Assembly (NCBI RefSeq): GCF_900177655.1
Contig: NZ_FXWK01000001.1
Span: 2,472,686-2,536,685 of the forward strand
Source of the DNA: Devosia lucknowensis
GTDB lineage: Bacteria; Pseudomonadota; Alphaproteobacteria; Rhizobiales; Devosiaceae
Length of the DNA stretch: 64,000 nt
Direction: 5' to 3'
Made by a program: the position numbers and the translations under genes. Below, in pieces: positions 1-64,000 of this stretch. Under the pieces are notes generated by a model. That model made no database searches and had not been told where the DNA came from. It saw only the letters and a program-made list of their open reading frames with translations. Numbering within the stretch: position 1 is the first letter of the stretch; the number at the start of each line of letters is the position of its first letter.

Positions 1-2238
<2,238 letters not shown>

Positions 2239-2249
2239 GCCCTTCTTCT

Positions 2250-2286
2250 CCTCCCCGCTGGCGGGGGAGGCCGGGAGGGGGCGGGG
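2250..2286. repeat. palindromic intergenic repeat, family A copy 1
   Basis: The core is an inverted repeat, CTCCCC then a short loop then GGGGGAG, followed by a G-rich tail. It is a divergent member of a family found about nine times in the first 26 kb. It lies between gltB and gltD. Confidence 0.6.
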
Positions 2287-2350
2287 CAACAGGACCCGCT
2301 CTCTCAGTTGAGATCAATTCCGCGCATTGCGCGACTTAGGGGAGACAAGC

Positions 2351-3778
2351 ATGGGTAAGGTCACAGGCTTTCTCGAAATCGAACGTGAGGAACCGCGCTA
2401 CGAGCCGGCTTCCGACCGCATCCGTCACTTCGGTGAATTCACCATCCCCCTCTCCGAAGGGCGCGTGGTGGATCAGGCCGCACGCTGCATGGATTGCGGC
2501 ATCCCGTTCTGTCACGGCGATACCGGCTGCCCGGTTCACAACCAGATCCCGGACTGGAACGACCTCGTCTACAATGGCGACTGGGAGGAGGCTGCCCGCA
2601 ACCTTCATTCCACCAACAATTTCCCCGAATTCACCGGCCGCATCTGCCCCGCTCCCTGCGAGGAAGCCTGCACGCTCAACCTCGAGGACGTGCCGGTCGC
2701 CATCAAGACCGTCGAGCAGGCCATTGCCGATCGCGCCATCAAGTCTGGCTGGATCAAGCCGCAGATTCCCGCGGTCAAGACCGGCAAGCGCGTTGCCGTG
2801 GTGGGCTCGGGCCCTGCCGGCCTCGCCGCCGCCCAGCAGCTGGCCCGTGCCGGACACGATGTGCACCTTTATGAACGCGAGCCCAAGGCCGGCGGCCTGA
2901 TGCGCTACGGCATTCCTGACTTCAAGATGGAAAAGGAACACATCGACTTCCGCGTCGAGCAGATGGAAGCCGAAGGCGTAACCTTCCACTATGGCGTCAA
3001 TGTCGGCGTCACCAAGCCGCTCTCCGACCTGCAGCGCGACCACGATGCCGTGTTGCTCGCCGGCGGCGCCGAAAAGCCGCGCGATGTCGATGTTGAAGGC
3101 AAGCAGTTTGCGGGCGTGCATTTTGCCATGCCGTTCCTCGTGCAACAGAACCGCCGTGTCGGCGGCGAGGACGTCTCGGGCGAATTCCAGCTCTCGGCCG
3201 CTGGCAAGCATGTCGTGGTCGTGGGCGGCGGTGATACCGCGTCAGACTGCGTGGGCACCAGCTTCCGCCAGGGCGCCATCGCCGTCACCCAGCTCGACGT
3301 GCGCCCCATGCCGCCCGAGCTCGAGAACAAGCTGACCAACTGGCCCAACTGGGCGGTCAAGATGCGCACCTCGTCCTCCCAGGCCGAAGGCGCCATCCGC
3401 GAATTCTCCGCGGGCACGATGAAGATCGTGGGCGATGCCAAGGGTCACGTGACGGGCGTCGAATGCGCCCGCGTCGATCGCAAGCGTCAGGCCATTCCGG
3501 GCACCGAATTCATCATCAAGGCCGATATCGTCCTGCTCGCCATCGGCTTTGCCGGTCCGGTTCAGGAAGGCATGCTCAATGAGCTCGGTGGCCAGTATGA
3601 CAAGCGTGGCAATCTGTTTGCCGATACCCTGAGCTACAAGACCTCGGTTCCCAAGGTCTATGCCGCCGGTGACATGCGCCGCGGCCAGTCGCTCGTCGTC
3701 TGGGCCATCCGCGAAGGCCGCCAGGCCGCCCGCTCCATCGACTTCGACCTCATGGGCAAGACAGCGCTTCCTCGATAG
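2351..3778 (+). CDS. gltD: glutamate synthase small subunit
   Basis: This 475-residue FAD/NADPH subunit feeds electrons to GltB. The ATG at 2351 is chosen because GGGGAGA lies just upstream and the protein then starts [13 protein letters not shown], the usual GltD start. The N-terminal cysteines for 4Fe-4S clusters are visible ([34 protein letters not shown]). A first Rossmann motif, [18 protein letters not shown], sits near residue 145. A second, [16 protein letters not shown], lies near residue 290. The C-terminal [17 protein letters not shown] binds FAD. It probably forms an operon with gltB. Confidence 0.97.
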
Positions 3779-3787
3779 GCCGGCGCA

Positions 3788-3823
3788 CCCCCACCCAACC
3801 TCCCCCTGAAACAGGGGGAGGAG
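3788..3823. repeat. palindromic intergenic repeat, family A copy 2
   Basis: CCCCCACCCAACCTCCCCCT, a loop, then AGGGGGAGG. It is oriented opposite to copy 3, which lies 41 bp away, so the two form a larger inverted pair just after gltD. Confidence 0.75.
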
Positions 3824-3864
3824 CGACCGGTGCGTGCCAAACATCTGCAGTTAAACGCGATGCG

Positions 3865-3900
3865 CCCCTCCCCCTTCTATAGGGGGAGGTCGGGTGGGGG
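3865..3900. repeat. palindromic intergenic repeat, family A copy 3
   Basis: CCCCTCCCCCTTCTAT, then AGGGGGAGGTCGGGTGGGGG. The right flank is the inverse of the left flank of copy 2. Together they could act as a terminator-like structure between the convergent gltD and DUF982 genes. Confidence 0.75.
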
Positions 3901-3926
3901 TTGTTTGATTTGATGGGGTCTTCACC

Positions 3927-4169
3927 TCACTCCACGAACAACCCTGCCTCCAGCGCCGCGTCCATGAACGCCACCCACGCCGTCTCGACGCTCGCGCCTT
4001 CCATGGCCGCAAGGCAGAGCTCGCTGGCGATCTTGTGCTTGTCGGTGCGATCGCCCGGCCAGTCCATCAGAAGGAAATTGCGCGCCTGCGTAGGCGTGCG
4101 GATGACGAGGAGTTCATCCGCGCTGCGAACCGTTATTGGCCGCTCCCAGGTGTGAATGGCGTCGAGCAT
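3927..4169 (-). CDS. DUF982 domain-containing protein
   Basis: An 80-residue protein matching the small DUF982 family common in rhizobia. The family signature is visible as [20 protein letters not shown], followed by a helix ending in AAMEG. The ATG at 4169 has AGGAG about 8 bp upstream. There is no signal peptide or membrane segment. It is divergent from hpt (116 bp between starts) and convergent with gltD. The family has no established function, and nothing in the context assigns one. Confidence 0.85.
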
Positions 4170-4285
4170 GGGCTGAGCTCCTGTCTGCGTGCTCCTGCCA
4201 ACGGTGCCCGCTTCGCGAAGTTCCTCTTGTCCATTCGCTCGCCCGGTGCTTCAACAGCAGCCGCAATTCTCCCGGCCGAGTCTCC

Positions 4286-4834
4286 ATGCCCCAAGCCCCC
4301 TACGTCGTCGACCAGCTGATCTCCGCCAAGGCGATTGCCGCCCGCGTCGAGGCGCTCGCCGCCGAGATCACCCAGACCTTCAGCGATACCGACAAGCTCG
4401 TCGTCGTCGGCCTGCTGCGAGGCTCCTTCATCTTCATCGCCGACCTCGTGCGGGAGATCGATCTGCCGGTGGAAGTGGATTTCCTCGAAGCCTCGTCCTA
4501 TGGCGATGCGATGGAATCCTCGCGCGAGGTGCGCATCCTCAAGGACCTGCGCGGCGAGATCGCCGGCCGCGACGTCCTCGTGGTCGAGGACATCATCGAC
4601 ACCGGGCATACGCTCAAGCACGTGCTCGAAATCCTCGAGACGCGTCATCCGCGCCGCATGGAAGTCTGCGCCCTCCTCAACAAGCCCAGCCGCCGCGAGG
4701 CCGAAGTCCCAGCAAAATGGATCGGCTTCGACATTCCCGACGAATTCGTCGTCGGCTACGGCATCGACTACGCCCAGCGCAACCGCAACCTGCCCCACAT
4801 CGGCAAGGTGCGGTTTGTGGATGAACAGCCTTAG
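4286..4834 (+). CDS. hpt: hypoxanthine phosphoribosyltransferase
   Basis: A 182-residue type I phosphoribosyltransferase for purine salvage, converting hypoxanthine or guanine plus PRPP to IMP or GMP. The PRPP-binding loop is [17 protein letters not shown] near residue 95, preceded by the family motif [16 protein letters not shown]. The start at 4286 gives [17 protein letters not shown], a normal Hpt N-terminus; longer starts read into non-homologous sequence. It ends 13 bp from the stop of the convergent dehydratase gene. Confidence 0.93.
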
Positions 4835-4847
4835 CAAGCACCGGGTC

Positions 4848-6398
4848 CTACATCACCGCCCCGACCTGCCAGGGCACGAACTCGTTGTCGCCATAGCCCA
4901 GCGCTTCCGACTTGGTTTCCTCGCCCGAAGCCACGCGCAGCATGAGATCGAAAATCTCCTGCCCCTTGGCCTCGATGCTCACACCCTCGACGATATCGCC
5001 GCAATTGATGTCCATGTCCTCGGTCATGCGCTGATACATGTCCGAATTGGTGGCGAGCTTGATCGAGGGCACCGGCTTGCAGCCATAGGCCGAGCCGCGC
5101 CCGGTAGTGAAGGCCAGGATATTGGCGCCACCGGCCACCTGCCCTGTCGCCGACACCGGGTCGAAGCCGGGCGTATCCATGAACACGAACCCCTTTTCCG
5201 TGACCTTCTCGGCATATTCGTAGACCGCCGTCAGTGGCGTCGTGCCACCCTTGGCCGCCGCACCGAGCGACTTCTCGAGGATGGTCGTCAGCCCACCCAG
5301 CTTGTTGCCGGGCGAGGGATTGTTGTTCATCTCGCCCCTGTTACGCCGCGTGTAGTCTTCCCACCAGTGGATGCGCTCGATCAGCTTCTCGCCCACGTCG
5401 CGCGATGCGGCGCGCCGCGTCAGCAGATGCTCCGCCCCATAGATTTCCGGCGTCTCCGAAAGAATGGCCGTACCGCCATTGCGCACCAGGATATCCGCCG
5501 CAACGCCGAGCGCCGGGTTGGCGGTAATGCCCGAATAGCCGTCCGATCCCCCGCATTGCAGGGCCAGCGTCAGGTGGCTGGCATCCACCGTCTCGCGCCG
5601 TGCCGCAGCCGCGATCGGCAGCATCTCCTTGACCTTCTCGACACCCCACTCGATCATCCTGCGCGTGCCGCCGCGCTCCTGGATCGTCATGGTCTGGAAG
5701 GTCTCGCCCTCCTCGATGCCGTAGAGCTCCTTCATCCGGCCGATCTGGAACACTTCGCATCCCAGGCCCACCAGCAGCGCCGCGCCCAGATTGGGGTTGG
5801 ACGTATAGCCCCACTGCGTGCGCTTCAGAATATCGAAGCCTTCGCCCCGGCTTTCCATGCCGCAACCCGTGCCGTGAACGAAGGGCACGACACCGTCGAT
5901 CTCCGGATAATCCTCGAGCAGGCCCGAGCGATTGACCGCATCGGCCACGAACTTGGCCACCGTCGCCGAGCAGTTCACCGAGGTCAGGATGCCGATGTAA
6001 TTGCGCGTCCCGACCGTGCCGTTCGCCCGCTTGTAGCCCTGGAACGTCGCTCGTTGCGCCGGCGGCAGGAAATCCACCGGCACCGCGCCTTCGGCAAAGG
6101 CATAGTCATGCGTCAGCGTGCCGTCGGGTCCGCCCATGCCGCAATTGTGCTCGTGCACCCAGTCGCCCGGAACGATTGCCTCGCTCGCAAAGCCGATGAT
6201 CTGCCCGAACTTGACCACCGCCTCGCCCGCCCCGATCGGTCGCGTCGCGAACTTGTGCCCGCGCGGCACGCGGCGCACGATGGAAACGCCCTGCGCGGTT
6301 TCCGTTCCGACGTCGAGATTGGCCAGCGCCACGGCGATATTGTCGGCTGCATTCAGAACCAGCGTCTTGCCTTGCGGCGGGGTCAGGATGTCATTCAT
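4848..6398 (-). CDS. UxaA/GarD-family sugar-acid dehydratase (altronate dehydratase family; possible L-fuconate dehydratase)
   Basis: A 516-residue full-length member of the altronate/galactarate dehydratase family. It has an N-terminal SAF-type domain (about 1-90), then the large catalytic part. Conserved motifs include GYKRANGTVGTRNYIGI, the metal-site region HGTGCGMES, CGGSDGYSGITANPALG, NNPSPGNKLGGLTTI and FTTGRGSAYGCKPVPSIK. Family members dehydrate altronate or galactarate to 2-keto-3-deoxy acids. Here it diverges from a GntR regulator, an FucU mutarotase and a fumarylacetoacetase-fold hydrolase. That context points to L-fuconate as the substrate (inference); altronate remains possible. 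Confidence 0.87.
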   Translation of the reverse strand: MNDILTPPQGKTLVLNAADNIAVALANLDVGTETAQGVSIVRRVPRGHKFATRPIGAGEAVVKFGQIIGFASEAIVPGDWVHEHNCGMGGPDGTLTHDYAFAEGAVPVDFLPPAQRATFQGYKRANGTVGTRNYIGILTSVNCSATVAKFVADAVNRSGLLEDYPEIDGVVPFVHGTGCGMESRGEGFDILKRTQWGYTSNPNLGAALLVGLGCEVFQIGRMKELYGIEEGETFQTMTIQERGGTRRMIEWGVEKVKEMLPIAAAARRETVDASHLTLALQCGGSDGYSGITANPALGVAADILVRNGGTAILSETPEIYGAEHLLTRRAASRDVGEKLIERIHWWEDYTRRNRGEMNNNPSPGNKLGGLTTILEKSLGAAAKGGTTPLTAVYEYAEKVTEKGFVFMDTPGFDPVSATGQVAGGANILAFTTGRGSAYGCKPVPSIKLATNSDMYQRMTEDMDINCGDIVEGVSIEAKGQEIFDLMLRVASGEETKSEALGYGDNEFVPWQVGAVM

Positions 6399-6504
6399 CG
6401 CTCAGGGCCTTGGGTCAGGTAAGGGTGCTTTACGCCTTTGGAAATTCCCCGCAGATTGCGCCCGCAATCGGAGGGACCGGCATTGTCATTCAGCGCTCGA
6501 CTAA

Positions 6505-6516
6505 CTAACATGTTAG
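6505..6516. promoter_or_regulatory. palindromic operator CTAACATGTTAG at the start of the GntR gene
   Basis: A perfect 12-bp palindrome ending 1 bp before the ATG of the GntR regulator, in the divergent gap with the dehydratase gene. The same sequence, extended to 14 bp, occurs upstream of the LldD-like gene at 23621-23634. Autoregulation by the adjacent GntR/FCD protein is inferred. Confidence 0.7.
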
Positions 6517-6517
6517 C

Positions 6518-7267
6518 ATGAAAACGGAAGTCGGTCCTTATCAATTTCTAGGCGCAGCAGGCGATTTCTCGCGCGGCACCGTCACGGTCGATGTCACCAA
6601 TGCGCTGCGCCATGCCATCGTGACGCTGGCGCTGCCCCCCGGCACCGTGCTCGACAAGACGGCCATCTGCGCCCAGCTCGGGGTCTCCCGTTTCCCCGTC
6701 AGCGAGGCGCTGGCGCGGCTGGCCGATGAGGGCTTGGTCGATATTCTGCCCCAGCGCGGCTCCATCGTCTCCCGGGTCAAGATCGCCGACGTCCGCGAAT
6801 ACATGCTCATTCGCAAGGGTCTCGAGAGCGAGGCGCTCCGCGTGCTCATCGGCCGGCACGATGCCGACGCCATCGAAGCCCTGCATGCCAACATGGCCGC
6901 CCAGCGCGATGCAGCGGCCCGCGACGACGCCGAAACCTTCCACCAGATCGACGTCGATTTCCACGACATCATCTTCCGCTCCCTGCGCATGACCAAGGTC
7001 AAGTCGATCATCGACAAGGCTCGCGCCAATCTCGACCGCGCCCGGCGCCTGATCATCACGCCACGCCGTCTCAACCATACCATCGCCGAGCATCAGGCCA
7101 TCTTCGATGGCATCCTTGCGCGCGACACCCAACAGGCCATGACGGCGATCCGGGCCCATATCGATGCGGTCATGGTCGAACTCTTCGCCTTCGCCCAGGC
7201 CCATCCGTCGCTGTTCGCCGACGGCCACGATTTCACCGCCGAGGACAACGACTTTCCCTTCGGCTAG
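6518..7267 (+). CDS. GntR-family transcriptional regulator (FadR/FCD subfamily)
   Basis: A 249-residue regulator. An N-terminal winged helix-turn-helix (about 25-85) shows the GntR pattern: LPPGTVLDKTAICAQLGVSR, then SEALARLADEGLV. A C-terminal FCD ligand domain (about 95-225) contains the metal-binding motif HQIDVDFHDIIF and later HQAIFDGI and HIDAV. No Shine-Dalgarno is visible before the ATG, and a palindromic operator ends 1 bp upstream, so the transcript may be leaderless. The next gene, fucU, starts 13 bp after the stop. It probably controls the sugar-acid cluster on both sides and, by the shared palindrome, a distant lactate dehydrogenase gene. Confidence 0.92.
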   Translation: MKTEVGPYQFLGAAGDFSRGTVTVDVTNALRHAIVTLALPPGTVLDKTAICAQLGVSRFPVSEALARLADEGLVDILPQRGSIVSRVKIADVREYMLIRKGLESEALRVLIGRHDADAIEALHANMAAQRDAAARDDAETFHQIDVDFHDIIFRSLRMTKVKSIIDKARANLDRARRLIITPRRLNHTIAEHQAIFDGILARDTQQAMTAIRAHIDAVMVELFAFAQAHPSLFADGHDFTAEDNDFPFG

Positions 7268-7280
7268 CGAGAAACGGATC

Positions 7281-7739
7281 ATGCTGAAAAACATTCCCGC
7301 CCTACTGGGGCCTGAGCTGCTCTCGACCCTGCGCGCCATGGGACACGGCGACGAACTGGTCATCGCCGATGCCAATTTTCCGGCCGAGTTCCTGGGTCCG
7401 CTGGTGATCCGCGCCGATGGCATCACAGCCACGGCCATGCTCGATGCCGTCCTGACGCTGCTCCCACTCGATCAGTTCGTCGATGAAACCGCCATCGGCA
7501 TGCAGGTGGTCGGCGAGCCGGCTGCGCGCCAGCCCATCGACGACGAGTTTGAAGCCATCATCGCCCGCCACGAACCCGAAAAGCACTATTCCAAGATCGA
7601 GCGCTTCGCCTTCTACGACCGCGCCCGCAAGGCCGCCGCCGTCATCCAGACCGGCGAAACCCGCCTCTATGGCAATATCATCCTCAAGAAGGGCGTCATC
7701 CGCCCCACGTCTGCTGAATTCTCGGAGAGACCACAATGA
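7281..7739 (+). CDS. fucU: L-fucose mutarotase (RbsD/FucU family)
   Basis: A 152-residue RbsD/FucU protein that interconverts the anomers of L-fucose. The start MLKNIPALLGPELLS, the motif MGHGDELVIADANFPAE and the C-terminal RFAFYDRARKAAA with YGNIILKKGV follow E. coli FucU closely, and more closely than RbsD. The ATG at 7281 is chosen for this match. It lies 13 bp after the GntR gene and overlaps the next gene by 4 bp (ATGA), so the three genes form an operon. It is the clearest sign that the cluster handles L-fucose or a related 6-deoxy sugar. Confidence 0.9.
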   Translation: MLKNIPALLGPELLSTLRAMGHGDELVIADANFPAEFLGPLVIRADGITATAMLDAVLTLLPLDQFVDETAIGMQVVGEPAARQPIDDEFEAIIARHEPEKHYSKIERFAFYDRARKAAAVIQTGETRLYGNIILKKGVIRPTSAEFSERPQ

Positions 7740-8587
7740 AACTGCTTCGCGTTGGCGCCAAGGGCGCTGAAAAGCCCGCAATCTTTGCCGCCGACGGCAC
7801 GATCCGTGATCTCTCCGGCGTCGTGCCGGATATCGCCGGGGCGACCCTGCTGCCCGAGGGCCTGGCCAGGATAGCAGCGACAGACATCGACACCCTGCCA
7901 CAGCTTTCGGCGTCCGAGCGGATCGGACCCTGCGTGGGCAATGTCGGCAAGTTCATCTGCATCGGCCTCAACTACGCCGATCACGCTGCCGAAACCGGCG
8001 CCAAGATCCCCGAGGAGCCGATCATCTTCATGAAGGCCACCAGCGCCATCATCGGCCCCAATGACGACGTGATCATCCCAAAATACGCCATCAAGCCCGA
8101 CTGGGAGGTCGAGCTGGCCGTGGTCATCGGTAAGGAGGCCCGCTACGTCGAGGAGGCCGACGCGCTCGACCATGTCGCCGGCTACTGCGTCTGCAACGAC
8201 GTCTCCGAACGGCACTTCCAGACCGAGCGCGGCGGCACCTGGGACAAGGGCAAGGGCGCCGACACCTTCGGGCCCATCGGTCCCTGGCTCGTCACCCGCG
8301 ACGAAGTTCCCGATCCGCAGAACCTCAAGATGTGGCTCGAAGTCGATGGCAAGCGCTATCAGGATGGCTCGACCACGACGATGATCTTCGGCATCGCCAA
8401 GATCGTTTCCTACGTCTCCCACTTCATGAGCCTCCAGCCCGGCGACGTCATCACCACAGGCACGCCCCCCGGCGTCGGCATGGGTGTCCGCCCCGAGCCC
8501 GTCTGGCTCAAACCCGGCAATGTCATGCATCTGGGCATCCAGGGTCTGGGCGAACAGCGGCAGAACGTGAAGGCCTACTCGGCCTGA
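7736..8587 (+). CDS. fumarylacetoacetate hydrolase family protein, probable 2,4-diketo-3-deoxy-L-fuconate hydrolase
   Basis: A 283-residue FAH-superfamily enzyme. The catalytic domain (about 75-280) shows the usual pattern: GLNYADHAAETG, EEPIIFMKATSAIIGP, the acidic metal-site stretch DWEVELAVVIG, GYCVCNDVSERHFQ and TTGTPPGVGMG. The WDKGKGADTFGPIGPWLVT segment is typical of the diketo-deoxy-fuconate/rhamnonate hydrolase and ureidoglycolate lyase-like group. The known fuconate enzyme yields pyruvate plus L-lactate. The 4-bp overlap with fucU supports that assignment. Exact substrate is inferred from context. Confidence 0.85.
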   Translation: MKLLRVGAKGAEKPAIFAADGTIRDLSGVVPDIAGATLLPEGLARIAATDIDTLPQLSASERIGPCVGNVGKFICIGLNYADHAAETGAKIPEEPIIFMKATSAIIGPNDDVIIPKYAIKPDWEVELAVVIGKEARYVEEADALDHVAGYCVCNDVSERHFQTERGGTWDKGKGADTFGPIGPWLVTRDEVPDPQNLKMWLEVDGKRYQDGSTTTMIFGIAKIVSYVSHFMSLQPGDVITTGTPPGVGMGVRPEPVWLKPGNVMHLGIQGLGEQRQNVKAYSA

Positions 8588-8624
8588 AATCTCCACCTCC
8601 TTCATAAGGCCTGACCTTCCTCCT

Positions 8625-8659
8625 CCTCCCCCTCCTTAAGGGGGAGGCCGGGTGGGGGT
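8625..8659. repeat. palindromic intergenic repeat, family A copy 4
   Basis: CCTCCCCCTCCTTAAGGGGGAGG, then a GGGTGGGGG tail. It lies between the hydrolase gene and nadB. Confidence 0.75.
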
Positions 8660-8682
8660 GCACCCAACACCACCACCGATCC

Positions 8683-8705
8683 GTCCTCGGGCTCGACCCG
8701 AGGAC
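8683..8705. repeat. palindromic repeat, family B copy 1
   Basis: An inverted repeat, GTCCTCGGG then CTCGA then CCCGAGGAC, in the gap before nadB. Similar CCTCGGG/CCCGAGG palindromes recur near 15.5 kb. Confidence 0.65.
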
Positions 8706-8835
8706 CACGCGCAGCACCCACCAGATTGCAAATGACCCTCGGATCAAGTCCGGTGGCTGCCCAGCGGGGGTGAAACCTCTCCTTGCCCCCACTGCCCGCA
8801 CAAGCTAAGCCCCTTGCCATCCTGGGGAGGAGCTC

Positions 8836-10422
8836 GTGACAACCTTCGACAACACCCTCAACGCCGACGGCGCCCTCATCGTCGGTGCTGGTCTCGCAGG
8901 CCTCTTCACTGCGCTCAAGCTCGCGCCGCGTCCGGTCACCGTGCTCTCGCCCAAGCCGCTCGGCACCGGCGCCTCCTCCGCCTGGGCGCAGGGCGGGGTC
9001 GCTGCGGCCATGGGTGAAGGTGACAGCCCTCATGCTCATGCGCAGGACACCGAAATGGCCGGCGCCGGCATCGTCGATCATGGCATCGCCGAAAGCGTCA
9101 CGGCAGAAGCCGTAGCGCGCATCGAAGACCTCGCCCGCTGGGGCACCCCTTTCGATCGGGACGATTTCGGCAATTTCGAGCTCGGGCGCGAGGCGGCCCA
9201 CTCCGCCAACCGCATCGTCAAGGTCGAAGGTGATCGCGCCGGCTGGGCCATCATGCAGGCCATCATCGCCCAGGTGCGCAAGACGCCCTCGATCCGCGTC
9301 GTTGAAGGCATCACGGCCCTCAGCCTCGCGCGCGACAACGGCCGCATCGTCGGCATCTATGGACGGCGCCTTGGCGATCGCTATTCCGAACCCATCTTCA
9401 TTCGCGCGCGCGCCACCGTTCTCGCCGCCGGTGGCCTGGGCGGCCTTTATGCGGTCACCACCAATCCGCCCGGCGTGCGTGGCCACGCCCTGGGCATGGC
9501 GGCGCGCGCAGGGGCCATCATTGCCGACCCCGAATTCGTGCAGTTCCACCCCACCGCCATCGCCACGGGTGCCGATCCGGCCCCGCTCGCCACCGAAGCG
9601 CTGCGCGGCGAAGGCGCCATTCTCGTCAACGATCTGGGCGAGCGCTTCATGCCCGCCATTCATCCCGATGCCGAGCTGGCCCCGCGCGATGTCGTCGCCC
9701 GCGCCAATTTCCGGCAGATCCAGGCCGGACGGCAGGTCTTTCTCGATACGCGTCAGGCGCTGGGAGCCGATATCCTCACCCGTTTCCCCACCGTCTCGAA
9801 ATATTGCCGCGACGCCGGCATCGACCCGGTCAACGGCATGATCCCGGTGACGCCCGCTGCCCATTTCCACATGGGCGGCGTCAAGGTCGACGAACGTGGG
9901 CGCTCGTCACTGCCGGGCCTATGGGTTTGTGGCGAAGCAAGCTGCACGGGCCTGCATGGCGCCAATCGCCTGGCATCCAATTCCCTGCTCGAGGCCGTGG
10001 TCTATGGCGCGCGGATCGCAGAGGATATCGGCGGTCTCGAACCGCAGCGCGAACTCACGCCCTTCAAGGGCATCGAGTGGGATGAGGCCGAGGGCGCCCG
10101 GGCCGAGGAAGTGCTTCGCAACACCCCCGCCGTGCAGGACCTGCGCCGGGTCATGACCGATCTTGTCGGCGTCGAGCGCGACGCCGCAGGCCTGCGCACC
10201 GCCCTTCGCGAGATCGCCCGTCTCGAGGCCACGGCCGAACGGGTCACAAGCGCCTATCTCAACATGACCACCTCGGCCACGCTCGTCGCCGCGGCGGCCC
10301 TGAAACGCACCGAGAGCCGCGGCGGTCACTTCCGCATCGACTTCCCCGACTCCAACGAAGCCTGGGAACACCACACCGAAATGACGCTGTCAGAAGCGCT
10401 TTCCATCCGCGCGGAAGCCTGA
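8836..10422 (+). CDS. nadB: L-aspartate oxidase
   Basis: A 528-residue FAD enzyme that oxidises L-aspartate to iminoaspartate, the first step of NAD synthesis. The GTG at 8836 follows GGGGAGGAG at good spacing. The N-terminal FAD motif is ALIVGAGLAGLFTALKLA. Further flavoprotein motifs are SSAWAQGGVAAAMGE, TVLAAGGLGGLYAVTTNP, FVQFHPTAI, AAHFHMGGVKVDERGRSSL and GLHGANRLASNSLLEA. The C-terminal helical domain starts near residue 420. The partner nadA is 16 kb downstream rather than adjacent, and nadC is not in the window. Confidence 0.96.
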   Translation: MTTFDNTLNADGALIVGAGLAGLFTALKLAPRPVTVLSPKPLGTGASSAWAQGGVAAAMGEGDSPHAHAQDTEMAGAGIVDHGIAESVTAEAVARIEDLARWGTPFDRDDFGNFELGREAAHSANRIVKVEGDRAGWAIMQAIIAQVRKTPSIRVVEGITALSLARDNGRIVGIYGRRLGDRYSEPIFIRARATVLAAGGLGGLYAVTTNPPGVRGHALGMAARAGAIIADPEFVQFHPTAIATGADPAPLATEALRGEGAILVNDLGERFMPAIHPDAELAPRDVVARANFRQIQAGRQVFLDTRQALGADILTRFPTVSKYCRDAGIDPVNGMIPVTPAAHFHMGGVKVDERGRSSLPGLWVCGEASCTGLHGANRLASNSLLEAVVYGARIAEDIGGLEPQRELTPFKGIEWDEAEGARAEEVLRNTPAVQDLRRVMTDLVGVERDAAGLRTALREIARLEATAERVTSAYLNMTTSATLVAAAALKRTESRGGHFRIDFPDSNEAWEHHTEMTLSEALSIRAEA

Positions 10423-10431
10423 CGACAGCGC

Positions 10432-11307
10432 TCACTCGGTCAGCAAATACGTCGCCAGCGCCGTCAGGTCTTCGTCCGTCCAATGCGAGGTGGAATCGGC
10501 GATCACTTCGCCCATCGAACCGCCCAGCACGTCGAAGCCCGGGGTAAACCCGTCCTTGAGCGTCTGCACCAGCGTTGGCACATCGTAACCTTCTTCGGTA
10601 AGCGCCGCGGCCGTCAGCGCCGGAGCCCGACCGCCGGTTCCGCCGGGCGAGCCGGTGAGGGCCTTGTCCCATTCGAGCGCCCCCAGCGCGTTGCGGGGCG
10701 TGTGGCAGGCCACACAATGGGCCGGGCCATAAGCGAGATACTTGCCGCGATTGTACTGCTCGCTCTGTCCCTCCTCGGGGCTGAAGCGCGCCGGGCGGAA
10801 GAACAGGTTCTGCCAGCCGGCCATCGCCAGCCGGATGTTGAACGGGAACGGCACCTGGCTTTCGCCCGCCGGCGTCGAAACCGGTTCCGTCGCCATCAGT
10901 GCGGCATAGAGATCGACGATCTCCTGGTCGCTCATCAGCGTGTAGTTTTCATAGGGGAAGGTTGGATAGAGGTGCCCCTGCGGTCCCATGCCATTGCTCA
11001 TGGCATCGGAGAACTGCTGCACCGTCCACCGGCCGATGCCGACATCCGGGTCCGAGGTGATATTGGGCGGAACGAACGTACCAAATGCGGTTTCGAGGCC
11101 GACGCCGCCGGCCAGTTCCGCACCGCCGGCAGCAGCATTGGTGTGGCAGGCGACGCATCCGCCCAGGCGGATCAGGTAGTCACCGCGCGCCACATCCCCG
11201 ACAAGGGTCAGGTCGCGCGCCGGCCCCGTCACCGGCTTGAGGAAATAGGCCGCGGTCGCCGCGCCCAGAACCACCACGACACCCAGAACAATCCATCTCC
11301 GCCGCAT
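10432..11307 (-). CDS. membrane-anchored diheme cytochrome c
   Basis: A ~291-residue protein with an N-terminal membrane anchor (about residues 5-23, IVLGVVVVLGAATAAYF) and two cytochrome c domains. Each has a CVACH heme site: GGCVACHTN near residue 50 and AHCVACHTPRN near residue 195. The layout resembles cytochrome subunits of membrane-bound sugar and alcohol dehydrogenases, but no dehydrogenase is adjacent. The ATG at 11307 is preferred because TTGGGGTG lies ~6 bp upstream; a GTG at 11316 is possible. It converges on nadB with 9 bp between the stops. It likely passes electrons in the periplasm; the donor is unknown. Confidence 0.85.
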   Translation of the reverse strand: MRRRWIVLGVVVVLGAATAAYFLKPVTGPARDLTLVGDVARGDYLIRLGGCVACHTNAAAGGAELAGGVGLETAFGTFVPPNITSDPDVGIGRWTVQQFSDAMSNGMGPQGHLYPTFPYENYTLMSDQEIVDLYAALMATEPVSTPAGESQVPFPFNIRLAMAGWQNLFFRPARFSPEEGQSEQYNRGKYLAYGPAHCVACHTPRNALGALEWDKALTGSPGGTGGRAPALTAAALTEEGYDVPTLVQTLKDGFTPGFDVLGGSMGEVIADSTSHWTDEDLTALATYLLTE

Positions 11308-11365
11308 GACGAACACCCCAAGACGCTATCACGGGATAGAGAGCAGAGCGGCATCGCGCTGGCAA

Positions 11366-11381
11366 CTAACGGAAATGTTAG
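11366..11381. promoter_or_regulatory. CTAAC-N6-GTTAG inverted repeat upstream of cytochrome c gene
   Basis: Two half-sites matching those of the CTAACATGTTAG operator, but with 6 bp rather than 2 bp between them. It lies 59 bp upstream of the cytochrome start. It may be a weak related site or chance. Confidence 0.25.
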
Positions 11382-11383
11382 CT

Positions 11384-12328
11384 TTAGGCTGCGAGCACCG
11401 CATCGACTTCGCCCCGGCTCGGCGGCTGGCATCCCTTGCGCCCGCAATTGATCCCGGCCACCACGGCGCCGAACCGCAGCATCTCGGCCAGCGCCTCGGC
11501 GTCCAGCGCAGCGAGCCCGCCCGGCTTCAGCGCCCCGGCTTCGGCCAGCCATGTCAGTATGCCCGCCATGAGGCTGTCGCCTGCCCCCACCGTGTCCCCG
11601 AAGACCGGCGGCGCGTAGATCGGCGCCACGGCTTCCCCGGCTGCGGTAAAGGCACGGCTTCCGTGCTCGCCCAGCGTCACCACCACCAGTTCACACCGCG
11701 GCCGCGCCAGCAGTTCTGCCGCATGCGCCTCGATGCTGGTCCCTGGCTTGAGCCAGTCGTGGTCCTCTTCCGAGAGCTTGACCACATGGGCTGTATCGAG
11801 GAAAGCCGAGAGCCGGCTGCGATAGCCCGCCTCGTCGTCGATCAGTTTGTCGCGCACATTGATGTCGATCGAGATCGTTGCGCCCCGCTCGACTGCTGCC
11901 GCGACCACGTCGGTCCAGATGGCGGCGTCGTCGGCGCGGATCGGGGAGAAGCCGCCGATCTGGTAAAGCGCGATCCGCTCCGGCAGCGCCGCGATCAGGC
12001 CCTCGCGGGTGAACGCGCGGTCGGCATGCCGCTCGAAGACGTAGGATGCCTGCATCTTCTCGTTAAAGGTCACGATCGCCTTGGTGGTCGGCTCCGGCAC
12101 GCGGTCTTTGAGCAACACCGCGACGCCCGCCTCCGCCAGCGGCTTGAGCAGCAGGTCGCCATACTGGTCCTGGCTGATCGGGCAGAGAAAACCCGTCGCG
12201 TTTCCCAGCTTGGAGAGGGCGATCGCGCAGTTGAAGGGTGATCCACCCGCCAGCGCCACGCGCTCGGCATCCGCAGCGGCCGAAACCGGCACCAGGTCAA
12301 TCAGGCTTTCGCCCCCAACTACGAACAT
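11384..12328 (-). CDS. PfkB-family carbohydrate kinase (fructokinase-like)
   Basis: A 314-residue ribokinase-fold sugar kinase. The N-terminal motif is [12 protein letters not shown], followed by the substrate-binding glycine stretch [17 protein letters not shown]. The C-terminal ATP/anion-hole signature [16 protein letters not shown] carries the catalytic Asp. The ATG at 12328 has GGGAGGGAC upstream; longer starts read into non-homologous sequence. The sugar is not fixed by sequence; fructose is the commonest for this group. It is divergent from rpsU and is followed by the cytochrome c gene on the same strand 76 bp away. Confidence 0.87.
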
Positions 12329-12471
12329 GCGTCCCTCCCGAGTGCTGCGCTGGCCGCTGCATAGCACTTTCGGATCACTTGTCACCATCGGCCTCTTTAT
12401 GCACGCCGGGGATTTGGTCTCGGCGGCCAAAGCTGCTACACCCTCCCCGGGCAGCGGCAGCGTTGCTTCCG

Positions 12472-12491
12472 TCCGGGCTATGGGGCCCGGA
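12472..12491 (+). promoter_or_regulatory. hairpin in the rpsU leader
   Basis: TCCGGGC, a 6-nt loop, then GCCCGGA: a perfect 7-bp stem ending 7 bp before the ATG at 12499. No T-run follows, so it is not a normal terminator. It could be a leader structure controlling S21 translation. Confidence 0.4.
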
Positions 12492-12498
12492 ACGCACT

Positions 12499-12774
12499 AT
12501 GTTAGGAAAGTTTTTGCAGGTTCAGGTACGCGACAACAATGTCGATCAGGCCCTTCGGGTCCTCAAGAAGCGCCTCCAGCGCGAAGGCGTGTTCCGGGAG
12601 ATGAAACTCCGGAAGTATTTCGAAAAACCCTCTGAAGAACGTGTCCGGCGCAAGGCCGAAGCCGTGCGGCGCAGCCGCAAGGCGGCGCGCAAGCAGGCGA
12701 TCCGCGAAGGCCTGATCGCCGCGCCCAAGCGCCCCGAGCGCACCTTCGGCAGTCGCCCCGGCGGCGCTCGCTAG
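12499..12774 (+). CDS. rpsU: 30S ribosomal protein S21
   Basis: S21 is a small basic protein of the 30S subunit that helps in initiation. The body [20 protein letters not shown], then [20 protein letters not shown] is a full match to the alphaproteobacterial family, followed by a long Arg/Lys-rich tail. Two starts are possible: ATG 12499, with no good ribosome site, or TTG 12514, with AGGAAAG just upstream, giving the usual MQVxVRDNN N-terminus. I list the ATG, but the TTG looks more likely. The tail (about 85-91 residues in total) is somewhat long for the family. Confidence 0.92.
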
Positions 12775-12778
12775 CGTT

Positions 12779-13036
12779 TCAGGCTCTTCGGCCGGGCCGC
12801 CTGGCCTGGCCGAGCGCCTCGAGGCGCGCATGCATCCGCCGGATCTGGCCCGGACCGAAATCCGCTGCGCCGATTCGCAGCGATGCGCCCCTCAGGCTCA
12901 CCGGCGCGGCCTGCTCCATGGCAAAGCGCACCGCGCGTGCAGCAGTCCCGAAATGACGGCCGCCCAAAGCCTGTGCGGTGGTGACGTCGCTGCCCAGGAA
13001 CAATTCCCCGGGCGCGCTCAAGATATCGAAATTCAT
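12779..13036 (-). CDS. small conserved hypothetical protein
   Basis: An 85-residue protein beginning MNFDILSAPGELFLGSD with a basic C-terminus (RRMHARLEALGQARRPGRRA). I do not recognise a named domain. The ATG at 13036 gives a well-formed N-terminus; an AGAAAGAC lies upstream as a weak ribosome site. It converges on rpsU with 4 bp between the genes. There is no signal peptide, membrane segment or cysteine motif. Proteins of this look are common as uncharacterised genes in rhizobia. Confidence 0.6.
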   Translation of the reverse strand: MNFDILSAPGELFLGSDVTTAQALGGRHFGTAARAVRFAMEQAAPVSLRGASLRIGAADFGPGQIRRMHARLEALGQARRPGRRA

Positions 13037-13201
13037 TGTGTTATGGTCTTTCTGCCGGCACTCCGGCCGGTCTTCGGCGCAAGGCGCGCCAGGGGATGAT
13101 CCGCGCCACATTGGGCGCCCCGATCTCCCGGTAACGATGATGATTGCCAGCGATTTCCAGCCAACCTGCCTGCCAGCGCTGACGCGTGACGAAGCCGGCT
13201 G

Positions 13202-13456
13202 CTAGCGCTTGCTGATGGCGATGGTGAAGGCGGTTTCGTTTTCGGCCAGCGCCGTTTTGGTGGCGGAACTGGGGGCAAGGTCGCCCTCTTCCACCACCCG
13301 CTCGATGTTTTCGCCCAGCGATTTGACCCGGTACAGCACCGGCCCGCGTTCATGCGGAAGGCAGGTGATGACCTCGCACGGCCCCGACGGACGGTTGCTG
13401 AGGCGCGGTGCGGAGCGCAGTTCCAGCATCTGGCCGGCTGTGTAACGGTGCGACAT
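13202..13456 (-). CDS. small conserved hypothetical protein
   Basis: An 84-residue protein starting MSHRYTAGQMLELRSAPRLS, with a middle part (CEVITCLPHERGPVLYRVKS) that resembles a short beta-barrel fold in which a binding loop is followed by a reading-out strand. The start at 13456 is supported by GGAAGGAG at ideal spacing. No named family is recognised. It is encoded on the same strand as its 85-residue neighbour, 165 bp upstream of it; they are not similar to each other. Function unknown. Confidence 0.65.
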   Translation of the reverse strand: MSHRYTAGQMLELRSAPRLSNRPSGPCEVITCLPHERGPVLYRVKSLGENIERVVEEGDLAPSSATKTALAENETAFTIAISKR

Positions 13457-13709
13457 GGTCTGCTCCTTCCGACGGTACCGACGCCTTGAAGGCGTCTCCG
13501 GGACTGATCTCGGCTCGAAGCAATGGCAAACGAGCAGGTTTCCCCTGCGCATCATGCATCAGGGGTCTATACGTTCGCAGGTTCGGAAGGAAAGCCATGC
13601 AACCGGCTATGCCGGAAGGATCAGGTCGCCAACAGGGGCAGAAAACGTAGGGTGATCATCTACCCCAATCGTGGTGGAGTCAAGGCAAGCGCCAATTCGC
13701 CCGGAAATC

Positions 13710-15332
13710 TCAGCTCCGCAGCCCTGGCGCTTCCTGCCCCGTCGCCTGCACATATTCCGTATAGCCCCCGCCATAGGCATGCACGCCCTCCGGCGTCAGT
13801 TCCAGCACGCGGTTGGAGAGCGCGGCGAGGAAATGCCGGTCGTGGCTGACGAACAGCATGGTCCCCTCGAAATTCGAGAGCGCCTCGATCAGCATCTGCT
13901 TGGTCTGGATGTCGAGGTGGTTGGTCGGCTCGTCGAGCACCAGGAAGTTCGGCGGATCGAAGAGGATCAGCGCCATGGCGAGGCGCGCCTTCTCGCCGCC
14001 CGACAGCACCCGGCACTTCTTCTCGATATCGTCGCCCGAAAAGCCGAAGGCGCCCGCCAGCGCCCGGATCGGCGCCTGCCCGGCCTGCGGGAACGTGCTT
14101 TCCAGCATTTGGAAGATCGTCAGGTCGCCGTCGATCACGTCCATGGCGTGCTGGGCGAAATACCCCATCTTGACGCTGGGCCCGCGGCTGACCGCGCCGG
14201 CATCGGGCTCCGAGGTTCCGGCCACCAGCTTGAGCAGCGTCGATTTGCCCGCGCCGTTGACGCCCAGGATGCACCAGCGCTCGCGCCGCCGTACGTGAAA
14301 GTCCAGCCCGTCATAGATCGTGCGGCTGCCATAGGCCTTCCTGACGCCCTCGATCCGCACGATGTCCTCGCCCGAGCGCGGCGCCGGGCGAAATTCGAAC
14401 ACCACCGTCTGCCGCCGCTTGGGCGGCTCCACCCGGTCGATCTTGTCGAGCTTCTTGACCCGGCTCTGCACCTGCGCCGCGTGGCTGGCGCGCGCCTTGA
14501 ACCGCTCGATAAAGGCGATTTCCTTGGCCAGCATGGCCTGCTGGCGCTCGAATTGCGCCTGCTGGTTGCGGTCGGAAATCTCGCGCTGGCCCTGGTAGAA
14601 TTCATAATCGCCGGTATAGCTCGTCAGCGTGCCCGCATCGATCTCGAGGATCTTGTTGACGATCCGGTTCATGAACTCGCGGTCATGCGAGGTCATCAGC
14701 AGCGCGCCGGTATAGGTCTTTAGAAAGTTTTCCAGCCAGATCAGGCTTTCGAGGTCGAGATGGTTGCTCGGTTCGTCGAGCAGCAGCACGTCGGGCTTCA
14801 TCAGGAGGATGCGCGCCAGCGCCACGCGCATCTTCCATCCGCCCGAGAGCGCACCCACGTCGCCATCCATCATTTCGGGCGAAAACCCGAGGCCATCGAG
14901 CACTTCGCGGGCGCGCCCATCCAGCGAATAGCCGTCGAGCTCCTGGAACCGGCCCTGCACCTCGCCATAGCGCTCGATGATGGCGTCCATCTGGTTGGCC
15001 TTGTCGGGGTCGGCCATGTCGGCTTCGAGCACGGCCATCTCGGCCATCAGCTCGCTCACCGGCCCCGCCCCGTTCATCACCTCGGCGACGACGGGCCTGC
15101 CCTCCATGTCGCCCACATCTTGGCTGAAATAGCCGATCGACACCCCACGATCGACCGACACCTGGCCTTCATCGGGCTTTTCCTCGCCGGTGATCATGCG
15201 AAACAGCGTGGTCTTGCCCGCCCCGTTCGGCCCCACCAGCCCGATCTTCTCGCCCTTCTGCAGCGCGGCGCTCGCCTCGATGAAGACGATCTGCTTGCCG
15301 TTCTGCTTGGAAATGGATTCGAGACGGATCAT
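13710..15332 (-). CDS. ABC-F family ATP-binding protein
   Basis: A 540-residue protein with two ABC ATPase domains and no membrane segments, as in the ABC-F translation factors that act on the ribosome E site. Walker A motifs are GPNGAGKTT (residues 34-42) and GVNGAGKST (near 355). ABC signatures are LSGGWKMRVALAR and LSGGEKARLAMAL, and Walker B motifs are LLLDEPSNHLD and LVLDEPTNHLD. A charged linker (about 240-310) joins the domains, with the Arg/Lys-rich stretch expected for the PtIM. Its subtype (EttA, Uup, YbiT, YheS) is not decided by eye. Confidence 0.93.
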   Translation of the reverse strand: MIRLESISKQNGKQIVFIEASAALQKGEKIGLVGPNGAGKTTLFRMITGEEKPDEGQVSVDRGVSIGYFSQDVGDMEGRPVVAEVMNGAGPVSELMAEMAVLEADMADPDKANQMDAIIERYGEVQGRFQELDGYSLDGRAREVLDGLGFSPEMMDGDVGALSGGWKMRVALARILLMKPDVLLLDEPSNHLDLESLIWLENFLKTYTGALLMTSHDREFMNRIVNKILEIDAGTLTSYTGDYEFYQGQREISDRNQQAQFERQQAMLAKEIAFIERFKARASHAAQVQSRVKKLDKIDRVEPPKRRQTVVFEFRPAPRSGEDIVRIEGVRKAYGSRTIYDGLDFHVRRRERWCILGVNGAGKSTLLKLVAGTSEPDAGAVSRGPSVKMGYFAQHAMDVIDGDLTIFQMLESTFPQAGQAPIRALAGAFGFSGDDIEKKCRVLSGGEKARLAMALILFDPPNFLVLDEPTNHLDIQTKQMLIEALSNFEGTMLFVSHDRHFLAALSNRVLELTPEGVHAYGGGYTEYVQATGQEAPGLRS

Positions 15333-15366
15333 GAAACGTAGTGCCTGCTGAACGACCGGTCCTTCG

Positions 15367-15402
15367 CCCCTCCCCCTTCTTCAGGGGGAGGCAGGGTGGG
15401 GG
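15367..15402. repeat. palindromic intergenic repeat, family A copy 5
   Basis: CCCCTCCCCCTTCTTC, then AGGGGGAGGCAGGGTGGGGG. It lies 35 bp upstream of the ABC-F start. Confidence 0.75.
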
Positions 15403-15521
15403 CCCGGCCATGCGGTAAAAATCAGCCGCTCCTAAAGCATCCCCAGCCCATTCGAGCAACCCCGCCCGAAAGCCCTCAGCCATGCGACGGCCGGATACGG
15501 CGCTCCAGATAACACCGTGCC

Positions 15522-15544
15522 GCCCTCGGGCTGGACCCGAGGGC
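15522..15544. repeat. palindromic repeat, family B copy 2
   Basis: GCCCTCGGG, CTGGA, CCCGAGGGC: a 9-bp perfect stem. It shares its core with family B copy 1. Confidence 0.65.
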
Positions 15545-15588
15545 CTCTCAGCAAGCCCCAATGCCGGTTCGGTGCACCCCGATAGTGG

Positions 15589-15608
15589 CCCTCGGGTCAG
15601 GCCCGAGA
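15589..15608. repeat. palindromic repeat, family B copy 3
   Basis: CCCTCGGG, TCAGG, CCCGAGAG: an imperfect stem 45 bp from family B copy 2. Confidence 0.55.
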
Positions 15609-15652
15609 GCGGCGCCGCGTGTGGGGTAGCCTTCGAACACCATAGGCTGGAT

Positions 15653-15722
15653 CCCCCTCCCCCTTCTGCAGGGGGAGGTAGCGGCGCTAGGCCCAAAGGG
15701 CCGTAGCATAGCTAGGAGGGGG
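15653..15722. repeat. palindromic intergenic repeat, family A copy 6 (long form)
   Basis: CCCCTCCCCCTTCTGCAGGGGGAGG, an inner hairpin (GCCCAAAGGGC), then a GGAGGGGGT end. The right end runs into the 3' end of the AHSA1-domain gene and supplies its last codons and stop. Confidence 0.65.
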
Positions 15723-16461
15723 TTGCCGTCTCATACCGCTCGTCCCACCAGCCCTTCCACTGCGCTTCCAGCGCATCGAACTCACCCGCCGAAAGCCCAT
15801 AGGTCGTAATCAGCACCGACCCACCGCCGTTCGGCCGCTTGGGTGAAACACCCATGTCGCTGACCACGATCAGCCCATTGCCGAACTGCTCCACCACCAG
15901 CGCCGTCTGGAAATGCGTCGTGTACCAGACCAGTCCCCGCGCATTGTTCCCCGTCGACAGCGCCGCCGTGTACGGGCGCCCGGCCGTGTACGCCACCGGC
16001 CCATCCAGTCCGAGCTCTGCGCTGGGTTCGCCCACACCGGGCTTGGCGGCCCCCGAGAGATAGATCGTGCGCCGCTCCTCGCCCTCATGCAGTTCCAGCG
16101 CCAGCCGCAATTGCTGGAAAAAATTGACCCAGCCTTCGCGGATATCCTCGTAGACCCCGTCCCAGTCGAGCGGTGCGCCGCCCGATCGTATCATCCGCAA
16201 CCGTGTCCCGCCGGCCTCTTCCGTCAGCTCTATGGCATCGCTCGAGCCTTCCCATTCGCCGAACTGCACCACGCGCCGCGCCGCGTCCGCTTCCGCATGG
16301 TCGAGGAAGATGAATTTGATCTCCTCGGCAAGGCTCGGCGCGTCCCACCCGAACCAGGTTTCGATCAGTTTGGGATCCCGCAGTGCCTCCCAGACGCTCT
16401 CGATGGGCGCGGCAATGGTGATATCGACCACGACCTGTCTCGTGTCCGGCGTCTCGCTCAT
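15712..16461 (-). CDS. SRPBCC (AHSA1-like) domain protein
   Basis: A 249-residue protein with an N-terminal START/Bet v1-like fold: VVVDITIAAPIESVWEALRD, then LIETWFGWDAP, and GWVNFFQQLRLALE in its last helix (about 1-125). The C-terminal ~120 residues look like a second, more divergent copy of the fold (SDMGVSPKRPNGGGSVLITT). GAGGAG lies before the ATG at 16461. It follows an ArsR-like regulator by 10 bp, the usual pairing for AHSA1 proteins in rhizobia. Its ligand is unknown. The last codons and the stop lie inside a family A repeat. Confidence 0.8.
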   Translation of the reverse strand: MSETPDTRQVVVDITIAAPIESVWEALRDPKLIETWFGWDAPSLAEEIKFIFLDHAEADAARRVVQFGEWEGSSDAIELTEEAGGTRLRMIRSGGAPLDWDGVYEDIREGWVNFFQQLRLALELHEGEERRTIYLSGAAKPGVGEPSAELGLDGPVAYTAGRPYTAALSTGNNARGLVWYTTHFQTALVVEQFGNGLIVVSDMGVSPKRPNGGGSVLITTYGLSAGEFDALEAQWKGWWDERYETATPS

Positions 16462-16471
16462 GGCACTCTCC

Positions 16472-17068
16472 TCAATTGATCGGCTTGGTTTTGCTGTCGG
16501 CGACGGCCGGATGCGCTGCGGCCGTCAGGTGATAGCGGCGCCTTCCGGCGCCTTGCGGATATCGTGCCGCCACGGCCGCGACCGCCTCGCTGAGTGCGGC
16601 AGCGAAATCCTCGAAATCGTGTGGCTGCTCAAAGCCGACATCGGCCTCTATTGTCAGCGTCAGCAGCCGCGCGCCAGCTGCCTCGGCCGCGCCCCGCATG
16701 CGGGTCACCTCGCGCACGATGTCGCCTGCCACAGCAACCAGGTGTTCCGCGGCGTACCGGTCCTGGGCGTCCACCTCTTTGCGGCCCAGCAGCGCCGGGT
16801 CGAGCACGAAGGCATCCGCCGATGCGACGAGCACCCGCTCGACGAAACCGCGGCGCTTGCGCTCCTCCACCAGTCGCACCAGTCCGGCGGCTTCGAGGGC
16901 CCGCAGGTGGTAGCCCAGCTGCTGGCGGGACATGTCGAGACGCTTGGCCAGGCTGCTGGCCGAGCCTGGCTCGCGCAAGGCATCCAGCAAGCGTCGCTTG
17001 ATCGGCGAGAGCACCATCATGGCGCGCGCGGCATCATCGATCAGGCGGGTCGGTTCGGATGCAGTCAT
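16472..17068 (-). CDS. ArsR-like winged helix transcriptional regulator
   Basis: A 198-residue regulator with an N-terminal winged helix (about 15-85): LSPIKRRLLDALREPGSASS, then LAKRLDMSRQQLGYHLRALE and AAGLVRLVEERKRRGFVER. The C-terminal half is helical with no metal-binding cysteines, so it is not a metal sensor. A 24-bp inverted repeat 13 bp upstream of the ATG is its likely operator. It heads an operon with the AHSA1-domain gene and is divergent from the TRAP transporter genes. Confidence 0.85.
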   Translation of the reverse strand: MTASEPTRLIDDAARAMMVLSPIKRRLLDALREPGSASSLAKRLDMSRQQLGYHLRALEAAGLVRLVEERKRRGFVERVLVASADAFVLDPALLGRKEVDAQDRYAAEHLVAVAGDIVREVTRMRGAAEAAGARLLTLTIEADVGFEQPHDFEDFAAALSEAVAAVAARYPQGAGRRRYHLTAAAHPAVADSKTKPIN

Positions 17069-17081
17069 GGCCCAAGGCTAG

Positions 17082-17105
17082 AATTGACAATTATATTTGT
17101 CAATT
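17082..17105. promoter_or_regulatory. inverted repeat AATTGACAA-N6-TTGTCAATT (operator of ArsR-like regulator)
   Basis: Perfect 9-bp arms separated by TTATAT, just upstream of the regulator start. The AT-rich centre probably overlaps the promoter, so binding would repress the operon (inference). It may also affect the divergent TRAP genes. Confidence 0.7.
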
Positions 17106-17231
17106 AACAACGAGGGTGAGCGTGGTCATCGCCGGACGATATCGTGTTGACCGGCCGGAAGGATGATGGTCAATCTTTTCAAGGGAGAAAGCGGCGCCGG
17201 GGAGCGCTGCAAGCATGAGGGGAGGCGATCC

Positions 17232-17795
17232 GTGCAGGGTTTAGCCGCGCTGGTCAAAGGTATCAGCGCTATCAACTGGCTTGTGGGCCAGATCTTGTCT
17301 TGGCTGGCATTGGCCTGTGTTCTGGTCTGCTTCACCGTCGTGGTGCAGCGCTACTTCTTCAACACCTCGACGCTTTGGGTACAGGATCTCTATGTCTGGG
17401 TCGGAGGCGCCATGTTCACGGGCGTCGCCGGTTTCGCGCTCCTGCGTGACGATCATGTTCGTGTCGACATTTTCTACCGCCCGTCTTCGGTCAGGCGCAA
17501 AGCCATGGCCGATCTCTTCGGCGTGGTCGTGTTCCTTCTCCCTTTCATGTATGTCGTCATTCGCTACTGCTATCCGGCGGTGGCGCGCTCCTGGGGCTTT
17601 TACGAGGGCTCCTCGAATATCGGGGGCATGCCGGGGCTGTTCATCCTCAAGGGCTTCATAATCGCCTTTGCCGTGCTGGTCGGCCTTCAGGGCATAGCCA
17701 TGGCAGCACGCGCCATTCTGGTTCTCGCCAACCGCGAGGAACTCCTGCCGCCAGACCTCCGCTATAAGACAGACGACGCAAGGGAAGCGCACTGA
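17232..17795 (+). CDS. TRAP transporter small membrane subunit (DctQ family)
   Basis: A 187-residue protein with four membrane helices (about 15-35, 55-75, 95-115, 145-165). This is the small permease subunit of a tripartite ATP-independent transporter. The GTG at 17232 is chosen because AGGGGAGG lies 7 bp upstream; an ATG at 17163 would add 23 non-conserved residues. The conserved NTSTLWVQDLYVWVGGAMF region is visible. It overlaps the large subunit gene by one base (TGATG), so they are cotranslated. Confidence 0.88.
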   Translation: MQGLAALVKGISAINWLVGQILSWLALACVLVCFTVVVQRYFFNTSTLWVQDLYVWVGGAMFTGVAGFALLRDDHVRVDIFYRPSSVRRKAMADLFGVVVFLLPFMYVVIRYCYPAVARSWGFYEGSSNIGGMPGLFILKGFIIAFAVLVGLQGIAMAARAILVLANREELLPPDLRYKTDDAREAH

Positions 17796-19183
17796 TGGAT
17801 CCCGTCCTTATCGGCGAGATTCTCGCCGCCCTGATGTTCGTGGGCGTCATCGGCGTCCTCATGCTCGGTTTCCCGGTCGCCTTTTCGCTGGCCGGCACGG
17901 CCATTCTCTTTGGCCTCGTCGGATGGTGGCTGGGCGTCTATGACCCCTCCAACTATGGCTCGCTGGCCGGGCGCTATATCGGCCTCATGACCAACGAAGT
18001 CCTGGTGGCGGTGCCGCTGTTCGTGTTCATGGGCGTAATGCTCGAACGCTCGGGAATTGCCGAGCAACTTCTGCTCACCATGGGCAAGCTGTTCGGCAAT
18101 TTGCGGGGCGGACTTGCCTTGTCGGTGATTGTCGTCGGTGCGTTGCTCGCCGCCTCCACCGGCGTGGTCGGCGCCACCGTCGTTACCATGGGCCTGATTT
18201 CGCTGCCTGCCATGCTGCGTGCCGGCTACGATCCCAAGCTTGCGACCGGCGTCATCTGCGCTTCGGGCACCCTGGGTCAGATCATACCGCCTTCCACGGT
18301 GCTGATTTTCATGGGCGACATGCTCTCGGGCATCAATGCCCAGGTGCAGATGGAAAAGGGCAACTTTGCCCCCGAACCCGTTTCGGTCGGCGCCCTGTTT
18401 GCAGGTGCCATCATTCCTGGCCTGCTGCTGGTTTCGCTCTACGCGATCTTCGTCATCGTCAAGGCCTGGCTCGACCCCAAGTCTGCGCCAGCAACGCCGG
18501 TGCCCGAAACCGAAAAGGCATCGCTCTGGCGTGAGGTGGTCGTGGCGCTTATTCCGCCACTACTCCTCATCATTGCCGTGCTCGGCTCCATCCTGGCCGG
18601 CATCGCCACCCCAACCGAGGCTGCCTCGGTCGGCTCGGTTGGCGCGCTGCTGCTCTCGCTGCTGCGTGGCAAGCTCACCCTGGGTATTCTCCGCCAGGCC
18701 GTCATCTCCACCGCCACCATCACCTCCATGGTGTTCATCATCCTTTTCGGCGCGGCGGTGTTCTCCATCGTCTTCCGCATGATGGGCGGCGATAACCTGG
18801 TGCACGAATTCCTGTCGTCCATGCCGGGCGGCGCCGTTGGAGCCATCATCATCGTGATGCTGGTGATGTTTCTGCTGGGCTTCATCCTCGACACCTTTGA
18901 AATCATCTTCATCGTCATCCCGATAACGGCCCCGGTGCTCCTGGCGCTCGATGTCAATCCGATCTGGCTTGGGGTGATGGTGGGGGTGAACCTTCAGACC
19001 AGCTTCCTGACCCCGCCATTCGGCTTCGCCCTGTTCTATCTGCGCGGCGTTGCCCCTTCGCGCATTACCACGGGCATGATCTACAAGGGCGTCGTGCCCT
19101 TCGTGATCCTGCAGATCGTCGCCCTGATCACGCTGTTCTTCTTCCCGCAGTTGATCACCTGGCTGCCCGGCGTGCTTTACTGA
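17795..19183 (+). CDS. TRAP transporter large permease subunit (DctM family)
   Basis: A 462-residue integral membrane protein with about 12 helices. It has the family motifs LAASTGVVGATVVTMGLISLP, GTLGQIIPPSTVLIFMGDML, and a C-terminal LDTFEIIFIVIPITAP, then TPPFGFALFYLRGVAP. It forms the Na+- or H+-coupled channel with the DctQ-type subunit. A ~45-residue insert between helices (about 180-250) is common in the mannitol/2-oxoacid group. The periplasmic subunit gene is convergent just downstream. Substrate is inferred from that subunit. Confidence 0.93.
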   Translation: MDPVLIGEILAALMFVGVIGVLMLGFPVAFSLAGTAILFGLVGWWLGVYDPSNYGSLAGRYIGLMTNEVLVAVPLFVFMGVMLERSGIAEQLLLTMGKLFGNLRGGLALSVIVVGALLAASTGVVGATVVTMGLISLPAMLRAGYDPKLATGVICASGTLGQIIPPSTVLIFMGDMLSGINAQVQMEKGNFAPEPVSVGALFAGAIIPGLLLVSLYAIFVIVKAWLDPKSAPATPVPETEKASLWREVVVALIPPLLLIIAVLGSILAGIATPTEAASVGSVGALLLSLLRGKLTLGILRQAVISTATITSMVFIILFGAAVFSIVFRMMGGDNLVHEFLSSMPGGAVGAIIIVMLVMFLLGFILDTFEIIFIVIPITAPVLLALDVNPIWLGVMVGVNLQTSFLTPPFGFALFYLRGVAPSRITTGMIYKGVVPFVILQIVALITLFFFPQLITWLPGVLY

Positions 19184-19206
19184 CTTCGAAGACGGTTCGC
19201 GCAGCG

Positions 19207-19273
19207 AATATGCGGCTCCAGTGGAGCCGCATAAGTCGAGAAGGCCATGAGAGCTACGCTCGAATGGCAGCCA
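19207..19273. repeat. dispersed repeat, family D copy 1 (hairpin plus conserved tail)
   Basis: TATGCGGCTCC, AGT, GGAGCCGCATA (11-bp perfect stem at 19209-19233), followed by a tail (to ~19273) that matches the tail after a hairpin at 23655-23679. The stem sequences differ but both stay paired. Confidence 0.6.
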
Positions 19274-19302
19274 GCCGAACGGTAGCAGAGAATGAAAACA
19301 AA

Positions 19303-19326
19303 AAGCCCGGGCCTCAGCCCGGGCTT
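19303..19326 (-). terminator. rho-independent terminator of the TRAP binding-protein gene
   Basis: AAGCCCGGGC, CTCA, GCCCGGGCTT. Read on the minus strand, the stem is followed by a TTTTTG run, so it ends the minus-strand binding-protein gene. It may also stop dctM from the other side. Confidence 0.85.
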
Positions 19327-19348
19327 CTTCGTGCGGTCGATAGTTCGC

Positions 19349-20449
19349 TTATTCGTACTTGATGTACTTTTCGCGCGCGGCCAGGAACGGCATGTCGGTG
19401 CCTTCCGTGCGCTGGCGCAGCAGGTTGAAGGCGGAGACGAAGCTCTCGGCCACTTCCTTGGTATTGGCGTCGCCGCCGTCGCGGATTTCCTGGATCAGTT
19501 CCATCGAAGCCTTGGCGCCAGCCTCGAGGATTTCCTCTGGGAACTGGCGGATCTGCACGCCATGTTCGCTGACAAGCGCATTGAGCGCGCGCGGATCGTT
19601 GGCATACATGTCCGACGCCACGTCGTCATACGAAGCCTGGGCACACATGCGGACGATTTCCTGCAGGTCTTCCGGCAGCTCCTGGAACTTGGCCTTGTCC
19701 ACCACGATTTCGGTGGCCAGGCCCGGCTCGACGAAGCTTGGGAAGTAGTAGTTCTTGGCGATCTGGTAGAAGCCGAGCGCCAGGTCGTTATAGGGCCCGA
19801 CGAATTCGGCGGCATCGAGCGTACCCGACTGCAGCGCGGCGAAGATTTCGCCGGCGGCCAGATTGGTCACAGAGGCGCCGAGCTTGGCCCAGACCTGTCC
19901 GCCGAGACCCGGCGTGCGGAAGCGAAGGCCCTGGATATCGGCGACGCCGGTCAGCTCATTGCGGAACCAGCCACCGGCCTGGGTGCCGGTATCGCCCGAA
20001 AGGAAGCCCTGCAGGCCGAACTGGTCGTAGATCTTGTCCCACAGCTCCTGGCCGCCCAGATAGCGCACCCAGGCGGTGAGTTCGCGGCTGGTCATGCCGA
20101 ACGGCACGCCGGTGAAGAAGCTCAGCCCCTGGCTCTTGTTCTGCCAGTAATAGGGCGTGCCGTGGCTCATTTCGGCAGAACCGTCGATCACGGCATCCAG
20201 CGCCTGCAGGCCCGGCACCATTTCGCCGGCAGCGAACAGCTGCACGGTCAGCCTGCCACCCGAGGCGCGGGTGATGCGGTCGGCCAGGTTCTGGGCGCCC
20301 ACGCCCAGGCCCGGAAAGTTCTTCGGCCAGGTCGTCACCATGCGCCAGGTGATGTTGCCCTGTGCAATTGCGGGCGTGGCCAGTGTTGCAGCAGCTGCTG
20401 CGCCGATGGTCGCAACCGAAGCCTGTTTGAAAAATTCGCGTCTCTTCAT
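19349..20449 (-). CDS. TRAP transporter substrate-binding protein, TakP-like (2-oxoacids or lactate)
   Basis: A 366-residue periplasmic binding protein (DctP superfamily). The N-terminus MKRREFFKQASVATIG is a twin-arginine signal, with a cleavage site around TPAIA. The ATG at 20449 has GGGAGGG upstream. Family motifs include WRMVTTWPKNFPGLGVGAQ, HGTPYYWQNKSQGLSFF, GGWFRNELTGVADIQGLRFR and AEFVGPYNDLALG. They match TakP-type proteins that bind 2-oxoacids such as pyruvate. It is convergent with the two permease genes, an unusual layout. Substrate is inferred. Confidence 0.88.
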   Translation of the reverse strand: MKRREFFKQASVATIGAAAAATLATPAIAQGNITWRMVTTWPKNFPGLGVGAQNLADRITRASGGRLTVQLFAAGEMVPGLQALDAVIDGSAEMSHGTPYYWQNKSQGLSFFTGVPFGMTSRELTAWVRYLGGQELWDKIYDQFGLQGFLSGDTGTQAGGWFRNELTGVADIQGLRFRTPGLGGQVWAKLGASVTNLAAGEIFAALQSGTLDAAEFVGPYNDLALGFYQIAKNYYFPSFVEPGLATEIVVDKAKFQELPEDLQEIVRMCAQASYDDVASDMYANDPRALNALVSEHGVQIRQFPEEILEAGAKASMELIQEIRDGGDANTKEVAESFVSAFNLLRQRTEGTDMPFLAAREKYIKYE

Positions 20450-20607
20450 GAAAATCCCTCCCTTGCGGCGTCTCCCGCCGGACCGAAAAGCGCCCTCTCC
20501 CAAGCGACGCACCGGTCACGGCTAACAAAGCAATCCGGATGCCACCTGTCCAGCATGTTGTTATGCGCCAATGCAAATTTCCGGCCACGAGGTTTTTTCG
20601 GCGTCGC

Positions 20608-20637
20608 GGGATTAAACCGCCCTGCCCGGTGTTGATG
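20608..20637 (+). promoter_or_regulatory. candidate ECF-type promoter
   Basis: GGGATTAAA and GTTGATG separated by 14 bp, ~46 bp upstream of the secreted repeat protein gene. It has the look of an ECF sigma promoter that could be read by the sigma factor encoded next. No consensus has been tested. Confidence 0.3.
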
Positions 20638-20682
20638 CAGGGGAAGGCCGCTCACTGGCCTTGCAACAGGAGGACGTTTCCC

Positions 20683-21081
20683 ATGCAGTTCCGTTCGCTT
20701 CTCGCCGGCGCCGCCGCGCTCGCGTTCATCGTCGCCCCCGCCTTCGCCGCCGACTATCTGGGCGGCGCCGTCAAGTCGACCGATATCGGCGGCAAGATGG
20801 TTCTGACCGATACCAATGGCATGACCCTTTACACCTTCGACAAGGATACCAAGGGCGACGGCAAGAGCGTCTGCAACGGCGATTGCGCCGTCAAGTGGCC
20901 GCCGCTGATGGCCGATGCCGCCGCCACCGACGATGGCGACTTCACCGTCGTCACCCGCGACGACGGCTCCAAGATGTGGGCCTACAAGGGCTGGCCGCTC
21001 TACTACTGGTACGAGGACATGGCGGCGGGCGACACCAAGGGTGACGGCGTCGGCGGCGTCTGGCATCTTGCCATCGAGTAA
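20683..21081 (+). CDS. secreted Yx(FWY)xxD-repeat protein (COG4315-like)
   Basis: A 132-residue protein with a signal peptide (MQFRSLLAGAAALAFIVAPA, cleaved near residue 22) and the PF03640-type secreted repeat: GMTLYTFDKDTKGDGKSVCN near residue 45 and KMWAYKGWPLYYWYEDMAAG near 100. The repeats carry the YxFxxD and YxWYED signatures, with the short CNGDCAVKWPP pair of cysteines between them. The ATG at 20683 has CAGGAGGA upstream. It stands 28 bp before an ECF sigma gene, a common pairing. Function of the family is unknown. Confidence 0.87.
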   Translation: MQFRSLLAGAAALAFIVAPAFAADYLGGAVKSTDIGGKMVLTDTNGMTLYTFDKDTKGDGKSVCNGDCAVKWPPLMADAAATDDGDFTVVTRDDGSKMWAYKGWPLYYWYEDMAAGDTKGDGVGGVWHLAIE

Positions 21082-21109
21082 CTGAGTTCCACCGCGAGGA
21101 CTGGTCGGC

Positions 21110-21616
21110 GTGGTCGATTTTCTCGATGAGCTGCAGGAATGCGTTCCGGCCCTGCGCCGCTACGCCCGTGCGCTCACCCGGGACGTCGACCGCGCCGACG
21201 ACCTGGTGCAGGATTGCCTCGAGCGCGCCATCGCCCGCCGCGGCCTGTTCCAGCCGCGCGGCCCCCTGCGCCCCTGGCTCTACACCATCCTCACCAATCT
21301 CCACCGCAACGGCCTGCGCGCCCAGCGCCGCCACGGCACGCCGCTTGATCTCGACGCCGTGCCCGAACCGGCGACTCCGGCGCCACAACCCGGCCACCTG
21401 GCCCTCGCCGAACTGGCCCGCGCCATCGACACCCTGCCCCTCGAACAGAAGGAAGCCCTGCTGCTGGTTACCCTCGAAGGCCTCGCCTATGCCGACGCCG
21501 CCCGCATCCTCGACATTCCCCAGGGCACGTTGATGAGCCGCCTCGGCCGCGCCCGTTCGGCCCTGCGCACGCTCACCGGCACGCCGGCCGAACCGCATCT
21601 GAGGACCGTCAAATGA
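21110..21616 (+). CDS. ECF RNA polymerase sigma factor
   Basis: A 168-residue sigma-70 family member with only regions 2 and 4. Region 2 (about 10-75) has RYARALTRDVDRADDLVQDC and a region 2.3-2.4 stretch, PLRPWLYTILTNLHRNGLRA. Region 4 (about 100-155) has LPLEQKEALLLVTLEGLAYA, then ARILDIPQGTLMSRLGRARS. The GTG at 21110 follows GCGAGGA. It overlaps the next gene by 4 bp (ATGA). It lies between a secreted repeat protein and its probable anti-sigma factor. Confidence 0.93.
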   Translation: MVDFLDELQECVPALRRYARALTRDVDRADDLVQDCLERAIARRGLFQPRGPLRPWLYTILTNLHRNGLRAQRRHGTPLDLDAVPEPATPAPQPGHLALAELARAIDTLPLEQKEALLLVTLEGLAYADAARILDIPQGTLMSRLGRARSALRTLTGTPAEPHLRTVK

Positions 21617-22404
21617 GCGGCATCGATCGCGACACCATCATGGCCTATGTCGACGGGCAGCTCGACCAGCCCCGGCGCGACGCCGTCGAGGCCGATCCGG
21701 CCGCCATGGCCGAAGTCGCCGTGCTCCAGCGCCAGTCCGACGCCATCCGCACCCTGCATGCGCCGGCCGGGGCGGAACCCGTTCCCAAGCGGCTCGATCC
21801 CCATCGCCTGGCGCTCCTGCGCGCGCGGCGCCGCTGGTCGGGTCTGCGCCAGGCGGCGGTCCTGGCCGTCTTCCTCGGCATCGGCATCGTCACCGGCTGG
21901 CTCAATCGCCCCGCCCCCGACGAGCCCGCCCTCTACAATCGCCTCATCGCCGACGCCGTCAGCGCCCACACCGTATACGTCGCGGAAAACCGGCACGCCG
22001 TCGAAGTCCCGGGCGGCGAAACCGAACATCTCTCGACCTGGCTTTCCAATCGGCTGGGCACGGGCCTGGCCATGCCCGACCTCTCGCCTGCGGGCCTCAG
22101 CTTCCTGGGCGGCCGCCTCCTGCCTGCCCCCGCCATTCCCGGCGGTCGCGCCGCCCAGCTCATGTACGAGGATGCCGCCGGCCAGCGCCTGACGCTCTAT
22201 GTCACCCCGTCCAATGGCGTCGATGGACCCGAACTCGAGGCGGTGAGCTTCGGCGGCGACAACGCGCTCTACTGGGCCAATGCCACCATCACCTGCACCA
22301 TTGTCGGGTCGCAGTCCCCCGAAGCGCTCCAGGCACTCGCCACCAGCATCTTCGCCCAGCTGACGCCGGCCGCATCGGCAGAAGTGCCCGATTACGAGCT
22401 CTAG
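21613..22404 (+). CDS. anti-sigma factor (membrane)
   Basis: A 263-residue protein starting MSGIDRDTIMAYVDGQLDQP, typical of the N-terminal helix of ECF anti-sigma factors. One membrane helix follows (about 79-95, AAVLAVFLGIGIVTGWL), then a ~165-residue periplasmic domain. No zinc-binding HxxxCxxC motif is visible, so it is not a ZAS protein. The 4-bp overlap with the sigma gene implies co-translation. Its stop shares a CTAG with the stop of the convergent LldD-like gene. Confidence 0.87.
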   Translation: MSGIDRDTIMAYVDGQLDQPRRDAVEADPAAMAEVAVLQRQSDAIRTLHAPAGAEPVPKRLDPHRLALLRARRRWSGLRQAAVLAVFLGIGIVTGWLNRPAPDEPALYNRLIADAVSAHTVYVAENRHAVEVPGGETEHLSTWLSNRLGTGLAMPDLSPAGLSFLGGRLLPAPAIPGGRAAQLMYEDAAGQRLTLYVTPSNGVDGPELEAVSFGGDNALYWANATITCTIVGSQSPEALQALATSIFAQLTPAASAEVPDYEL

Positions 22405-23582
22405 CCGCGCCTGGGCGCATTCCGGGGCGGAATATCGTTGGAGTAAATGGTGTGCAGGCCCACATTGCGGATGTCGCGCTCCCCGCACAGCGCCATCGTC
22501 GTGTCGATTTCCTTGCGCAGGATCTCCAGCACGCGCGTCACGCCCGCCTCGCCACCGGCCCCCAGCCCATAGAGCATCGGGCGACCGATGAAGGTCGATT
22601 TGGCGCCATAGGCCAGCGCCTTGATCACGTCCTGTCCCGTGCGGATGCCGCTATCGAGATAGACTTCGGTCCTGTGCCCCACCCGGTCGACGATTTCGGG
22701 CAGCACGCGAATGGTCGAGGGCGCCCCGTCCAGCTGCCGCCCGCCGTGATTGGAAACCACCACCGCATCGGCGCCATTGTCGACCGCCGCCTGCGCGTCG
22801 TCGGCATCGAGCACGCCCTTGACGATGACCGGACCGCCGAACCGCTCCTTGATCCAGCGCACGTCACCCCAGTTGAGCGTCGGGTCGAACTGCGACGCCG
22901 TCCACGATGACAGCGACGCCAGGTCGTGATCACCGCTCACATGCCCCACGATATTGCGGAATGTATGCCGCTTGGTCCCCAGCATGCGCAGGCACCACAG
23001 CGGGTGCTGCATCATCTGCCAGATCGAGTAGGGCGTGAACTTGGGCGGCGTCGCCAGCCCGTTCTTGATGTCCTTGTGCCGCTGCCCCAGGATCTGCAGG
23101 TCCATGGTCAGCACCAGCGCCGAACACTTCGCCGCCTTGGCCCGGTCGATCAGCCGGTTGATGAAGTCGCGGTCGCGCATGACATAGAGCTGAAACCAGA
23201 ACGGCGCCGTCGTGTTCTCGGCCACGTCTTCGATCGAGCAGACGCTCATCGTCGAGAGCGAAAACGGAATGCCGAACTTTTCGGCGGCCCGTGCCGCCTT
23301 GATCTCGCCGTCCGCCGTCTGCATGCCGCCGGTCGCCGCCGGGGCGATCGCCACCGGCATGGTGATCGGCTTGCCCAGCATGTCGACCTTGAGGTTGCGG
23401 CCCTCGAGATTGACCGCCACCTTCTGGTTGAGCAGGATCTTGCCGAAATCGCTCTCGTTCTGCCGATAGGTCCCCTCGGTGTAGGAGCCGCTATCGGCAT
23501 ATTCGAAGAACATCTTCGGCACGCGCCGATGCGCCAGCCGCTTCATTTCCTCAACGGTCAGGACCTTGTCGATCGCGGTCAT
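22401..23582 (-). CDS. lldD: FMN-dependent alpha-hydroxy acid dehydrogenase, probable L-lactate dehydrogenase
   Basis: A 393-residue TIM-barrel flavoenzyme that oxidises L-lactate to pyruvate. The ATG at 23582 begins MTAIDKVLTVEEMKRLAHRR. Family motifs are VPKMFFEYADSGSYTEGTYR, MPVAIAPAATGGMQ, PFWFQLYVMRDRDF, the catalytic VVVSNHGGRQLDGAP and the C-terminal FMN phosphate site VYLDSGIRTGQDVIKALAYG. Upstream at 23621-23634 is the palindrome found at the fucose-type regulator (6505-6516). L-lactate is a product of that pathway, so coregulation makes sense. Glycolate or 2-hydroxy acids are alternative substrates. Confidence 0.9.
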   Translation of the reverse strand: MTAIDKVLTVEEMKRLAHRRVPKMFFEYADSGSYTEGTYRQNESDFGKILLNQKVAVNLEGRNLKVDMLGKPITMPVAIAPAATGGMQTADGEIKAARAAEKFGIPFSLSTMSVCSIEDVAENTTAPFWFQLYVMRDRDFINRLIDRAKAAKCSALVLTMDLQILGQRHKDIKNGLATPPKFTPYSIWQMMQHPLWCLRMLGTKRHTFRNIVGHVSGDHDLASLSSWTASQFDPTLNWGDVRWIKERFGGPVIVKGVLDADDAQAAVDNGADAVVVSNHGGRQLDGAPSTIRVLPEIVDRVGHRTEVYLDSGIRTGQDVIKALAYGAKSTFIGRPMLYGLGAGGEAGVTRVLEILRKEIDTTMALCGERDIRNVGLHTIYSNDIPPRNAPRRG

Positions 23583-23620
23583 GGCAGCGCGCTCCGGAGT
23601 AAGTCCCGCCTGCTCTAACA

Positions 23621-23634
23621 ACTAACATGTTAGT
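23621..23634. promoter_or_regulatory. palindromic operator ACTAACATGTTAGT upstream of lldD
   Basis: A 14-bp perfect palindrome 39 bp upstream of the lldD ATG. The inner 12 bp equal the palindrome at 6505-6516. An extra half-site, CTAACA, lies just to its left at 23614-23619. Confidence 0.7.
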
Positions 23635-23652
23635 CTTCAAGCCGTGCCACAG

Positions 23653-23722
23653 GCAGAATTGCTCCAGTGGAGCAATTCTAGGCGCGAAGCCCACAAGAGC
23701 TGCGCTCGAGTGGCGGCCGCCC
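23653..23722. repeat. dispersed repeat, family D copy 2 (hairpin plus conserved tail)
   Basis: AGAATTGCTCC, AGT, GGAGCAATTCT (11-bp perfect stem at 23655-23679). The tail that follows (to ~23722) matches family D copy 1 at about 28 of 37 positions, including GAGCT, CGCTCGA and TGGC. It lies between the mod operon 3' end and the lldD promoter. Confidence 0.6.
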
Positions 23723-23785
23723 CGAGAAGGCCACGAGAACTCCTCGCGCAAATGGCCAGACGGCTTCAACAAGCGCTGAACCAGC

Positions 23786-24460
23786 TCACCTTTGCTCGGC
23801 CCGCCGCCCCACCACCAGCGTTGCGAAAATCACCGTAAACCCGAACAGCACCATGCCGCCCGCCAGCACATGGGCCCTGTCCCATTCGAGACGTTCGACA
23901 AAGTCGTAGATGGCGATCGAGAGCACCTTGGTCTGGCCCGGAATATTGCCCCCGATCATCAGCACCACGCCGAATTCACCCACCGTGTGGGCAAAGGCCA
24001 TAATGGCGCCGACCAGATACCCCGGCCGCGCCAGCGGCAGGGCCACGCGCCAGAACCGCTGCACCCTTGACGCCCCCAAGGTGTCGGCGACTTCGAGCAC
24101 CTCGCCCTCGATCGCTGCAAAGCTATTGCGCAGCGGCTGCACCATGAAGGGCAGCGAGGCAATCATCCCGCCAATGACGAGGCCGCCAAACGAGAAGGCC
24201 AGCGTCCGCGCCCCCCAGAGGCCTGCAATCCACCCGCCCGGACCATTGGGGCCCAGCGCCAGCAACATGTAAAAGCCCAGCACTGTCGGCGGCAGCACTA
24301 GCGGCAGGGTCACGACGGCCCCCACCACCTCGCGTCCCCCGCCCTTTCCAAGCGCCAGCCACCAGCTCAGCGGCGTCGCCACGACCACAAGGATCGCCGT
24401 GACACACAGCGCCAGCGACAGGGTCAGGAGAATGGGAGATAGGAGGGGTGCTAGATCCAT
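23786..24460 (-). CDS. modB: molybdate ABC transporter permease
   Basis: A 224-residue inner-membrane permease with about five helices. It carries the family pattern PLVLPPTVLGFYML and the ATPase-docking EAA motif region EVLEVADTLGASRVQRFWRVALPLARPG (shown in the middle of the protein, about 120-150). The end AFAHTVGEFGVVLMIGGNIPG is a ModB hallmark. It lies 241 bp downstream of modA on the same strand, with repeats between. No modC ATPase gene follows. Confidence 0.93.
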   Translation of the reverse strand: MDLAPLLSPILLTLSLALCVTAILVVVATPLSWWLALGKGGGREVVGAVVTLPLVLPPTVLGFYMLLALGPNGPGGWIAGLWGARTLAFSFGGLVIGGMIASLPFMVQPLRNSFAAIEGEVLEVADTLGASRVQRFWRVALPLARPGYLVGAIMAFAHTVGEFGVVLMIGGNIPGQTKVLSIAIYDFVERLEWDRAHVLAGGMVLFGFTVIFATLVVGRRAEQR

Positions 24461-24483
24461 CAGCTGGTCATATCTGCCGGGTC

Positions 24484-24503
24484 ATTCCCGCGAAAGCGGG
24501 AAC
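24484..24503. repeat. palindromic repeat, family B-like copy 4
   Basis: ATTCCCGC, GAAA, GCGGGAAC: a hairpin between modB and modA. It is the common CCCGCGAAAGCGGG intergenic form. Confidence 0.6.
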
Positions 24504-24548
24504 CCTGTTCGGGATGCCGCGGCATTGTTCATCTCTTCTGTTCATCGT

Positions 24549-24614
24549 CACCACCGGGCTTGACCCGCTGGTCCACGCCGCCGCGCACTGGATTGCCCGG
24601 TCAAGCCGGGCAAT
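24549..24614. repeat. palindromic repeats, family B-like copies 5 and 6
   Basis: Two related palindromes: ACCACCGGGCTTGACCCGCTGGT (24549-24572) and ATTGCCCGGTCAAGCCGGGCAAT (24592-24614). The second is a near-perfect 10-bp stem. Both lie between modA and modB. Confidence 0.6.
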
Positions 24615-24653
24615 GACGGCCAATGGAGTATCCTGCCATTCCACCGGCCAGGC

Positions 24654-24691
24654 TCCCTCCCCCTCCTTCAGGGGGAGGGTTGGGGTGGGGG
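24654..24691. repeat. palindromic intergenic repeat, family A copy 7
   Basis: TCCCTCCCCCTCCTTCAGGGGGAGGG, then a GGGGTGGGGG tail. It ends 10 bp after the modA stop (on the minus strand). Confidence 0.75.
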
Positions 24692-24701
24692 TGATCAGCC
24701 C

Positions 24702-25430
24702 TCAGGGCACCGAGTATCCCGCCGCCTCGATGACAGCCACCGCCGCGTCGCTCTTGAGATAGTCCAGAAACGCGACAGCTGCCGGATTGCCCTCGCCTTC
24801 CTTCAGCAACACGGCGCCCTGCGCGATCGGTGCGTGCAGGTCATCGGGCACCAGCCACACGTCCTCTTTGCCCACTACCTGGCTGGCCGCCACGAAGCCC
24901 AGTTCTGCATTGCCGCTCTCGATGAACTGCAGCGTCTGCGAAATGTTCTCGCCCCAGACGATCCTGGGCTCCAGTGTCTCGTAGACGCCCAGCGCGGTCA
25001 TTGTTTCCACCGCGGCCTTGCCGTAGGGAGCGGCGTCGGGGTCGGCCACCGACAGCTTGGTGAAATCGCCTTCGAGCGCAGCCTTGCCATCGCTGAGGTC
25101 ACGACCGGGGCCGTAGAGCGCCAACTGTCCTTCAGCATAGACGAAGAACGAGCCATCCACCGCAAAGCCATCCGCGATGGCTTTTTCCGGTCGCGCCGTA
25201 TCGGCTGCCAAGAACACGCCAAACGGCGCCGCCTGGCTGATCTGCGTATAGAGCTGTCCGGTCGCCCCGAAGCTCAATTCGACCGCGTGGCCGCTATCGG
25301 CTTCGAAATCGGCTGCCAGCTGTTCAGCCACGGCGGTAAAATTGGCGGCGACAGCCACGTTTACGGTTTCCGCCATGGCGGGTAGGGCCGAACCGGCCAG
25401 GAGGAGGGCGACGAGGAGAGTGCGGGACAC
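24702..25430 (-). CDS. modA: molybdate-binding periplasmic protein
   Basis: A 242-residue binding protein for molybdate (or tungstate). A GTG at 25430 follows CGGAGCG and gives a clean signal peptide, MSRTLLVALLLAGSALPAMA, cut before ETVNV; an ATG at 25460 would add ten residues. Family motifs are VNVAVAANFTAVAEQLA, ELSFGATGQLYTQI, PFGVFLAAD, and VADPDAAPYGKAA, then GNAELGFVAASQV. It is the second gene of modE-modA-modB. Two ModE-like inverted repeats lie just upstream. Confidence 0.93.
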   Translation of the reverse strand: MSRTLLVALLLAGSALPAMAETVNVAVAANFTAVAEQLAADFEADSGHAVELSFGATGQLYTQISQAAPFGVFLAADTARPEKAIADGFAVDGSFFVYAEGQLALYGPGRDLSDGKAALEGDFTKLSVADPDAAPYGKAAVETMTALGVYETLEPRIVWGENISQTLQFIESGNAELGFVAASQVVGKEDVWLVPDDLHAPIAQGAVLLKEGEGNPAAVAFLDYLKSDAAVAVIEAAGYSVP

Positions 25431-25440
25431 AAGGACGCTC

Positions 25441-25464
25441 CGATATGTTTTATCGAACATATCG
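25441..25464. promoter_or_regulatory. ModE-type operator, perfect inverted repeat
   Basis: CGATATGTT, TTATCG, AACATATCG: 9-bp perfect arms with a 6-bp spacer, 11 bp upstream of the modA GTG. Its form resembles ModE boxes (ATCGnTATATA type), and modE is the next gene upstream. Confidence 0.75.
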
Positions 25465-25491
25465 ATGCGCAAAACCGCATGACGATGCAAG

Positions 25492-25515
25492 CGATATGTT
25501 TATTTGGAAATATCG
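25492..25515. promoter_or_regulatory. second, imperfect ModE-type site
   Basis: CGATATGTT, TATTTG, GAAATATCG, with the same 24-bp layout as the perfect site; the inner arm bases are weaker. It overlaps the 3' end of modE. Confidence 0.5.
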
Positions 25516-25868
25516 GAAAACTTCGCCCGCAGAGCCCGAACGTCTTCGGCGATAGCCAGCTCGGTCTTGTGCTGCATGGCCCGATAGCGCTCCAGCACGG
25601 CCTCGCCCAGCGGCGTCAGGCTCGCGCCACCCTGCGCCGCGCCTCCCCGGCTCGACGTCACCAGTGGCTGCCCAAATCCGTCATTGAGCGCCTGCACCAG
25701 GCCCCAGGCCCTTTTGTAGCTCATGCCCATGGCCTTCCCCGCCGCCGAGATCGACCCGGTGCGGGCAATCCCCTCCAGCAGATCCGCACGCCCCGGCCCG
25801 ATATAGGCGGTTTCCGAAATGACGACGCGCAGGTGACCAAGGCCGTGGGAGTGGACAGGTTTGGTCAT
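25500..25868 (-). CDS. modE: ModE-like molybdate-responsive regulator (HTH domain only)
   Basis: A 122-residue protein consisting of only the ModE winged helix-turn-helix. It starts MTKPVHSHGLGHLRVVISET, then GPGRADLLEGIARTGSISAA and GKAMGMSYKRAWGLVQALND, with the wing at VTSSRGGAAQGGASLTPLG. The C-terminal MOP molybdate-binding domains of E. coli ModE are absent, so sensing must occur differently. This short form is common in alphaproteobacteria. It heads modE-modA-modB. Family A repeat copy 8 lies in its 5' region. Confidence 0.9.
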   Translation of the reverse strand: MTKPVHSHGLGHLRVVISETAYIGPGRADLLEGIARTGSISAAGKAMGMSYKRAWGLVQALNDGFGQPLVTSSRGGAAQGGASLTPLGEAVLERYRAMQHKTELAIAEDVRALRAKFSDISK

Positions 25869-25879
25869 GAACCGAAAGA

Positions 25880-25913
25880 CCCCCACCCAACCTCCCCCTG
25901 ATAGGGGGAGGAG
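25880..25913. repeat. palindromic intergenic repeat, family A copy 8
   Basis: CCCCCACCCAACCTCCCCCT, then AGGGGGAGG. It starts 11 bp upstream of the modE ATG and is opposite in direction to copy 9. Confidence 0.75.
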
Positions 25914-25958
25914 TAAAATCGTGTTCCAGGCTGAATTGCGCAACGACCACCAGCCGCA

Positions 25959-25992
25959 CCCCTCCCCCTGACAGGGGGAGGCTGGGTGGGGG
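25959..25992. repeat. palindromic intergenic repeat, family A copy 9
   Basis: CCCCTCCCCCTGACAGGGGGAGG, then a CTGGGTGGGGG tail. It forms an inverted pair with copy 8, as copies 2 and 3 do after gltD. Confidence 0.75.
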
Positions 25993-26009
25993 TATCCGAG
26001 GACAAGGAG

Positions 26010-26645
26010 TTACCCTCTGAGCGCGCTCGCTTCTCTCGCCAGCGCCTCGATGCGTGCGAAGTCGCCGCTGGCCAGCGCGTCGGCCGGCATGATCCAGGAG
26101 CCGCCCACGCAGATGACATTGGGCAGCGCGAGGTAGGTCTTGGCCTTTTCAGGATCGATGCCGCCGGTGGGGCAGAACGTGATATCGGGCAGCGGCGACG
26201 CGAAGGCCTTCAGCACTGGCGCGCCGCCTAGCGCTTCGGCCGGGAAGAACTTCAGGAAGGAATAGCCGCGCTCGGCAGCGGTCATGGCTTCCGTCGGGGT
26301 GCCGATGCCCGGCAGCAGCGGAATGGCCACGTCATCGGCCGCATCGAGCAGCCGCGGCGAGGCGCCGGGCGAAACCATGAACCGGCAACCGGCATCCACC
26401 GATGATTTCATGTGCACGGCATTGCGCACGGTACCCGAACCGACGATGGCGCCAGTGACCTTGGCCATTTCTTCCATCACCTTGAGCGCATTGGGCGTGC
26501 GCAGCGTCACTTCCAGCACCGGCAGGCCACCGGCGACCAGGGCCTCGGCCAGCGGCCGGGCCTGCGCCACATCATCGAGAATGATGACCGGCACGACCGG
26601 GGCAAGCGAAAGGATCGAGCGGATGGCGTTTGCGTCCTGCGGCAT
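26010..26645 (-). CDS. eda: 2-keto-3-deoxy-6-phosphogluconate aldolase
   Basis: A 211-residue class I aldolase of the Entner-Doudoroff pathway, splitting KDPG to pyruvate and glyceraldehyde 3-phosphate. Motifs are [35 protein letters not shown] (with catalytic Glu), [32 protein letters not shown] (with the Schiff-base Lys) and [21 protein letters not shown] lies 9 bp before the ATG at 26645. It is divergent from nadA. Confidence 0.95.
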
Positions 26646-26815
26646 CAGAAGTGTCCTCGGCTGGATTTGCGCCCAGCGTTAGGCGCAGACCGAATTTCCT
26701 GCAAGCGGGTTCATTGAATTGGCGGGAGAAAATCCCTAGGTTCCGCCCGCTGGCTGTCGCCGCGCCCTTCTCGCAACCCGCGGGATGCGCGATAGGGCCT
26801 GGGCGGGAGGACATC

Positions 26816-27883
26816 ATGGTTCAGACGATCAATGCAGTGACGCCACTGGCAGACGCGCGCGTCATTCTTGCCCAGAATTTCGATCTCAAGTTCACCCCCG
26901 CCGTCGCCCGCGCCACCGACAAGGTTTTCGACCGTGTTCGCGACAAGATCCCCGAGATCGAGTGGCCCTTCTATGCCCCCCTGATTTTTCAGATCAATCG
27001 GCTGAAAAAGGAGAAGGACGCGGTCATTCTCGCTCACAATTACCAGACGCCGCAGATCTATCACGGCGTCGCCGACGTGGTGGGCGACAGTCTGCAGCTG
27101 GCCATCGAAGCAACCAAGGTCCGGCAGTCGGTCATCGTCCAGTGCGGCGTGCATTTCATGGCCGAGACCTCAAAGCTCCTCAATCCCGACAAGACCGTTC
27201 TCATTCCCGATAGCCGCGCTGGCTGCTCGCTTTCCGAGAGCATCACCGCCGAGGACGTGCTGGCCATGCGCGCCCAGTATCCGGGCGCACCCGTCGTCAC
27301 CTATGTGAACACCTCGGCCGCGGTGAAGGCCGTCACCGATGTCTGCTGCACCTCGTCAAACGCGCTCGACATCGTCAACCGCGTCGAGGGCGATACGGTC
27401 ATCATGATCCCCGACCAGTATCTGGCGGCCAATACCGCCAAGAAGACGAAAAAGAAGATCATCACCTGGGCCGGTGCCTGCGAGGTTCATGAGACCTTTA
27501 CCGCCGAGGACATTTCCGAGCTTCGCCACGCCTATCCGACGGCCAAGATCATCGCCCACCCCGAATGCCCGCCCGAGGTGATCGACGCGGTGGATTTCGC
27601 CGGCTCGACCGCGGCCATGATCGATTGGGTCAAGTCGACCAAGCCCCCGCGCGTCGTCATGGTCACCGAATGCTCCATGTCCGACAATGTCGCCTCGGAA
27701 ACAACAGGCGTGGATTTCCTGCGCGGCTGCAACATCTGCCCGCACATGAAGCGCATCAATCTCGAAAACGTCCTCTGGTCGCTCCACACCATGAGCGAGG
27801 AAGTCACCATCGCCCCCGACATCATCGCCCCCGCCCGACAGGCCGTGGAGCGCATGATCGAGTTGTCGAAGCGGGGCGATTGA
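26816..27883 (+). CDS. nadA: quinolinate synthase A
   Basis: A 355-residue 4Fe-4S enzyme that condenses iminoaspartate and dihydroxyacetone phosphate to quinolinate. The ATG at 26816 follows GGGCGGGAGG. Motifs include [48 protein letters not shown], the cluster cysteines in [16 protein letters not shown] and [13 protein letters not shown], and HPECPPEV. It is the partner of NadB at 8836-10422, but the two are far apart; nadC is not visible. Confidence 0.96.
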
Positions 27884-27896
27884 GCAATCAGAGGCA

Positions 27897-27950
27897 CGAC
27901 CTCGCGTCACCTCTCTCTGGGCGAGGTCGGCGCGCAGCGCCGGGTGAGGA
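27897..27950. repeat. intergenic repeat with GGCGCGCAGCGCC hairpin
   Basis: GACCTCGCGTCACC, GGGCGAGGTC, then the hairpin GGCGCGCAGCGCC and GGGTGAGGAGG. It is a further palindrome-rich intergenic type, seen once here, between nadA and ridA. Confidence 0.45.
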
Positions 27951-27960
27951 GGGCCCCTTC

Positions 27961-28356
27961 CTAGGGACGCAGCGCCACCAGGTCCACTTCCACCAGCGCC
28001 CCAACCGCCAGGGCCGTCACGCCCACGGTCGTCCGAGCCGGCAGCTTCCCCGGTTCGAAAAAGGTCGGCCACAGGTCGTTGAGCGCCGCATAGTCGCGCT
28101 CGAACTCGGTGAGATAGATCCGGGCCATGGTCACATGCTCGAGCCCCAGACCGACCCCGCCGAGCACGATCTTGAGATTGTCCACCACCCGCCGCGTCTG
28201 CGCCTCGATCCCCTCGGGCAGCGGCGCGTCCGGTGCATCGGGATCGGTCGGCATCTGTCCGGTGACGAACACGAACCCATTGGCTTCCACCGCGTGGCTG
28301 AAGGGGGCGACCGGGCGCGGACCGGAGGAAATCATGTGATGGAGAATGTCGGACAT
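27961..28356 (-). CDS. RidA family protein
   Basis: A 131-residue YjgF/YER057c/UK114 protein. RidA hydrolyses reactive enamines and imines made by PLP enzymes. Visible motifs are PVAPFSHAVEANGFVFVTGQ, the middle GIEAQTRRVVDNLKIVLGG, and PARTTVGVTALAVGALVEVD with the conserved Arg of the active site. Its operon context is absent: it is convergent with nadA and divergent from a TPR gene. It may belong to another Rid subfamily rather than RidA itself. Confidence 0.88.
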   Translation of the reverse strand: MSDILHHMISSGPRPVAPFSHAVEANGFVFVTGQMPTDPDAPDAPLPEGIEAQTRRVVDNLKIVLGGVGLGLEHVTMARIYLTEFERDYAALNDLWPTFFEPGKLPARTTVGVTALAVGALVEVDLVALRP

Positions 28357-28396
28357 GCGATCTTTTCTGGATTAACCGGAGCGAGTGCTCAAGGGT

Positions 28397-28409
28397 TAGC
28401 AGTCTGCTA
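28397..28409. promoter_or_regulatory. inverted repeat TAGCAG-T-CTGCTA between ridA and the TPR gene
   Basis: A 13-bp palindrome in the divergent gap, followed by further TAGCAA and TTGCTA half-sites to 28430. It may be an operator; no regulator is adjacent. Confidence 0.35.
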
Positions 28410-28460
28410 GCAAATTGCCCATGCTTGCTATGGTTCGAGCAAAAGCGCACTATATTTTGC

Positions 28461-29030
28461 ATGCAAATGCTAGCGCGTATGGCCCTATCGGTGTTCCTGG
28501 TCGCCGCCCTGCCGTCAAGTGTCGCCCTGGGGCAGACTTTCACGCCCAGTGCCACACAGTCGGCCGAATTAGACGCTTTGTTTTCAAGGCTTTCCGCGTC
28601 CACCACCGAGCCTGAGGCACGCCAGATCGCCGACCGGATCTGGCGCATCTGGACCCGGCCGGACGATCCCGTCCTCGCCGCCCGGGTCGATGAGATCATC
28701 AAGGGCGGCGGCTTTGCCGGCCCCGCCAGCCAGCTGCCGCTGATCGATGCCCTCATCGAAGATTATCCTGATTATCCAGAGGGTTGGAACCTCCGCGCCA
28801 CCGCCCATTTCATGCGCGGTGCCTATGACGATGCCCTGGCCGACGTCGCCCGCACCCTCGCACTCGAGCCTCGTCATTTCGGCGCCATGGCCGGCCGCGC
28901 CCTCATCCTCCACACCCAGGGCAAATATGACCAAGCCCTTGAATCCATTAAGCAAGCACTCGATATTCACCCTTGGCTTCCCGAGCGCAGCCTGTTTCCC
29001 GAGCTTGGCAAACCGCCGATGCGAAGCTGA
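28461..29030 (+). CDS. secreted TPR-repeat protein
   Basis: A ~189-residue protein with a signal peptide (MQMLARMALSVFLVAALPSS, cut near GQ) and TPR repeats in the C-terminal half: EGWNLRATAHFMRGAYDDAL near residue 105, then EPRHFGAMAGRALILHTQGK near 137. The N-terminal ~70 residues are helical with no named domain. Several nearby ATGs (28425, 28461, 28467) make the exact start uncertain, and no strong ribosome site is seen. It is likely periplasmic with a protein-binding role. Confidence 0.75.
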   Translation: MQMLARMALSVFLVAALPSSVALGQTFTPSATQSAELDALFSRLSASTTEPEARQIADRIWRIWTRPDDPVLAARVDEIIKGGGFAGPASQLPLIDALIEDYPDYPEGWNLRATAHFMRGAYDDALADVARTLALEPRHFGAMAGRALILHTQGKYDQALESIKQALDIHPWLPERSLFPELGKPPMRS

Positions 29031-29053
29031 TAAAGGTCAAGGAAAACAAGAGC

Positions 29054-29350
29054 ATGGCTGAAGGCGACTATATCATCCATCGCGAGGACGGCCCGACCCG
29101 CGGCCGCTACGTCATCCACCTCGCCCCCGGCGCCGAGGCCGAGATGACCTATCGAAAGGCCGCCGACGGCCCGATGATCATCGACCACACCGGCGTCCCT
29201 CCTGCATACGAAGGCCGCGGCATCGCCTCGAAACTGGTCAATGCCGCCATCGCCGACGCACGCAAGGAAGGGTTCAAGATCACCCCGCTCTGCTCCTACG
29301 TTGTCGCGCAGTTCCGCCGTCACCCCGAATGGGGCGATCTGCGCGCCTAG
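29054..29350 (+). CDS. YjdJ-type GNAT acetyltransferase-like protein
   Basis: A 98-residue short GNAT protein (Acetyltransf_CG type, as E. coli YjdJ). The acetyl-CoA loop is PPAYEGRGIASKLVNAAIAD with the RGxA signature, preceded by GRYVIHLAPGAEAEMTYRK. The conserved late cysteine/tyrosine stretch is ITPLCSYVVAQFRRHPEW. AAGGAAAA lies before the ATG at 29054. It lies 23 bp after the TPR gene, probably in one operon. Its stop shares CTAG with the stop of the convergent gene. Confidence 0.88.
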   Translation: MAEGDYIIHREDGPTRGRYVIHLAPGAEAEMTYRKAADGPMIIDHTGVPPAYEGRGIASKLVNAAIADARKEGFKITPLCSYVVAQFRRHPEWGDLRA

Positions 29351-30402
29351 AAACCGTAGCGGATGCTGTCAGCCGTGTCTGCGAGATACGGCGCCAGCGC
29401 CTCCCAACTGACCCGCGCCGTCGGGGCACCATAGGCATAGGCGGATATCTCGTAGGGCTGGAACTGGATCACCAGGCCATAGGGGTCCGACAGGTCCCAA
29501 CGACTTGGATCGATAACGGATTCAGCGATGTAGCTCGTGTCGTCGAGCATCAGGTTGTCACCATGCTCGGCCTTGGCGGCTTCGACGGCCAGCGTCAGCA
29601 GCGCCTTTTGCCAGCCCTTTCCCGAGAACACATCCTGCGCTTCAACGAAGCGCTGCTTGTCCTTGAGGTAATGGCGATAGGAGATCGTGTAATTACCGTG
29701 CGCCGCCCCATGGCCGAACCAGTAGGTGTTCGCCAGGAGAGAAATGCGGTTTCCTGAGATATCGTCGACGGTGATGCTGTTGGTGGAATCGCTGCTCGTA
29801 TCGTCTTCGACCCGTTCCGCACCGCCCTGCGGCGCGAACACGCCAGAGATCAACTCCCCCTCCGCCCGCACCAGGTCGTTGAATACCTTTGAAGAATCCT
29901 CGTCGCCATCGAGCTGCACCAAGGACAGTTCATGCAGTGCGAGCGGCCAGTTGGAATCAGGATTGGCGGCCTCCGCGGGATCGGGCAGGGCCGAGAACTC
30001 GGCCACCGGGTAGAACCGCAGACCGTTGATCATGCGGCTGGTTTCGAGAACATCGCTTCGGCTGTCGAACAGATCGCCGAGGCAGGAAACGCCCCGCTCG
30101 TCATAGTTGCTCCCGGCCAGTGGTTCCGCATTGCGGGTACAGGCGCGCTGCGCATAGTCGAGCCATTCGCGCTGGCTCGTCCGCAACGCATCCAGCGCCG
30201 TCTCCGACAACCCGCCGACTGCGGTCGCATAGGTCTTGGCGAGGCGCTCGTCGGCCGTAGACAGGTCGGCACTGTCGCAGATCGCATGCTCGAATGGCGT
30301 GCCGGCCTTGGAACAATCAAAGCTCGCCGCCTGACCTGACGAAATCGGCACCAAAGAAAAACCGGCCAGCAGCAAGGCTGTGGAGAGAGTGACGCGCAGC
30401 AT
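29347..30402 (-). CDS. secreted protein with LprI-like (DUF1311) and DUF3298 domains
   Basis: A 351-residue secreted protein with a signal peptide (MLRVTLSTALLLAGFSLVPI, cleaved near QAA). The N-terminal lysozyme-inhibitor LprI-type domain is FDCSKAGTPFEHAICDSADL, then LRTSQREWLDYAQRACT (about 27-100). The C-terminal half resembles DUF3298/RsiV-like domains (about 150-350), with YWFGHGAAHGNYTISYRHYL. This combination occurs in other proteobacteria. It could bind a lysozyme-like hydrolase in the periplasm (inference). Confidence 0.82.
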   Translation of the reverse strand: MLRVTLSTALLLAGFSLVPISSGQAASFDCSKAGTPFEHAICDSADLSTADERLAKTYATAVGGLSETALDALRTSQREWLDYAQRACTRNAEPLAGSNYDERGVSCLGDLFDSRSDVLETSRMINGLRFYPVAEFSALPDPAEAANPDSNWPLALHELSLVQLDGDEDSSKVFNDLVRAEGELISGVFAPQGGAERVEDDTSSDSTNSITVDDISGNRISLLANTYWFGHGAAHGNYTISYRHYLKDKQRFVEAQDVFSGKGWQKALLTLAVEAAKAEHGDNLMLDDTSYIAESVIDPSRWDLSDPYGLVIQFQPYEISAYAYGAPTARVSWEALAPYLADTADSIRYGF

Positions 30403-30485
30403 GATCGACCTTGAACGGTTTGATTTCAGCCACGATACCCCTTGCCTCGGCGCGCGTCATCACCAAGCGCACGAGCGCTGGATCC

Positions 30486-31073
30486 TCAGAGAAACGCCTG
30501 GATCGCCCTCAACTCTTCGTTGCGCAACTCGTGCCCGCCCTCATGCCATTCCAGCGTCGTCGCCGCATTGTTGGCCGAGAAGTATTTGGCCAGCGCTTCG
30601 GTCGCTCCCGCCGGCGCGATCGGGTCGCGACGCCCTGCGGTGATCAGCACCTTTCGTCCTCCGAAATCCGCCTTGGGCGGCGAAAACGGGATCAGCGGAT
30701 GCATGAGGATCGTCGCGTCGAAGAGGTCGGGCGCGGTGAACTGCGCGGAAGCAAGAATATTGGCGCCATTTGAGTAGCCCAGCCCGATGACCCGCGATGC
30801 GGTCCCGATCTGCGTACGCACGAATTCCGTCATGGCCGCTGTACGAAGCCGCAGATCGTCCATGTCATAGACGCCCTCGCCCGTTCGCCTGAAATAGCGA
30901 AGCGCACCGTGTTCGCTGACATCCCCGCGCGGAGCGACCCGTCGCGATCCGGGCAGCAATTGTCCGGCAAGGTCGAAGAACTGGTTTTCGTCTCCGCCCG
31001 TGCCGTGGAAAAGGAAAAACACAGGCGCGGCAGGATCGGCATCGACGTCGCTGCGGAACTGATAGCTGGACAT
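30486..31073 (-). CDS. alpha/beta hydrolase (phospholipase/carboxylesterase family)
   Basis: A 195-residue esterase of the Abhydrolase_2 type. The oxyanion-loop region is VFFLFHGTGGDENQF, the nucleophile elbow is GLGYSNGANILAS with Ser, and the late catalytic residues are in ITAGRRDPIAP (Asp) and WHEGGHEL (His). AAGGAGTG lies before the ATG at 31073. It is intracellular (no signal peptide). It is divergent from sdaA by 141 bp. Substrate unknown. Confidence 0.9.
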   Translation of the reverse strand: MSSYQFRSDVDADPAAPVFFLFHGTGGDENQFFDLAGQLLPGSRRVAPRGDVSEHGALRYFRRTGEGVYDMDDLRLRTAAMTEFVRTQIGTASRVIGLGYSNGANILASAQFTAPDLFDATILMHPLIPFSPPKADFGGRKVLITAGRRDPIAPAGATEALAKYFSANNAATTLEWHEGGHELRNEELRAIQAFL

Positions 31074-31214
31074 GGTGCACTCCTTTGTTGCCGCCGATAT
31101 TGGCGCTTTCCGAGCGCCGGGCAATGCCCGGTGGACGCCACACACCGTTGCGCGATCCGGAACAATGCCGCCGTGTCGCAATTGCGCAGCGTGGCAGGAC
31201 CGCTATGATGCAGC

Positions 31215-32609
31215 ATGTTCCTGTCCGTGTTTGATGTCTTCAAGATCGGCGTCGGCCCATCGAGTTCCCACACCATGGGCCCGATGACCGCCGCCCGCCG
31301 CTTTCTCGATGATCTCGCCGCCGGCAATTGGCCGCGTGCCGCCCGCGCCCGGCCGGCCGCAATCACCGCAAGTCTTCACGGATCGCTGGCGTTTACCGGC
31401 ATCGGCCATGGCAGCGATCGCGCTGTGATCCTTGGCCTTTCTGGCGAAGTTCCGCAGACTGTCGACCCCGACGCGATGGACGGCATCATTGCCCGTGTGC
31501 GCGAGACTGGAACGATCGCGCCGCCAGGGCGTCCAGCCTACCGGTTCCGGCCAGCCGTCGACCTGGTGCTCGACAAGCGGACGCCGCTGCCTGGTCATCC
31601 CAATGGCATGCAGTTCTGCGCCTACGATACCGACGGGCAATTGCTGCTGCGGCGAAACTACTTCTCCATTGGAGGAGGTTTCGTCGTCACCACAGACGAG
31701 CTCGAAGCGCTTCGCACCGCTTCGCCTGGCGACGCCGATGTGCCCTGGCCTTTTGCGGATGCGCGCGAAATGCTCGACATGGCGAAGCGCTCGGGCCTGT
31801 CCATCGCTGCGATGAAACGGGCTAACGAGGAAGCTGGGCTCTCCCGGACAAACCTCGATCGTCGCCTGGATGCGATCTGGTCGGCCATGTCGTCATGCAT
31901 TGATCGCGGCCTCTCACAGCCAGGCGAACTGCCCGGCGGTCTGCGGGTCAAACGTCGCGCTGCGGCAATTCACGACCAGCTGGCGCAGAAATGGTCCCGC
32001 AACGAAGTCGATCCGCTGATGGCCAACGACTGGCTGTCGGTCTTTGCCATGGCGGTCAACGAGGAGAATGCTGCAGGTGGACGCGTCGTCACCGCACCCA
32101 CCAACGGAGCTGCCGGGGTCATTCCGGCCGTCCTCAGCTATGCAGTCAAGTTCAATGCGGGGACCGGCGATCAGGCCATTCGGGACTTTCTACTGACGGC
32201 CGCTGCGATCGGCGGCATCATCAAGCATCGCGCGTCCATTTCCGGCGCTGAGGTCGGCTGTCAGGGTGAAGTCGGCTCCGCATCTGCCATGGCGGCCGCC
32301 GGACTATGCGCTATTCTCGGCGGCTCGCCCGAGCAGGTGGAGAACGCGGCGGAAATCGCTCTCGAACATCATCTGGGTATGACCTGCGATCCGGTCGGCG
32401 GTCTCGTGCAGATCCCGTGCATCGAGCGCAATGCCTTCGGTGCGGTAAAGGCCGTCACCGCTGCATCCCTGGCCCTGAAAGGTGATGGCACGCATGCCGT
32501 GCCGCTCGACGCCTGCGTCGAAACCATGCGCCAGACCGGCCACGACATGAACGAGAAGTACAAGGAAACCAGCCTCGGCGGCCTTGCCGTCAATGTCGTG
32601 GCCTGCTGA
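31215..32609 (+). CDS. sdaA: L-serine ammonia-lyase (iron-sulfur, single chain)
   Basis: A 464-residue 4Fe-4S enzyme that deaminates L-serine to pyruvate. It has both the beta and alpha domains in one chain: [20 protein letters not shown] with [13 protein letters not shown] at the start, and the alpha domain (about 170-464) with [55 protein letters not shown] and the C-terminal cysteine of the cluster. It ends exactly where the convergent vanB gene begins its stop (TGATCA). Confidence 0.95.
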
Positions 32610-33578
32610 TCAGCCGCGGTAGCCCACGTCGATCCGGGCATGCCCCTCGGTGAGCCGAGAAACGCAGGCGCACATCTTGCCACCTTCCGACTTTTCCTCG
32701 GGGCTGAAGAACACGTCTCGATGGTCGATCTGTCCTTGCGTCTCCAGAACCTGCACGGCGCACAGACCGCATTCGCCGCGGCGGCAGTCGTGGATCATCT
32801 CCACCCCCGCCCCGATCAGTGCATCGAGCAGTGTCTGATCCGATCGCACGTCCACGGTGATGCCGCGATTGACCACATCCACGCTGAACGCCTTTTCGGC
32901 GAAGAGCCCGCTGTCCCCGAAGACTTCGTAGCGCAACCGGCTGACGGGCCGACCCGATGCCGTCCAGGCGGCCTTGGCAGCCTCCAGCATGCCGATTGGC
33001 CCGCAAAGGTAACATTCGGCATCCGCCGGTAGGGCCGCAAATTCAGCCGCCAGGTCAACGTGGTCACCTAGCGAATTGTCATTCAGCACCAGGCGGTCGC
33101 CAAGCAGGCTCTGCAACTCTTGGGCAAAAGCCATCAAACCGCGCGACCGCGCCCCATAGACCACCCTGACGGATGCCCCGCGTGCCACCAGCGCTTGCGC
33201 CATGCCATAGATCGGCGTGATGCCGATCCCGCCCGCAAGCAGCAGGTAGTGCGCAGCGCGCCAACTGAGCTCGAACCGGTTTTCTGGCAGCGTCAGCCGG
33301 ATCTTCTCGCCGACCCCGAGCCCCCACATGAACCGGGACCCACCCCGACTTTGTGGATGGAGCTTCACCGCTATAGCGATCTGACCAGGGGCCGCCGGCA
33401 CGACCGTATAGGCGCGATTGGCTGCCGTGCTCTCGATCTGCACTTTGAAATTGCTATGCGATCCCGGATCGAACCGCGGAACCGGGCCGTCGACCGCGAA
33501 AGCGATCTGGCGGACATCCTCGGCGATCTGACGGATTTCGGCGACTGTTCCGTCGCGCCATTCAACACGATTGCGCAT
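32610..33578 (-). CDS. vanB: vanillate O-demethylase reductase component
   Basis: A 322-residue phthalate-dioxygenase-reductase-like protein that passes electrons from NAD(P)H to the VanA oxygenase. The flavin/NAD part (about 8-225) shows RAYTVV, the loop SRFMWGLGVGEKIRLTLP, LLLAGGIGITPIYGMAQALV and CYLCGPIGMLEA. The C-terminal 2Fe-2S domain has CRRGECGLCAVQVLE and a later MCACVSR. The gene is 2 bp after the GntR gene. Some related reductases serve other Rieske enzymes. Confidence 0.9.
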   Translation of the reverse strand: MRNRVEWRDGTVAEIRQIAEDVRQIAFAVDGPVPRFDPGSHSNFKVQIESTAANRAYTVVPAAPGQIAIAVKLHPQSRGGSRFMWGLGVGEKIRLTLPENRFELSWRAAHYLLLAGGIGITPIYGMAQALVARGASVRVVYGARSRGLMAFAQELQSLLGDRLVLNDNSLGDHVDLAAEFAALPADAECYLCGPIGMLEAAKAAWTASGRPVSRLRYEVFGDSGLFAEKAFSVDVVNRGITVDVRSDQTLLDALIGAGVEMIHDCRRGECGLCAVQVLETQGQIDHRDVFFSPEEKSEGGKMCACVSRLTEGHARIDVGYRG

Positions 33579-33580
33579 GA

Positions 33581-34315
33581 TCAGCCCACGACCAGTGACA
33601 GGGCCGGAACGCGGCGGATCAGGCTGCGGTCCTGATCGAGCACGAATTCCAGGTTCTGTCGCGCCAGTCTCGCATGCTCGCGCGCCAGAGCTTCGGCCCG
33701 GCTGCCTTCGCGCAGGCCGATGGCTTCCACCATGGCCCGATGCTGGGTCTGCGCGCCATAGAGCGAGCGGCGAAACTCGATGACATTGGCCTGCTTGTCG
33801 AGAAAAGCACTGGGCGAGGCGAAAGGCAGGCTGGTGACCCGTTCCAGTTCACGGCGAATGGTCTGGCTCGCCAGCCCCCAGAGTTTTTCATGAAAGGCAG
33901 CGTTGAGATCGACGTAGCGATCGAAATCCATATCCGCGACTTCGCCCCTGAGCGCCTCGTCGATCCCTTCAAGCAACCGGCCCAGTTCGCCCATGCGCGC
34001 CGGCGCCACACCCCGTTCCGCGGCCAGACGCAGCGCCAGGCCCTCGAGGGCACCGCGCAACTCGATGGCGTCGACCACCTCCTCGCGGGAGAAGCTGCGC
34101 ACCGCATAGCCGCCCGACGGAATGGCCTCTACCAGTCCCTCTTCGCCCAGCCGGGCAAGGGCAGCACGAAGCGGCGTGCGGGAAATGCCGAGGCGCTCGA
34201 CCAGCGCCAGTTCCGACAGTCGCGATCCGGCACGGATTTCGCCTGAGATAATGAGGTCACGAACGCCCATCAGCGCCCGTTGCGACTGCGCCGCCCTTTG
34301 CGATGTCGGGTTCAC
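33581..34315 (-). CDS. GntR-family regulator (FCD subfamily), VanR-like
   Basis: A 244-residue regulator starting with GTG at 34315, overlapping the vanA stop by 4 bp. The winged helix (about 10-75) has DLIISGEIRAGSRLSELALV, then RLGISRTPLRAALARLGEEG. The FCD domain (about 85-225) has DLNAAFHEKLWG and QHRAMVEAI. In other bacteria VanR represses vanAB until vanillate is bound. It is unusual that it sits between vanA and vanB. The likely target is the TGTATACA site upstream of vanA. Confidence 0.88.
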   Translation of the reverse strand: MNPTSQRAAQSQRALMGVRDLIISGEIRAGSRLSELALVERLGISRTPLRAALARLGEEGLVEAIPSGGYAVRSFSREEVVDAIELRGALEGLALRLAAERGVAPARMGELGRLLEGIDEALRGEVADMDFDRYVDLNAAFHEKLWGLASQTIRRELERVTSLPFASPSAFLDKQANVIEFRRSLYGAQTQHRAMVEAIGLREGSRAEALAREHARLARQNLEFVLDQDRSLIRRVPALSLVVG

Positions 34316-35358
34316 TCTGCGGCCTCCTGCATCGCCTGTTCGCTATCGATCATGCGATCGATCAACCGCCGCGCCCACATCGAGCCGGCGTCGATATTGA
34401 GATTGTAGATGACGTGATCGGGATTGGCGTCGATGGCCTTTTGTTGTGCCTCGAGGATCCTCTCGTCCTCTCGGAAAATGGAGGACACCCCTTCGCGCAA
34501 TGTGTGCGTGCGAGCCTGCTCGTCGATCTTGTAGTTGCGGGCGAAGGCCCAGAAGTAGTGGCAGGTCTTGTCGGTTTCCGGCGTCATGGTGTTGAGGACG
34601 AAGCCGTTGACGCCCTGGCTGCGGTCGCCGTCCGGCGCGCCGGTGCCTGCAGGCGCCACGCCCACATCGATGGCAATGGTCGAAGGCGCCTGGAAATTGA
34701 TGATTTGCCAGCGATCGACGTTGCCCGGCTTGCCGAGCTGTCCGCGCCAGAACGGCGGCGCATCGATGTCGCGCATCCAGCGGGTAATGGTGGCGGTCGT
34801 ATCCGTGTGGGTTGCCTCGAAGGGCGCCTCGGCCACGGCGCGATTGCCGATCGACGAGCCATGCACGTAGGTTTCGTGCGTCAGATCCATGAGATTGTCG
34901 ACCACCAGGCGATAGTCGCATTTGGCATGGATGTACTTGCCATCGGCCGCCCATGCGGGGTCGTCGTTCCAGTGAAGGTCTGGCACCAGCGCCGGATCGG
35001 CCAGCGCCGGTTCGCCCATCCAGAGCCAAATGAAGCGATGCCGCTCGACAAGCGGATAAGACTTGACGCAGGCCGACGGATTAATTGTGTCCTGCGACGG
35101 CATGTATACACAACGACCCGTGTCGTCGAATTCGAGCCCATGGTAACCGCAGATGACATTATCGCCGTGAAGCTCGCCCATGGACAATGGGAGCAGCCGG
35201 TGCCAGCACGCGTCGGCTAGCGCAACGGCTGATCCGTCGTGCTTTCGATAGAGAACGACAGGCTTGTTGCAGATGGTGCGCGCGAGCAGCTCGCGCTTGA
35301 CCTCGACATCCCAGGCCACTGCATACCACGCATTCATGGGAAATGTGGGTTCACCCAT
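34312..35358 (-). CDS. vanA: Rieske oxygenase, vanillate O-demethylase oxygenase component
   Basis: A 348-residue terminal oxygenase. The N-terminal Rieske domain has CWHRLLPLSMGELH and CGYHGLEFDDTG as the CxH...CxxH ligands. The catalytic iron site is in NLMDLTHETYVHGSS, and APPFWRGQL and NLNIDAGSMWARRLID match the VanA family. The start at 35358 has GGAGGAGAG upstream. It removes the methyl group of an aryl methyl ether such as vanillate as formaldehyde, using electrons from VanB. The precise substrate is not proven. Confidence 0.9.
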   Translation of the reverse strand: MGEPTFPMNAWYAVAWDVEVKRELLARTICNKPVVLYRKHDGSAVALADACWHRLLPLSMGELHGDNVICGYHGLEFDDTGRCVYMPSQDTINPSACVKSYPLVERHRFIWLWMGEPALADPALVPDLHWNDDPAWAADGKYIHAKCDYRLVVDNLMDLTHETYVHGSSIGNRAVAEAPFEATHTDTTATITRWMRDIDAPPFWRGQLGKPGNVDRWQIINFQAPSTIAIDVGVAPAGTGAPDGDRSQGVNGFVLNTMTPETDKTCHYFWAFARNYKIDEQARTHTLREGVSSIFREDERILEAQQKAIDANPDHVIYNLNIDAGSMWARRLIDRMIDSEQAMQEAAE

Positions 35359-35399
35359 CGCTACTCTCCTCCTGTTCCTCGTCAACAGAAAATACCAGT

Positions 35400-35407
35400 T
35401 GTATACA
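35400..35407. promoter_or_regulatory. TGTATACA palindrome in the vanA / MetE-like divergent gap
   Basis: A perfect 8-bp palindrome within TTGTATACATTTTG, matching the T-GTATAC-A form bound by many GntR/FCD regulators. It is 42 bp upstream of vanA and 76 bp upstream of the MetE-like gene, so both could be controlled. Confidence 0.5.
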
Positions 35408-35482
35408 TTTTGCAAGAAGCCGATTGCCAATTGAGGACGAGCTTGCCATCACTGCCGCCGAAATCAGAAGGAGGATCACCCC

Positions 35483-36604
35483 ATGGCCGTAGCCAAGCCG
35501 CCCTACCATGCCGATGTCGTCGGATCGTTTCTGCGTCCCGACAGCATCAAGAAGGCCCGCAAGGCGCGGCTCGAGGACAGGACCATGAGCGCGGAAGACC
35601 TCCGCGCCATCGAAGACGAAGCGATCCGCGACGTGATCCGGATGCAGGAAGATGCCGGCCTCAAGGCCGTGACCGACGGTGAATTCCGCCGTGCCTGGTG
35701 GCACTTCGACTTCATGGGCATGCTGAATGGCCTCGATATCATCCAGCGCGAAGGCGGCGGCATTCAATTCCATGGCGTCCACACCAAGCAGGATGTCCCG
35801 GTCATCTCTGACCGGCTGAGCTTCCCACCCGATCACCCGATGCTCGAACACTTCAAGTTCGTTGCCGCCAACACATCCGTCACGCCCAAGATTTCCATCC
35901 CCGGTCCGAGTGCCATCCACTTCCGCATTGCCGACGACGACATCGCCGTCCAGGACTACAAGCATGACGCCGAAGCCTATTTCGAGGCGATCACCGCGAC
36001 CTACAAGGACGCCGTGAAAGCCTTCTACGATGCCGGCTGCCGCTACCTGCAGATGGATGACATCTTCTTCGCCTATCTCTGCGACCCGAAAATCCGCGCC
36101 GAGCGCAAGGGCAAGGGCGAGGATCCCGATTGGCTGATCGGCCGCTATGCCAAGATGATGCACGACGCCATCGTCGACCGTCCCGATGACATGCTGATCG
36201 GCATGCATATGTGCCGCGGCAACTTCAAATCCACATGGGTCGCCGAAGGGGCCTATGACCCGGCAGCAGACGCCATCTTCAACCAGACCGATGTCGACAT
36301 ATACTTCATGGAATACGACACCGACCGCGCTGGTGGTCTGGAGCCGTTGCGGTTGCTCCCGAAGGGCAAGAAGCGCGTGCTCCCGGGCTTCATCACGACC
36401 AAGACACCCGAACTCGAAGATCTGGACGATCTTAAGCGCAAGTTCGACGCCGCGTCGAAATATGCGGACATCGACCAGCTCGGCATCGCACCGCAATGCG
36501 GCTTCGCCTCGACCGAGGAAGGCAACGACCTGACCATGGACGACCAGCGGCGCAAGCTCGACCTCGTGGTCAAAACGGCCGAGACCATTTGGGGCCACGT
36601 CTGA
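35483..36604 (+). CDS. cobalamin-independent methionine synthase-like protein (MetE C-terminal fold)
   Basis: A 373-residue protein of the UROD/MetE-like superfamily with only the C-terminal, catalytic barrel. It starts with a KPPYHADVVGSFLRP motif and then has AVTDGEFRRAWWHFDF. Zinc ligands are plausible in LIGMHMCRGNFKS (His, Cys), EYDTDRAGG and the late APQCGFASTEEGNDLT (Cys). AAGGAGGATC lies before the ATG at 35483. It diverges from vanA across 124 bp. It may accept or donate methyl groups linked to demethylation (inference), or use another substrate. Confidence 0.87.
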   Translation: MAVAKPPYHADVVGSFLRPDSIKKARKARLEDRTMSAEDLRAIEDEAIRDVIRMQEDAGLKAVTDGEFRRAWWHFDFMGMLNGLDIIQREGGGIQFHGVHTKQDVPVISDRLSFPPDHPMLEHFKFVAANTSVTPKISIPGPSAIHFRIADDDIAVQDYKHDAEAYFEAITATYKDAVKAFYDAGCRYLQMDDIFFAYLCDPKIRAERKGKGEDPDWLIGRYAKMMHDAIVDRPDDMLIGMHMCRGNFKSTWVAEGAYDPAADAIFNQTDVDIYFMEYDTDRAGGLEPLRLLPKGKKRVLPGFITTKTPELEDLDDLKRKFDAASKYADIDQLGIAPQCGFASTEEGNDLTMDDQRRKLDLVVKTAETIWGHV

Positions 36605-36631
36605 GCCAACAGACCCGTATTCCAATCACAG

Positions 36632-36658
36632 CCCGGCGGACCAGTCCGCCGGGTTTTT
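36632..36658 (+). terminator. rho-independent terminator after the MetE-like gene
   Basis: CCCGGCGGA, CCAG, TCCGCCGGG, then TTTTT. A 9-bp GC-rich stem 27 bp after the stop. Confidence 0.92.
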
Positions 36659-36661
36659 GCT

Positions 36662-36685
36662 TTGACGTCAGAGAGATGATGTCAA
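36662..36685. promoter_or_regulatory. inverted repeat TTGACGTCA-N6-TGATGTCAA
   Basis: 9-bp arms with one mismatch and a 6-bp spacer, 13 bp upstream of a possible early start (36698) of the next gene. It looks like an operator; the regulator is unknown. Confidence 0.45.
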
Positions 36686-36925
36686 CCGCCTGAGGGCATG
36701 CGAGTGCTTCCCTCTGTGCATGGCACGGCAGCCATGCCTTGGCATCGGCCTCGCATGGTGTCAGCCTTTCGAGTGATTTTGATTGACCACGAGAGCATGC
36801 GGACGTTCGGGGAGTCACCAAGTTACCCCAGTTTTGACTCACTTCATCACGTGTCGGGCCAAGTCCTCGCCGCGAAGATAACGCATCCGAGAAGGGAATT
36901 GTTCACGACCGAAGAGGCTCACCGT

Positions 36926-37630
36926 ATGCCGCAGTCCAGATATCGCTACACGCTCAACGAACGCGTCGAAGACCCGGCAAGCTGGTTCTACACCTGGGAC
37001 CTGGCCGACGACGTCACCTTTGCCAGCGCATGCGATTTCTGCGGTCAGGGCGAACAGCGCATCACCTACGGGGTTCACCGCAGCGACGACCGGATGCAGG
37101 TGTGCGCCCGGTGCGCCGGCCGCTACCCTATCAGCGGCGCTATCGACGGCTTGCTGCTTGATGTGCGGACCACCAGGGATCAGATCCATGGCCTGACGGC
37201 ACGCCTCAAGCAGCAAACCTGCCAGGACGTCATCCGCCAGGTCCAGACGGTGTCGCCCGATCCCGCCCTTGAAGAGGCTCTGGTCTATTTCGACCGCAAC
37301 CTACAGCTCTCGCCCCTTCGAGCCGCCATCATCTTCCTTGCCATGCCGAGCCTGCCCCACCCCGTCGACGTCCGTATTTTCGAAGTGCAGACGCGCAGCA
37401 ATGCCCACCAGGAAGAATTCGGCAGCCTCGACGAGGCGCAGCGACGCGCAGTCTGGGCGGCGCTCTCTCCGCAACAAAGGCGGCGCATCGCATCCCTGGG
37501 CTTTGCCCCGCGTGACGCGATCCTGCGCCAGCCGCGCGGGAAACGCCGTCCTGGCGTCGTGCCGGACACGATCAGTCCACGCATGGCTGTGTTGAGCGAC
37601 GCGGCAAGCCCGCAGCGACAGCCCGATTAA
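36926..37630 (+). CDS. hypothetical protein with two-CxxC zinc-finger-like region
   Basis: A 234-residue protein with no named family that I recognise. The start at 36926 follows GAAGAGG; an ATG at 36698 would add 76 residues of poor composition. Near residue 35 there is a pair of CxxC motifs, CDFCGQGEQR and VCARCAGRYP, 25 residues apart, suggesting a small zinc ribbon. The rest is mostly helical, with an Arg-rich basic tail (RQPRGKRRPGVVPD). It lies alone between the MetE-like gene and the exo cluster. Confidence 0.65.
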   Translation: MPQSRYRYTLNERVEDPASWFYTWDLADDVTFASACDFCGQGEQRITYGVHRSDDRMQVCARCAGRYPISGAIDGLLLDVRTTRDQIHGLTARLKQQTCQDVIRQVQTVSPDPALEEALVYFDRNLQLSPLRAAIIFLAMPSLPHPVDVRIFEVQTRSNAHQEEFGSLDEAQRRAVWAALSPQQRRRIASLGFAPRDAILRQPRGKRRPGVVPDTISPRMAVLSDAASPQRQPD

Positions 37631-37758
37631 TGCCTGAAATCAGGCACTTATCAATAAATTGAGACTCTCGCCTCCCGTCCGGCGCCGATGCCTGCCCCAT
37701 TGCGGGCATGATCAGCCTCAACGATCCTGAGATGAAGACCAGACACAAGGATGGGGAT

Positions 37759-38991
37759 ATGCGTTCAGCCCCCGATCACATCCGATGCCTGCTGCTTGGC
37801 ACCACGCTGGCGCTGTGCGCCAGCCCCCTGCATGCCGCCGAACCCTACCTGCTCGGCATTTCCGACAAGCTGACGATCAAGGTCGTCCAATGGAAGGCCG
37901 CTGATTCGACCTTCGAGGAATGGACGGCCCTGGGCGGCGATTACGCCGTGGGCGCCGATGGCAGCATCACCTTCCCGATGGTCGGGTCCACTCAGGGCGC
38001 CGGAAAGACAAGCACGGAGCTTGCGGCCACTTTGGGCGCCGAGTTGCAGCATGCTCTCGGCCTCACGACAGCACCAACCGTCACGGTCGAGATCGCTCAG
38101 TTCGGGCCAATTTATGTTTCTGGCGACGTCGCTTCGCCGGGCGAGTATCCCTTCGCGCCAAATCTCAACGTCATCAAGGCGCTGGCGCTGGCGGGTGGCG
38201 AAAGTCGCAGCGCCGAAACGTCGGCCAGGCCGGAGCGCGAAATGCTCACCACTTCGGGCGCTCTCGATGTGCTCGAGGAAGAATATGACCGACTTCTGGT
38301 GCGCCGCGCCCGGCTCGACGCCGAACTGGCCGGGCTCGACCAGATCGCCGTTCCGCCCGAACTTGAGGACCATCCCGACCTGGGCACCCTCCTGGCCGCC
38401 GAGACGGCGATCCTCGAAGCTCAGCGACGGCAGGCCGAGGCACAGTCGACTTCGCTGACTGACCAGGTCGGCCTGCTCACCAGCCAGATCGACGCCTTTA
38501 CCCAGAAGCAGTCGAGCACAGAGGCTCAACTGGCGTCCTCTCGCGAGCAGCTCGATCGGGTCACGACCCTGTCGGACGACGGTCTCGCCCTGACCTCGCG
38601 CGTGGCGTCGTTGCAGACGGTGGTGGCCGATCTCGAAGCAAGGCTGCTCGATACCGAAACCGCCAACCTCCAGGCGAGGCAGGATATCGCTGCCGCCAAT
38701 CGCGAGCGCTCGCGGCTTGCCGACCAGCGCATTTCCGATCTGACTCTCGAACGCCAGACCGTCGACGGACAGATCCGCGCGCTGGCACTCAAGATCGGCA
38801 CGCAGCAGGGTCTTGTGCGGGAAGCGGCCCTATATACGGGCGCCGCCGTACCCGGCGATACGGCCGCCATCTACAGCTACAGCATCCTTCGCGATGGCGA
38901 GGAAATCGCCGCCGAGCCGAATACGCCACTCGTGGCCGGCGACGTTGTCGTGGCGCGCCTGCAACTCACCAATACGGAGAGCATTCCATGA
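37759..38991 (+). CDS. exoF: polysaccharide export protein, ExoF-like
   Basis: A 410-residue periplasmic/outer-membrane protein. The ATG at 37759 follows GGATGGGG and gives a signal peptide MRSAPDHIRCLLLGTTLALC, cut near HAAE. An N-terminal Poly_export domain (about 30-140) has YLLGISDKLTIKVVQW, the SLBB-like GPIYVSGDVASPGEYPFAPN and then GLNVIKALALAGG-type sequence. A long coiled coil (about 165-360) follows, as in ExoF of Sinorhizobium. It exports the polymer made by the cluster. It overlaps exoK by 4 bp. Confidence 0.88.
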   Translation: MRSAPDHIRCLLLGTTLALCASPLHAAEPYLLGISDKLTIKVVQWKAADSTFEEWTALGGDYAVGADGSITFPMVGSTQGAGKTSTELAATLGAELQHALGLTTAPTVTVEIAQFGPIYVSGDVASPGEYPFAPNLNVIKALALAGGESRSAETSARPEREMLTTSGALDVLEEEYDRLLVRRARLDAELAGLDQIAVPPELEDHPDLGTLLAAETAILEAQRRQAEAQSTSLTDQVGLLTSQIDAFTQKQSSTEAQLASSREQLDRVTTLSDDGLALTSRVASLQTVVADLEARLLDTETANLQARQDIAAANRERSRLADQRISDLTLERQTVDGQIRALALKIGTQQGLVREAALYTGAAVPGDTAAIYSYSILRDGEEIAAEPNTPLVAGDVVVARLQLTNTESIP

Positions 38992-39755
38992 GAGGCTTGA
39001 TCTGCCTTGCGGCACTGATCGCCACGCCAGCGATGGCGCAGGAGGCGTTCTTCGACGATTTCGACAGTCTCGACCAGGGCCGCTGGTATGTCTCCGACGG
39101 CTGGAGCAATGGAAGTCACCAAAATTGCACGTGGTCGGCCGGCCAGATCACCGTCGAGGGCGGCGCGCTTCGCGTCGGATTCGCGCCGGTGCCCGCCGGA
39201 GAGCGATCCAATAGCTGCGGCGAAATCCAGACCCGCTCCGAATATGGCTACGGCACCTACGAAGCGCGCCTCAGGACGCCCTCGGGCTCCGGTCTCAACG
39301 CCGCGTTCTTTACCTATATCGGCCAACAGCAGGGCAAGCCGCACGACGAGATCGACTTCGAGATCCTGCTCAAGGACACCGGCACGGTCGAAACCACCAC
39401 ATTCGTCAACGGCAAGAGCGGCGACGGCGAAGTCGGCAGCGGCCAGGCCCACGCCTTGCCCTATCCGTCCGACAGCGATTTCGTCACATTCGCCTTCACC
39501 TGGGAGCCGGACCGGCTGCGCTACTACATCAACGGCAAGTTGGTGCGGACCATGGACGATCAAGCCACCATTCCCGCCAATCCGCAGCGCATCTTTTTCA
39601 GCCTTTGGGGTTCGGACACCCTGACCGACTGGATGGGCCGCTTTTCGCAGCCTGCGGACCCGGTGGCCATGGAGGTGGACTGGGTAGCCTTTACTCCCGA
39701 GGGTGCGGACTGCGCCTTCGAACAATCCATTCTTTGCCAGAACGAGGACGATTGA
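38988..39755 (+). CDS. exoK: secreted GH16 endo-beta-glycanase, ExoK-like
   Basis: A 255-residue secreted glycoside hydrolase of family 16. The signal peptide is MRGLICLAALIATPAMA. The family active site is HDEIDFEILLKD near residue 123, with the two catalytic glutamates in EIDFE. Substrate-cleft motifs are EIQTRSEYGYGTYEARL and FAFTWEPDRLRYYINGKLV. ExoK in Sinorhizobium cuts the nascent succinoglycan into shorter chains. It lies between exoF and exoV in overlapping reading frames. Confidence 0.92.
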   Translation: MRGLICLAALIATPAMAQEAFFDDFDSLDQGRWYVSDGWSNGSHQNCTWSAGQITVEGGALRVGFAPVPAGERSNSCGEIQTRSEYGYGTYEARLRTPSGSGLNAAFFTYIGQQQGKPHDEIDFEILLKDTGTVETTTFVNGKSGDGEVGSGQAHALPYPSDSDFVTFAFTWEPDRLRYYINGKLVRTMDDQATIPANPQRIFFSLWGSDTLTDWMGRFSQPADPVAMEVDWVAFTPEGADCAFEQSILCQNEDD

Positions 39756-40648
39756 TGAAGCTGGTATTCTTTCGCGGCAAGGTCCCCAATTTCGGCGACG
39801 AACTCAATCTCCTGGTTTGGCCGGCCCTGCTTCCCAAGAACTTTCTCGATGAAGACGAAAGCGAGCTTTTCGTCGGCATCGGATCGATCATCGGCGACCA
39901 TCTGCCGGCCGGGTCGCGAAAGTACGTGATGGGCTCAGGCTATGCTGGATATATGGGCCTGCCCGATGTTCATGACGGCACCTGGGACATCCGGTTTCTC
40001 CGCGGTCCCAACACGGCCCGCACGCTGAAGGTCGATCCGCGCCTGTCGATTTGCGACAGCGCCGTGCTGCTCCGCGCCATGGACCTGCCGCCTCCCGACC
40101 AAACCACGGGCATCGCCTTCATGCCGCATTACGAAAGCTTGGAGCGTGGCGACTGGGCGACGGCCTGCAGGCTGGCCGGAATGACCCTGATCGATGCCAC
40201 CGAGCCGGTGGACAAGGTTTTGGGCCAGATCCGCGGTGCCAAGCTGCTGATCACCGAAGCCATGCACGGCGCCATCGTTGCCGATGCCTTGCGCACGCCA
40301 TGGATCGGGGCGAGGCCCATTTATGGCGGCCACCACAAGAAATGGCTCGACTGGGCCGGCGCACTTGATCTCGATGTGCGGCTCAACGAACTCAAGCCCA
40401 CCAGTGTCCTAGAATACTATATCGCCCGCACCGGACGTGGCGGGGAATTGGGAAAGGTCGGGCGCTTCAACCGCTCGCCGCTTGCCGGCATTCCCAATCG
40501 CATTCTCGTCGGCATGGCCGCACAGCATCTCCAGCGCATGGCTCAGATGACGGCACAGCTGAGCAGTGACGCCAAGATCGCCGAGGTGACCGAAAAGGCC
40601 TGGACCGCCGTGGATAGCTTCGTTCGCGAGCGGCAGACGGTGGCCTAG
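39755..40648 (+). CDS. exoV: polysaccharide pyruvyltransferase, ExoV-like
   Basis: A 297-residue member of the polysaccharide pyruvyl transferase family, which adds a pyruvate ketal to a terminal sugar using phosphoenolpyruvate. The start MKLVFFRGKVPNFGDELNLL is the family hallmark. Later motifs are VGIGSIIGDHLPAGSRKYVMG, FLRGPNTARTL and AMHGAIVADALRTPWIG. It overlaps exoK by one base (TGATG). It ends in a CTAG shared with the stop of exoT. Confidence 0.9.
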   Translation: MKLVFFRGKVPNFGDELNLLVWPALLPKNFLDEDESELFVGIGSIIGDHLPAGSRKYVMGSGYAGYMGLPDVHDGTWDIRFLRGPNTARTLKVDPRLSICDSAVLLRAMDLPPPDQTTGIAFMPHYESLERGDWATACRLAGMTLIDATEPVDKVLGQIRGAKLLITEAMHGAIVADALRTPWIGARPIYGGHHKKWLDWAGALDLDVRLNELKPTSVLEYYIARTGRGGELGKVGRFNRSPLAGIPNRILVGMAAQHLQRMAQMTAQLSSDAKIAEVTEKAWTAVDSFVRERQTVA

Positions 40649-42126
40649 CGGCCCCGGCGCCGGACGAAGCTCAGCAGCTTCTCGAGGCGGTCCCATCCCA
40701 ATACGAGCATGACGGCGCCGTAGCTCAACGCTGCGGCGCTTGTCGTTGCGCCCAGACGCACCCAGGGACCGGCATCCGCCAGCAGCTGCTGCACCTGCCA
40801 CCCTACGACCCACATCAGGCCTGTGGCCAGTGCTGGCAGCGCGAAAGAGCGCAGATACCCAAGGACGGAAATGTCCAGCAGACGCACGACCATATGGATC
40901 GTCGGCAGCCAGACGAAGCAGTTGAGCATCACCAGCGCAACGCTCAGCGGCACAATGCCCCAACCGGCAAACAGGAAGATGTAGAGCACCGTGACGGCCT
41001 GCTTGCCGAGCACGTAGTAGAACCAGATATCGGCCTGCCCCTGACTGCGGATCAGTGCGGACTGCAGGATGCCGACCGAGGTCAGGATGCCCAGGACGCA
41101 GAAGGCCTGCACCACCGGCACCGCAGGGGACCAGTGCTCGCCGAAGGCCAGCGGGATCAGGTCCCCGGCAATCAGGGCCAATCCGGAAAATACCGGAAAG
41201 GCGACCATCGAGGAGGCGAAGGTTCCCAGGAGATACGCTTCGCGCAGCTTTGCGGGCTCGCGCTGCATGGAGGACAGAAGCGCATAGGAAACAAGGTTCA
41301 GGGCGCCGGAGATCAGGTCTGTGAGGATCTGGAATATGCGTCGCGCAAAACCGTAGATGCCCAGCCACGCGGGACCGAGCAGCGCCCCCACCAGCAACTG
41401 GTCCAGGTTGATCGTGGTAATGAAATGATTGCCGGTCGAGAACAGTCCGAAGGCCTTGAGCTCTCCCAGCGCGCGCGTGCTGAACGAGAGGCCGGGCCGG
41501 TACCGTGCCGCGATCATTGCACCGGCACAGGTGGTCACCGATGCCGCCACCTGCGATGCCGCCAGCGCCCATACGCCCATGCCCATCCACAGGAGCCCCA
41601 GGCACACCACCGCCGCGACCGCCGAGGCGATGGTGGTGCGCAGGGCCAGCATCTTGAAGTTCATGGTTCGAACCAGAAGCGCATTGGGCACTGCAGCTGC
41701 CATGTCGAAGATCACGCGAGCGGCAATAAACGGGATCAGCAACCGCAGCGGCTCTTCACCCGACAGCCCGGAAATGAAGGGGGATGCCAGGCAAAGCGCG
41801 GCGTAGATGAAAAAGGCCGCCGTCATACAGATCCAGAAGACCGTATCGAGATGAACCGGCCCGATGCTGCTGCGCTGAATGAGCGCCTCGCGAAATCCAG
41901 CGGGCGCGACGGCCATCCCGACGGTAGCGATGCTGGCCGCAAAGGCGACCACGCCGAATTCGCTTGGCGACAACACGCGCGACGTGGCCAGGAAAACCAG
42001 AAAGCCGAGCGCTGCCGGTGCAAAGCTGCTGATCAACGACCAGAGCGTGCCCCTGATCGCAGCGGAAGCACGGCCCGTTCTGAGATGATCGAGCCGCCCG
42101 CCTCCAGTGTCCGAAACTGCGCTCAT
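40645..42126 (-). CDS. exoT: polysaccharide flippase, ExoT/Wzx-like
   Basis: A 493-residue MOP-superfamily flippase with about 12-14 membrane helices. It starts with AAIRGTLWSLISSFAPAALG and has SPSEFGVVAFAASIATVGMA near residue 55. Its size matches ExoT of Sinorhizobium, which moves the lipid-linked succinoglycan repeat across the inner membrane. It overlaps the next gene upstream by 4 bp (ATGA). It converges on exoV. Confidence 0.9.
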   Translation of the reverse strand: MSAVSDTGGGRLDHLRTGRASAAIRGTLWSLISSFAPAALGFLVFLATSRVLSPSEFGVVAFAASIATVGMAVAPAGFREALIQRSSIGPVHLDTVFWICMTAAFFIYAALCLASPFISGLSGEEPLRLLIPFIAARVIFDMAAAVPNALLVRTMNFKMLALRTTIASAVAAVVCLGLLWMGMGVWALAASQVAASVTTCAGAMIAARYRPGLSFSTRALGELKAFGLFSTGNHFITTINLDQLLVGALLGPAWLGIYGFARRIFQILTDLISGALNLVSYALLSSMQREPAKLREAYLLGTFASSMVAFPVFSGLALIAGDLIPLAFGEHWSPAVPVVQAFCVLGILTSVGILQSALIRSQGQADIWFYYVLGKQAVTVLYIFLFAGWGIVPLSVALVMLNCFVWLPTIHMVVRLLDISVLGYLRSFALPALATGLMWVVGWQVQQLLADAGPWVRLGATTSAAALSYGAVMLVLGWDRLEKLLSFVRRRGR

Positions 42127-43130
42127 GCGATGCTTGCCATTCGCCGCAGCCTGTCACGCGACACAACAAAGTCATGGAATTCCGGCGTCAGGCGCCCCAG
42201 CATCCGGATCGTCAGGCCACGCATCCGCAGCTTCAGCGCCTCGCCGCCTCCCACATGGCGGGAGATGGGAGGGCTGAGCAAGGCTTTGCCTGCATGCGTG
42301 GCCCTGATGTCTGTCGGCGTCGTGAACAGCGGGTCGGTGAGAAAGCGGTCGCGCTGCGCCGATGTAGCATCGTCCCACACCCGACGGCGCAGGTCCTGTA
42401 TCGCGCGCTTGAGGTCCAGTTCCCGGCGCAGGTAGCTCGCATCGAGTTCTGCATTACGGGTCGTGCCTGCCCCGTTCTCGGCCCAGACGGCGAGCGGCTC
42501 CATGGCCACATAGACCGGCTCTGAGATGGAATAGGTCCGCAGATATTCCTGCAGGGTGGCCGTGCAGGAATACTGAATTTCCAGGGGGGACACGGCGTGG
42601 CGACTCCAGAACAGTCCGCCATTGGAAACGCCGATACCTGCCAGAAGTGAGAGCCGAAATGCGTCGGCTTCGTAGCGCCCTTCGGTAAACAGCGCGTCCA
42701 GCACACCATCCTCGCCCAGCCGCGCATCCGCAGTTCCGCTTGCATATTCGAACAACTGGTTGCGCAGGACGATCTCCACACCCTGCTCGTCCAGCAGAGC
42801 AATGTTGGCGGCACAAAAATCGCGCAGCAGGAAATTGTCGTCTTCGACCACGCAGAAATAGTCCGCGCCATGGGGATTGCTTGCGGCAAAGCACTGGTCG
42901 ATGTTTCTGGATGCGAAGCGCTGCGGGCTGTTCGCATGGTAGTGGATCCGCGCATCGCCGATCTCGGCCACGACCGCTTCCGCTGCCCGATCCGGATCAT
43001 CGTCATAGACGTCGCAAATCCAGTGCGGCCAGGTCTGATCGACCATGGAATAGAGCGCCCGGCGCAGCGCTTCAGGGCGCCTGTAGGTGGGCGTGCGTAT
43101 GTGAACGAGGCCGGACTGGTACTCTGACAT
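42123..43130 (-). CDS. glycosyltransferase family 2 (exo cluster)
   Basis: A 335-residue GT-A fold transferase. It has HIRTPTYRRPEALRRALYSM near the start, the nucleotide/metal site YDDDPDRAAEAVVAEIGD, a DxD-like CVVEDDNFLLRDF near residue 95 and an acceptor region GGLFWSRHAVSPLEIQYS. It lies in an exoT-to-exoY operon and probably adds one of the sugars of the repeat unit. I cannot tell whether it equals ExoU or ExoW. Its 5' end overlaps exoQ by 59 bp, which is much longer than usual. Confidence 0.85.
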   Translation of the reverse strand: MSEYQSGLVHIRTPTYRRPEALRRALYSMVDQTWPHWICDVYDDDPDRAAEAVVAEIGDARIHYHANSPQRFASRNIDQCFAASNPHGADYFCVVEDDNFLLRDFCAANIALLDEQGVEIVLRNQLFEYASGTADARLGEDGVLDALFTEGRYEADAFRLSLLAGIGVSNGGLFWSRHAVSPLEIQYSCTATLQEYLRTYSISEPVYVAMEPLAVWAENGAGTTRNAELDASYLRRELDLKRAIQDLRRRVWDDATSAQRDRFLTDPLFTTPTDIRATHAGKALLSPPISRHVGGGEALKLRMRGLTIRMLGRLTPEFHDFVVSRDRLRRMASIA

Positions 43131-44361
43131 GGCTCAGTAATCCTCTTGGACGGGGCCGCGCCGGTCTCGGCGCGTTGCGCCGCAAGGCCAGAAGACCCTG
43201 CGCGCCGTAGATGAGGGTGGCGACCCCCATGATCGAGCGGATGGAGAATTCGAAGAACACTTCTACTTCGATGAAGCTGCGCAGGATCATCAGCACCTGC
43301 AGCGACAGTAGCAGTGCATTGGGCGCGTTGGGCCGGGCGATGGTGTATGCCGCCATGGTAAGGGCGCCGCCATAGATGATGATCACCTGCAGGCCGAGCC
43401 CGATCATGCCGATCTCGACCGCATTCGAAATATAGGTGTTATGAAAATTGAACCCTGCACCTGATGGCACCAGGAACATGGCCCACAACTCTTCGGCAGG
43501 GGCAAAGCCGACAACCCAGAACGAGCGGTAGCCCAGTCCCTGCAACGGCCGCTCGGCGATATAGTTGAGACCGATGGTCCAAAGGTCGGTCCGCCCGGTC
43601 AAGGTCGCATCCTTGCCCGAGCCTTCCAGGATATCGGCGAGGAGCACATTGCCCATCGTGGCGAACAAGAGAGCCAGCGCCGCAAGCCCGAGGCCAAGGA
43701 GGGCGAACAGGAACAGTTTTTGTGGTCCGGTGAGCCGAACGATAAGGATCGTGAGAACGATGATCCCGACGCAGGGAGCCACCATCATGATTGCCCCGGC
43801 AGACTGGGCCAGGATCAGCATCGGCACCGAAACACCAAAACCGATGACGCCACATAGCCGAACCAGCAGGTGGGAATGCCGATCGGCGGTGATCGCCATG
43901 GCAATCAGCATGAAGACGGCGATGTGGGCGGCAAACGCGTTCTTGCTGCCAAAGACGCCCAGCCATGCTCCGAACGATCCGGTTCGACCGAACGCGATGC
44001 TGGCCACGACGCCGATCCCATAGACCACGAACATCAGGCGCATCAGCGTGGTGGTCGACACTCGACCGGTCATCACCATGGCAACCACCACGGTGAATCC
44101 GAGCTGGATGCTGTAGCGAATGGAATTGGACGGGTAGAGCGACCAGAGTGCGGTGAGCAGGCACCAGGCCGGCAGCAACAGGATCGGCCACCAGCGCTTC
44201 ACGCTGTCGATGCTCTGGGGCATATTCGATACGATCAGCAGGGCGCCGCAAGCCATGAAGACCAGCGCCGCGCGCGGGCCGAACATGGCGTTGAGAACAA
44301 GCGCCGAGAACGCACCGAAGGTGAGCATGGTCGCGAGGTTGAATTGCAGCCGGCCCGTCAT
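43072..44361 (-). CDS. exoQ: O-antigen polymerase/ligase-like protein, ExoQ-like polymerase
   Basis: A 429-residue integral membrane protein with about ten helices and a large periplasmic loop (about 260-320), as in the Wzy/ExoQ family. The Wzy_C-type region GRTDLWTIGLNYIAERPLQG, then GLGYRSFWVV, and the HNTYISNAVEIGMIGLGLQV motif are visible. The start at 44361 gives MTGRLQFNLATMLTFGAFSA. It polymerises the repeat units in the periplasm. Its 3' end overlaps the next glycosyltransferase gene by 59 bp, and the cytoplasmic tail is Arg/Pro-rich. Confidence 0.87.
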   Translation of the reverse strand: MTGRLQFNLATMLTFGAFSALVLNAMFGPRAALVFMACGALLIVSNMPQSIDSVKRWWPILLLPAWCLLTALWSLYPSNSIRYSIQLGFTVVVAMVMTGRVSTTTLMRLMFVVYGIGVVASIAFGRTGSFGAWLGVFGSKNAFAAHIAVFMLIAMAITADRHSHLLVRLCGVIGFGVSVPMLILAQSAGAIMMVAPCVGIIVLTILIVRLTGPQKLFLFALLGLGLAALALLFATMGNVLLADILEGSGKDATLTGRTDLWTIGLNYIAERPLQGLGYRSFWVVGFAPAEELWAMFLVPSGAGFNFHNTYISNAVEIGMIGLGLQVIIIYGGALTMAAYTIARPNAPNALLLSLQVLMILRSFIEVEVFFEFSIRSIMGVATLIYGAQGLLALRRNAPRPARPRPRGLLSHVRVPVRPRSHTHAHLQAP

Positions 44362-45542
44362 GGCACGCTCGCGATCTCTGCCTCGGGAATGAAGCCGGCT
44401 GCATACCGTCCGGCCGCGTCGAGCGGAATGCAGCGCACCGCACCCTGCCCCCTTGTAGCGGCCAGGTCGCGCCAAACCTGACGCGATGAGGCTGCTGCCT
44501 CGCCGTTGGCGGCAACGGGCTTGTAGTCCGGCACCGTCTGCGCCACGCCGGGCGTGCCCTTGGCGCCGAGCAACAGCAACGGCGATAGCGGGCGCGGCCC
44601 TGTCGGGCGCCGCCGACGGCGTCCTTCGAGAAAGGATGCGAACAGCTGTCGCAATTGCCGCGGATCGGCGAAGAGCCGTCCGATTATCTGACCTGGACGT
44701 CGCCGCTTGATGCTCTCGACCAGCCGCTCATAGGCAAGGCCGGCATTGAGACTGGCACGACGACGATCGAACGCGTCGGCGATTTCAGGGGCCAGGGACG
44801 CGGTTTCCGCGATTAGTGCATCCTGCCGCTCGACCATCGCAGCCATGTCGCCCACCGAAAGACGATGCGAGATGGATCCGGAGTGGCGGCGGTAGAGATA
44901 ATAGGGTTCGGGAACGACGACCATGTCCTGGCCCGCCAGCAACAGCCGCAGGATCAGGTCATAGTCTTCTCCGATGCGCAGCTTTTCGTCGTAGCGCAGC
45001 GCTCCGAGCACGTCCCTGCGGATCATCGGCTTGAGATAACCCAGGGCCGGCGAACCGTCCTGTCCCGCCAGGATCCATCGCTCGGGCGTGACGACGATGG
45101 GACTGCTCGCATCCTCGCCCAGCATCAGCTTCGGCGGGGCTCCGTCCTCGAAGAACAGCAGAAGGTCGTCGGCAATGATGTCGGCTTCGGCCGCCCCGGC
45201 AGCCGCTATCAGGCGCTCGAAGCGTTCCGGGTGTATGATGTCGTCGGAATCGACTATGGCGATCCATTGACCGCGCGCCATGTCCAGCGCCCTGTTGCGA
45301 CAGGCCGCAGGCCCTCGATTTCGATCGGCGGCGACCAGGCGGATACGGCTGTCGCCGTCCATGAAACGACGAACGTGGCCCACACTGTCGTCGCCCGAGC
45401 AATCATCGCTAACGATGATCTCGAGGTCGCTCATGGTCTGCGCCAGCACCGAGCGCAAGGCGTGGACGATCTTGTCCCCTGCCTCGAAATTGGCCATGAC
45501 CACCGAGACGAGAGGAACCCTAGGCTGAGGCGACGCCGGCAT
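44358..45542 (-). CDS. glycosyltransferase family 2, ExoO-like
   Basis: A 394-residue GT-A glycosyltransferase. Motifs are PLVSVVMANFEAGDKIVHAL, VLAQTMSDLEIIVSDDCSGD, NRGPAACRNRALDMARGQW and the DxD site VDSDDIIHPERFERL. IADDLLLFFEDG resembles ExoO of Sinorhizobium. The C-terminal ~100 residues are low-complexity (Arg/Pro). It overlaps exoQ by 4 bp and the small coiled-coil gene by 23 bp, so it sits within one long operon. Confidence 0.87.
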   Translation of the reverse strand: MPASPQPRVPLVSVVMANFEAGDKIVHALRSVLAQTMSDLEIIVSDDCSGDDSVGHVRRFMDGDSRIRLVAADRNRGPAACRNRALDMARGQWIAIVDSDDIIHPERFERLIAAAGAAEADIIADDLLLFFEDGAPPKLMLGEDASSPIVVTPERWILAGQDGSPALGYLKPMIRRDVLGALRYDEKLRIGEDYDLILRLLLAGQDMVVVPEPYYLYRRHSGSISHRLSVGDMAAMVERQDALIAETASLAPEIADAFDRRRASLNAGLAYERLVESIKRRRPGQIIGRLFADPRQLRQLFASFLEGRRRRRPTGPRPLSPLLLLGAKGTPGVAQTVPDYKPVAANGEAAASSRQVWRDLAATRGQGAVRCIPLDAAGRYAAGFIPEAEIASVP

Positions 45543-45900
45543 CCTGAGCCTGACTGTATGGGTTTTCGAGGTCGGCGATCAGCTTTTCGAAACGCTCGAT
45601 CTGATCGTTGAGCTGGGCAATGCGCCGGCGCCCGTTGGCAGCTTTGCTCTCGGCCGAACCGATGGCCGTCTCGTCGGCACGGTCGCGCCAGCCATAATCG
45701 CCGGAATGATCCATGATCGAGGCCGCCTGCGCATGATAGAGGTCGATGCGCCCTTGCAGGCCGTCGCGCTCGCGGCGTGCATCGTTGAGCGCCATGGTGA
45801 TGGCGTTTCGTACCGTCTCGATACGGGCGGCATCGGTCTCGGCATCACGGCCGGCATTGCGCGATCGGAAAGCACGGGGACGAAGGGAAAGAATGGCCAT
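45520..45900 (-). CDS. small coiled-coil protein in the exo operon (unknown function)
   Basis: A 126-residue protein with no signal peptide. It has AGGAG at ideal spacing before the ATG at 45900. The sequence is mostly charged helix: RIETVRNAITMALNDARRER near residue 25 and GRRRIAQLNDQIERFEKLIA near 95, both with heptad-like spacing, joined by a short MDHSGDYGWRDRADETAIG segment. Its SD lies right after the exoY stop, so it is translated with the operon. No known family comes to mind. It may bind an exo enzyme or membrane partner. Confidence 0.72.
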   Translation of the reverse strand: MAILSLRPRAFRSRNAGRDAETDAARIETVRNAITMALNDARRERDGLQGRIDLYHAQAASIMDHSGDYGWRDRADETAIGSAESKAANGRRRIAQLNDQIERFEKLIADLENPYSQAQDAGVASA

Positions 45901-45911
45901 TTCGAGTTCTC

Positions 45912-46580
45912 CTAGCGGCTGCCGGTACGCAGGGCGACGACCTTCACGGTCTTGAGCAGGATCACCATGTCGCCCAGGAAGGTCCATTGGCGGACATAGA
46001 GGCTATCGAGCTGCACACGGCGGTCGTAGTCGACGTCGCTGCGACCGCTGACCTGCCAAAGGCCGGTAATGCCGGGGCGGACCGCGGCATAGTGGTGGAT
46101 TTCTTCCGCATAGCGCACCACCTCGTCCTGCACGATCGGGCGGGGACCGACGAGGCTCATCTCGCCCCGGATGACGTTGATGAGCTGGGGCAGTTCGTCG
46201 AGACTGGTGACGCGCAGGAACCGGCCGATGCGGGTGATCCGCGGATCGTCGGTGAGCTTTTGGGTCGCTTCCCATTCCGCTCGGGCATGGGGAAACAGTT
46301 CAAGGTGACGCTTCAGCGCCTCCTGTGAATTGACCACCATGGAGCGAAACTTAAGGCAACGGAACCGCTTGCCATTGCGCCCGATCCGTTCGTGTCCGAA
46401 GAAGATTGGCCCCCGATCCGTCGAGAACATGATGACGGCGATAAAGAACATGGCCGGAAGCGCAAAAAACAGCATGGCCGAAGCAGCCACGATGTCGAAG
46501 CCGCGCTTCGCCGTGCCACCACGCGGCATGCCGCCCTTGGTTGGATTGTCCGAGCCGATTTCGGCATTGATGATCGACAT
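45912..46580 (-). CDS. exoY: undecaprenyl-phosphate sugar phosphotransferase, ExoY-like
   Basis: A 222-residue bacterial sugar transferase that starts the repeat unit by adding the first sugar phosphate (galactose in Sinorhizobium) to undecaprenyl phosphate. One N-terminal hydrophobic segment (about 28-55) precedes the catalytic part: [70 protein letters not shown] and [21 protein letters not shown]. It is the first gene of the leftward operon exoY to exoT. Confidence 0.93.
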
Positions 46581-47003
46581 GACGTCCTCTCACGCAGAAT
46601 GGGCCGCAGGAGGACAGGTCCGCTGTCGCTCTCGCGCGCACGAGGGTTCGCACAAGCGCTATGCGCCGATGCGTTGACCGGTTGTTTTCGCATTCTCAGG
46701 ATGGGTTCCGGACGATTGGCCCGGAGACGCCGCTTTGCGATGCCGGGGCGAAATCGCTCGGCAGGTGCAGAGGCAAACACGATCGGAAAAACGTGGCAAC
46801 GCCCTCAGCGCATGGCTGTCATGATAGCAGGACGCCACATTCTCAACCCATTGGGCTGGGGCTGAAACGAAGCAAATCAGGGATTTAAGAAAAGAGAACT
46901 GCGTTGCAAGACCGAATACAGTCTCGGCCTGTCCGCAACGGGCGCTGGCATGCCCGCACCAAATAAACGCATGTCCAGCGCGGCCGCAATTCTGTCTGGC
47001 GCG
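46581..47003. other. exoY upstream region, no gene seen
   Basis: 423 bp without a convincing coding region. It must hold the promoter of the exoY operon; an AT-rich stretch near 46860-46900 is the likeliest place. No repeat or clear operator is visible. Confidence 0.5.
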
Positions 47004-47174
47004 CTAGCCGCCCATCACAAAGACAACGCCGTTCCACAGCAAATAAATACCGACCCAGGCCAAGGCCATGACCCCGATGGCGACGATACCCCAGGGCCAG
47101 GGAAACTGAGAGCGTTCGCTTGCGGCAAGCGGCTGCTTGTGCGCAGCGCCCTCGTCGGGCCGGTTATTATCCAT
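47004..47174 (-). CDS. small single-pass membrane protein
   Basis: A 56-residue protein. The N-terminal half is polar (MDNNRPDEGAAHKQPLAASE) and the C-terminal half is one membrane helix (PWPWGIVAIGVMALAWVGIY, then LLWNGVVFVMGG). GGGAGGA lies 5 bp before the ATG at 47174, which strongly supports it as a gene. It is between exoY and galU and on the exoY strand. Not recognised; possibly an accessory protein of the cluster. Confidence 0.65.
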   Translation of the reverse strand: MDNNRPDEGAAHKQPLAASERSQFPWPWGIVAIGVMALAWVGIYLLWNGVVFVMGG

Positions 47175-47603
47175 GGGGTTCCTCCCAAGCCGCCCTGCTG
47201 GCGGTCCGAACAGACTGGTCTGGCGTGGGCGCTTCTGCTGCACCGCTTCCCCCTAGCATGGCAGCGGTAAATACACCCCTGCCGCCAAGAATAGAATACC
47301 GGCCCCGTTCACGACCGCGTAGGCCGCCCAGGCTCGGGTCGTCCGCCATTATGCCCCGATATTGCGTCTCGATCGACCCGGCGGCTCCGAGACTATGCTG
47401 ATGCCGCCGAATACTGGCATCGAACCCGCTGGGCGCACATGACAAAAAGGCAGAATGGCGGCCGGATGCCGGCAAATCGGTCAAAATCGATAAACAGCAT
47501 TGCTGCAATCGAGCCATGAATTTCTGGGTGGCGAATGTGCTGGATCAACTGGATTTCCCATGCTCACACTTGCGCCACTGCTCACCTAGATCAGGAGAAT
47601 ACC
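47175..47603. other. galU upstream region, no gene seen
   Basis: 429 bp between the small membrane protein and galU. A 60-codon frame on the minus strand (47167-47349) is open but lacks a good start and family signature. No repeats are visible. Confidence 0.5.
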
Positions 47604-48515
47604 ATGGTCAAACCAGTCAAGACTGCCGTGTTTCCCGTGGCCGGCCTCGGAACACGCTTCCTGCCGGCCACCAAGGCCATGCCCAAGGAAATGCTTACAG
47701 TCGTTGATCGGCCACTCATCCAGTATGCCGTCGACGAGGCACGTGACGCGGGCATCACCCACTTCGTGTTCGTCACCGGTCGCAACAAGGGAGTGATCGA
47801 GGATCACTTCGACCGTCAGTTCGAATTGGAGACCACGCTTGAACTGCGCGGCAAGACCAAGGCTCTGGACCAGCTTCACGAGGACCTTCCCTCAGCGGGT
47901 CGCACGAGCTTCACGAGGCAGCAGGAACCGCTGGGTCTCGGTCACGCGGTGTGGTGCGCCCGCCAGATTGTTGGCGATGAACCGTTTGCGCTCCTGCTCC
48001 CGGACATGCTTTTCAAGGGCAAGCGCGGCGTGCTTAGGCAAATGATGGAGGCCTATGAGACGACCGGTGGCAATATTCTCGCCGTCGAGGAAGTCGCCCC
48101 GCACGAGGTGTCATCCTATGGTGTCGTCGGCCGTGGCCCCGGCGGCGATACCGGCTTTCCCATCACCGGCATGGTCGAAAAGCCGACGCCACAGGAAGCG
48201 CCGTCCAATCTTATCATTTCCGGCCGCTACATTCTGCAGCCCGAAATCTTTCCGCTGCTCGCCGACCAGCCCAGGGGCGCTGGCGGCGAAATTCAGCTCA
48301 CCGATGCCATGCAGACGCTGATGAAGTCCCAGCCCTTTGCCGGCGTCAAGTATGAGGGACAAAGCTTCGACTGCGGCTCCAAGATCGGCTTCCTCGCAGC
48401 CAACGTCGCCTACGCGCTCGATCGCGAAGACATTGCGGGAGATTTCCTGACCGCATTGTCCAGACTGGGTCTTGAGGAGACTTTGAGCGAAGGTTTCCGC
48501 ATCGCAGCCGAATAG
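47604..48515 (+). CDS. galU: UTP-glucose-1-phosphate uridylyltransferase (GalU/ExoN-like)
   Basis: A 303-residue nucleotidyltransferase that makes UDP-glucose. Motifs are [20 protein letters not shown] with the catalytic nucleotide loop, [20 protein letters not shown], the middle [24 protein letters not shown], and [25 protein letters not shown] lies before the ATG at 47604. It supplies UDP-glucose for the exo polymer. In Sinorhizobium, exoN next to exoP has the same role; here it is convergent with exoP. Confidence 0.95.
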
Positions 48516-48534
48516 GTCTCGTATCGCCCACAAC

Positions 48535-48564
48535 AAAACCCTCGGACCAAGGTCCGGGGGTTTT
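48535..48564. terminator. bidirectional rho-independent terminator
   Basis: AAAACCCTCGGACC, AA, GGTCCGGGGGTTTT, a 14-bp stem with a T-run on both strands. It ends both galU (+) and exoP (-). Confidence 0.9.
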
Positions 48565-48584
48565 GCTTTCAATACGACGCTTGC

Positions 48585-50810
48585 CTATTCGGCCGCGTTG
48601 GGCTCCGGATGACGTGCGATCCGCTGCTGCTCGCCACGATAGGCAAAGCGCTCGAGGCCGCCGACATCGGTGAACCTGGGCAAGGCGCCGAGATCGACCT
48701 TGTTCAGCACGACGCCGATAATGTGGTCGGCCAGCTCGGGCTCCCGCTCCAGCATGTTGCGCAACAGCCGTCGCGGCGTGCGACCCCATTCTGCCACCAG
48801 CACGCTGGCGTCGGTATAAGGGAGCACGGAAAGCGCATCGATCACCGGGCCGAGCGGCGGCAGGTCGATGATCACATAGTCGAACTGTCCGCGCGCCTCC
48901 GCCAGGACGCGCTGCATGGCGAGGCTCGAAAGGTCGCCGCCGCCCGCCTCCGGCGCTGCGGCGGAGAGCGTGACCATCCCGGTATCGTGGTCAGCCACGG
49001 CCGCCTTGCGCCAATCGCCCTGTTGCGACGGCATGATCCGGGTCGGAATCCCTGTTTGGCTCTGGCCGGCATCGCCATCGATAAGCAGGACGCGCGACCC
49101 GATGGCCGTCAGCATCTCCGCCAGCGAGATGGCGAAGGTCGTCTTGCCCTCGTCCGGAAGCACCGACAGCACGCCGATAACCGCAGTTCCCCGATCGGCC
49201 ATGGGTTGCATGACCAGCCGCGTCGACTTCAGCGTCTCCATGAAGGGCGCACCCCATCGGCGGCCGATACGTGAGGTCAGCGCCCCATGTACCAGCCCGC
49301 GGATCGATCTCGGCCCCTCGACCTGAAGTCGCGGCACATAGCCGAGGAACCGCAGCCCAAGTTGTTGGCGGATCTGCGCCCCCGTTCGGAAGCCGCGCTC
49401 ACGCAGCTCGTTCAGCACCCCCAGCACTATCCCCATGAAACCACCGGCGATGATTGCCGCGGCAAGGATCACCATTGTGCGAGGGCTCGATGGGTCCTCA
49501 GGCAGCAACGCCTCGGTGACGACACGGACCGACGGAATGGGGAAGCTCTGACGCTGTACGGCTTCTTCATACGACGTGAGGTAGCTGTTGTAGAGCGCGC
49601 GCAGGGCATCGGAGCGCTGCTGCAACTCGTTGAGACGCACCTGCTCCTGGCTTACCGCGCCGGCACTTTGCCCTTCGGCGTCGATATTGGTTCGCAGCGC
49701 CGCTTCCTGCTGCTGCGCCAGCGCGAGTTGGCTGCGATACTGCTCATTCAGGTTCTGCAGCAGGGCATAGATGCGGTTGTCCAGCGCGGTCTTTTCCGCT
49801 TTGAGCGTCAGCAGTTGCGGATGGTCCGGACCATAGCTGGCCTCGATTTCCGCCATGCGGCTCGTCAATGTCGCGACCTGATTGCGCAGGGTAGCCATCT
49901 GAACAGGATCGGTTTCAGCGCCACCCAGCATGGACAGCGAGTTTGAAGCCGACGCCGCGCCAGCGTCGATCACGCTCTGCAACTGTTCGGAGAGGGTGCG
50001 CACCCGCGCTGTCTCGGCCTGCGCCTCGGCCAGCTGGTTCGAAAGGCTCTGGATGCGTTGCGTGCTCAGCGTCTGGTCCTGTCCCACCGAAAGACCCGAT
50101 TCCTGCCGGTACTGTTCGATGGCAAGGCTTGCCTGGCGCTGACTTTCCCCGATTTCGGCCAGTCTCTGCTGCAGCCAGTCGGCGGCCGCGCTGGTGGCTT
50201 CGAGCTCGGCGTTGAGCTGATCCTGCACCAGGGCCGTGGCATAGGCACTGGCGATACGCTGCGCCAGTTCGGGCTCTGCGGCCTCGTATCCCACGCGGAT
50301 GATCGAGGATCGCCCCATACGCTCCACCTGCACGTTCGCCCGCAGCATGCCGACGACCTGGTCAAGACTTGCCTCGAGTTGATCCGCCTGTGGCGCTGGC
50401 CCGAGACCGACGAGGCTTTTGACCCGTTGCGAGAAGGAAGGTGGTGGATTGAGGAAATCCTGGTCCTTGGTGAGCCCTTCTGCCTCGGCGACCGTCTTGG
50501 CGACGCGGCTTGAGCGCAGCACTTCGATCTGGTTGAGCACCTGCGCTTCGAGGTCGGTGGCGCTCGACTGGGCGTTGCCGTCGGCGGTGAGCTGTTCAAG
50601 ATTCTTGTCGATAAGGAGTTGTGCTGCCGACAGATAGCTGCGTGGCGCGAGGCTGAGATACACCACGGCCAGCGTCACGCCCACCGCAAGGCACAGGCCG
50701 AGCACCAGCGCCTGGCGGCGCACGAGTGCGAAAACCTGATCGAGGTCGATCGTCTTGAGGTCGGATGGCTGTGGCGCCATGACCTCCGGATATCCGGTCT
50801 TTTCCAACAT
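48585..50810 (-). CDS. exoP: polysaccharide co-polymerase / BY-kinase-like protein, ExoP-like
   Basis: A 741-residue protein with an N-terminal Wzz domain between two membrane helices (about 32-52 and 445-470), a long periplasmic coiled coil, and a C-terminal P-loop ATPase domain (about 540-720). The ATPase has VLSVLPDEGKTTFAISLAEM (Walker A), VLLIDGDAG (Walker A') and YVIIDLPPLGPVID (Walker B). The start at 50810 follows CGGAGCC. It controls chain length and export. There is no tyrosine cluster at the C-terminus, unlike Wzc kinases. Confidence 0.93.
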   Translation of the reverse strand: MLEKTGYPEVMAPQPSDLKTIDLDQVFALVRRQALVLGLCLAVGVTLAVVYLSLAPRSYLSAAQLLIDKNLEQLTADGNAQSSATDLEAQVLNQIEVLRSSRVAKTVAEAEGLTKDQDFLNPPPSFSQRVKSLVGLGPAPQADQLEASLDQVVGMLRANVQVERMGRSSIIRVGYEAAEPELAQRIASAYATALVQDQLNAELEATSAAADWLQQRLAEIGESQRQASLAIEQYRQESGLSVGQDQTLSTQRIQSLSNQLAEAQAETARVRTLSEQLQSVIDAGAASASNSLSMLGGAETDPVQMATLRNQVATLTSRMAEIEASYGPDHPQLLTLKAEKTALDNRIYALLQNLNEQYRSQLALAQQQEAALRTNIDAEGQSAGAVSQEQVRLNELQQRSDALRALYNSYLTSYEEAVQRQSFPIPSVRVVTEALLPEDPSSPRTMVILAAAIIAGGFMGIVLGVLNELRERGFRTGAQIRQQLGLRFLGYVPRLQVEGPRSIRGLVHGALTSRIGRRWGAPFMETLKSTRLVMQPMADRGTAVIGVLSVLPDEGKTTFAISLAEMLTAIGSRVLLIDGDAGQSQTGIPTRIMPSQQGDWRKAAVADHDTGMVTLSAAAPEAGGGDLSSLAMQRVLAEARGQFDYVIIDLPPLGPVIDALSVLPYTDASVLVAEWGRTPRRLLRNMLEREPELADHIIGVVLNKVDLGALPRFTDVGGLERFAYRGEQQRIARHPEPNAAE

Positions 50811-50830
50811 GATTTGGCTCCGGTTCTGTC

Positions 50831-51721
50831 TCAGGAGGCGGTCGGCTGACCGTAATGCTCCGCGGTGCGATGGCCGAGCAGGCTGCTTGCAACGCCGATA
50901 TGCAGCATGGCCCGCAGCCAGTTGCGACGCCGGGCCACGGGGGAAAGCACCGTCAGTCCCGTCATGGCCCCGCAATAGGCGATTTTTGCCGCGACTTTCG
51001 GCATCGCGCGAAACCGCGATCCCGACATCAGCATGCCGTGTGTCTGTCCGAAGCGCAGGCGACGCTGCACCAGCCAGGCCATCGTTGCCCTTTGCGCTGT
51101 GACGGGCTCTGCCACCACCGCATCCGGCGCATAGGCGATCGTGCCGCCCATCGCGCGCAGTCGATAGAAGAAGTCGGTGTCTTCACCGCCTGATCGCCCC
51201 AGACGGGTATCGAACCGCAGGCCACGCAGCGGCGCATGCCAGCGCATCAGCACGTTGCACGTATAGCCCGTGCGGATGGTCCCGTTGACATAGACCGGCA
51301 ATGTCGAGTGAAAGTCGCCTTCGGTCATCCAGTCCGGAGCCTCGGGCGGGTAGATGGCCCGCACCGGTCCGAGCACGGCCGACGCCTTCTCGGAGCGCGC
51401 CTTGTCGAGCAATGCCAGGAGCCACCCCTCGCTCACTGTCTCGTCGTCGTCGATAAAGGCGAGGAAGTCGCCCGAGGCCGCATCGAGACATGCATTGCGG
51501 GCGATGCAGATGTTGGCTGCGGGAGCGTGGAGATAGGTCGTCGCGAAGGGCATCTCGTCAAGCATGCCCTGGACACGCTTGCGAGCCGAGGGCGTCTCGT
51601 CATTGTCGGCGACGATGACGCGAACGTCATGACCGCCTGCGTCCAGCCGCGCAACCGACCTCAAGGTCTCCGTCAGGAAGGGCCGGCGGAAGGTGCAGAT
51701 GCAGATATCGATGCTCGCCAT
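50831..51721 (-). CDS. exoM: beta-glucosyltransferase, ExoM-like
   Basis: A 296-residue family 2 glycosyltransferase. It has SIDICICTFRRPFLTETLRS, the nucleotide-binding DNDETPSARKRVQG, LAFIDDDETVSEGWLLALLD with the DxD motif, and the acceptor site GRSGGEDTDFFYRLRAMGG. ExoM in Sinorhizobium adds a beta-1,4-linked glucose. The order exoL-exoA-exoM-exoP is conserved, with exoO absent. It lies 20 bp before exoP. Confidence 0.88.
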   Translation of the reverse strand: MASIDICICTFRRPFLTETLRSVARLDAGGHDVRVIVADNDETPSARKRVQGMLDEMPFATTYLHAPAANICIARNACLDAASGDFLAFIDDDETVSEGWLLALLDKARSEKASAVLGPVRAIYPPEAPDWMTEGDFHSTLPVYVNGTIRTGYTCNVLMRWHAPLRGLRFDTRLGRSGGEDTDFFYRLRAMGGTIAYAPDAVVAEPVTAQRATMAWLVQRRLRFGQTHGMLMSGSRFRAMPKVAAKIAYCGAMTGLTVLSPVARRRNWLRAMLHIGVASSLLGHRTAEHYGQPTAS

Positions 51722-51723
51722 AT

Positions 51724-52719
51724 TCACACCGCCCTGCGTTGAAAAGGACGTCGCAGCACATGCAGCCAAAAGCCGGACGACCATGCGAAATGCATGATCA
51801 TGGCGGCCCAACCCACCAGCGGCATTGCCCAGAGGGGCGTGCCCTGATCGGGGTGCTTGCGAGCCGCATGCATGCCGAGCGCTATGCATCCCAGGCCCCA
51901 CAGGGCTAGCGGGATCAGCGCAGCCCAGTGCCAGATCGACAGCGCCGCAAGGAGCACGACCGGAACAATTGCCAGTGGCGCAAGCTGGCGTGGCTGCGGT
52001 CGCATCCGGTGCTTGAAGATGTTCGCGGCCCGGCCTCCGCCATAACCAAAATATTGACGAAACAGTCCGGCCATGGTGGCGCGCGGGTAGTAGGTCATGA
52101 CAGTGCGGTCGGTCAGCCAGATGGTGTGACCCGCCATCCGCATGCGGTGATCGAGTTCGGCGTCCTCGTTGCAGCGGAAGGTCTCGTCATAGCCGCCGAC
52201 ACCGCGAAACGCGTCGATCCGCATCAGCGCGTGGTGGCCGTGATCCACGGGCCCTGTCATTCCACCCATGCGATGTGCGGATCCGCCCGTGCCTATGGGT
52301 GAATTCTGCGCCGTGGCAACAGCCTGCTGAAAGGCGGCCCGACCCACCGTCAACATCGGCACGACCACTGACGCGACCTTGCGCCGCTCCGCCTCCGCGA
52401 CCAGTTGCCGGCAATAGTCATGGGGGTAGATCCCATGCGCGTCGATGCGGATAAGGGTGTCGGCATTCTCGCCGAACTGGGCCACTGCGAGGTTGATCGC
52501 GGCAGACTGGATCCGCCGATGATTGTGCAACAATGTAATCCGGTCCGAAAGCGCGGCGCGAGCCGACACCTGCTCCTGCGTACCGTCGCTGCTTCCCCCG
52601 TCGGCGACCACGATCCTGGCGTCGAGCGCTTCGGCTTCGACCAGGATGCCATCGAGCAGGGACCCAATGTGCTGCGCTTCGTTGAGCGTCGGCACGATGA
52701 TAAGTACGCGCGCTGTCAT
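51724..52719 (-). CDS. exoA: beta-1,3-glucosyltransferase, ExoA-like
   Basis: A 331-residue membrane-associated GT2 enzyme. The soluble part has VLIIVPTLNEAQHIGSLLDG, RIVVADGGSSDGTQEQV, LIRIDAHGIYPHDYCRQLV (DxH/DAH type) and the GGYDETFRCNEDAELDHRMR acceptor motif. The C-terminal ~80 residues hold three membrane helices. In Sinorhizobium ExoA adds the second sugar. It is 2 bp upstream of exoM and overlaps exoL by 4 bp. Confidence 0.92.
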   Translation of the reverse strand: MTARVLIIVPTLNEAQHIGSLLDGILVEAEALDARIVVADGGSSDGTQEQVSARAALSDRITLLHNHRRIQSAAINLAVAQFGENADTLIRIDAHGIYPHDYCRQLVAEAERRKVASVVVPMLTVGRAAFQQAVATAQNSPIGTGGSAHRMGGMTGPVDHGHHALMRIDAFRGVGGYDETFRCNEDAELDHRMRMAGHTIWLTDRTVMTYYPRATMAGLFRQYFGYGGGRAANIFKHRMRPQPRQLAPLAIVPVVLLAALSIWHWAALIPLALWGLGCIALGMHAARKHPDQGTPLWAMPLVGWAAMIMHFAWSSGFWLHVLRRPFQRRAV

Positions 52720-53882
52720 GCAGCCAATCCCTGCAAGGCCACCGCGCTGTCATGGCCCGAAATCCGCTCGACCAGCGTCGTGCATTCTGCCTGGTCGGCA
52801 CGGAAATGCCGGATATCCTGCGCGGCGATCTGGCTTGCCAGGGCTTCGATGCGGCTCGGCGTCATGCCATCGAAAACAGCCCGAAGGGTGCCGACGTCGA
52901 TATCTGGAACCACGATGCCGATACCAAGGCGTTCGATAAACGCCGCCGTCTCGGTCCCGGATACTGCGATCGGGATGGCGCCGTTGAGGCAGCCTTCGTA
53001 GATGCGGTTCGGCAGCAACCAAGACGAATTCTGTCCGGCTTCGAAAAAGTCCACCGCCCAGGCGAAATGCACGCCGGAATAGATGGAGGGCAGATCATCG
53101 GGGTAATTGTAGGTCCCGAGATAGCTCAGGTTCTGGGCTGCGTCGGTTGTCGCGTGGAAATCGTCGAATTCGGTGAGCGCCGGGCGCCCCCGCAGCACCA
53201 CTTCGATCCCGCCCTCGGCCTCCTTTGCCAGACCGGCGAGCGCTGCGAGCGAGCGGTTGCAGCGCAGGGCGCCAAACCAGCCGATCCGGATCGGCTCGCA
53301 ACGTCCGGCCAGCGCCGGATTGCTGCCGACCGCCACATCGCGGGGCGCGAACACCTTGTTCTCGACGAGGCAGATCGGTGGGGCATTCTGACGACGGAAG
53401 TAGTTCTCGGCAAAGGCGGGCGAGCTGGTAATCAGCAGGTCCGTCGACTGCAGGAGATGTCGCTCGAGACCCCGCATTCCACGCCCGACACCATCCTCTC
53501 GCAACATCATGCGGTGAATGTCGAGGCACTCGTAGACGAGCCGCGGCGCACCAGCCCAGATCGCGCGCAGCCGGTGGGCGATCGCCAGCATTTCAAGGTT
53601 GCGGGCGACGATCACGTCGGGGCGGCTGAATTGGCGGGCCCATTCCTTGGCCGTATAGCCCGCCCGGAGCGTTGCCAGCATCCGGTGCGTCAGACGCGCG
53701 TCATGCGTCCGTGCCAGTTCTACGACTGTTCCCGGTGGGAGGTCCGGCAGCGGTGCATCGGCGCGTCGAAAGCCTGCGATCTCCACCGTCGCGCCGCCAT
53801 GGCGGAACATCTCCACCCGGCGGGCAACCGCAGGGTCGGAGAGATTGTGCACCAGGTAGAGAATGTTGGGCAAAGGCGCCAC
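52716..53882 (-). CDS. exoL: glycosyltransferase, ExoL-like
   Basis: A 388-residue GT-B-fold transferase, the first gene of exoL-exoA-exoM-exoP. Start ILYLVHNLSDPAVARRVEMF is typical of ExoL, with PDVIVARNLEMLAIAHRLRA near residue 90, IRIGWFGALRCNRSLAALAG near residue 200 (nucleotide binding) and PNRIYEGCLNGAIPIAVSGT near 300. The listed start is GTG 53882. A TTG at 53873 has AGGAG at better spacing and may be the real start. It adds the third sugar in the Sinorhizobium scheme. Confidence 0.87.
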   Translation of the reverse strand: MAPLPNILYLVHNLSDPAVARRVEMFRHGGATVEIAGFRRADAPLPDLPPGTVVELARTHDARLTHRMLATLRAGYTAKEWARQFSRPDVIVARNLEMLAIAHRLRAIWAGAPRLVYECLDIHRMMLREDGVGRGMRGLERHLLQSTDLLITSSPAFAENYFRRQNAPPICLVENKVFAPRDVAVGSNPALAGRCEPIRIGWFGALRCNRSLAALAGLAKEAEGGIEVVLRGRPALTEFDDFHATTDAAQNLSYLGTYNYPDDLPSIYSGVHFAWAVDFFEAGQNSSWLLPNRIYEGCLNGAIPIAVSGTETAAFIERLGIGIVVPDIDVGTLRAVFDGMTPSRIEALASQIAAQDIRHFRADQAECTTLVERISGHDSAVALQGLAA

Positions 53883-54000
53883 TCCTGTTCATGCCGGGTC
53901 TCGGCAAGATTGGGAATGGACGTGATGGGGTCAACCGGAAGGAAGGTGACGCAGCGATGCGGCAAGTGCATGCCATGAAGCAGCCGTAATCGCGCAAAGG

Positions 54001-54037
54001 AAAAACCCAGCGAACCGGATGGTTCACTGGGTTTTTT
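54001..54037 (-). terminator. terminator after the initiator tRNA
   Basis: AAAAACCCAGCGAACC, GGAT, GGTTCACTGGGTTTTTTT. On the minus strand the stem follows the CCA of the tRNA and is followed by a run of T. Confidence 0.88.
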
Positions 54038-54114
<77 letters not shown>

Positions 54115-54345
54115 TCAAACACTGCCTTGCGGCGCGGTGTGAGGGCTATATAGGGGGTGAACGCCGAGACCTCAACCCCTCTTCCACGTTCCGTGACGGT
54201 TTTTTGAAAGCGCCGCGAAATGCGTGGTCCGGCCTGTGGAAAAGCGATCCGATCGGCATTCGCGGACGGCGCCCTTCCCTACCTGCGCCTGCTCGTCTAG
54301 GGTCCGCCACCGAACCGACTTCCCAGTTTGCCAACGGATTTTCGC

Positions 54346-55383
54346 ATGCAGTTCAACACTCTTGGCCGCACCGGTATCGAGGTCACCGACATCTGCCTCG
54401 GCACCATGACCTGGGGCAGCCAGAACACCGAGGCGGAGGGACACGCCCAGATCGCCATGGCGCGTGACGCAGGCATCACCTTCATGGATACGGCCGAGCT
54501 CTATGCGGTGCCGGGCAGCAAGGAAACAAGCTTCCGCACCGAGGAGATCATCGGCAACTGGTTCGCCACCCAGGGCGATCGCGACAAGTGGATCCTCGCC
54601 AGCAAGATCGGTGGTGGCGGATCGGCCCATATTCGCGACGGCCGCCGCCCCGACGCCGCCTCGGTCCGCGAGGCACTCGAAGCCAGCCTGCGCCGCCTCA
54701 AGACCGATTATCTCGATCTCTACCAGATCCACTGGGCCAGCCGCGGGCATTACCATTTCGAGGGCTACTGGACCTACAGTCCCCACCGTCAGGACACCTC
54801 TGCCGCCATCGCCAATATGGAAGAGCTACTCGGCGCGATGGGCGACCTGGTGAGCGAAGGCAAGATCCGCCACTTCGGACTGTCCAACGAGACCACCTGG
54901 GGCACGGCGCAATGGCTCAAACTGGCCGAGCGCAGCGGCCTTCCGCGCGTCGCTTCCATCCAGAACGAGTATAATCTCCTTCGCCGCCTCTTCGATCACG
55001 ACCTGGCGGAGTTGAGCCATCATGAGGATGTCGGCCTGCTCGCCTATTCGCCGCTTGCCGGCGGCCTGCTCACGGGCAAGTACTTCGACGGCGCGACGCC
55101 CAGGGGGAGCCGCAAGGACTACCAGAAGGGATTCTGGCGCCTCAACGAACACAGCGAGCGTGCCACCCACGCCTATCACGACGTGGCTGCCCGCCACGGG
55201 CTCGATCCGATACAGATGGCCATCGCCTTCTGCCGCAGCCGTCCCTTCATGACCTCGACCATCATCGGCGCGACCAGCACCGAACAGTTGCGCCATGTCC
55301 TGGCCGCCCGCGACCTCACCCTCGCGCCCGAGGTGCTTGCCGACATCGAGGCCACCCACCGCGCCAACCCGCGCCCGATCTGA
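54346..55383 (+). CDS. aldo/keto reductase, Tas-like
   Basis: A 345-residue AKR. The N-terminus MQFNTLGRTGIEVTDICLGT, then MTWGSQNTEAEGHAQIAMAR, closely follows E. coli Tas. Catalytic tetrad residues are visible: Asp in ITFMDTAELYAVPG, Lys in WILASKIGG and His in YQIHWAS. The C-terminal NADPH part has STIIGATSTEQLRHVL. The start at 54346 is selected by this match; CGGA lies upstream. It is alone in its transcription unit, downstream of an initiator tRNA on the other strand. Confidence 0.92.
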   Translation: MQFNTLGRTGIEVTDICLGTMTWGSQNTEAEGHAQIAMARDAGITFMDTAELYAVPGSKETSFRTEEIIGNWFATQGDRDKWILASKIGGGGSAHIRDGRRPDAASVREALEASLRRLKTDYLDLYQIHWASRGHYHFEGYWTYSPHRQDTSAAIANMEELLGAMGDLVSEGKIRHFGLSNETTWGTAQWLKLAERSGLPRVASIQNEYNLLRRLFDHDLAELSHHEDVGLLAYSPLAGGLLTGKYFDGATPRGSRKDYQKGFWRLNEHSERATHAYHDVAARHGLDPIQMAIAFCRSRPFMTSTIIGATSTEQLRHVLAARDLTLAPEVLADIEATHRANPRPI

Positions 55384-55478
55384 ACCGCGGCGGGGCGAAC
55401 CATCATCGCCCCGCATCGCCTAGCCAAGCGCAGTTGCGGCGCTATAGTCTCGCGCGTGATCGCCGCTTCGGAACCATC

Positions 55479-56174
55479 ATGCTCACGACCCTTTTTACCT
55501 CGGTTTTTCCGCTCTTCGCCTATCTGGCCTATAACGTGCTGGTGCCGCTGATCGAGCGGAAGCGCCCGTCGCTGTCGGTGATCATGAACATGCAGCGCCG
55601 GCGCTGGGTGTCCAACGCGACGCGCCGAGAAACGCCGTTCGATGCCATTCTTTCGGGCAACATCATGGGGTCGGTGAGCTTCATGGCATCGACCTCGGTG
55701 CTGCTGGTCCTGGCCGTCTTCGCGGTCTTCGGACAATTGCCCACGCTGATGGAGGCGCTGGATTCTCTCTCGCTTGAGCGCACTTACACGGTGCTCGATG
55801 TGCAAATCCATCTCGGTATCATGCTGGCCATGTTCGTCATGGCCTTTTTCGCCTTCACCCTCTCGCTGCGCCAGTTCAACCACTTCTGTATCATGCTGGG
55901 CGCGCTCGATCACGACCGGGTCACCACTGAGGAAGAAGTAGACGCCATTGCGCAGATGAACGGCCTTGGCGCGCGGAATTTCAATTCCGGCATTCGCGCC
56001 TATTATTTCTCGGTCGCCACCGTTGCCTGGTTCGTTTCAGAGTGGCTGGCCGTGGCAACCTGCCTCGCCACTGTACTGGTTCTTGCCCACCGGGAGTTCT
56101 TCTCGTCAGCTCATCGCACCGCTGCCTCGGCAGCCGTCATCGCTGCCCGGCATCGGAAGAAGCCCGGCGTCTGA
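55479..56174 (+). CDS. DUF599 family membrane protein
   Basis: A 231-residue membrane protein. Four helices are visible (about 5-22, 70-90, 110-130 and 185-205). The family signature is RRRWVSNATRRETPFDAILS, near residue 45, followed by GNIMGSVSFMASTSVLLV. Later FFAFTLSLRQFNHFCIMLGA is also typical of DUF599. The ATG at 55479 is chosen for the clean first helix. Its 3' end overlaps the convergent hydrolase gene by 38 bp. Function unknown. Confidence 0.85.
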   Translation: MLTTLFTSVFPLFAYLAYNVLVPLIERKRPSLSVIMNMQRRRWVSNATRRETPFDAILSGNIMGSVSFMASTSVLLVLAVFAVFGQLPTLMEALDSLSLERTYTVLDVQIHLGIMLAMFVMAFFAFTLSLRQFNHFCIMLGALDHDRVTTEEEVDAIAQMNGLGARNFNSGIRAYYFSVATVAWFVSEWLAVATCLATVLVLAHREFFSSAHRTAASAAVIAARHRKKPGV

Positions 56175-56961
56175 TCGCGCCATCGGCAACCGTCACCTCA
56201 GCGAGAAACCTGCGACATTCATCCAGCACCGGCGCAATCCAGCGCAACGGCAGGCTGAGGGCGAGCAGCGTCTCGACATGGGCCAGGCGGGGAAAAATTC
56301 GGACCACGGCGCCATTCCCGGCTCGCTCCAGGGACGCGCCGAGATTTTCGCTGTTGCGCGGCAGCACCAGCTCGTCACGACCACCCGAAATCAGCAGCAT
56401 CGGCGGCGCCGATGCATCCACATGATTGATCGGCTGGGTCGCCTTGCCGTCTTCGGCCCGACCGAAAACCCGCTGCGAAATCGGCCCGTCGAACGGGTAG
56501 AAGTCATAAGGTCCCGATAGCCCGATCACGCCGACGACCGTCTTGTGAAGCTCGCTGTCGGCAAGCCACCTGCCGTCCAGGGCCAAGGCCGCGGCGTTGT
56601 AAGCACCGGCAGAATGCCCCGCCAGCACCAGTCGCGTCCAATCGCCCCCATAGCTGGCGATATTTCTGCTGGTCCAGTGCACTGCCAGCGCACAATCGCG
56701 CAGAAATTCGGGATATTCCACCTGCGGAACCAGCCTGTAATCCGGCACCACCACCACATAGCCGAGCGCCGCCAGCGCATGCGCCGCAAAGGCATAGTGC
56801 TTTCGGTTGCCGTCGCTCCAGGCGCCGCCGTAGAAAAACACGATCACCGGCAATGCAGTCCGGCCGCCGTTTCGTGGAGCGTAGATGTCGAGCTTCTGCC
56901 GGATATGGGGACCATAGGGCAGATCATGGTCGATGCGGCGGACGCCCCAGTCTTTCGGCAC
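56137..56961 (-). CDS. alpha/beta hydrolase (BD-FAE/esterase-like)
   Basis: A ~274-residue esterase. The first strands are QKLDIYAPRNGGRTALPVIV, the oxyanion loop is FFYGGAWSDGNRK, the nucleophile elbow is LVLAGHSAGAYNAAALAL, and late residues are in SGGRDELVLPRNSE (Asp) and RLAHVETL (His). It has no signal peptide. It resembles the secreted paralogue at 58474-59469 (GHSAGAYNA and SGPYDFYPF shared). The GTG at 56961 has no ribosome site; CAGGAG stands 8 bp before an in-frame ATC at 56991, so a rare ATC start is possible. Confidence 0.85.
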   Translation of the reverse strand: MPKDWGVRRIDHDLPYGPHIRQKLDIYAPRNGGRTALPVIVFFYGGAWSDGNRKHYAFAAHALAALGYVVVVPDYRLVPQVEYPEFLRDCALAVHWTSRNIASYGGDWTRLVLAGHSAGAYNAAALALDGRWLADSELHKTVVGVIGLSGPYDFYPFDGPISQRVFGRAEDGKATQPINHVDASAPPMLLISGGRDELVLPRNSENLGASLERAGNGAVVRIFPRLAHVETLLALSLPLRWIAPVLDECRRFLAEVTVADGAIRRRASSDAGQR

Positions 56962-57153
56962 GAGGGCGCTGGCGAGGTCGGTGATAGAGATGGTCGATAC
57001 TCCTGGGTCAGCACAGCTACGCCTTGAGGCCCCGCCGAGTTTCGACCCGCGGCATTGTGTCCCCTTCGGACCACGCGCAACTATTTATGACGTTGACATT
57101 CAGGAATGGGAGGCGTTTAACGGCGCCGTTGAGACCTTTCTGTGGCCCCTGCC

Positions 57154-57465
57154 ATGCTCGTCTGCCAGTGCAACATGATCACGTCCAAGGAGATCGAGGA
57201 TATCGTGCTCGATCTTTTGCGGGCCGATCCATGGCAGCTCGTGGTTCCCGCCAAAGTCTACGCCGAACTCAATCGCCGTGCGAAATGCTCGGGTTGCGTG
57301 CCGAATGTGGTGGACATTATCGTCCGCGTCACCGAAAATTATCACGCACAGCAAGCCCATCAGCCCGCAGAGCTCGTCGAGCTCCAGACCGGGCTGGAAA
57401 AGCTCAAGAAGCAACGGAACGGAGTACGTCGTGAAAGGCGAAGCACAAGTCATCGAGCGGCTTAA
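57154..57465 (+). CDS. bacterioferritin-associated ferredoxin-like (2Fe-2S)
   Basis: A 103-residue Bfd-type protein. The cysteines CQC (residues 4-6) and CSGC, with spacing of ~40, bind a 2Fe-2S cluster that delivers electrons to bacterioferritin to release iron. The motif [20 protein letters not shown] is family-like. The C-terminal ~35 residues ([15 protein letters not shown]) are basic and not part of the Bfd fold. Its 3' end overlaps bfr by 35 bp. Confidence 0.88.
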
Positions 57466-57916
57466 CGAGGCCCTTTTCCTCGAGCTCGGCGCAGTCAACC
57501 AGTATTGGGTGCATTATCGCCTGCTGGACGATTGGGGCTACAAGCGCCTGGCCGCCAAGGAACGCGCCGAATCGATCGAAGAAATGCACCATGCCGACCG
57601 GCTGATCGAACGCATTATCTTCCTCGAAGGCCACCCCAATCTGCAGCGCGTTGCCCCCCTGCGCATCGGCCAGACCATCAAGGAAGTGCTCGAAGCCGAC
57701 CTTGCCGGTGAATATGATGCGCGCGCCGCCTACAAGGCCAGCCGCGAACTCTGCGAAGAGCTCGGCGATTACGTGTCCAAGAACCTCTTCGAGGAATTGT
57801 TGACCGAGGAGGAAGGCCACATCGATTTCCTCGAAACCCAGCTCGAACTGCTCGAAAAGATCGGTGCCGAAAAATACGGCCAGCTCAATTCCGCGCCTGC
57901 GGACGAAGCCGAATAA
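57431..57916 (+). CDS. bfr: bacterioferritin
   Basis: A 161-residue iron-storage protein. The start GTG at 57431 follows CGGAG. All key residues are in place: ferroxidase Glu18, Glu51, His54 and the heme ligand Met52 in [20 protein letters not shown], and the later ferroxidase residues in [15 protein letters not shown] and [15 protein letters not shown]. The protein makes the 24-mer shell. It is cotranscribed with the Bfd gene. Confidence 0.96.
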
Positions 57917-57949
57917 TTCAATTCGGCATTTTGCTGACATGAAACGTCT

Positions 57950-57985
57950 AACCGCCCGGGCAACCTTCCGGGCGGTTTTGTTTTG
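57950..57985 (+). terminator. terminator after bfr
   Basis: AACCGCCCGG, GCAACCTT, CCGGGCGGTT, then TTGTTTTG. A 10-bp stem 34 bp after the bfr stop. Confidence 0.88.
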
Positions 57986-58008
57986 TCCAGATGTTCGAGG
58001 AGATTCCC

Positions 58009-58422
58009 ATGCAGTTCCACACCGGCCGGCTGATCGACCATATCCACCTGCGCGCCAGAAACATTACCAATACCCGTTACTTTTACGAACAGGCTCTGGC
58101 AGTGCTGGGCATACCGATTACCGCAAGGGGTGACGGGTGGTTTCAGATCGACGAACTCTTCGTGGACGCGGCAGATGCCAAGACCGTCGCCAGCCACGTT
58201 CACCTTGCCTTTCAGGCGCGAGACCGCGAAATGGTGGATGCGTTCTACAAGGCCGCCATGGCCGCAGGGGGCACCGACAATGGCGCGCCGGGCGAACGCC
58301 ACTACCATCCCGGCTACTATGCCTGCTTCGTTCTCGACCCCGACGGCAACAATATTGAAGCCGTCTTCCACGGACCCAGCAAGCGTTCCGCACCCTCGGT
58401 CGTCATCGACCCGGGCGCCTGA
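58009..58422 (+). CDS. VOC family protein (glyoxalase/bleomycin-resistance fold)
   Basis: A 137-residue vicinal-oxygen-chelate protein. Start MQFHTGRLIDHIHLRARNIT has the first metal-ligand His; later ASHVHLAFQARDREMVDAFY has a second His, and YYACFVLDPDGNNIEAVFHG the third ligand Glu. CGAGGAGA lies 5 bp before the ATG at 58009. It is alone after a terminator. Substrate unknown. Confidence 0.88.
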   Translation: MQFHTGRLIDHIHLRARNITNTRYFYEQALAVLGIPITARGDGWFQIDELFVDAADAKTVASHVHLAFQARDREMVDAFYKAAMAAGGTDNGAPGERHYHPGYYACFVLDPDGNNIEAVFHGPSKRSAPSVVIDPGA

Positions 58423-58473
58423 TATCGTCCCTGCCTAAGGGCAAGGTTAAATGGGCAGGGCGTCACCGACGCC

Positions 58474-59469
58474 CTATTCTTCGATCGGCTGGAACATCGC
58501 GTTGAGCTTGGCGATGATCTCCTCGGTCGGCGCCACGGAATCAGGCAGCATCTGAGGCTCTTCGGGCGCCACCGCGACATAGGCGCCGCTGGGGAAGGCC
58601 CCGAAACGCTGGAAGAAGCTGACCATGTCTTCGAGCACCGGCATGCGCCAACGCCACATGGCGCCCATGGCCAGCACCGGCTCCATATGGCCGAAACCGT
58701 CGTAGTACTGGGTGGTCACCCAGACGCCCTGTGCACGGAGACGGTCGGCGAAGCGCTCGGTGTTCTGCACGCGGACGATGGGATCGGTGGTGCCGGTGGC
58801 CAGATACATCGGCGGCGCATCGGCCGTGATCAGGTTGATCGGCTGCGTGCCTTGCGGATTCGGTGCCTGGCCGAAGACATCACGCACTTCATTGTATTCG
58901 AACGGATAGAAGTCGTAAGGCCCGGACAGGGCGGCCACTGCAAGGATCGGCATTGTCACGCCGTATTCCTGGCGGAACGAGGGATCAAGCGCCTGCATCA
59001 CGGCATTGTAGGCGCCCGCAGAATGGCCCGCGAGGAACAGCCGGTTCGGATCGCCACCATAACTGGCGATATTGTCCTGGACCCAGCGGAGGGCACGGGC
59101 GCCGTCGTCGAGAAAGTCTGGGTAGCGCACCTCGGGATAGAGTCGGTAATCAGCGATGACGGTAACGAAACCGCGCGAGGCCAGGGCCCTGCCCACGAAT
59201 TCGTACTCGCCGCGCTCGCCCCGGCTCCATCCGCCGCCATAGATAAAAAACACGACTGGTGAGGAGGTGCCCCGCTGCTCTGGCGCGTAAACGTCGAGCT
59301 TGTTCCGCGCGCCGTCCGCATAGGCAACGCCGTTGCCGACCTTGGAGGTACCGCCATCCATCGCCGCCGGCAGATTGAACGGGTCCATGACCGAAAGGGC
59401 CGAAGCCGGACCGGCCAGCATTGGGACGACGAGAAAGAGCGCGGCGATAAGGCGTCGAAGAACAGGCAT
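58474..59469 (-). CDS. secreted alpha/beta hydrolase (esterase-like)
   Basis: A 331-residue protein with a signal peptide (PVLRRLIAALFLVVPMLAGP, then ASA). The esterase body shows VVFFIYGGGWSRGERGEYEF, NRLFLAGHSAGAYNAVMQAL with the catalytic Ser, SGPYDFYPFEYNEVRDVFG, ATGTTDPIVRVQNTE (Asp) and YYDGFGHMEPVLAMG (His). It is a paralogue of the cytoplasmic hydrolase at 56137-56961, with which it shares several identical motifs. It converges on the VOC gene. Confidence 0.88.
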   Translation of the reverse strand: MPVLRRLIAALFLVVPMLAGPASALSVMDPFNLPAAMDGGTSKVGNGVAYADGARNKLDVYAPEQRGTSSPVVFFIYGGGWSRGERGEYEFVGRALASRGFVTVIADYRLYPEVRYPDFLDDGARALRWVQDNIASYGGDPNRLFLAGHSAGAYNAVMQALDPSFRQEYGVTMPILAVAALSGPYDFYPFEYNEVRDVFGQAPNPQGTQPINLITADAPPMYLATGTTDPIVRVQNTERFADRLRAQGVWVTTQYYDGFGHMEPVLAMGAMWRWRMPVLEDMVSFFQRFGAFPSGAYVAVAPEEPQMLPDSVAPTEEIIAKLNAMFQPIEE

Positions 59470-59650
59470 GGGACCGAAATTCTTGGGTTGAATGCAAGGC
59501 AGGTGGCACAAATTGAGCGCACAAACCGGGGAATTTTGTGACCCCTGGAATGGGCGAGGGCAGGCGCGCCGATTACCGATCGCTGACCTGCCCTCTACTT
59601 AAGCCCGCAAAGTTTGCGCCGAGTTCGTTAACAGGAGGTTAACGATACCC

Positions 59651-60862
59651 CTAGCGCTTGAGCCGGTCGAGCAGCAGACCGGACACATGTCCGTCAGCAG
59701 GCAGGCCACGGGACTGTTGAAAGGCAATGACCCCGGCGCGTGTCTTCGGCCCGATCACGCCATCGGGTGTACCAACATCATACCCAGCTCGTCCGAGAAG
59801 CGCCTGCAATTCGCCCCGCTGCGCCTTGCTCAGCGCATAGTCCCCGGTCGGCCAGGGCGTCGCAAAGCTGCCGCCGCCGATGATCCTGTCCGCCAGATGT
59901 CCCACGGCGAGGGCATAGCTGTCGGAATTGTTGTAGCGCTTGATCACGTCGAAATTGGGCAGCAGCAGAAATGCCGGACCGGTCGCACCGGCAGGCATGT
60001 AGAGCCGCGCGATGTCGGTCGCCCTGGGGAAGGGCCGGCCCGAGACGCGCGTGATGCCCATGGCCTGCCACTGGCTCAGCGGCGCCCTTTCCATGCCGCG
60101 GGCCGCAGCGAAGTTGAACCCGTTCGGCAGCTTGATCTCATACCCCCAGGTCTCCCCAGGGCGCCAGTTGAAGCTCTTGAGATAATTGGCCGTGGATCCG
60201 AGGGCGTCGGGCACGGAGTTCCAGATGTCCTTCTTGCCATCGCCGTTATAGTCGACGGCATAGCTCATGAAGCTCGAGGGCATGAACTGGGTATGGCCCA
60301 TCGCGCCGGCCCAGGAACCCACCATCGACCCGGGGGCGATGTGCCCATCCGAAACGATCCGCAGTGCGGTCACCAGTTCCTTGCGAAAGAAACTCTCGCG
60401 ATAGCCGTTCTCCGTCAGCGTGGCGAGGGCATGGATGGTGTTGTTGCCGCCCATGAAGCCGCCGAAATTGGTTTCCATGCCCCAGATGGCAAGGACGATC
60501 TCGGGCTGCACACCCCATCGCTGCTGCGCCCCTGCCAAGGTTTGGGCCCATTCGGCACGCATGGCCTGGCCCTTGCTGGCTTGTGCGGCCGTAACGCGCC
60601 GGTCCACATATTGCTGGACGGTCTGGGTGAATTCGGGCTGCTTGCGCGTCAGCTCCATCACCTGGGGAATGGGACTGTAGCTCGCAAACGATGCATCGAA
60701 GGCTTGGCGGCTCACCCCGGCACGTTGCGCTTCCGGCCAGAGGTTGCGGACGAAATCGGCGCTGTTGGCCAAAGCCGGCATGACGCCGCCGGCACTGACA
60801 AGCGCCGCCATCGCAGCAGCCATGGTGTATCGGATAAGCGAACTAGCGCCGGATCGGTTCAT
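59651..60862 (-). CDS. lytic murein transglycosylase with peptidoglycan-binding domain (MltB-like)
   Basis: A 403-residue secreted enzyme. A signal peptide (to about residue 33) is followed by the SLT_2 fold: EIVLAIWGMETNFGGFMGGN with the catalytic Glu, GSWAGAMGHTQFMPSSFMSY, and KSFNWRPGETWGYEIKLPNG. The C-terminal ~60 residues hold a PG-binding type 1 domain: LQALLGRAGYDVGTPDGVIG, then PKTRAGVIAFQQSRGLPADG. It cleaves the cell-wall glycan. GAGGCCC lies before the ATG at 60862. Confidence 0.93.
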   Translation of the reverse strand: MNRSGASSLIRYTMAAAMAALVSAGGVMPALANSADFVRNLWPEAQRAGVSRQAFDASFASYSPIPQVMELTRKQPEFTQTVQQYVDRRVTAAQASKGQAMRAEWAQTLAGAQQRWGVQPEIVLAIWGMETNFGGFMGGNNTIHALATLTENGYRESFFRKELVTALRIVSDGHIAPGSMVGSWAGAMGHTQFMPSSFMSYAVDYNGDGKKDIWNSVPDALGSTANYLKSFNWRPGETWGYEIKLPNGFNFAAARGMERAPLSQWQAMGITRVSGRPFPRATDIARLYMPAGATGPAFLLLPNFDVIKRYNNSDSYALAVGHLADRIIGGGSFATPWPTGDYALSKAQRGELQALLGRAGYDVGTPDGVIGPKTRAGVIAFQQSRGLPADGHVSGLLLDRLKR

Positions 60863-61030
60863 CTTGGGCCTCGTGCATACGCGCTACTGGAAGGTCACGG
60901 ACGCGCCAGCCGGCCGCCGATAGACAGTCCTGCAACCGGACACCGGCTTTCGTCGAGCGCGCGTATCAAAGAATTAACGCACCCGATTAAGATCACCTTA
61001 AGGCAAACCGACTTGCCGATCACAAGCCAG

Positions 61031-63214
61031 TCATGCTGGAGCCGGCCCGGGCAGCGGCAGGTCTGGATCGCTCTGGCCGGAGTCGCGGCTAGACACGTAG
61101 CGCACCTTCTGGGTCGGGGTGTCGATCCCGCGTTCGGCGAAAAGCCGCATCAGAACCTCGCTGTAATAGCGCCCCGCGCCCCACTGCTTGCCGGCCAGGG
61201 TCTTGATGCGCGAGCGCAATGAGACCGATTGCGGCGTGATGGCGATCAGGCCCTGCAGGTCGAGGTCATCGAGGATCACATTCTTGTAGTCGTCGTTCTC
61301 CATGACGATGGCGAAGGCATCCCGCATGGCCTGCTTGGCGCCTTCGATATCGCTGTCATAGGCGATCTCCACTTCCGAAACGTAGAAGGAGAAACCGCGC
61401 ATCATATTGGATACCTGATCGACGGAGGAAAACGGGATCAGGTGCACGGTGCCGGTCATGTCGCGGATTGTTACCGAGCGGATGGTCAGGCGCTCGACCA
61501 CGCCGGACCGTCCTGCCGCCTCCACCACGTCCCCCTCGTTCATGATGTTTTCGAACTGGATGAAGATGCCGGTGATGATGTCCTGAACCAGCTTCTGCGC
61601 GCCAAAACCGATGGCAAGGCCCACAACACCGGCACCAGCCAGAAGCGGCGCGATGTTCACACCGATCTGGGCGAGGGCCAGCATCAGCCCGAAGACCACG
61701 AGGGCAATAGTGAACGCATTCTTGAACAGGTTCAGCAGCGTCTTCTCGCGCGCTGTCGGCACCTTGCCGATCGTCGTATTGAGCCGGTATTCGACCCACG
61801 ACGCCACCACGACATGGAGCACGATCGCCGCGAGGATAATCAGCGCGGCCGAAATGATGGACCCGGCGACCGCCAGTCCTTCGTCGCTGCCGATCCACCC
61901 GGCGAAGTCGAACAGCGCCCAGGCCTGTCCGATGGCCACGATCACGGCGGCGATCACCACCCACCGCACGACGTTCATGACACCGGGCACGAACGACTTC
62001 AGCCGGCCCTCGAGCAGTGGCAGGCGCTTGCGCACGTCGTCGGGCAGGCTGAGGCCGGCCGTCACGAAGCGGGTGATGAAACCGATCACCAGCGAACCGA
62101 TGACCACGGCGAAGACCGATTGCACTGTCGCCCCGATCATGAAGGGTAGCGCCGTATCCGGGTTCGCGAACCACACTACCAGAAGCGCCAGCAGGTAGGC
62201 GATAACCAGCACGTGCCATTGGCTGCCGATGGCATTGAGGATCCGTCCGAGACTATCGTGCTCGCGCCGCTCCGAGATGCCCTGGAGCCAACCGCGCACG
62301 TCGTCCTTGTTCTGCAGCACGACGATAATGCCGATCGTAACCGCAGTTGCCATCGCGAGCACCTGTACTGCGCTGCCCGCAGAGCGCGACACCATGCCGT
62401 TGAGCATCGGCGCCACGAACAGGAAGGTATATCCCAGAAGCGAGATGATCCGAGCCAACCAGAACGACCAGTAGGCGGCATTGCCGTCAGTCACCGGCAC
62501 GAGGCGCAATGCCGGGAACCGCGGCACCAGCACCGCCCGCACGGCCAGCTTGCTCAGTTCCACCAACAGGAACGCGTTGAGCAGCAGCGACTGGTTGATG
62601 CCCATTTCGCCACTCGGTGTGGTGCCGAAATTGAGCGCCAGACCATAGCCGATGCCCCAGGCAAGAATGATACTGCCCGCATCGACCAGCAGCAGCACGA
62701 CCAGTCCGGCCAGACGCCGGATCGGCCCGCGTCCGGCGGCCCCGCGCGCAATGCCCCGCCCGATCGCGTTGGCAGCGATCCGCAACAGGAAAAAGCCACC
62801 GAACAGGGCCAGGATCAGCATACCGATATTGATGGCGAATGCCCTGAGGGCTTCGCTGTCGGCATTCATCGAGCCACTGAAGAGCTGCTGCAGGTTCCCC
62901 AAGGCCTGCCCGACCGACCGCACAGACGCCGAGGCCCCTTGCGCGACACTGCGCGTATATTCTGCGAGTTGGCGCGCGATGCTGAGATCCTGAACGGTCG
63001 GCGCTTCTGCCGCGCTCTCGGGAGCGGCCTGCCTCAGCTGCTCGATCAGTGCGGCACGGCTCGTATCGTCCTCGAGAATCCGGATGAGATCATCGACTGC
63101 TGCAGAATTCGGGGCGCTGGTCGCCGAACTCCCTCCCCCTGCCGCCGGCGCATCCTGTGCAAGGACTGGAAAGACGAGAAGGAGCGAAAGAAAAAGGATA
63201 CGGATCAGAAACAT
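61031..63214 (-). CDS. large MscS-family mechanosensitive channel
   Basis: A 727-residue inner-membrane protein. A signal peptide (MFLIRILFLSLLLVFPVLAQ) is followed by a ~100-residue periplasmic domain and about ten membrane helices. The MscS core is at 500-660: the pore-lining helix LLAGAGVVGLAIGFGAQKLV, then QDIITGIFIQFENIMNEGDV, VVERLTIRSVTIRDMTGTVH and PFSSVDQVSNMMRGF. This size and layout match YbiO/YbdG-type large MscS channels. It opens upon osmotic downshock. Confidence 0.92.
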   Translation of the reverse strand: MFLIRILFLSLLLVFPVLAQDAPAAGGGSSATSAPNSAAVDDLIRILEDDTSRAALIEQLRQAAPESAAEAPTVQDLSIARQLAEYTRSVAQGASASVRSVGQALGNLQQLFSGSMNADSEALRAFAINIGMLILALFGGFFLLRIAANAIGRGIARGAAGRGPIRRLAGLVVLLLVDAGSIILAWGIGYGLALNFGTTPSGEMGINQSLLLNAFLLVELSKLAVRAVLVPRFPALRLVPVTDGNAAYWSFWLARIISLLGYTFLFVAPMLNGMVSRSAGSAVQVLAMATAVTIGIIVVLQNKDDVRGWLQGISERREHDSLGRILNAIGSQWHVLVIAYLLALLVVWFANPDTALPFMIGATVQSVFAVVIGSLVIGFITRFVTAGLSLPDDVRKRLPLLEGRLKSFVPGVMNVVRWVVIAAVIVAIGQAWALFDFAGWIGSDEGLAVAGSIISAALIILAAIVLHVVVASWVEYRLNTTIGKVPTAREKTLLNLFKNAFTIALVVFGLMLALAQIGVNIAPLLAGAGVVGLAIGFGAQKLVQDIITGIFIQFENIMNEGDVVEAAGRSGVVERLTIRSVTIRDMTGTVHLIPFSSVDQVSNMMRGFSFYVSEVEIAYDSDIEGAKQAMRDAFAIVMENDDYKNVILDDLDLQGLIAITPQSVSLRSRIKTLAGKQWGAGRYYSEVLMRLFAERGIDTPTQKVRYVSSRDSGQSDPDLPLPGPAPA

Positions 63215-63308
63215 AGGCCCGTCAACGAACTGACTGCGGAGACGCCAGCATGGCGTTTGCATCGCCGAGGTCAAGCCCCGGCCGTCCAGAGTTGACGAGC
63301 CGATGCGG

Positions 63309-63815
63309 TCAGTCCAGCAATCCGGGCGCAAGGCTACGGAGGAAAGCTTTCCCTTCCGCGAGCACATCGCGCGCAGCGATGGTCACATCAGGCGCCATGC
63401 CGTCGGCCTCGGCACCGATTCTGGCGAGGATGTCCCGGCGCTGCGCATGGTTTTCGTCCGGTAGGTCGAGTGTGCCGGCGGTCACAAGCGCCTGCCGCAT
63501 CTCCTGGAGCAGCAGCAGTTGCGAGAAGCGCGCATAAAGACGCCGCGACACGGCGCTGTCCTGCCGCCAGTTGAGGCTGGCGAAGGCGGCGCTCGCCCGC
63601 TGACCGGCCCCCATGCAGTCGAACGCTTCGCATCCCGAATAACCCAGGTCTTCCCGGCGGGCATGGATGCGGCAGCGGAAGTCGCGCTCGAGAAACTGGC
63701 AGGGTTCGCCGCCGAGCTTGTCGTGTCCGAACTGGTCTGAGCGATCGAATGACAAGGCCGTGCAGCAGAGGCCAAAGCATTTCTCGCAATCTGCGCTGAA
63801 GGTGATGCTGTCCAC
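63309..63815 (-). CDS. cysteine-rich hypothetical protein
   Basis: A ~168-residue protein with three cysteine clusters near its start: SADCEKCFGLCCTALSF, then EPCQFLERDFRCRIHARRED and YSGCEAFDCMGAG. The pattern resembles uncharacterised Cys-rich N-terminal regions of some actinobacterial and rhizobial proteins and is likely metal-binding. The rest is a helical domain with no known fold. A GTG at 63815 has CAGCAGG upstream, but a GTG at 63821 is also possible. It is 32 bp after the rRNA terminator. Confidence 0.7.
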   Translation of the reverse strand: MDSITFSADCEKCFGLCCTALSFDRSDQFGHDKLGGEPCQFLERDFRCRIHARREDLGYSGCEAFDCMGAGQRASAAFASLNWRQDSAVSRRLYARFSQLLLLQEMRQALVTAGTLDLPDENHAQRRDILARIGAEADGMAPDVTIAARDVLAEGKAFLRSLAPGLLD

Positions 63816-63847
63816 GGCCACCTGCTGGGAGGTTAGCGTACAAACAT

Positions 63848-63876
63848 CAACGCCCCGTCTTTTGGACGGGGCGTTG
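63848..63876 (-). terminator. rRNA operon terminator
   Basis: CAACGCCCCGTC, TTTTG, GACGGGGCGTTG, a 12-bp perfect stem just downstream of the 5S gene on the minus strand. The T-run after the stem on that strand is weak. Confidence 0.8.
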
Positions 63877-63912
63877 GTGATTTTGGGTATTGTGGAGAGG
63901 AAGTGTGTTTTT

Positions 63913-64000
63913 GGCAGACCTTGCAGTGACCTACTCTCCCAAGTCTTGAGACTTAGTACCATTGGCGCGGAGGGATTTGACGGTCGAGTTCGGGATGGGA
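63913..64000 (-). rRNA. rrf: 5S ribosomal RNA, 3' part (5' end outside window)
   Basis: The reverse strand reads TCCCATCCCGAACTCGACCG, then CCTCCGCGCCAATGGTACTA and GGGAGAGTAGGTCACTGCAA, the usual 3' two-thirds of 5S rRNA. The rest of the rRNA operon lies to the right of the window. Confidence 0.95.

Follow-up and report, generated by a model that had tools for sequence, protein, structure and literature searches.

In the 64-kb stretch of the Devosia lucknowensis genome analysed here (the window), a short palindrome separates a dehydratase gene from a divergent gntR-fucU-hydrolase cluster, and a second copy lies upstream of a distant lldD gene:

4848..6398, minus strand: UxaA/GarD-family dehydratase, predicted L-fuconate dehydratase, divergent from gntR (PDB 6u7l, E 9.6e-103)
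6483..6511, plus strand: promoter-like TTGTCA-N17-TAACAT for gntR, second hexamer within the palindrome (1 found, 0.3 expected)
6505..6516, no strand: operator-like palindrome CTAACATGTTAG, between the uxaA-family gene and gntR
6518..7267, plus strand: GntR-family regulator with winged helix and FCD effector domain (FCD 5.4e-21, GntR 3.3e-13), candidate binder of the palindrome
7281..7739, plus strand: FucU/RbsD-family mutarotase (Pfam RbsD_FucU, 6.3e-41)
7736..8587, plus strand: FAH-family 2,4-diketo-3-deoxy-L-fuconate/rhamnonate hydrolase, predicted products pyruvate and L-lactate
22401..23582, minus strand: LldD-like FMN-dependent L-lactate dehydrogenase, 393 aa from ATG 23582 (PF01070, FMN_dh, 3.6e-133)
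23612..23640, minus strand: promoter-like TTGAAG-N17-TAGAGC for lldD, its spacer filled by the palindrome
23621..23634, no strand: 14-bp perfect palindrome ACTAACATGTTAGT, upstream of lldD, with the 12-mer CTAACATGTTAG at 23622-23633

The original prediction held that the gntR cluster and lldD share a palindrome, and both copies are present as described: CTAACATGTTAG occurs exactly at 6505-6516 and 23622-23633, these are its only exact copies in the window, and allowing up to two mismatches adds none. The copy beside gntR is perfect for 12 bp only (its outer pair is A...C) and ends one base 5′ of the gntR ATG (6518), directly abutting it; the copy beside lldD is perfect for 14 bp and lies at the predicted 39 bp from the gene, given that lldD starts at ATG 23582, which has GGAG upstream. 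The neighbours named in that prediction (a GntR/FCD regulator, fucU, a fumarylacetoacetase-fold hydrolase and LldD) are likewise recovered by profile matches to GntR plus FCD, RbsD_FucU, FAA_hydrolase and FMN_dh. The divergent galactarate/altronate-dehydratase-family gene (4848-6398, minus) that flanks the site at 6505-6516 had been overlooked.

A 25-bp hairpin at 23655-23679, also upstream of lldD, was rejected as a second operator; in relatives that have the hairpin its letters change and its arms stay complementary, and by eye a hairpin of this type is absent from many of the 30 lldD loci described below. A similar hairpin is found at 19209-19233. An Rfam scan of the gap by the CTGACATGTCAG site gave no match.

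The D. lucknowensis genome (genus Devosia; 3.71 Mb in two contigs) contains three exact copies of CTAACATGTTAG and nine sites of the pattern CTRACATGTYAG, against zero and one, respectively, for the reversed controls. Markov models of orders 0-3, for which 233 kb of D. lucknowensis sequence served as training data (140 kb of it from stretches centred on sites), predict 0.002-0.049 copies of CTAACATGTTAG and 0.26-0.36 of CTRACATGTYAG per genome. Sharing of the palindrome might reflect chance or a common genomic repeat, given that 3 of 100 shuffles of the window reached two sites at up to two mismatches, so that two such sites per 64 kb could be luck. In addition, the proposed whole-genome search with up to two mismatches showed no enrichment (17 sites versus 34 for the reversed control), which implies that variation beyond R/Y at the third position of each half brings no excess of sites; these looser matches were dropped as further sites. 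The excess of CTRACATGTYAG over expectation, the retention of the site in 30 of 30 loci at each of three genes, and the finding that all 71 sites read across 10 genomes are intergenic according to the gene caller argue against chance. Genome-wide rarity together with conservation excludes this explanation, conservation having already refuted it, and we assign it a negligible probability. The original prediction had named as fatal a palindrome that is frequent and shows no link to sugar or lactate genes; the one observed is rare and tied to such genes.

An exact site lies within 250 bp upstream of gntR, lldD and a D-lactate-dehydrogenase-like (GlcD-like) gene in 30/30 fetched loci each, of an aldo-keto reductase (AKR) gene in 29/30 and of a RhaK-like kinase gene in 28/30, the 30 loci per gene being the best-scoring of 36 (gntR), 56 (lldD), 57 (GlcD-like), 53 (AKR) and 57 (kinase) in the genus. 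CTAACATGTTAG itself is found at 30 gntR, 30 lldD, 25 GlcD-like, 0 AKR and 5 kinase loci, and the AKR sites take the CTAACATGTCAG form; each of 59 control palindromes with permuted halves occurs 0 times in these sets. The DNA flanking the gntR and lldD sites varies among ortholog loci while the site stays, which bears out the predicted tie of lldD to the GntR cluster. Of 61 Devosia genomes, 60 contain sites and 58 contain gntR; among 24 genomes of other families, 21 have no site and three have one each. Six recurring promoters account for 54 of the 71 sites (a hand count, in which one kinase was placed via the kinase ortholog search). A second site occupies the gap between fucU and the hydrolase gene in 20 of the 30 gntR loci, with TCGACA just upstream in all 20. 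The distance between gntR and lldD is at most 30 kb in 45 of the 48 genomes with both on the same contig, and in 8 further genomes they are on different contigs.

The regulator carries the domains of the FCD (FadR) subfamily, with Pfam scores of 49.5 bits for GntR (cutoff 27) and 75.7 bits for FCD (cutoff 24.3), and its AlphaFold model (mean pLDDT 87.1) comprises three N-terminal helices, two strands and six C-terminal helices. The FCD residues D145, H149, H192 and H214, invariant in 19 aligned proteins, form the expected set of an Asp/Asn and three His for a metal site, and by eye they correspond to Asn137, His141, His192 and His214 in the published description of Atu1419 (PMC7797058). The recognition helix, VSRFPVSEA, does not vary among 30 orthologs; the canonical Arg is missing from it, which would suit an unusual operator. 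The operator consensus of the FadR subfamily is given as NyGTM-N0-1-KACNy, with exceptions listed (PMC4494728); CTRACATGTYAG does not fit it in any of 265 distinct contexts (gathered using the CTRACATGTYAG pattern itself), because AC precedes GT.

The off-consensus operator is also what would be seen if some other regulator bound the palindrome and gntR were merely one of its targets. Since the D. lucknowensis genome has 15 GntR matches, a paralog could bind instead, and some sites have a LysR or IclR gene next to them. A gntR match is missing from three genomes, two of which (G062 and G066) carry three and four sites, respectively; at 78% and 55% completeness, however, gntR may be absent from the assembly only. 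By contrast, gntR is the only regulator gene seen beside the site in 30/30 loci and 10/10 genomes, and the invariant Arg-less helix argues for the same protein. Moreover, in a genome of another family (G056, locus L206), a remote GntR homolog (37% identity) beside a UxaA homolog (55%) has the same half-sites, as tandem CTAACATG, at its own called start, and CTAGCATGTTAG precedes an AKR homolog (44%). A binder other than this GntR protein is, in our judgement, improbable.

If the GntR protein is the binder, its sites would be placed to block transcription. The TTGT of the gntR promoter-like element is invariant in a 10-sequence alignment, and the predicted transcription start falls on the gntR ATG, so the transcript would be leaderless. 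A strict promoter scan upstream of lldD found no promoter, and the element at 23612..23640 was read from the sequence; TTGACN or TTGAAG occurs at matching spacing in 29/30 lldD loci.

The enzymes encoded around gntR resemble those of a non-phosphorylating L-fucose route. The best solved relative of the FAH protein is L-2,4-diketo-3-deoxyrhamnonate hydrolase (PDB 8gsr, E 2e-95), whose reaction is described as yielding pyruvate and L-lactate (PMC11199699), and homology thus favours the fucose-pathway reading of the original prediction. The hydrolase and mutarotase assignments hold at the family level, with 430 bits against NF053535 (cutoff 500) and 126 bits against the NCBIfam L-fucose mutarotase equivalog (cutoff 141). 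The dehydratase, which scores 405 bits on the galactarate dehydratase model (cutoff 731), belongs to the UxaA family and not to FucD; one Martelella cluster shows the same pairing, and the stretch inspected there carries no fucD annotation. There, a single locus unites GntR, mutarotase, UxaA, AKR, SDR and FAH; the motif was not found in this cluster, and its GntR is only 33% identical. The site-bearing AKR, a candidate L-fucose 1-dehydrogenase, shares 50% identity with the product of a Neorhizobium fuc-cluster gene whose annotation is D-threo-aldose 1-dehydrogenase. For the role of L-KDF 4-dehydrogenase, an SDR of genome G010 is 69% identical to the SDR of the Neorhizobium fuc cluster; the stretches read in D. 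lucknowensis contain only a 30% match. Two other expected genes were not linked to a site in D. lucknowensis: no site was found in the 17 kb read around the lactonase homolog (L201:7903-8727), and no transporter gene was seen directly downstream of any of the nine sites. Among 30 lactonase loci fetched, a site within 1.5 kb upstream occurs at only 11, and the amidohydrolase lactonase was rejected as a core target on this count; the G010 homolog scores 80 bits versus 400 on the lactonase model, far below.

Some of these enzymes would equally suit a regulon for L-galactose/L-galactonate built on UxaA, an LgoD-like Zn-dehydrogenase and an L-galactose-dehydrogenase-like AKR. The best PDB relatives of the AKR are L-galactose dehydrogenases, the best models for the Zn-dehydrogenase are PRK10083 (below cutoff) and RspB, and in Neorhizobium and Rhizobium homologs of the latter enzyme are found paired with uxaA; PRK10083/YjjN is LgoD. 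However, the hydrolase is of the 2,4-diketo-3-deoxyrhamnonate type, for which an L-galactonate route through KDG has no need, lldD would be left unexplained, and the Zn-dehydrogenase is present in only 24/61 genomes. It is unlikely that L-galactose is the substrate served, and from homology we infer L-fucose rather than L-galactose or L-rhamnose.

The lldD product reaches 406 bits on PRK11197 (L-lactate dehydrogenase, NCBIfam; cutoff 376), this score and that for PF01070 having been obtained with a longer lldD start. Beyond the gntR cluster and lldD, which stood as predicted, the proposed regulon extends to the D-lactate-dehydrogenase-like protein, the RhaK-like kinase, the AKR, the Zn-dehydrogenase and glyoxalase (genes with a site in 3/10 genomes). 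L-Fucose alone does not explain the D-lactate-dehydrogenase-like protein, the kinase and glyoxalase. The D-lactate-dehydrogenase-like protein misses both the glycolate oxidase model (161/568 bits) and the hydroxyglutarate model (155/1350), so its substrate is a prediction; in Azospirillum, a homolog (48%) of the protein lies between lldP and lut-type genes.

With lldD and the D-lactate-dehydrogenase-like gene as its most constant distant targets (30/30 each), the GntR protein might be mainly an LldR-like lactate sensor, in which case lactate would induce, both lactate dehydrogenases would form the core, and the fucose genes would be included as makers of lactate. The Azospirillum lactate-use cluster, the glyoxalase sites and the conserved FCD metal site are consistent with this possibility. 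Nevertheless, each of the 30 loci read has gntR next to homologs of UxaA, FucU and FAH, and the NCBIfam LldR equivalog model gives the protein only 33.1 bits against a cutoff of 311. Induction of a sugar route by its own end product is also unusual. We consider a dedicated lactate sensor the strongest of the alternatives but still rather unlikely.

Taken together, we favour, at a probability of roughly 77%, the reading that the palindrome is the operator of an autoregulated GntR repressor that joins a dispersed oxidative L-fucose breakdown pathway to lactate oxidation. The GntR/FCD protein (6518-7267) would use CTRACATGTYAG as its operator and, without inducer, most likely repress transcription by sitting on palindromes that lie within promoters, either in the spacer of the -35 and -10 hexamers or overlapping them; its own promoter would be among the targets, as the site position suggests. 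It would come off the DNA once its FCD domain binds an inducer, which is probably either lactate or an acid formed during 6-deoxyhexose oxidation. The regulon, spread over both contigs, would comprise the UxaA-type dehydratase, gntR-fucU-hydrolase, lldD and the D-lactate-dehydrogenase-like FAD/Fe-S protein, and further the L-fucose-dehydrogenase-like AKR, the Zn-dehydrogenase and the RhaK-like kinase with an NDH-like flavoprotein. Fucose would be converted via the lactone, fuconate, 2-keto-3-deoxyfuconate and 2,4-diketo-3-deoxyfuconate to pyruvate and L-lactate, and L-fucose oxidation would be turned on jointly with the enzymes that oxidize the resulting lactate. It is also tempting to speculate, more tentatively and with the odds against it, that this off-consensus protein is a genus-wide master regulator that senses lactate or a diketo-deoxy acid at the shared end of 6-deoxyhexose breakdown and, across two replicons, ties L-fucose and rhamnose-type routes to lactate dehydrogenases of both the L and the D type, its own start being leaderless and overlapped by the operator.

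A chance-looking pair of palindromes thus becomes a defined and testable regulon in the soil-bacterium genus Devosia. Co-regulation predicts roles for loosely annotated Devosia genes, namely the UxaA-type L-fuconate dehydratase, the AKR, the kinase and the D-lactate dehydrogenase, and the operator and protein, both strongly conserved yet divergent from the GntR consensus, could serve to study recognition-helix specificity. Literature searches for the string CTAACATGTTAG and for a GntR regulon or operator joining L-lactate dehydrogenase and L-fucose found no paper, and a search for Devosia regulons or transcription factor binding returned only a general plant-microbiome review.

BioR and NanR target biotin and sialate genes. 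Like the Devosia protein, they are GntR-family (FadR-subfamily) regulators with sites off the GT-AC consensus, although the sites listed for them differ (TTATMKATAA and TGGTATAW direct repeats) (PMC4494728). Atu1419 of Agrobacterium (PDB 6z74) is similarly described as an FCD repressor with three metal histidines that binds a short palindrome, located either over -10 or in the spacer between -35 and -10, but its operator is ATGTATACAT, it represses three hydroxycinnamate genes, and the contact Arg49 of its recognition helix is replaced by Ser in the Devosia GntR (PMC7797058). The enzyme set resembles the non-phosphorylating L-fucose route 3 (FucM/A/B/C/F/G) in its homologs of a mutarotase, an AKR-type dehydrogenase, a dehydratase and a 2,4-diketo-3-deoxyfuconate-type hydrolase, whereas the Devosia dehydratase is UxaA-type instead of the enolase-superfamily FucD, and the genes are dispersed and joined with lactate dehydrogenases (PMC11199699). 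As for the regulatory logic, the RhaR regulons reported for Actinomycetales and Rhodobacterales include lldD or lldEFG, so that there, too, a 6-deoxyhexose regulator is predicted to control an L-lactate dehydrogenase and the pathway ends in pyruvate; those regulons serve a phosphorylating L-rhamnose route through RhaEW in other taxa, and the term "GntR" does not occur in the main text of that report (PMC3870299). The concept therefore has a precedent in lldD of the RhaR regulons (PMC3870299), and the Devosia system is a new case of a known type of control.

The palindrome CTAACATGTTAG occurs in two exact copies in the window, with no other match there at up to two mismatches. The first copy (6505-6516) lies between a UxaA/GarD-family dehydratase gene on the minus strand and a gntR-fucU-FAH-hydrolase cluster on the plus strand, the gntR ATG starting one base past it, and the second (23622-23633) lies 38-39 bp upstream of lldD. 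Across the genome (3.71 Mb, two contigs), the exact palindrome is found three times and the reversed control not at all. With R/Y permitted at base 3 in both halves (CTRACATGTYAG), nine sites are obtained versus one for the reversed control and 0.26-0.36 expected per genome by Markov models; all five one-mismatch sites of the genome take the R/Y form. A genome search at two mismatches returned 17 sites versus 34 for the control, that is, no enrichment, and the motif is thus CTRACATGTYAG and no looser.

Sites of CTRACATGTYAG in the genome
Window, 6505-6516: uxaA/gntR
Window, 23622-23633: lldD
Contig 2, 16.5 kb: Zn-dehydrogenase
Contig 2, 593.7 kb: GlcD-like FAD/Fe-S oxidase
1.49 Mb: aldo-keto reductase (AKR)
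528 kb: FGGY kinase and NDH-like flavoprotein
1.055 Mb: glyoxalase/NAD-epimerase pair
866 kb: Gfo/Idh/MocA-TIM-barrel gene pair, behind an ABC transporter
1.904 Mb: 1.2-kb gap before a gene without assignment

The 1.2-kb gap (9704-10910 of the stretch L022) carries CTGACATGTCAG at 10031 and has no Rfam match; the same site form stands near homologs of the following gene in two other genomes (G009 and G032), and the G032 homolog has no Pfam match. Between the two palindromes of the window are TRAP transporter genes (17163-20341; DctQ and DctM plus strand, DctP minus strand) without a palindrome site of their own.

Motif sites are present in 60 of 61 Devosia genomes (2-10 per genome), and the reversed control occurs once in seven of the 61 and in none of the others. 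GntR orthologs were found in 58 of these genomes; the three without one are 55-78% complete assemblies, two of which (G062 and G066) have three and four sites, respectively. Of 24 genomes that belong to the same order but to different families, three have one site each and 21 have none. A GntR search of named genomes gave 45 loci (68-89% identity), 42 named Devosia and three labelled only Phyllobacteriaceae, Alphaproteobacteria or Rhizobiales.

Conservation was scored over 250 bp upstream of the best-scoring fetched loci for each gene. An exact site was present at 30/30 loci each for gntR, lldD and the GlcD-like gene, at 29/30 for AKR and at 28/30 for the kinase, the remaining loci having one mismatch each. 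For the Zn-dehydrogenase it was present at 15/25 fetched loci (15/18 matches at ≥67% identity, 0/7 at ≤52%). CTAACATGTTAG itself accounts for 30 gntR, 30 lldD, 25 GlcD-like, 0 AKR, 5 kinase and 11 Zn-dehydrogenase regions; none of 59 non-degenerate control palindromes was found in the upstream regions read. The two palindromes of the original prediction, by the gntR cluster and lldD, are borne out as exact copies at every fetched locus of both genes. Its core proposal, that a common putative operator links the fucose-type cluster with lldD, also holds, and the genes lie within 30 kb of each other in 45 of the 48 genomes having both on one contig.

In ten genomes the sites were read one at a time (71 in total, classes hand-counted with Pfam names), and they fall at gntR/uxaA (10), lldD (10), the GlcD-like gene (10), the kinase (9), AKR (8), the hydrolase gap (7), lactonase/SDR or IclR/ABC (4), glyoxalase (3), the gene without assignment (3), Gfo/TIM (2), Zn-dehydrogenase (1) and others (4); none of the 71 is inside a called gene. 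A 2.0-Mb Devosia genome (G077) keeps gntR and four sites, with no match for lldD, the GlcD-like gene, AKR or kinase at strict E-value limits.

At lldD, the palindrome fills the 17-base spacer after TTGACN or TTGAAG in 29/30 loci, the following hexamer being mostly TAGGGC (17) or TAGAGC (7); a strict promoter scanner made no call at the window's lldD copy. A second site occupies the fucU-hydrolase gap in 20/30 gntR loci, with TCGACA just upstream in 20/20, followed after 17 bases by a hexamer that varies and often contains TAT; this genome has no such site because its fucU and hydrolase genes overlap. The promoter-like TTGTCA-N17-TAACAT of gntR has its second hexamer within the palindrome, and its start site falls on the ATG, directly past the palindrome, from which a frame of 247-251 codons is open in 30/30 loci. 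The gntR transcript (window 6505-6520) may be leaderless, since the predicted start site falls on the ATG and the palindrome stands where a ribosome-binding site would be expected. The palindrome positions within promoters would suit a repressor. For the GlcD-like gene, the probable start is the ATG at 10039 of the stretch L021, which lies 9 bases past the palindrome and extends the initial gene call upstream by 42 codons. In 29/30 loci an identical ATGCAG start follows the site at 9-12 bases, leaving scant room for a ribosome-binding site.

Two hairpins of 25 bp, at window 23655-23679 and 19209-19233, have the core CTCCAGTGGAG in common and resemble each other in one flank; in several relatives, a hairpin upstream of lldD has different letters with the pairing retained, as in a REP element or terminator. 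Another dispersed repeat family, the hairpins CCTCCCCCTG...CAGGGGGAGG, recurs at window 3799-3821 and 25961-25981 and in a further stretch (L019:18646-18668).

The nearest relative of the hydrolase is L-2,4-diketo-3-deoxyrhamnonate hydrolase, whose reaction yields pyruvate and L-lactate (PMC11199699). One Martelella plasmid cluster groups UxaA-type dehydratase, mutarotase, AKR, SDR and FAH genes in a stretch that has no fucD annotation, which supports the UxaA-type protein as a predicted L-fuconate dehydratase; the GntR of this cluster is 33% identical, and the cluster lacks the motif. Within a fucD cluster of Neorhizobium, a gene with 50% identity to the AKR is annotated as D-threo-aldose 1-dehydrogenase, a name equivalent to L-fucose dehydrogenase. 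FAD-oxidase and Fe-S/CCG domains make up the GlcD-like protein, whose remote relatives in the PDB carry the name lactate dehydrogenase; its model scores are far under cutoff, and a homolog at 48% identity is flanked by lldP and lut-type genes. We infer D-lactate as its putative substrate. The kinase is 52% identical to that of an S. meliloti rhamnose-transport operon, and an SMP-30-type lactonase gene adjoins lldD in some genomes (one by Pfam scan; homologs in 4/30 lldD loci).

Among the regulator genes seen, gntR is the sole one that adjoins a site at every locus read. The arrangement recurs in a genome of another family (G056; GntR at 37%, UxaA at 55% identity), where half-sites CTAACATG stand in tandem at the start called for GntR and CTAGCATGTTAG stands upstream of an AKR gene; this lends independent support, from one genome, to GntR as the predicted binder. 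G056 has a single exact motif site genome-wide. In a further genome, a 44%-identical GntR adjoins D-lyxose isomerase, with no clear palindrome at that locus. The predicted recognition helix is VSRFPVSEA in 30/30 orthologs and SRQPVREA in a paralog of the same genome.

With residues matched by eye, this helix has Ser at the place of Arg49, a contact of the Agrobacterium FCD regulator Atu1419 (PMC7797058). The palindrome places AC before GT and misfits the published FadR-subfamily consensus (PMC4494728). The idea of a 6-deoxyhexose regulator taking in lldD has already been published for RhaR (PMC3870299). The new element is the extent: a predicted, dispersed regulon that includes a dehydrogenase for L-lactate and a putative one for D-lactate.
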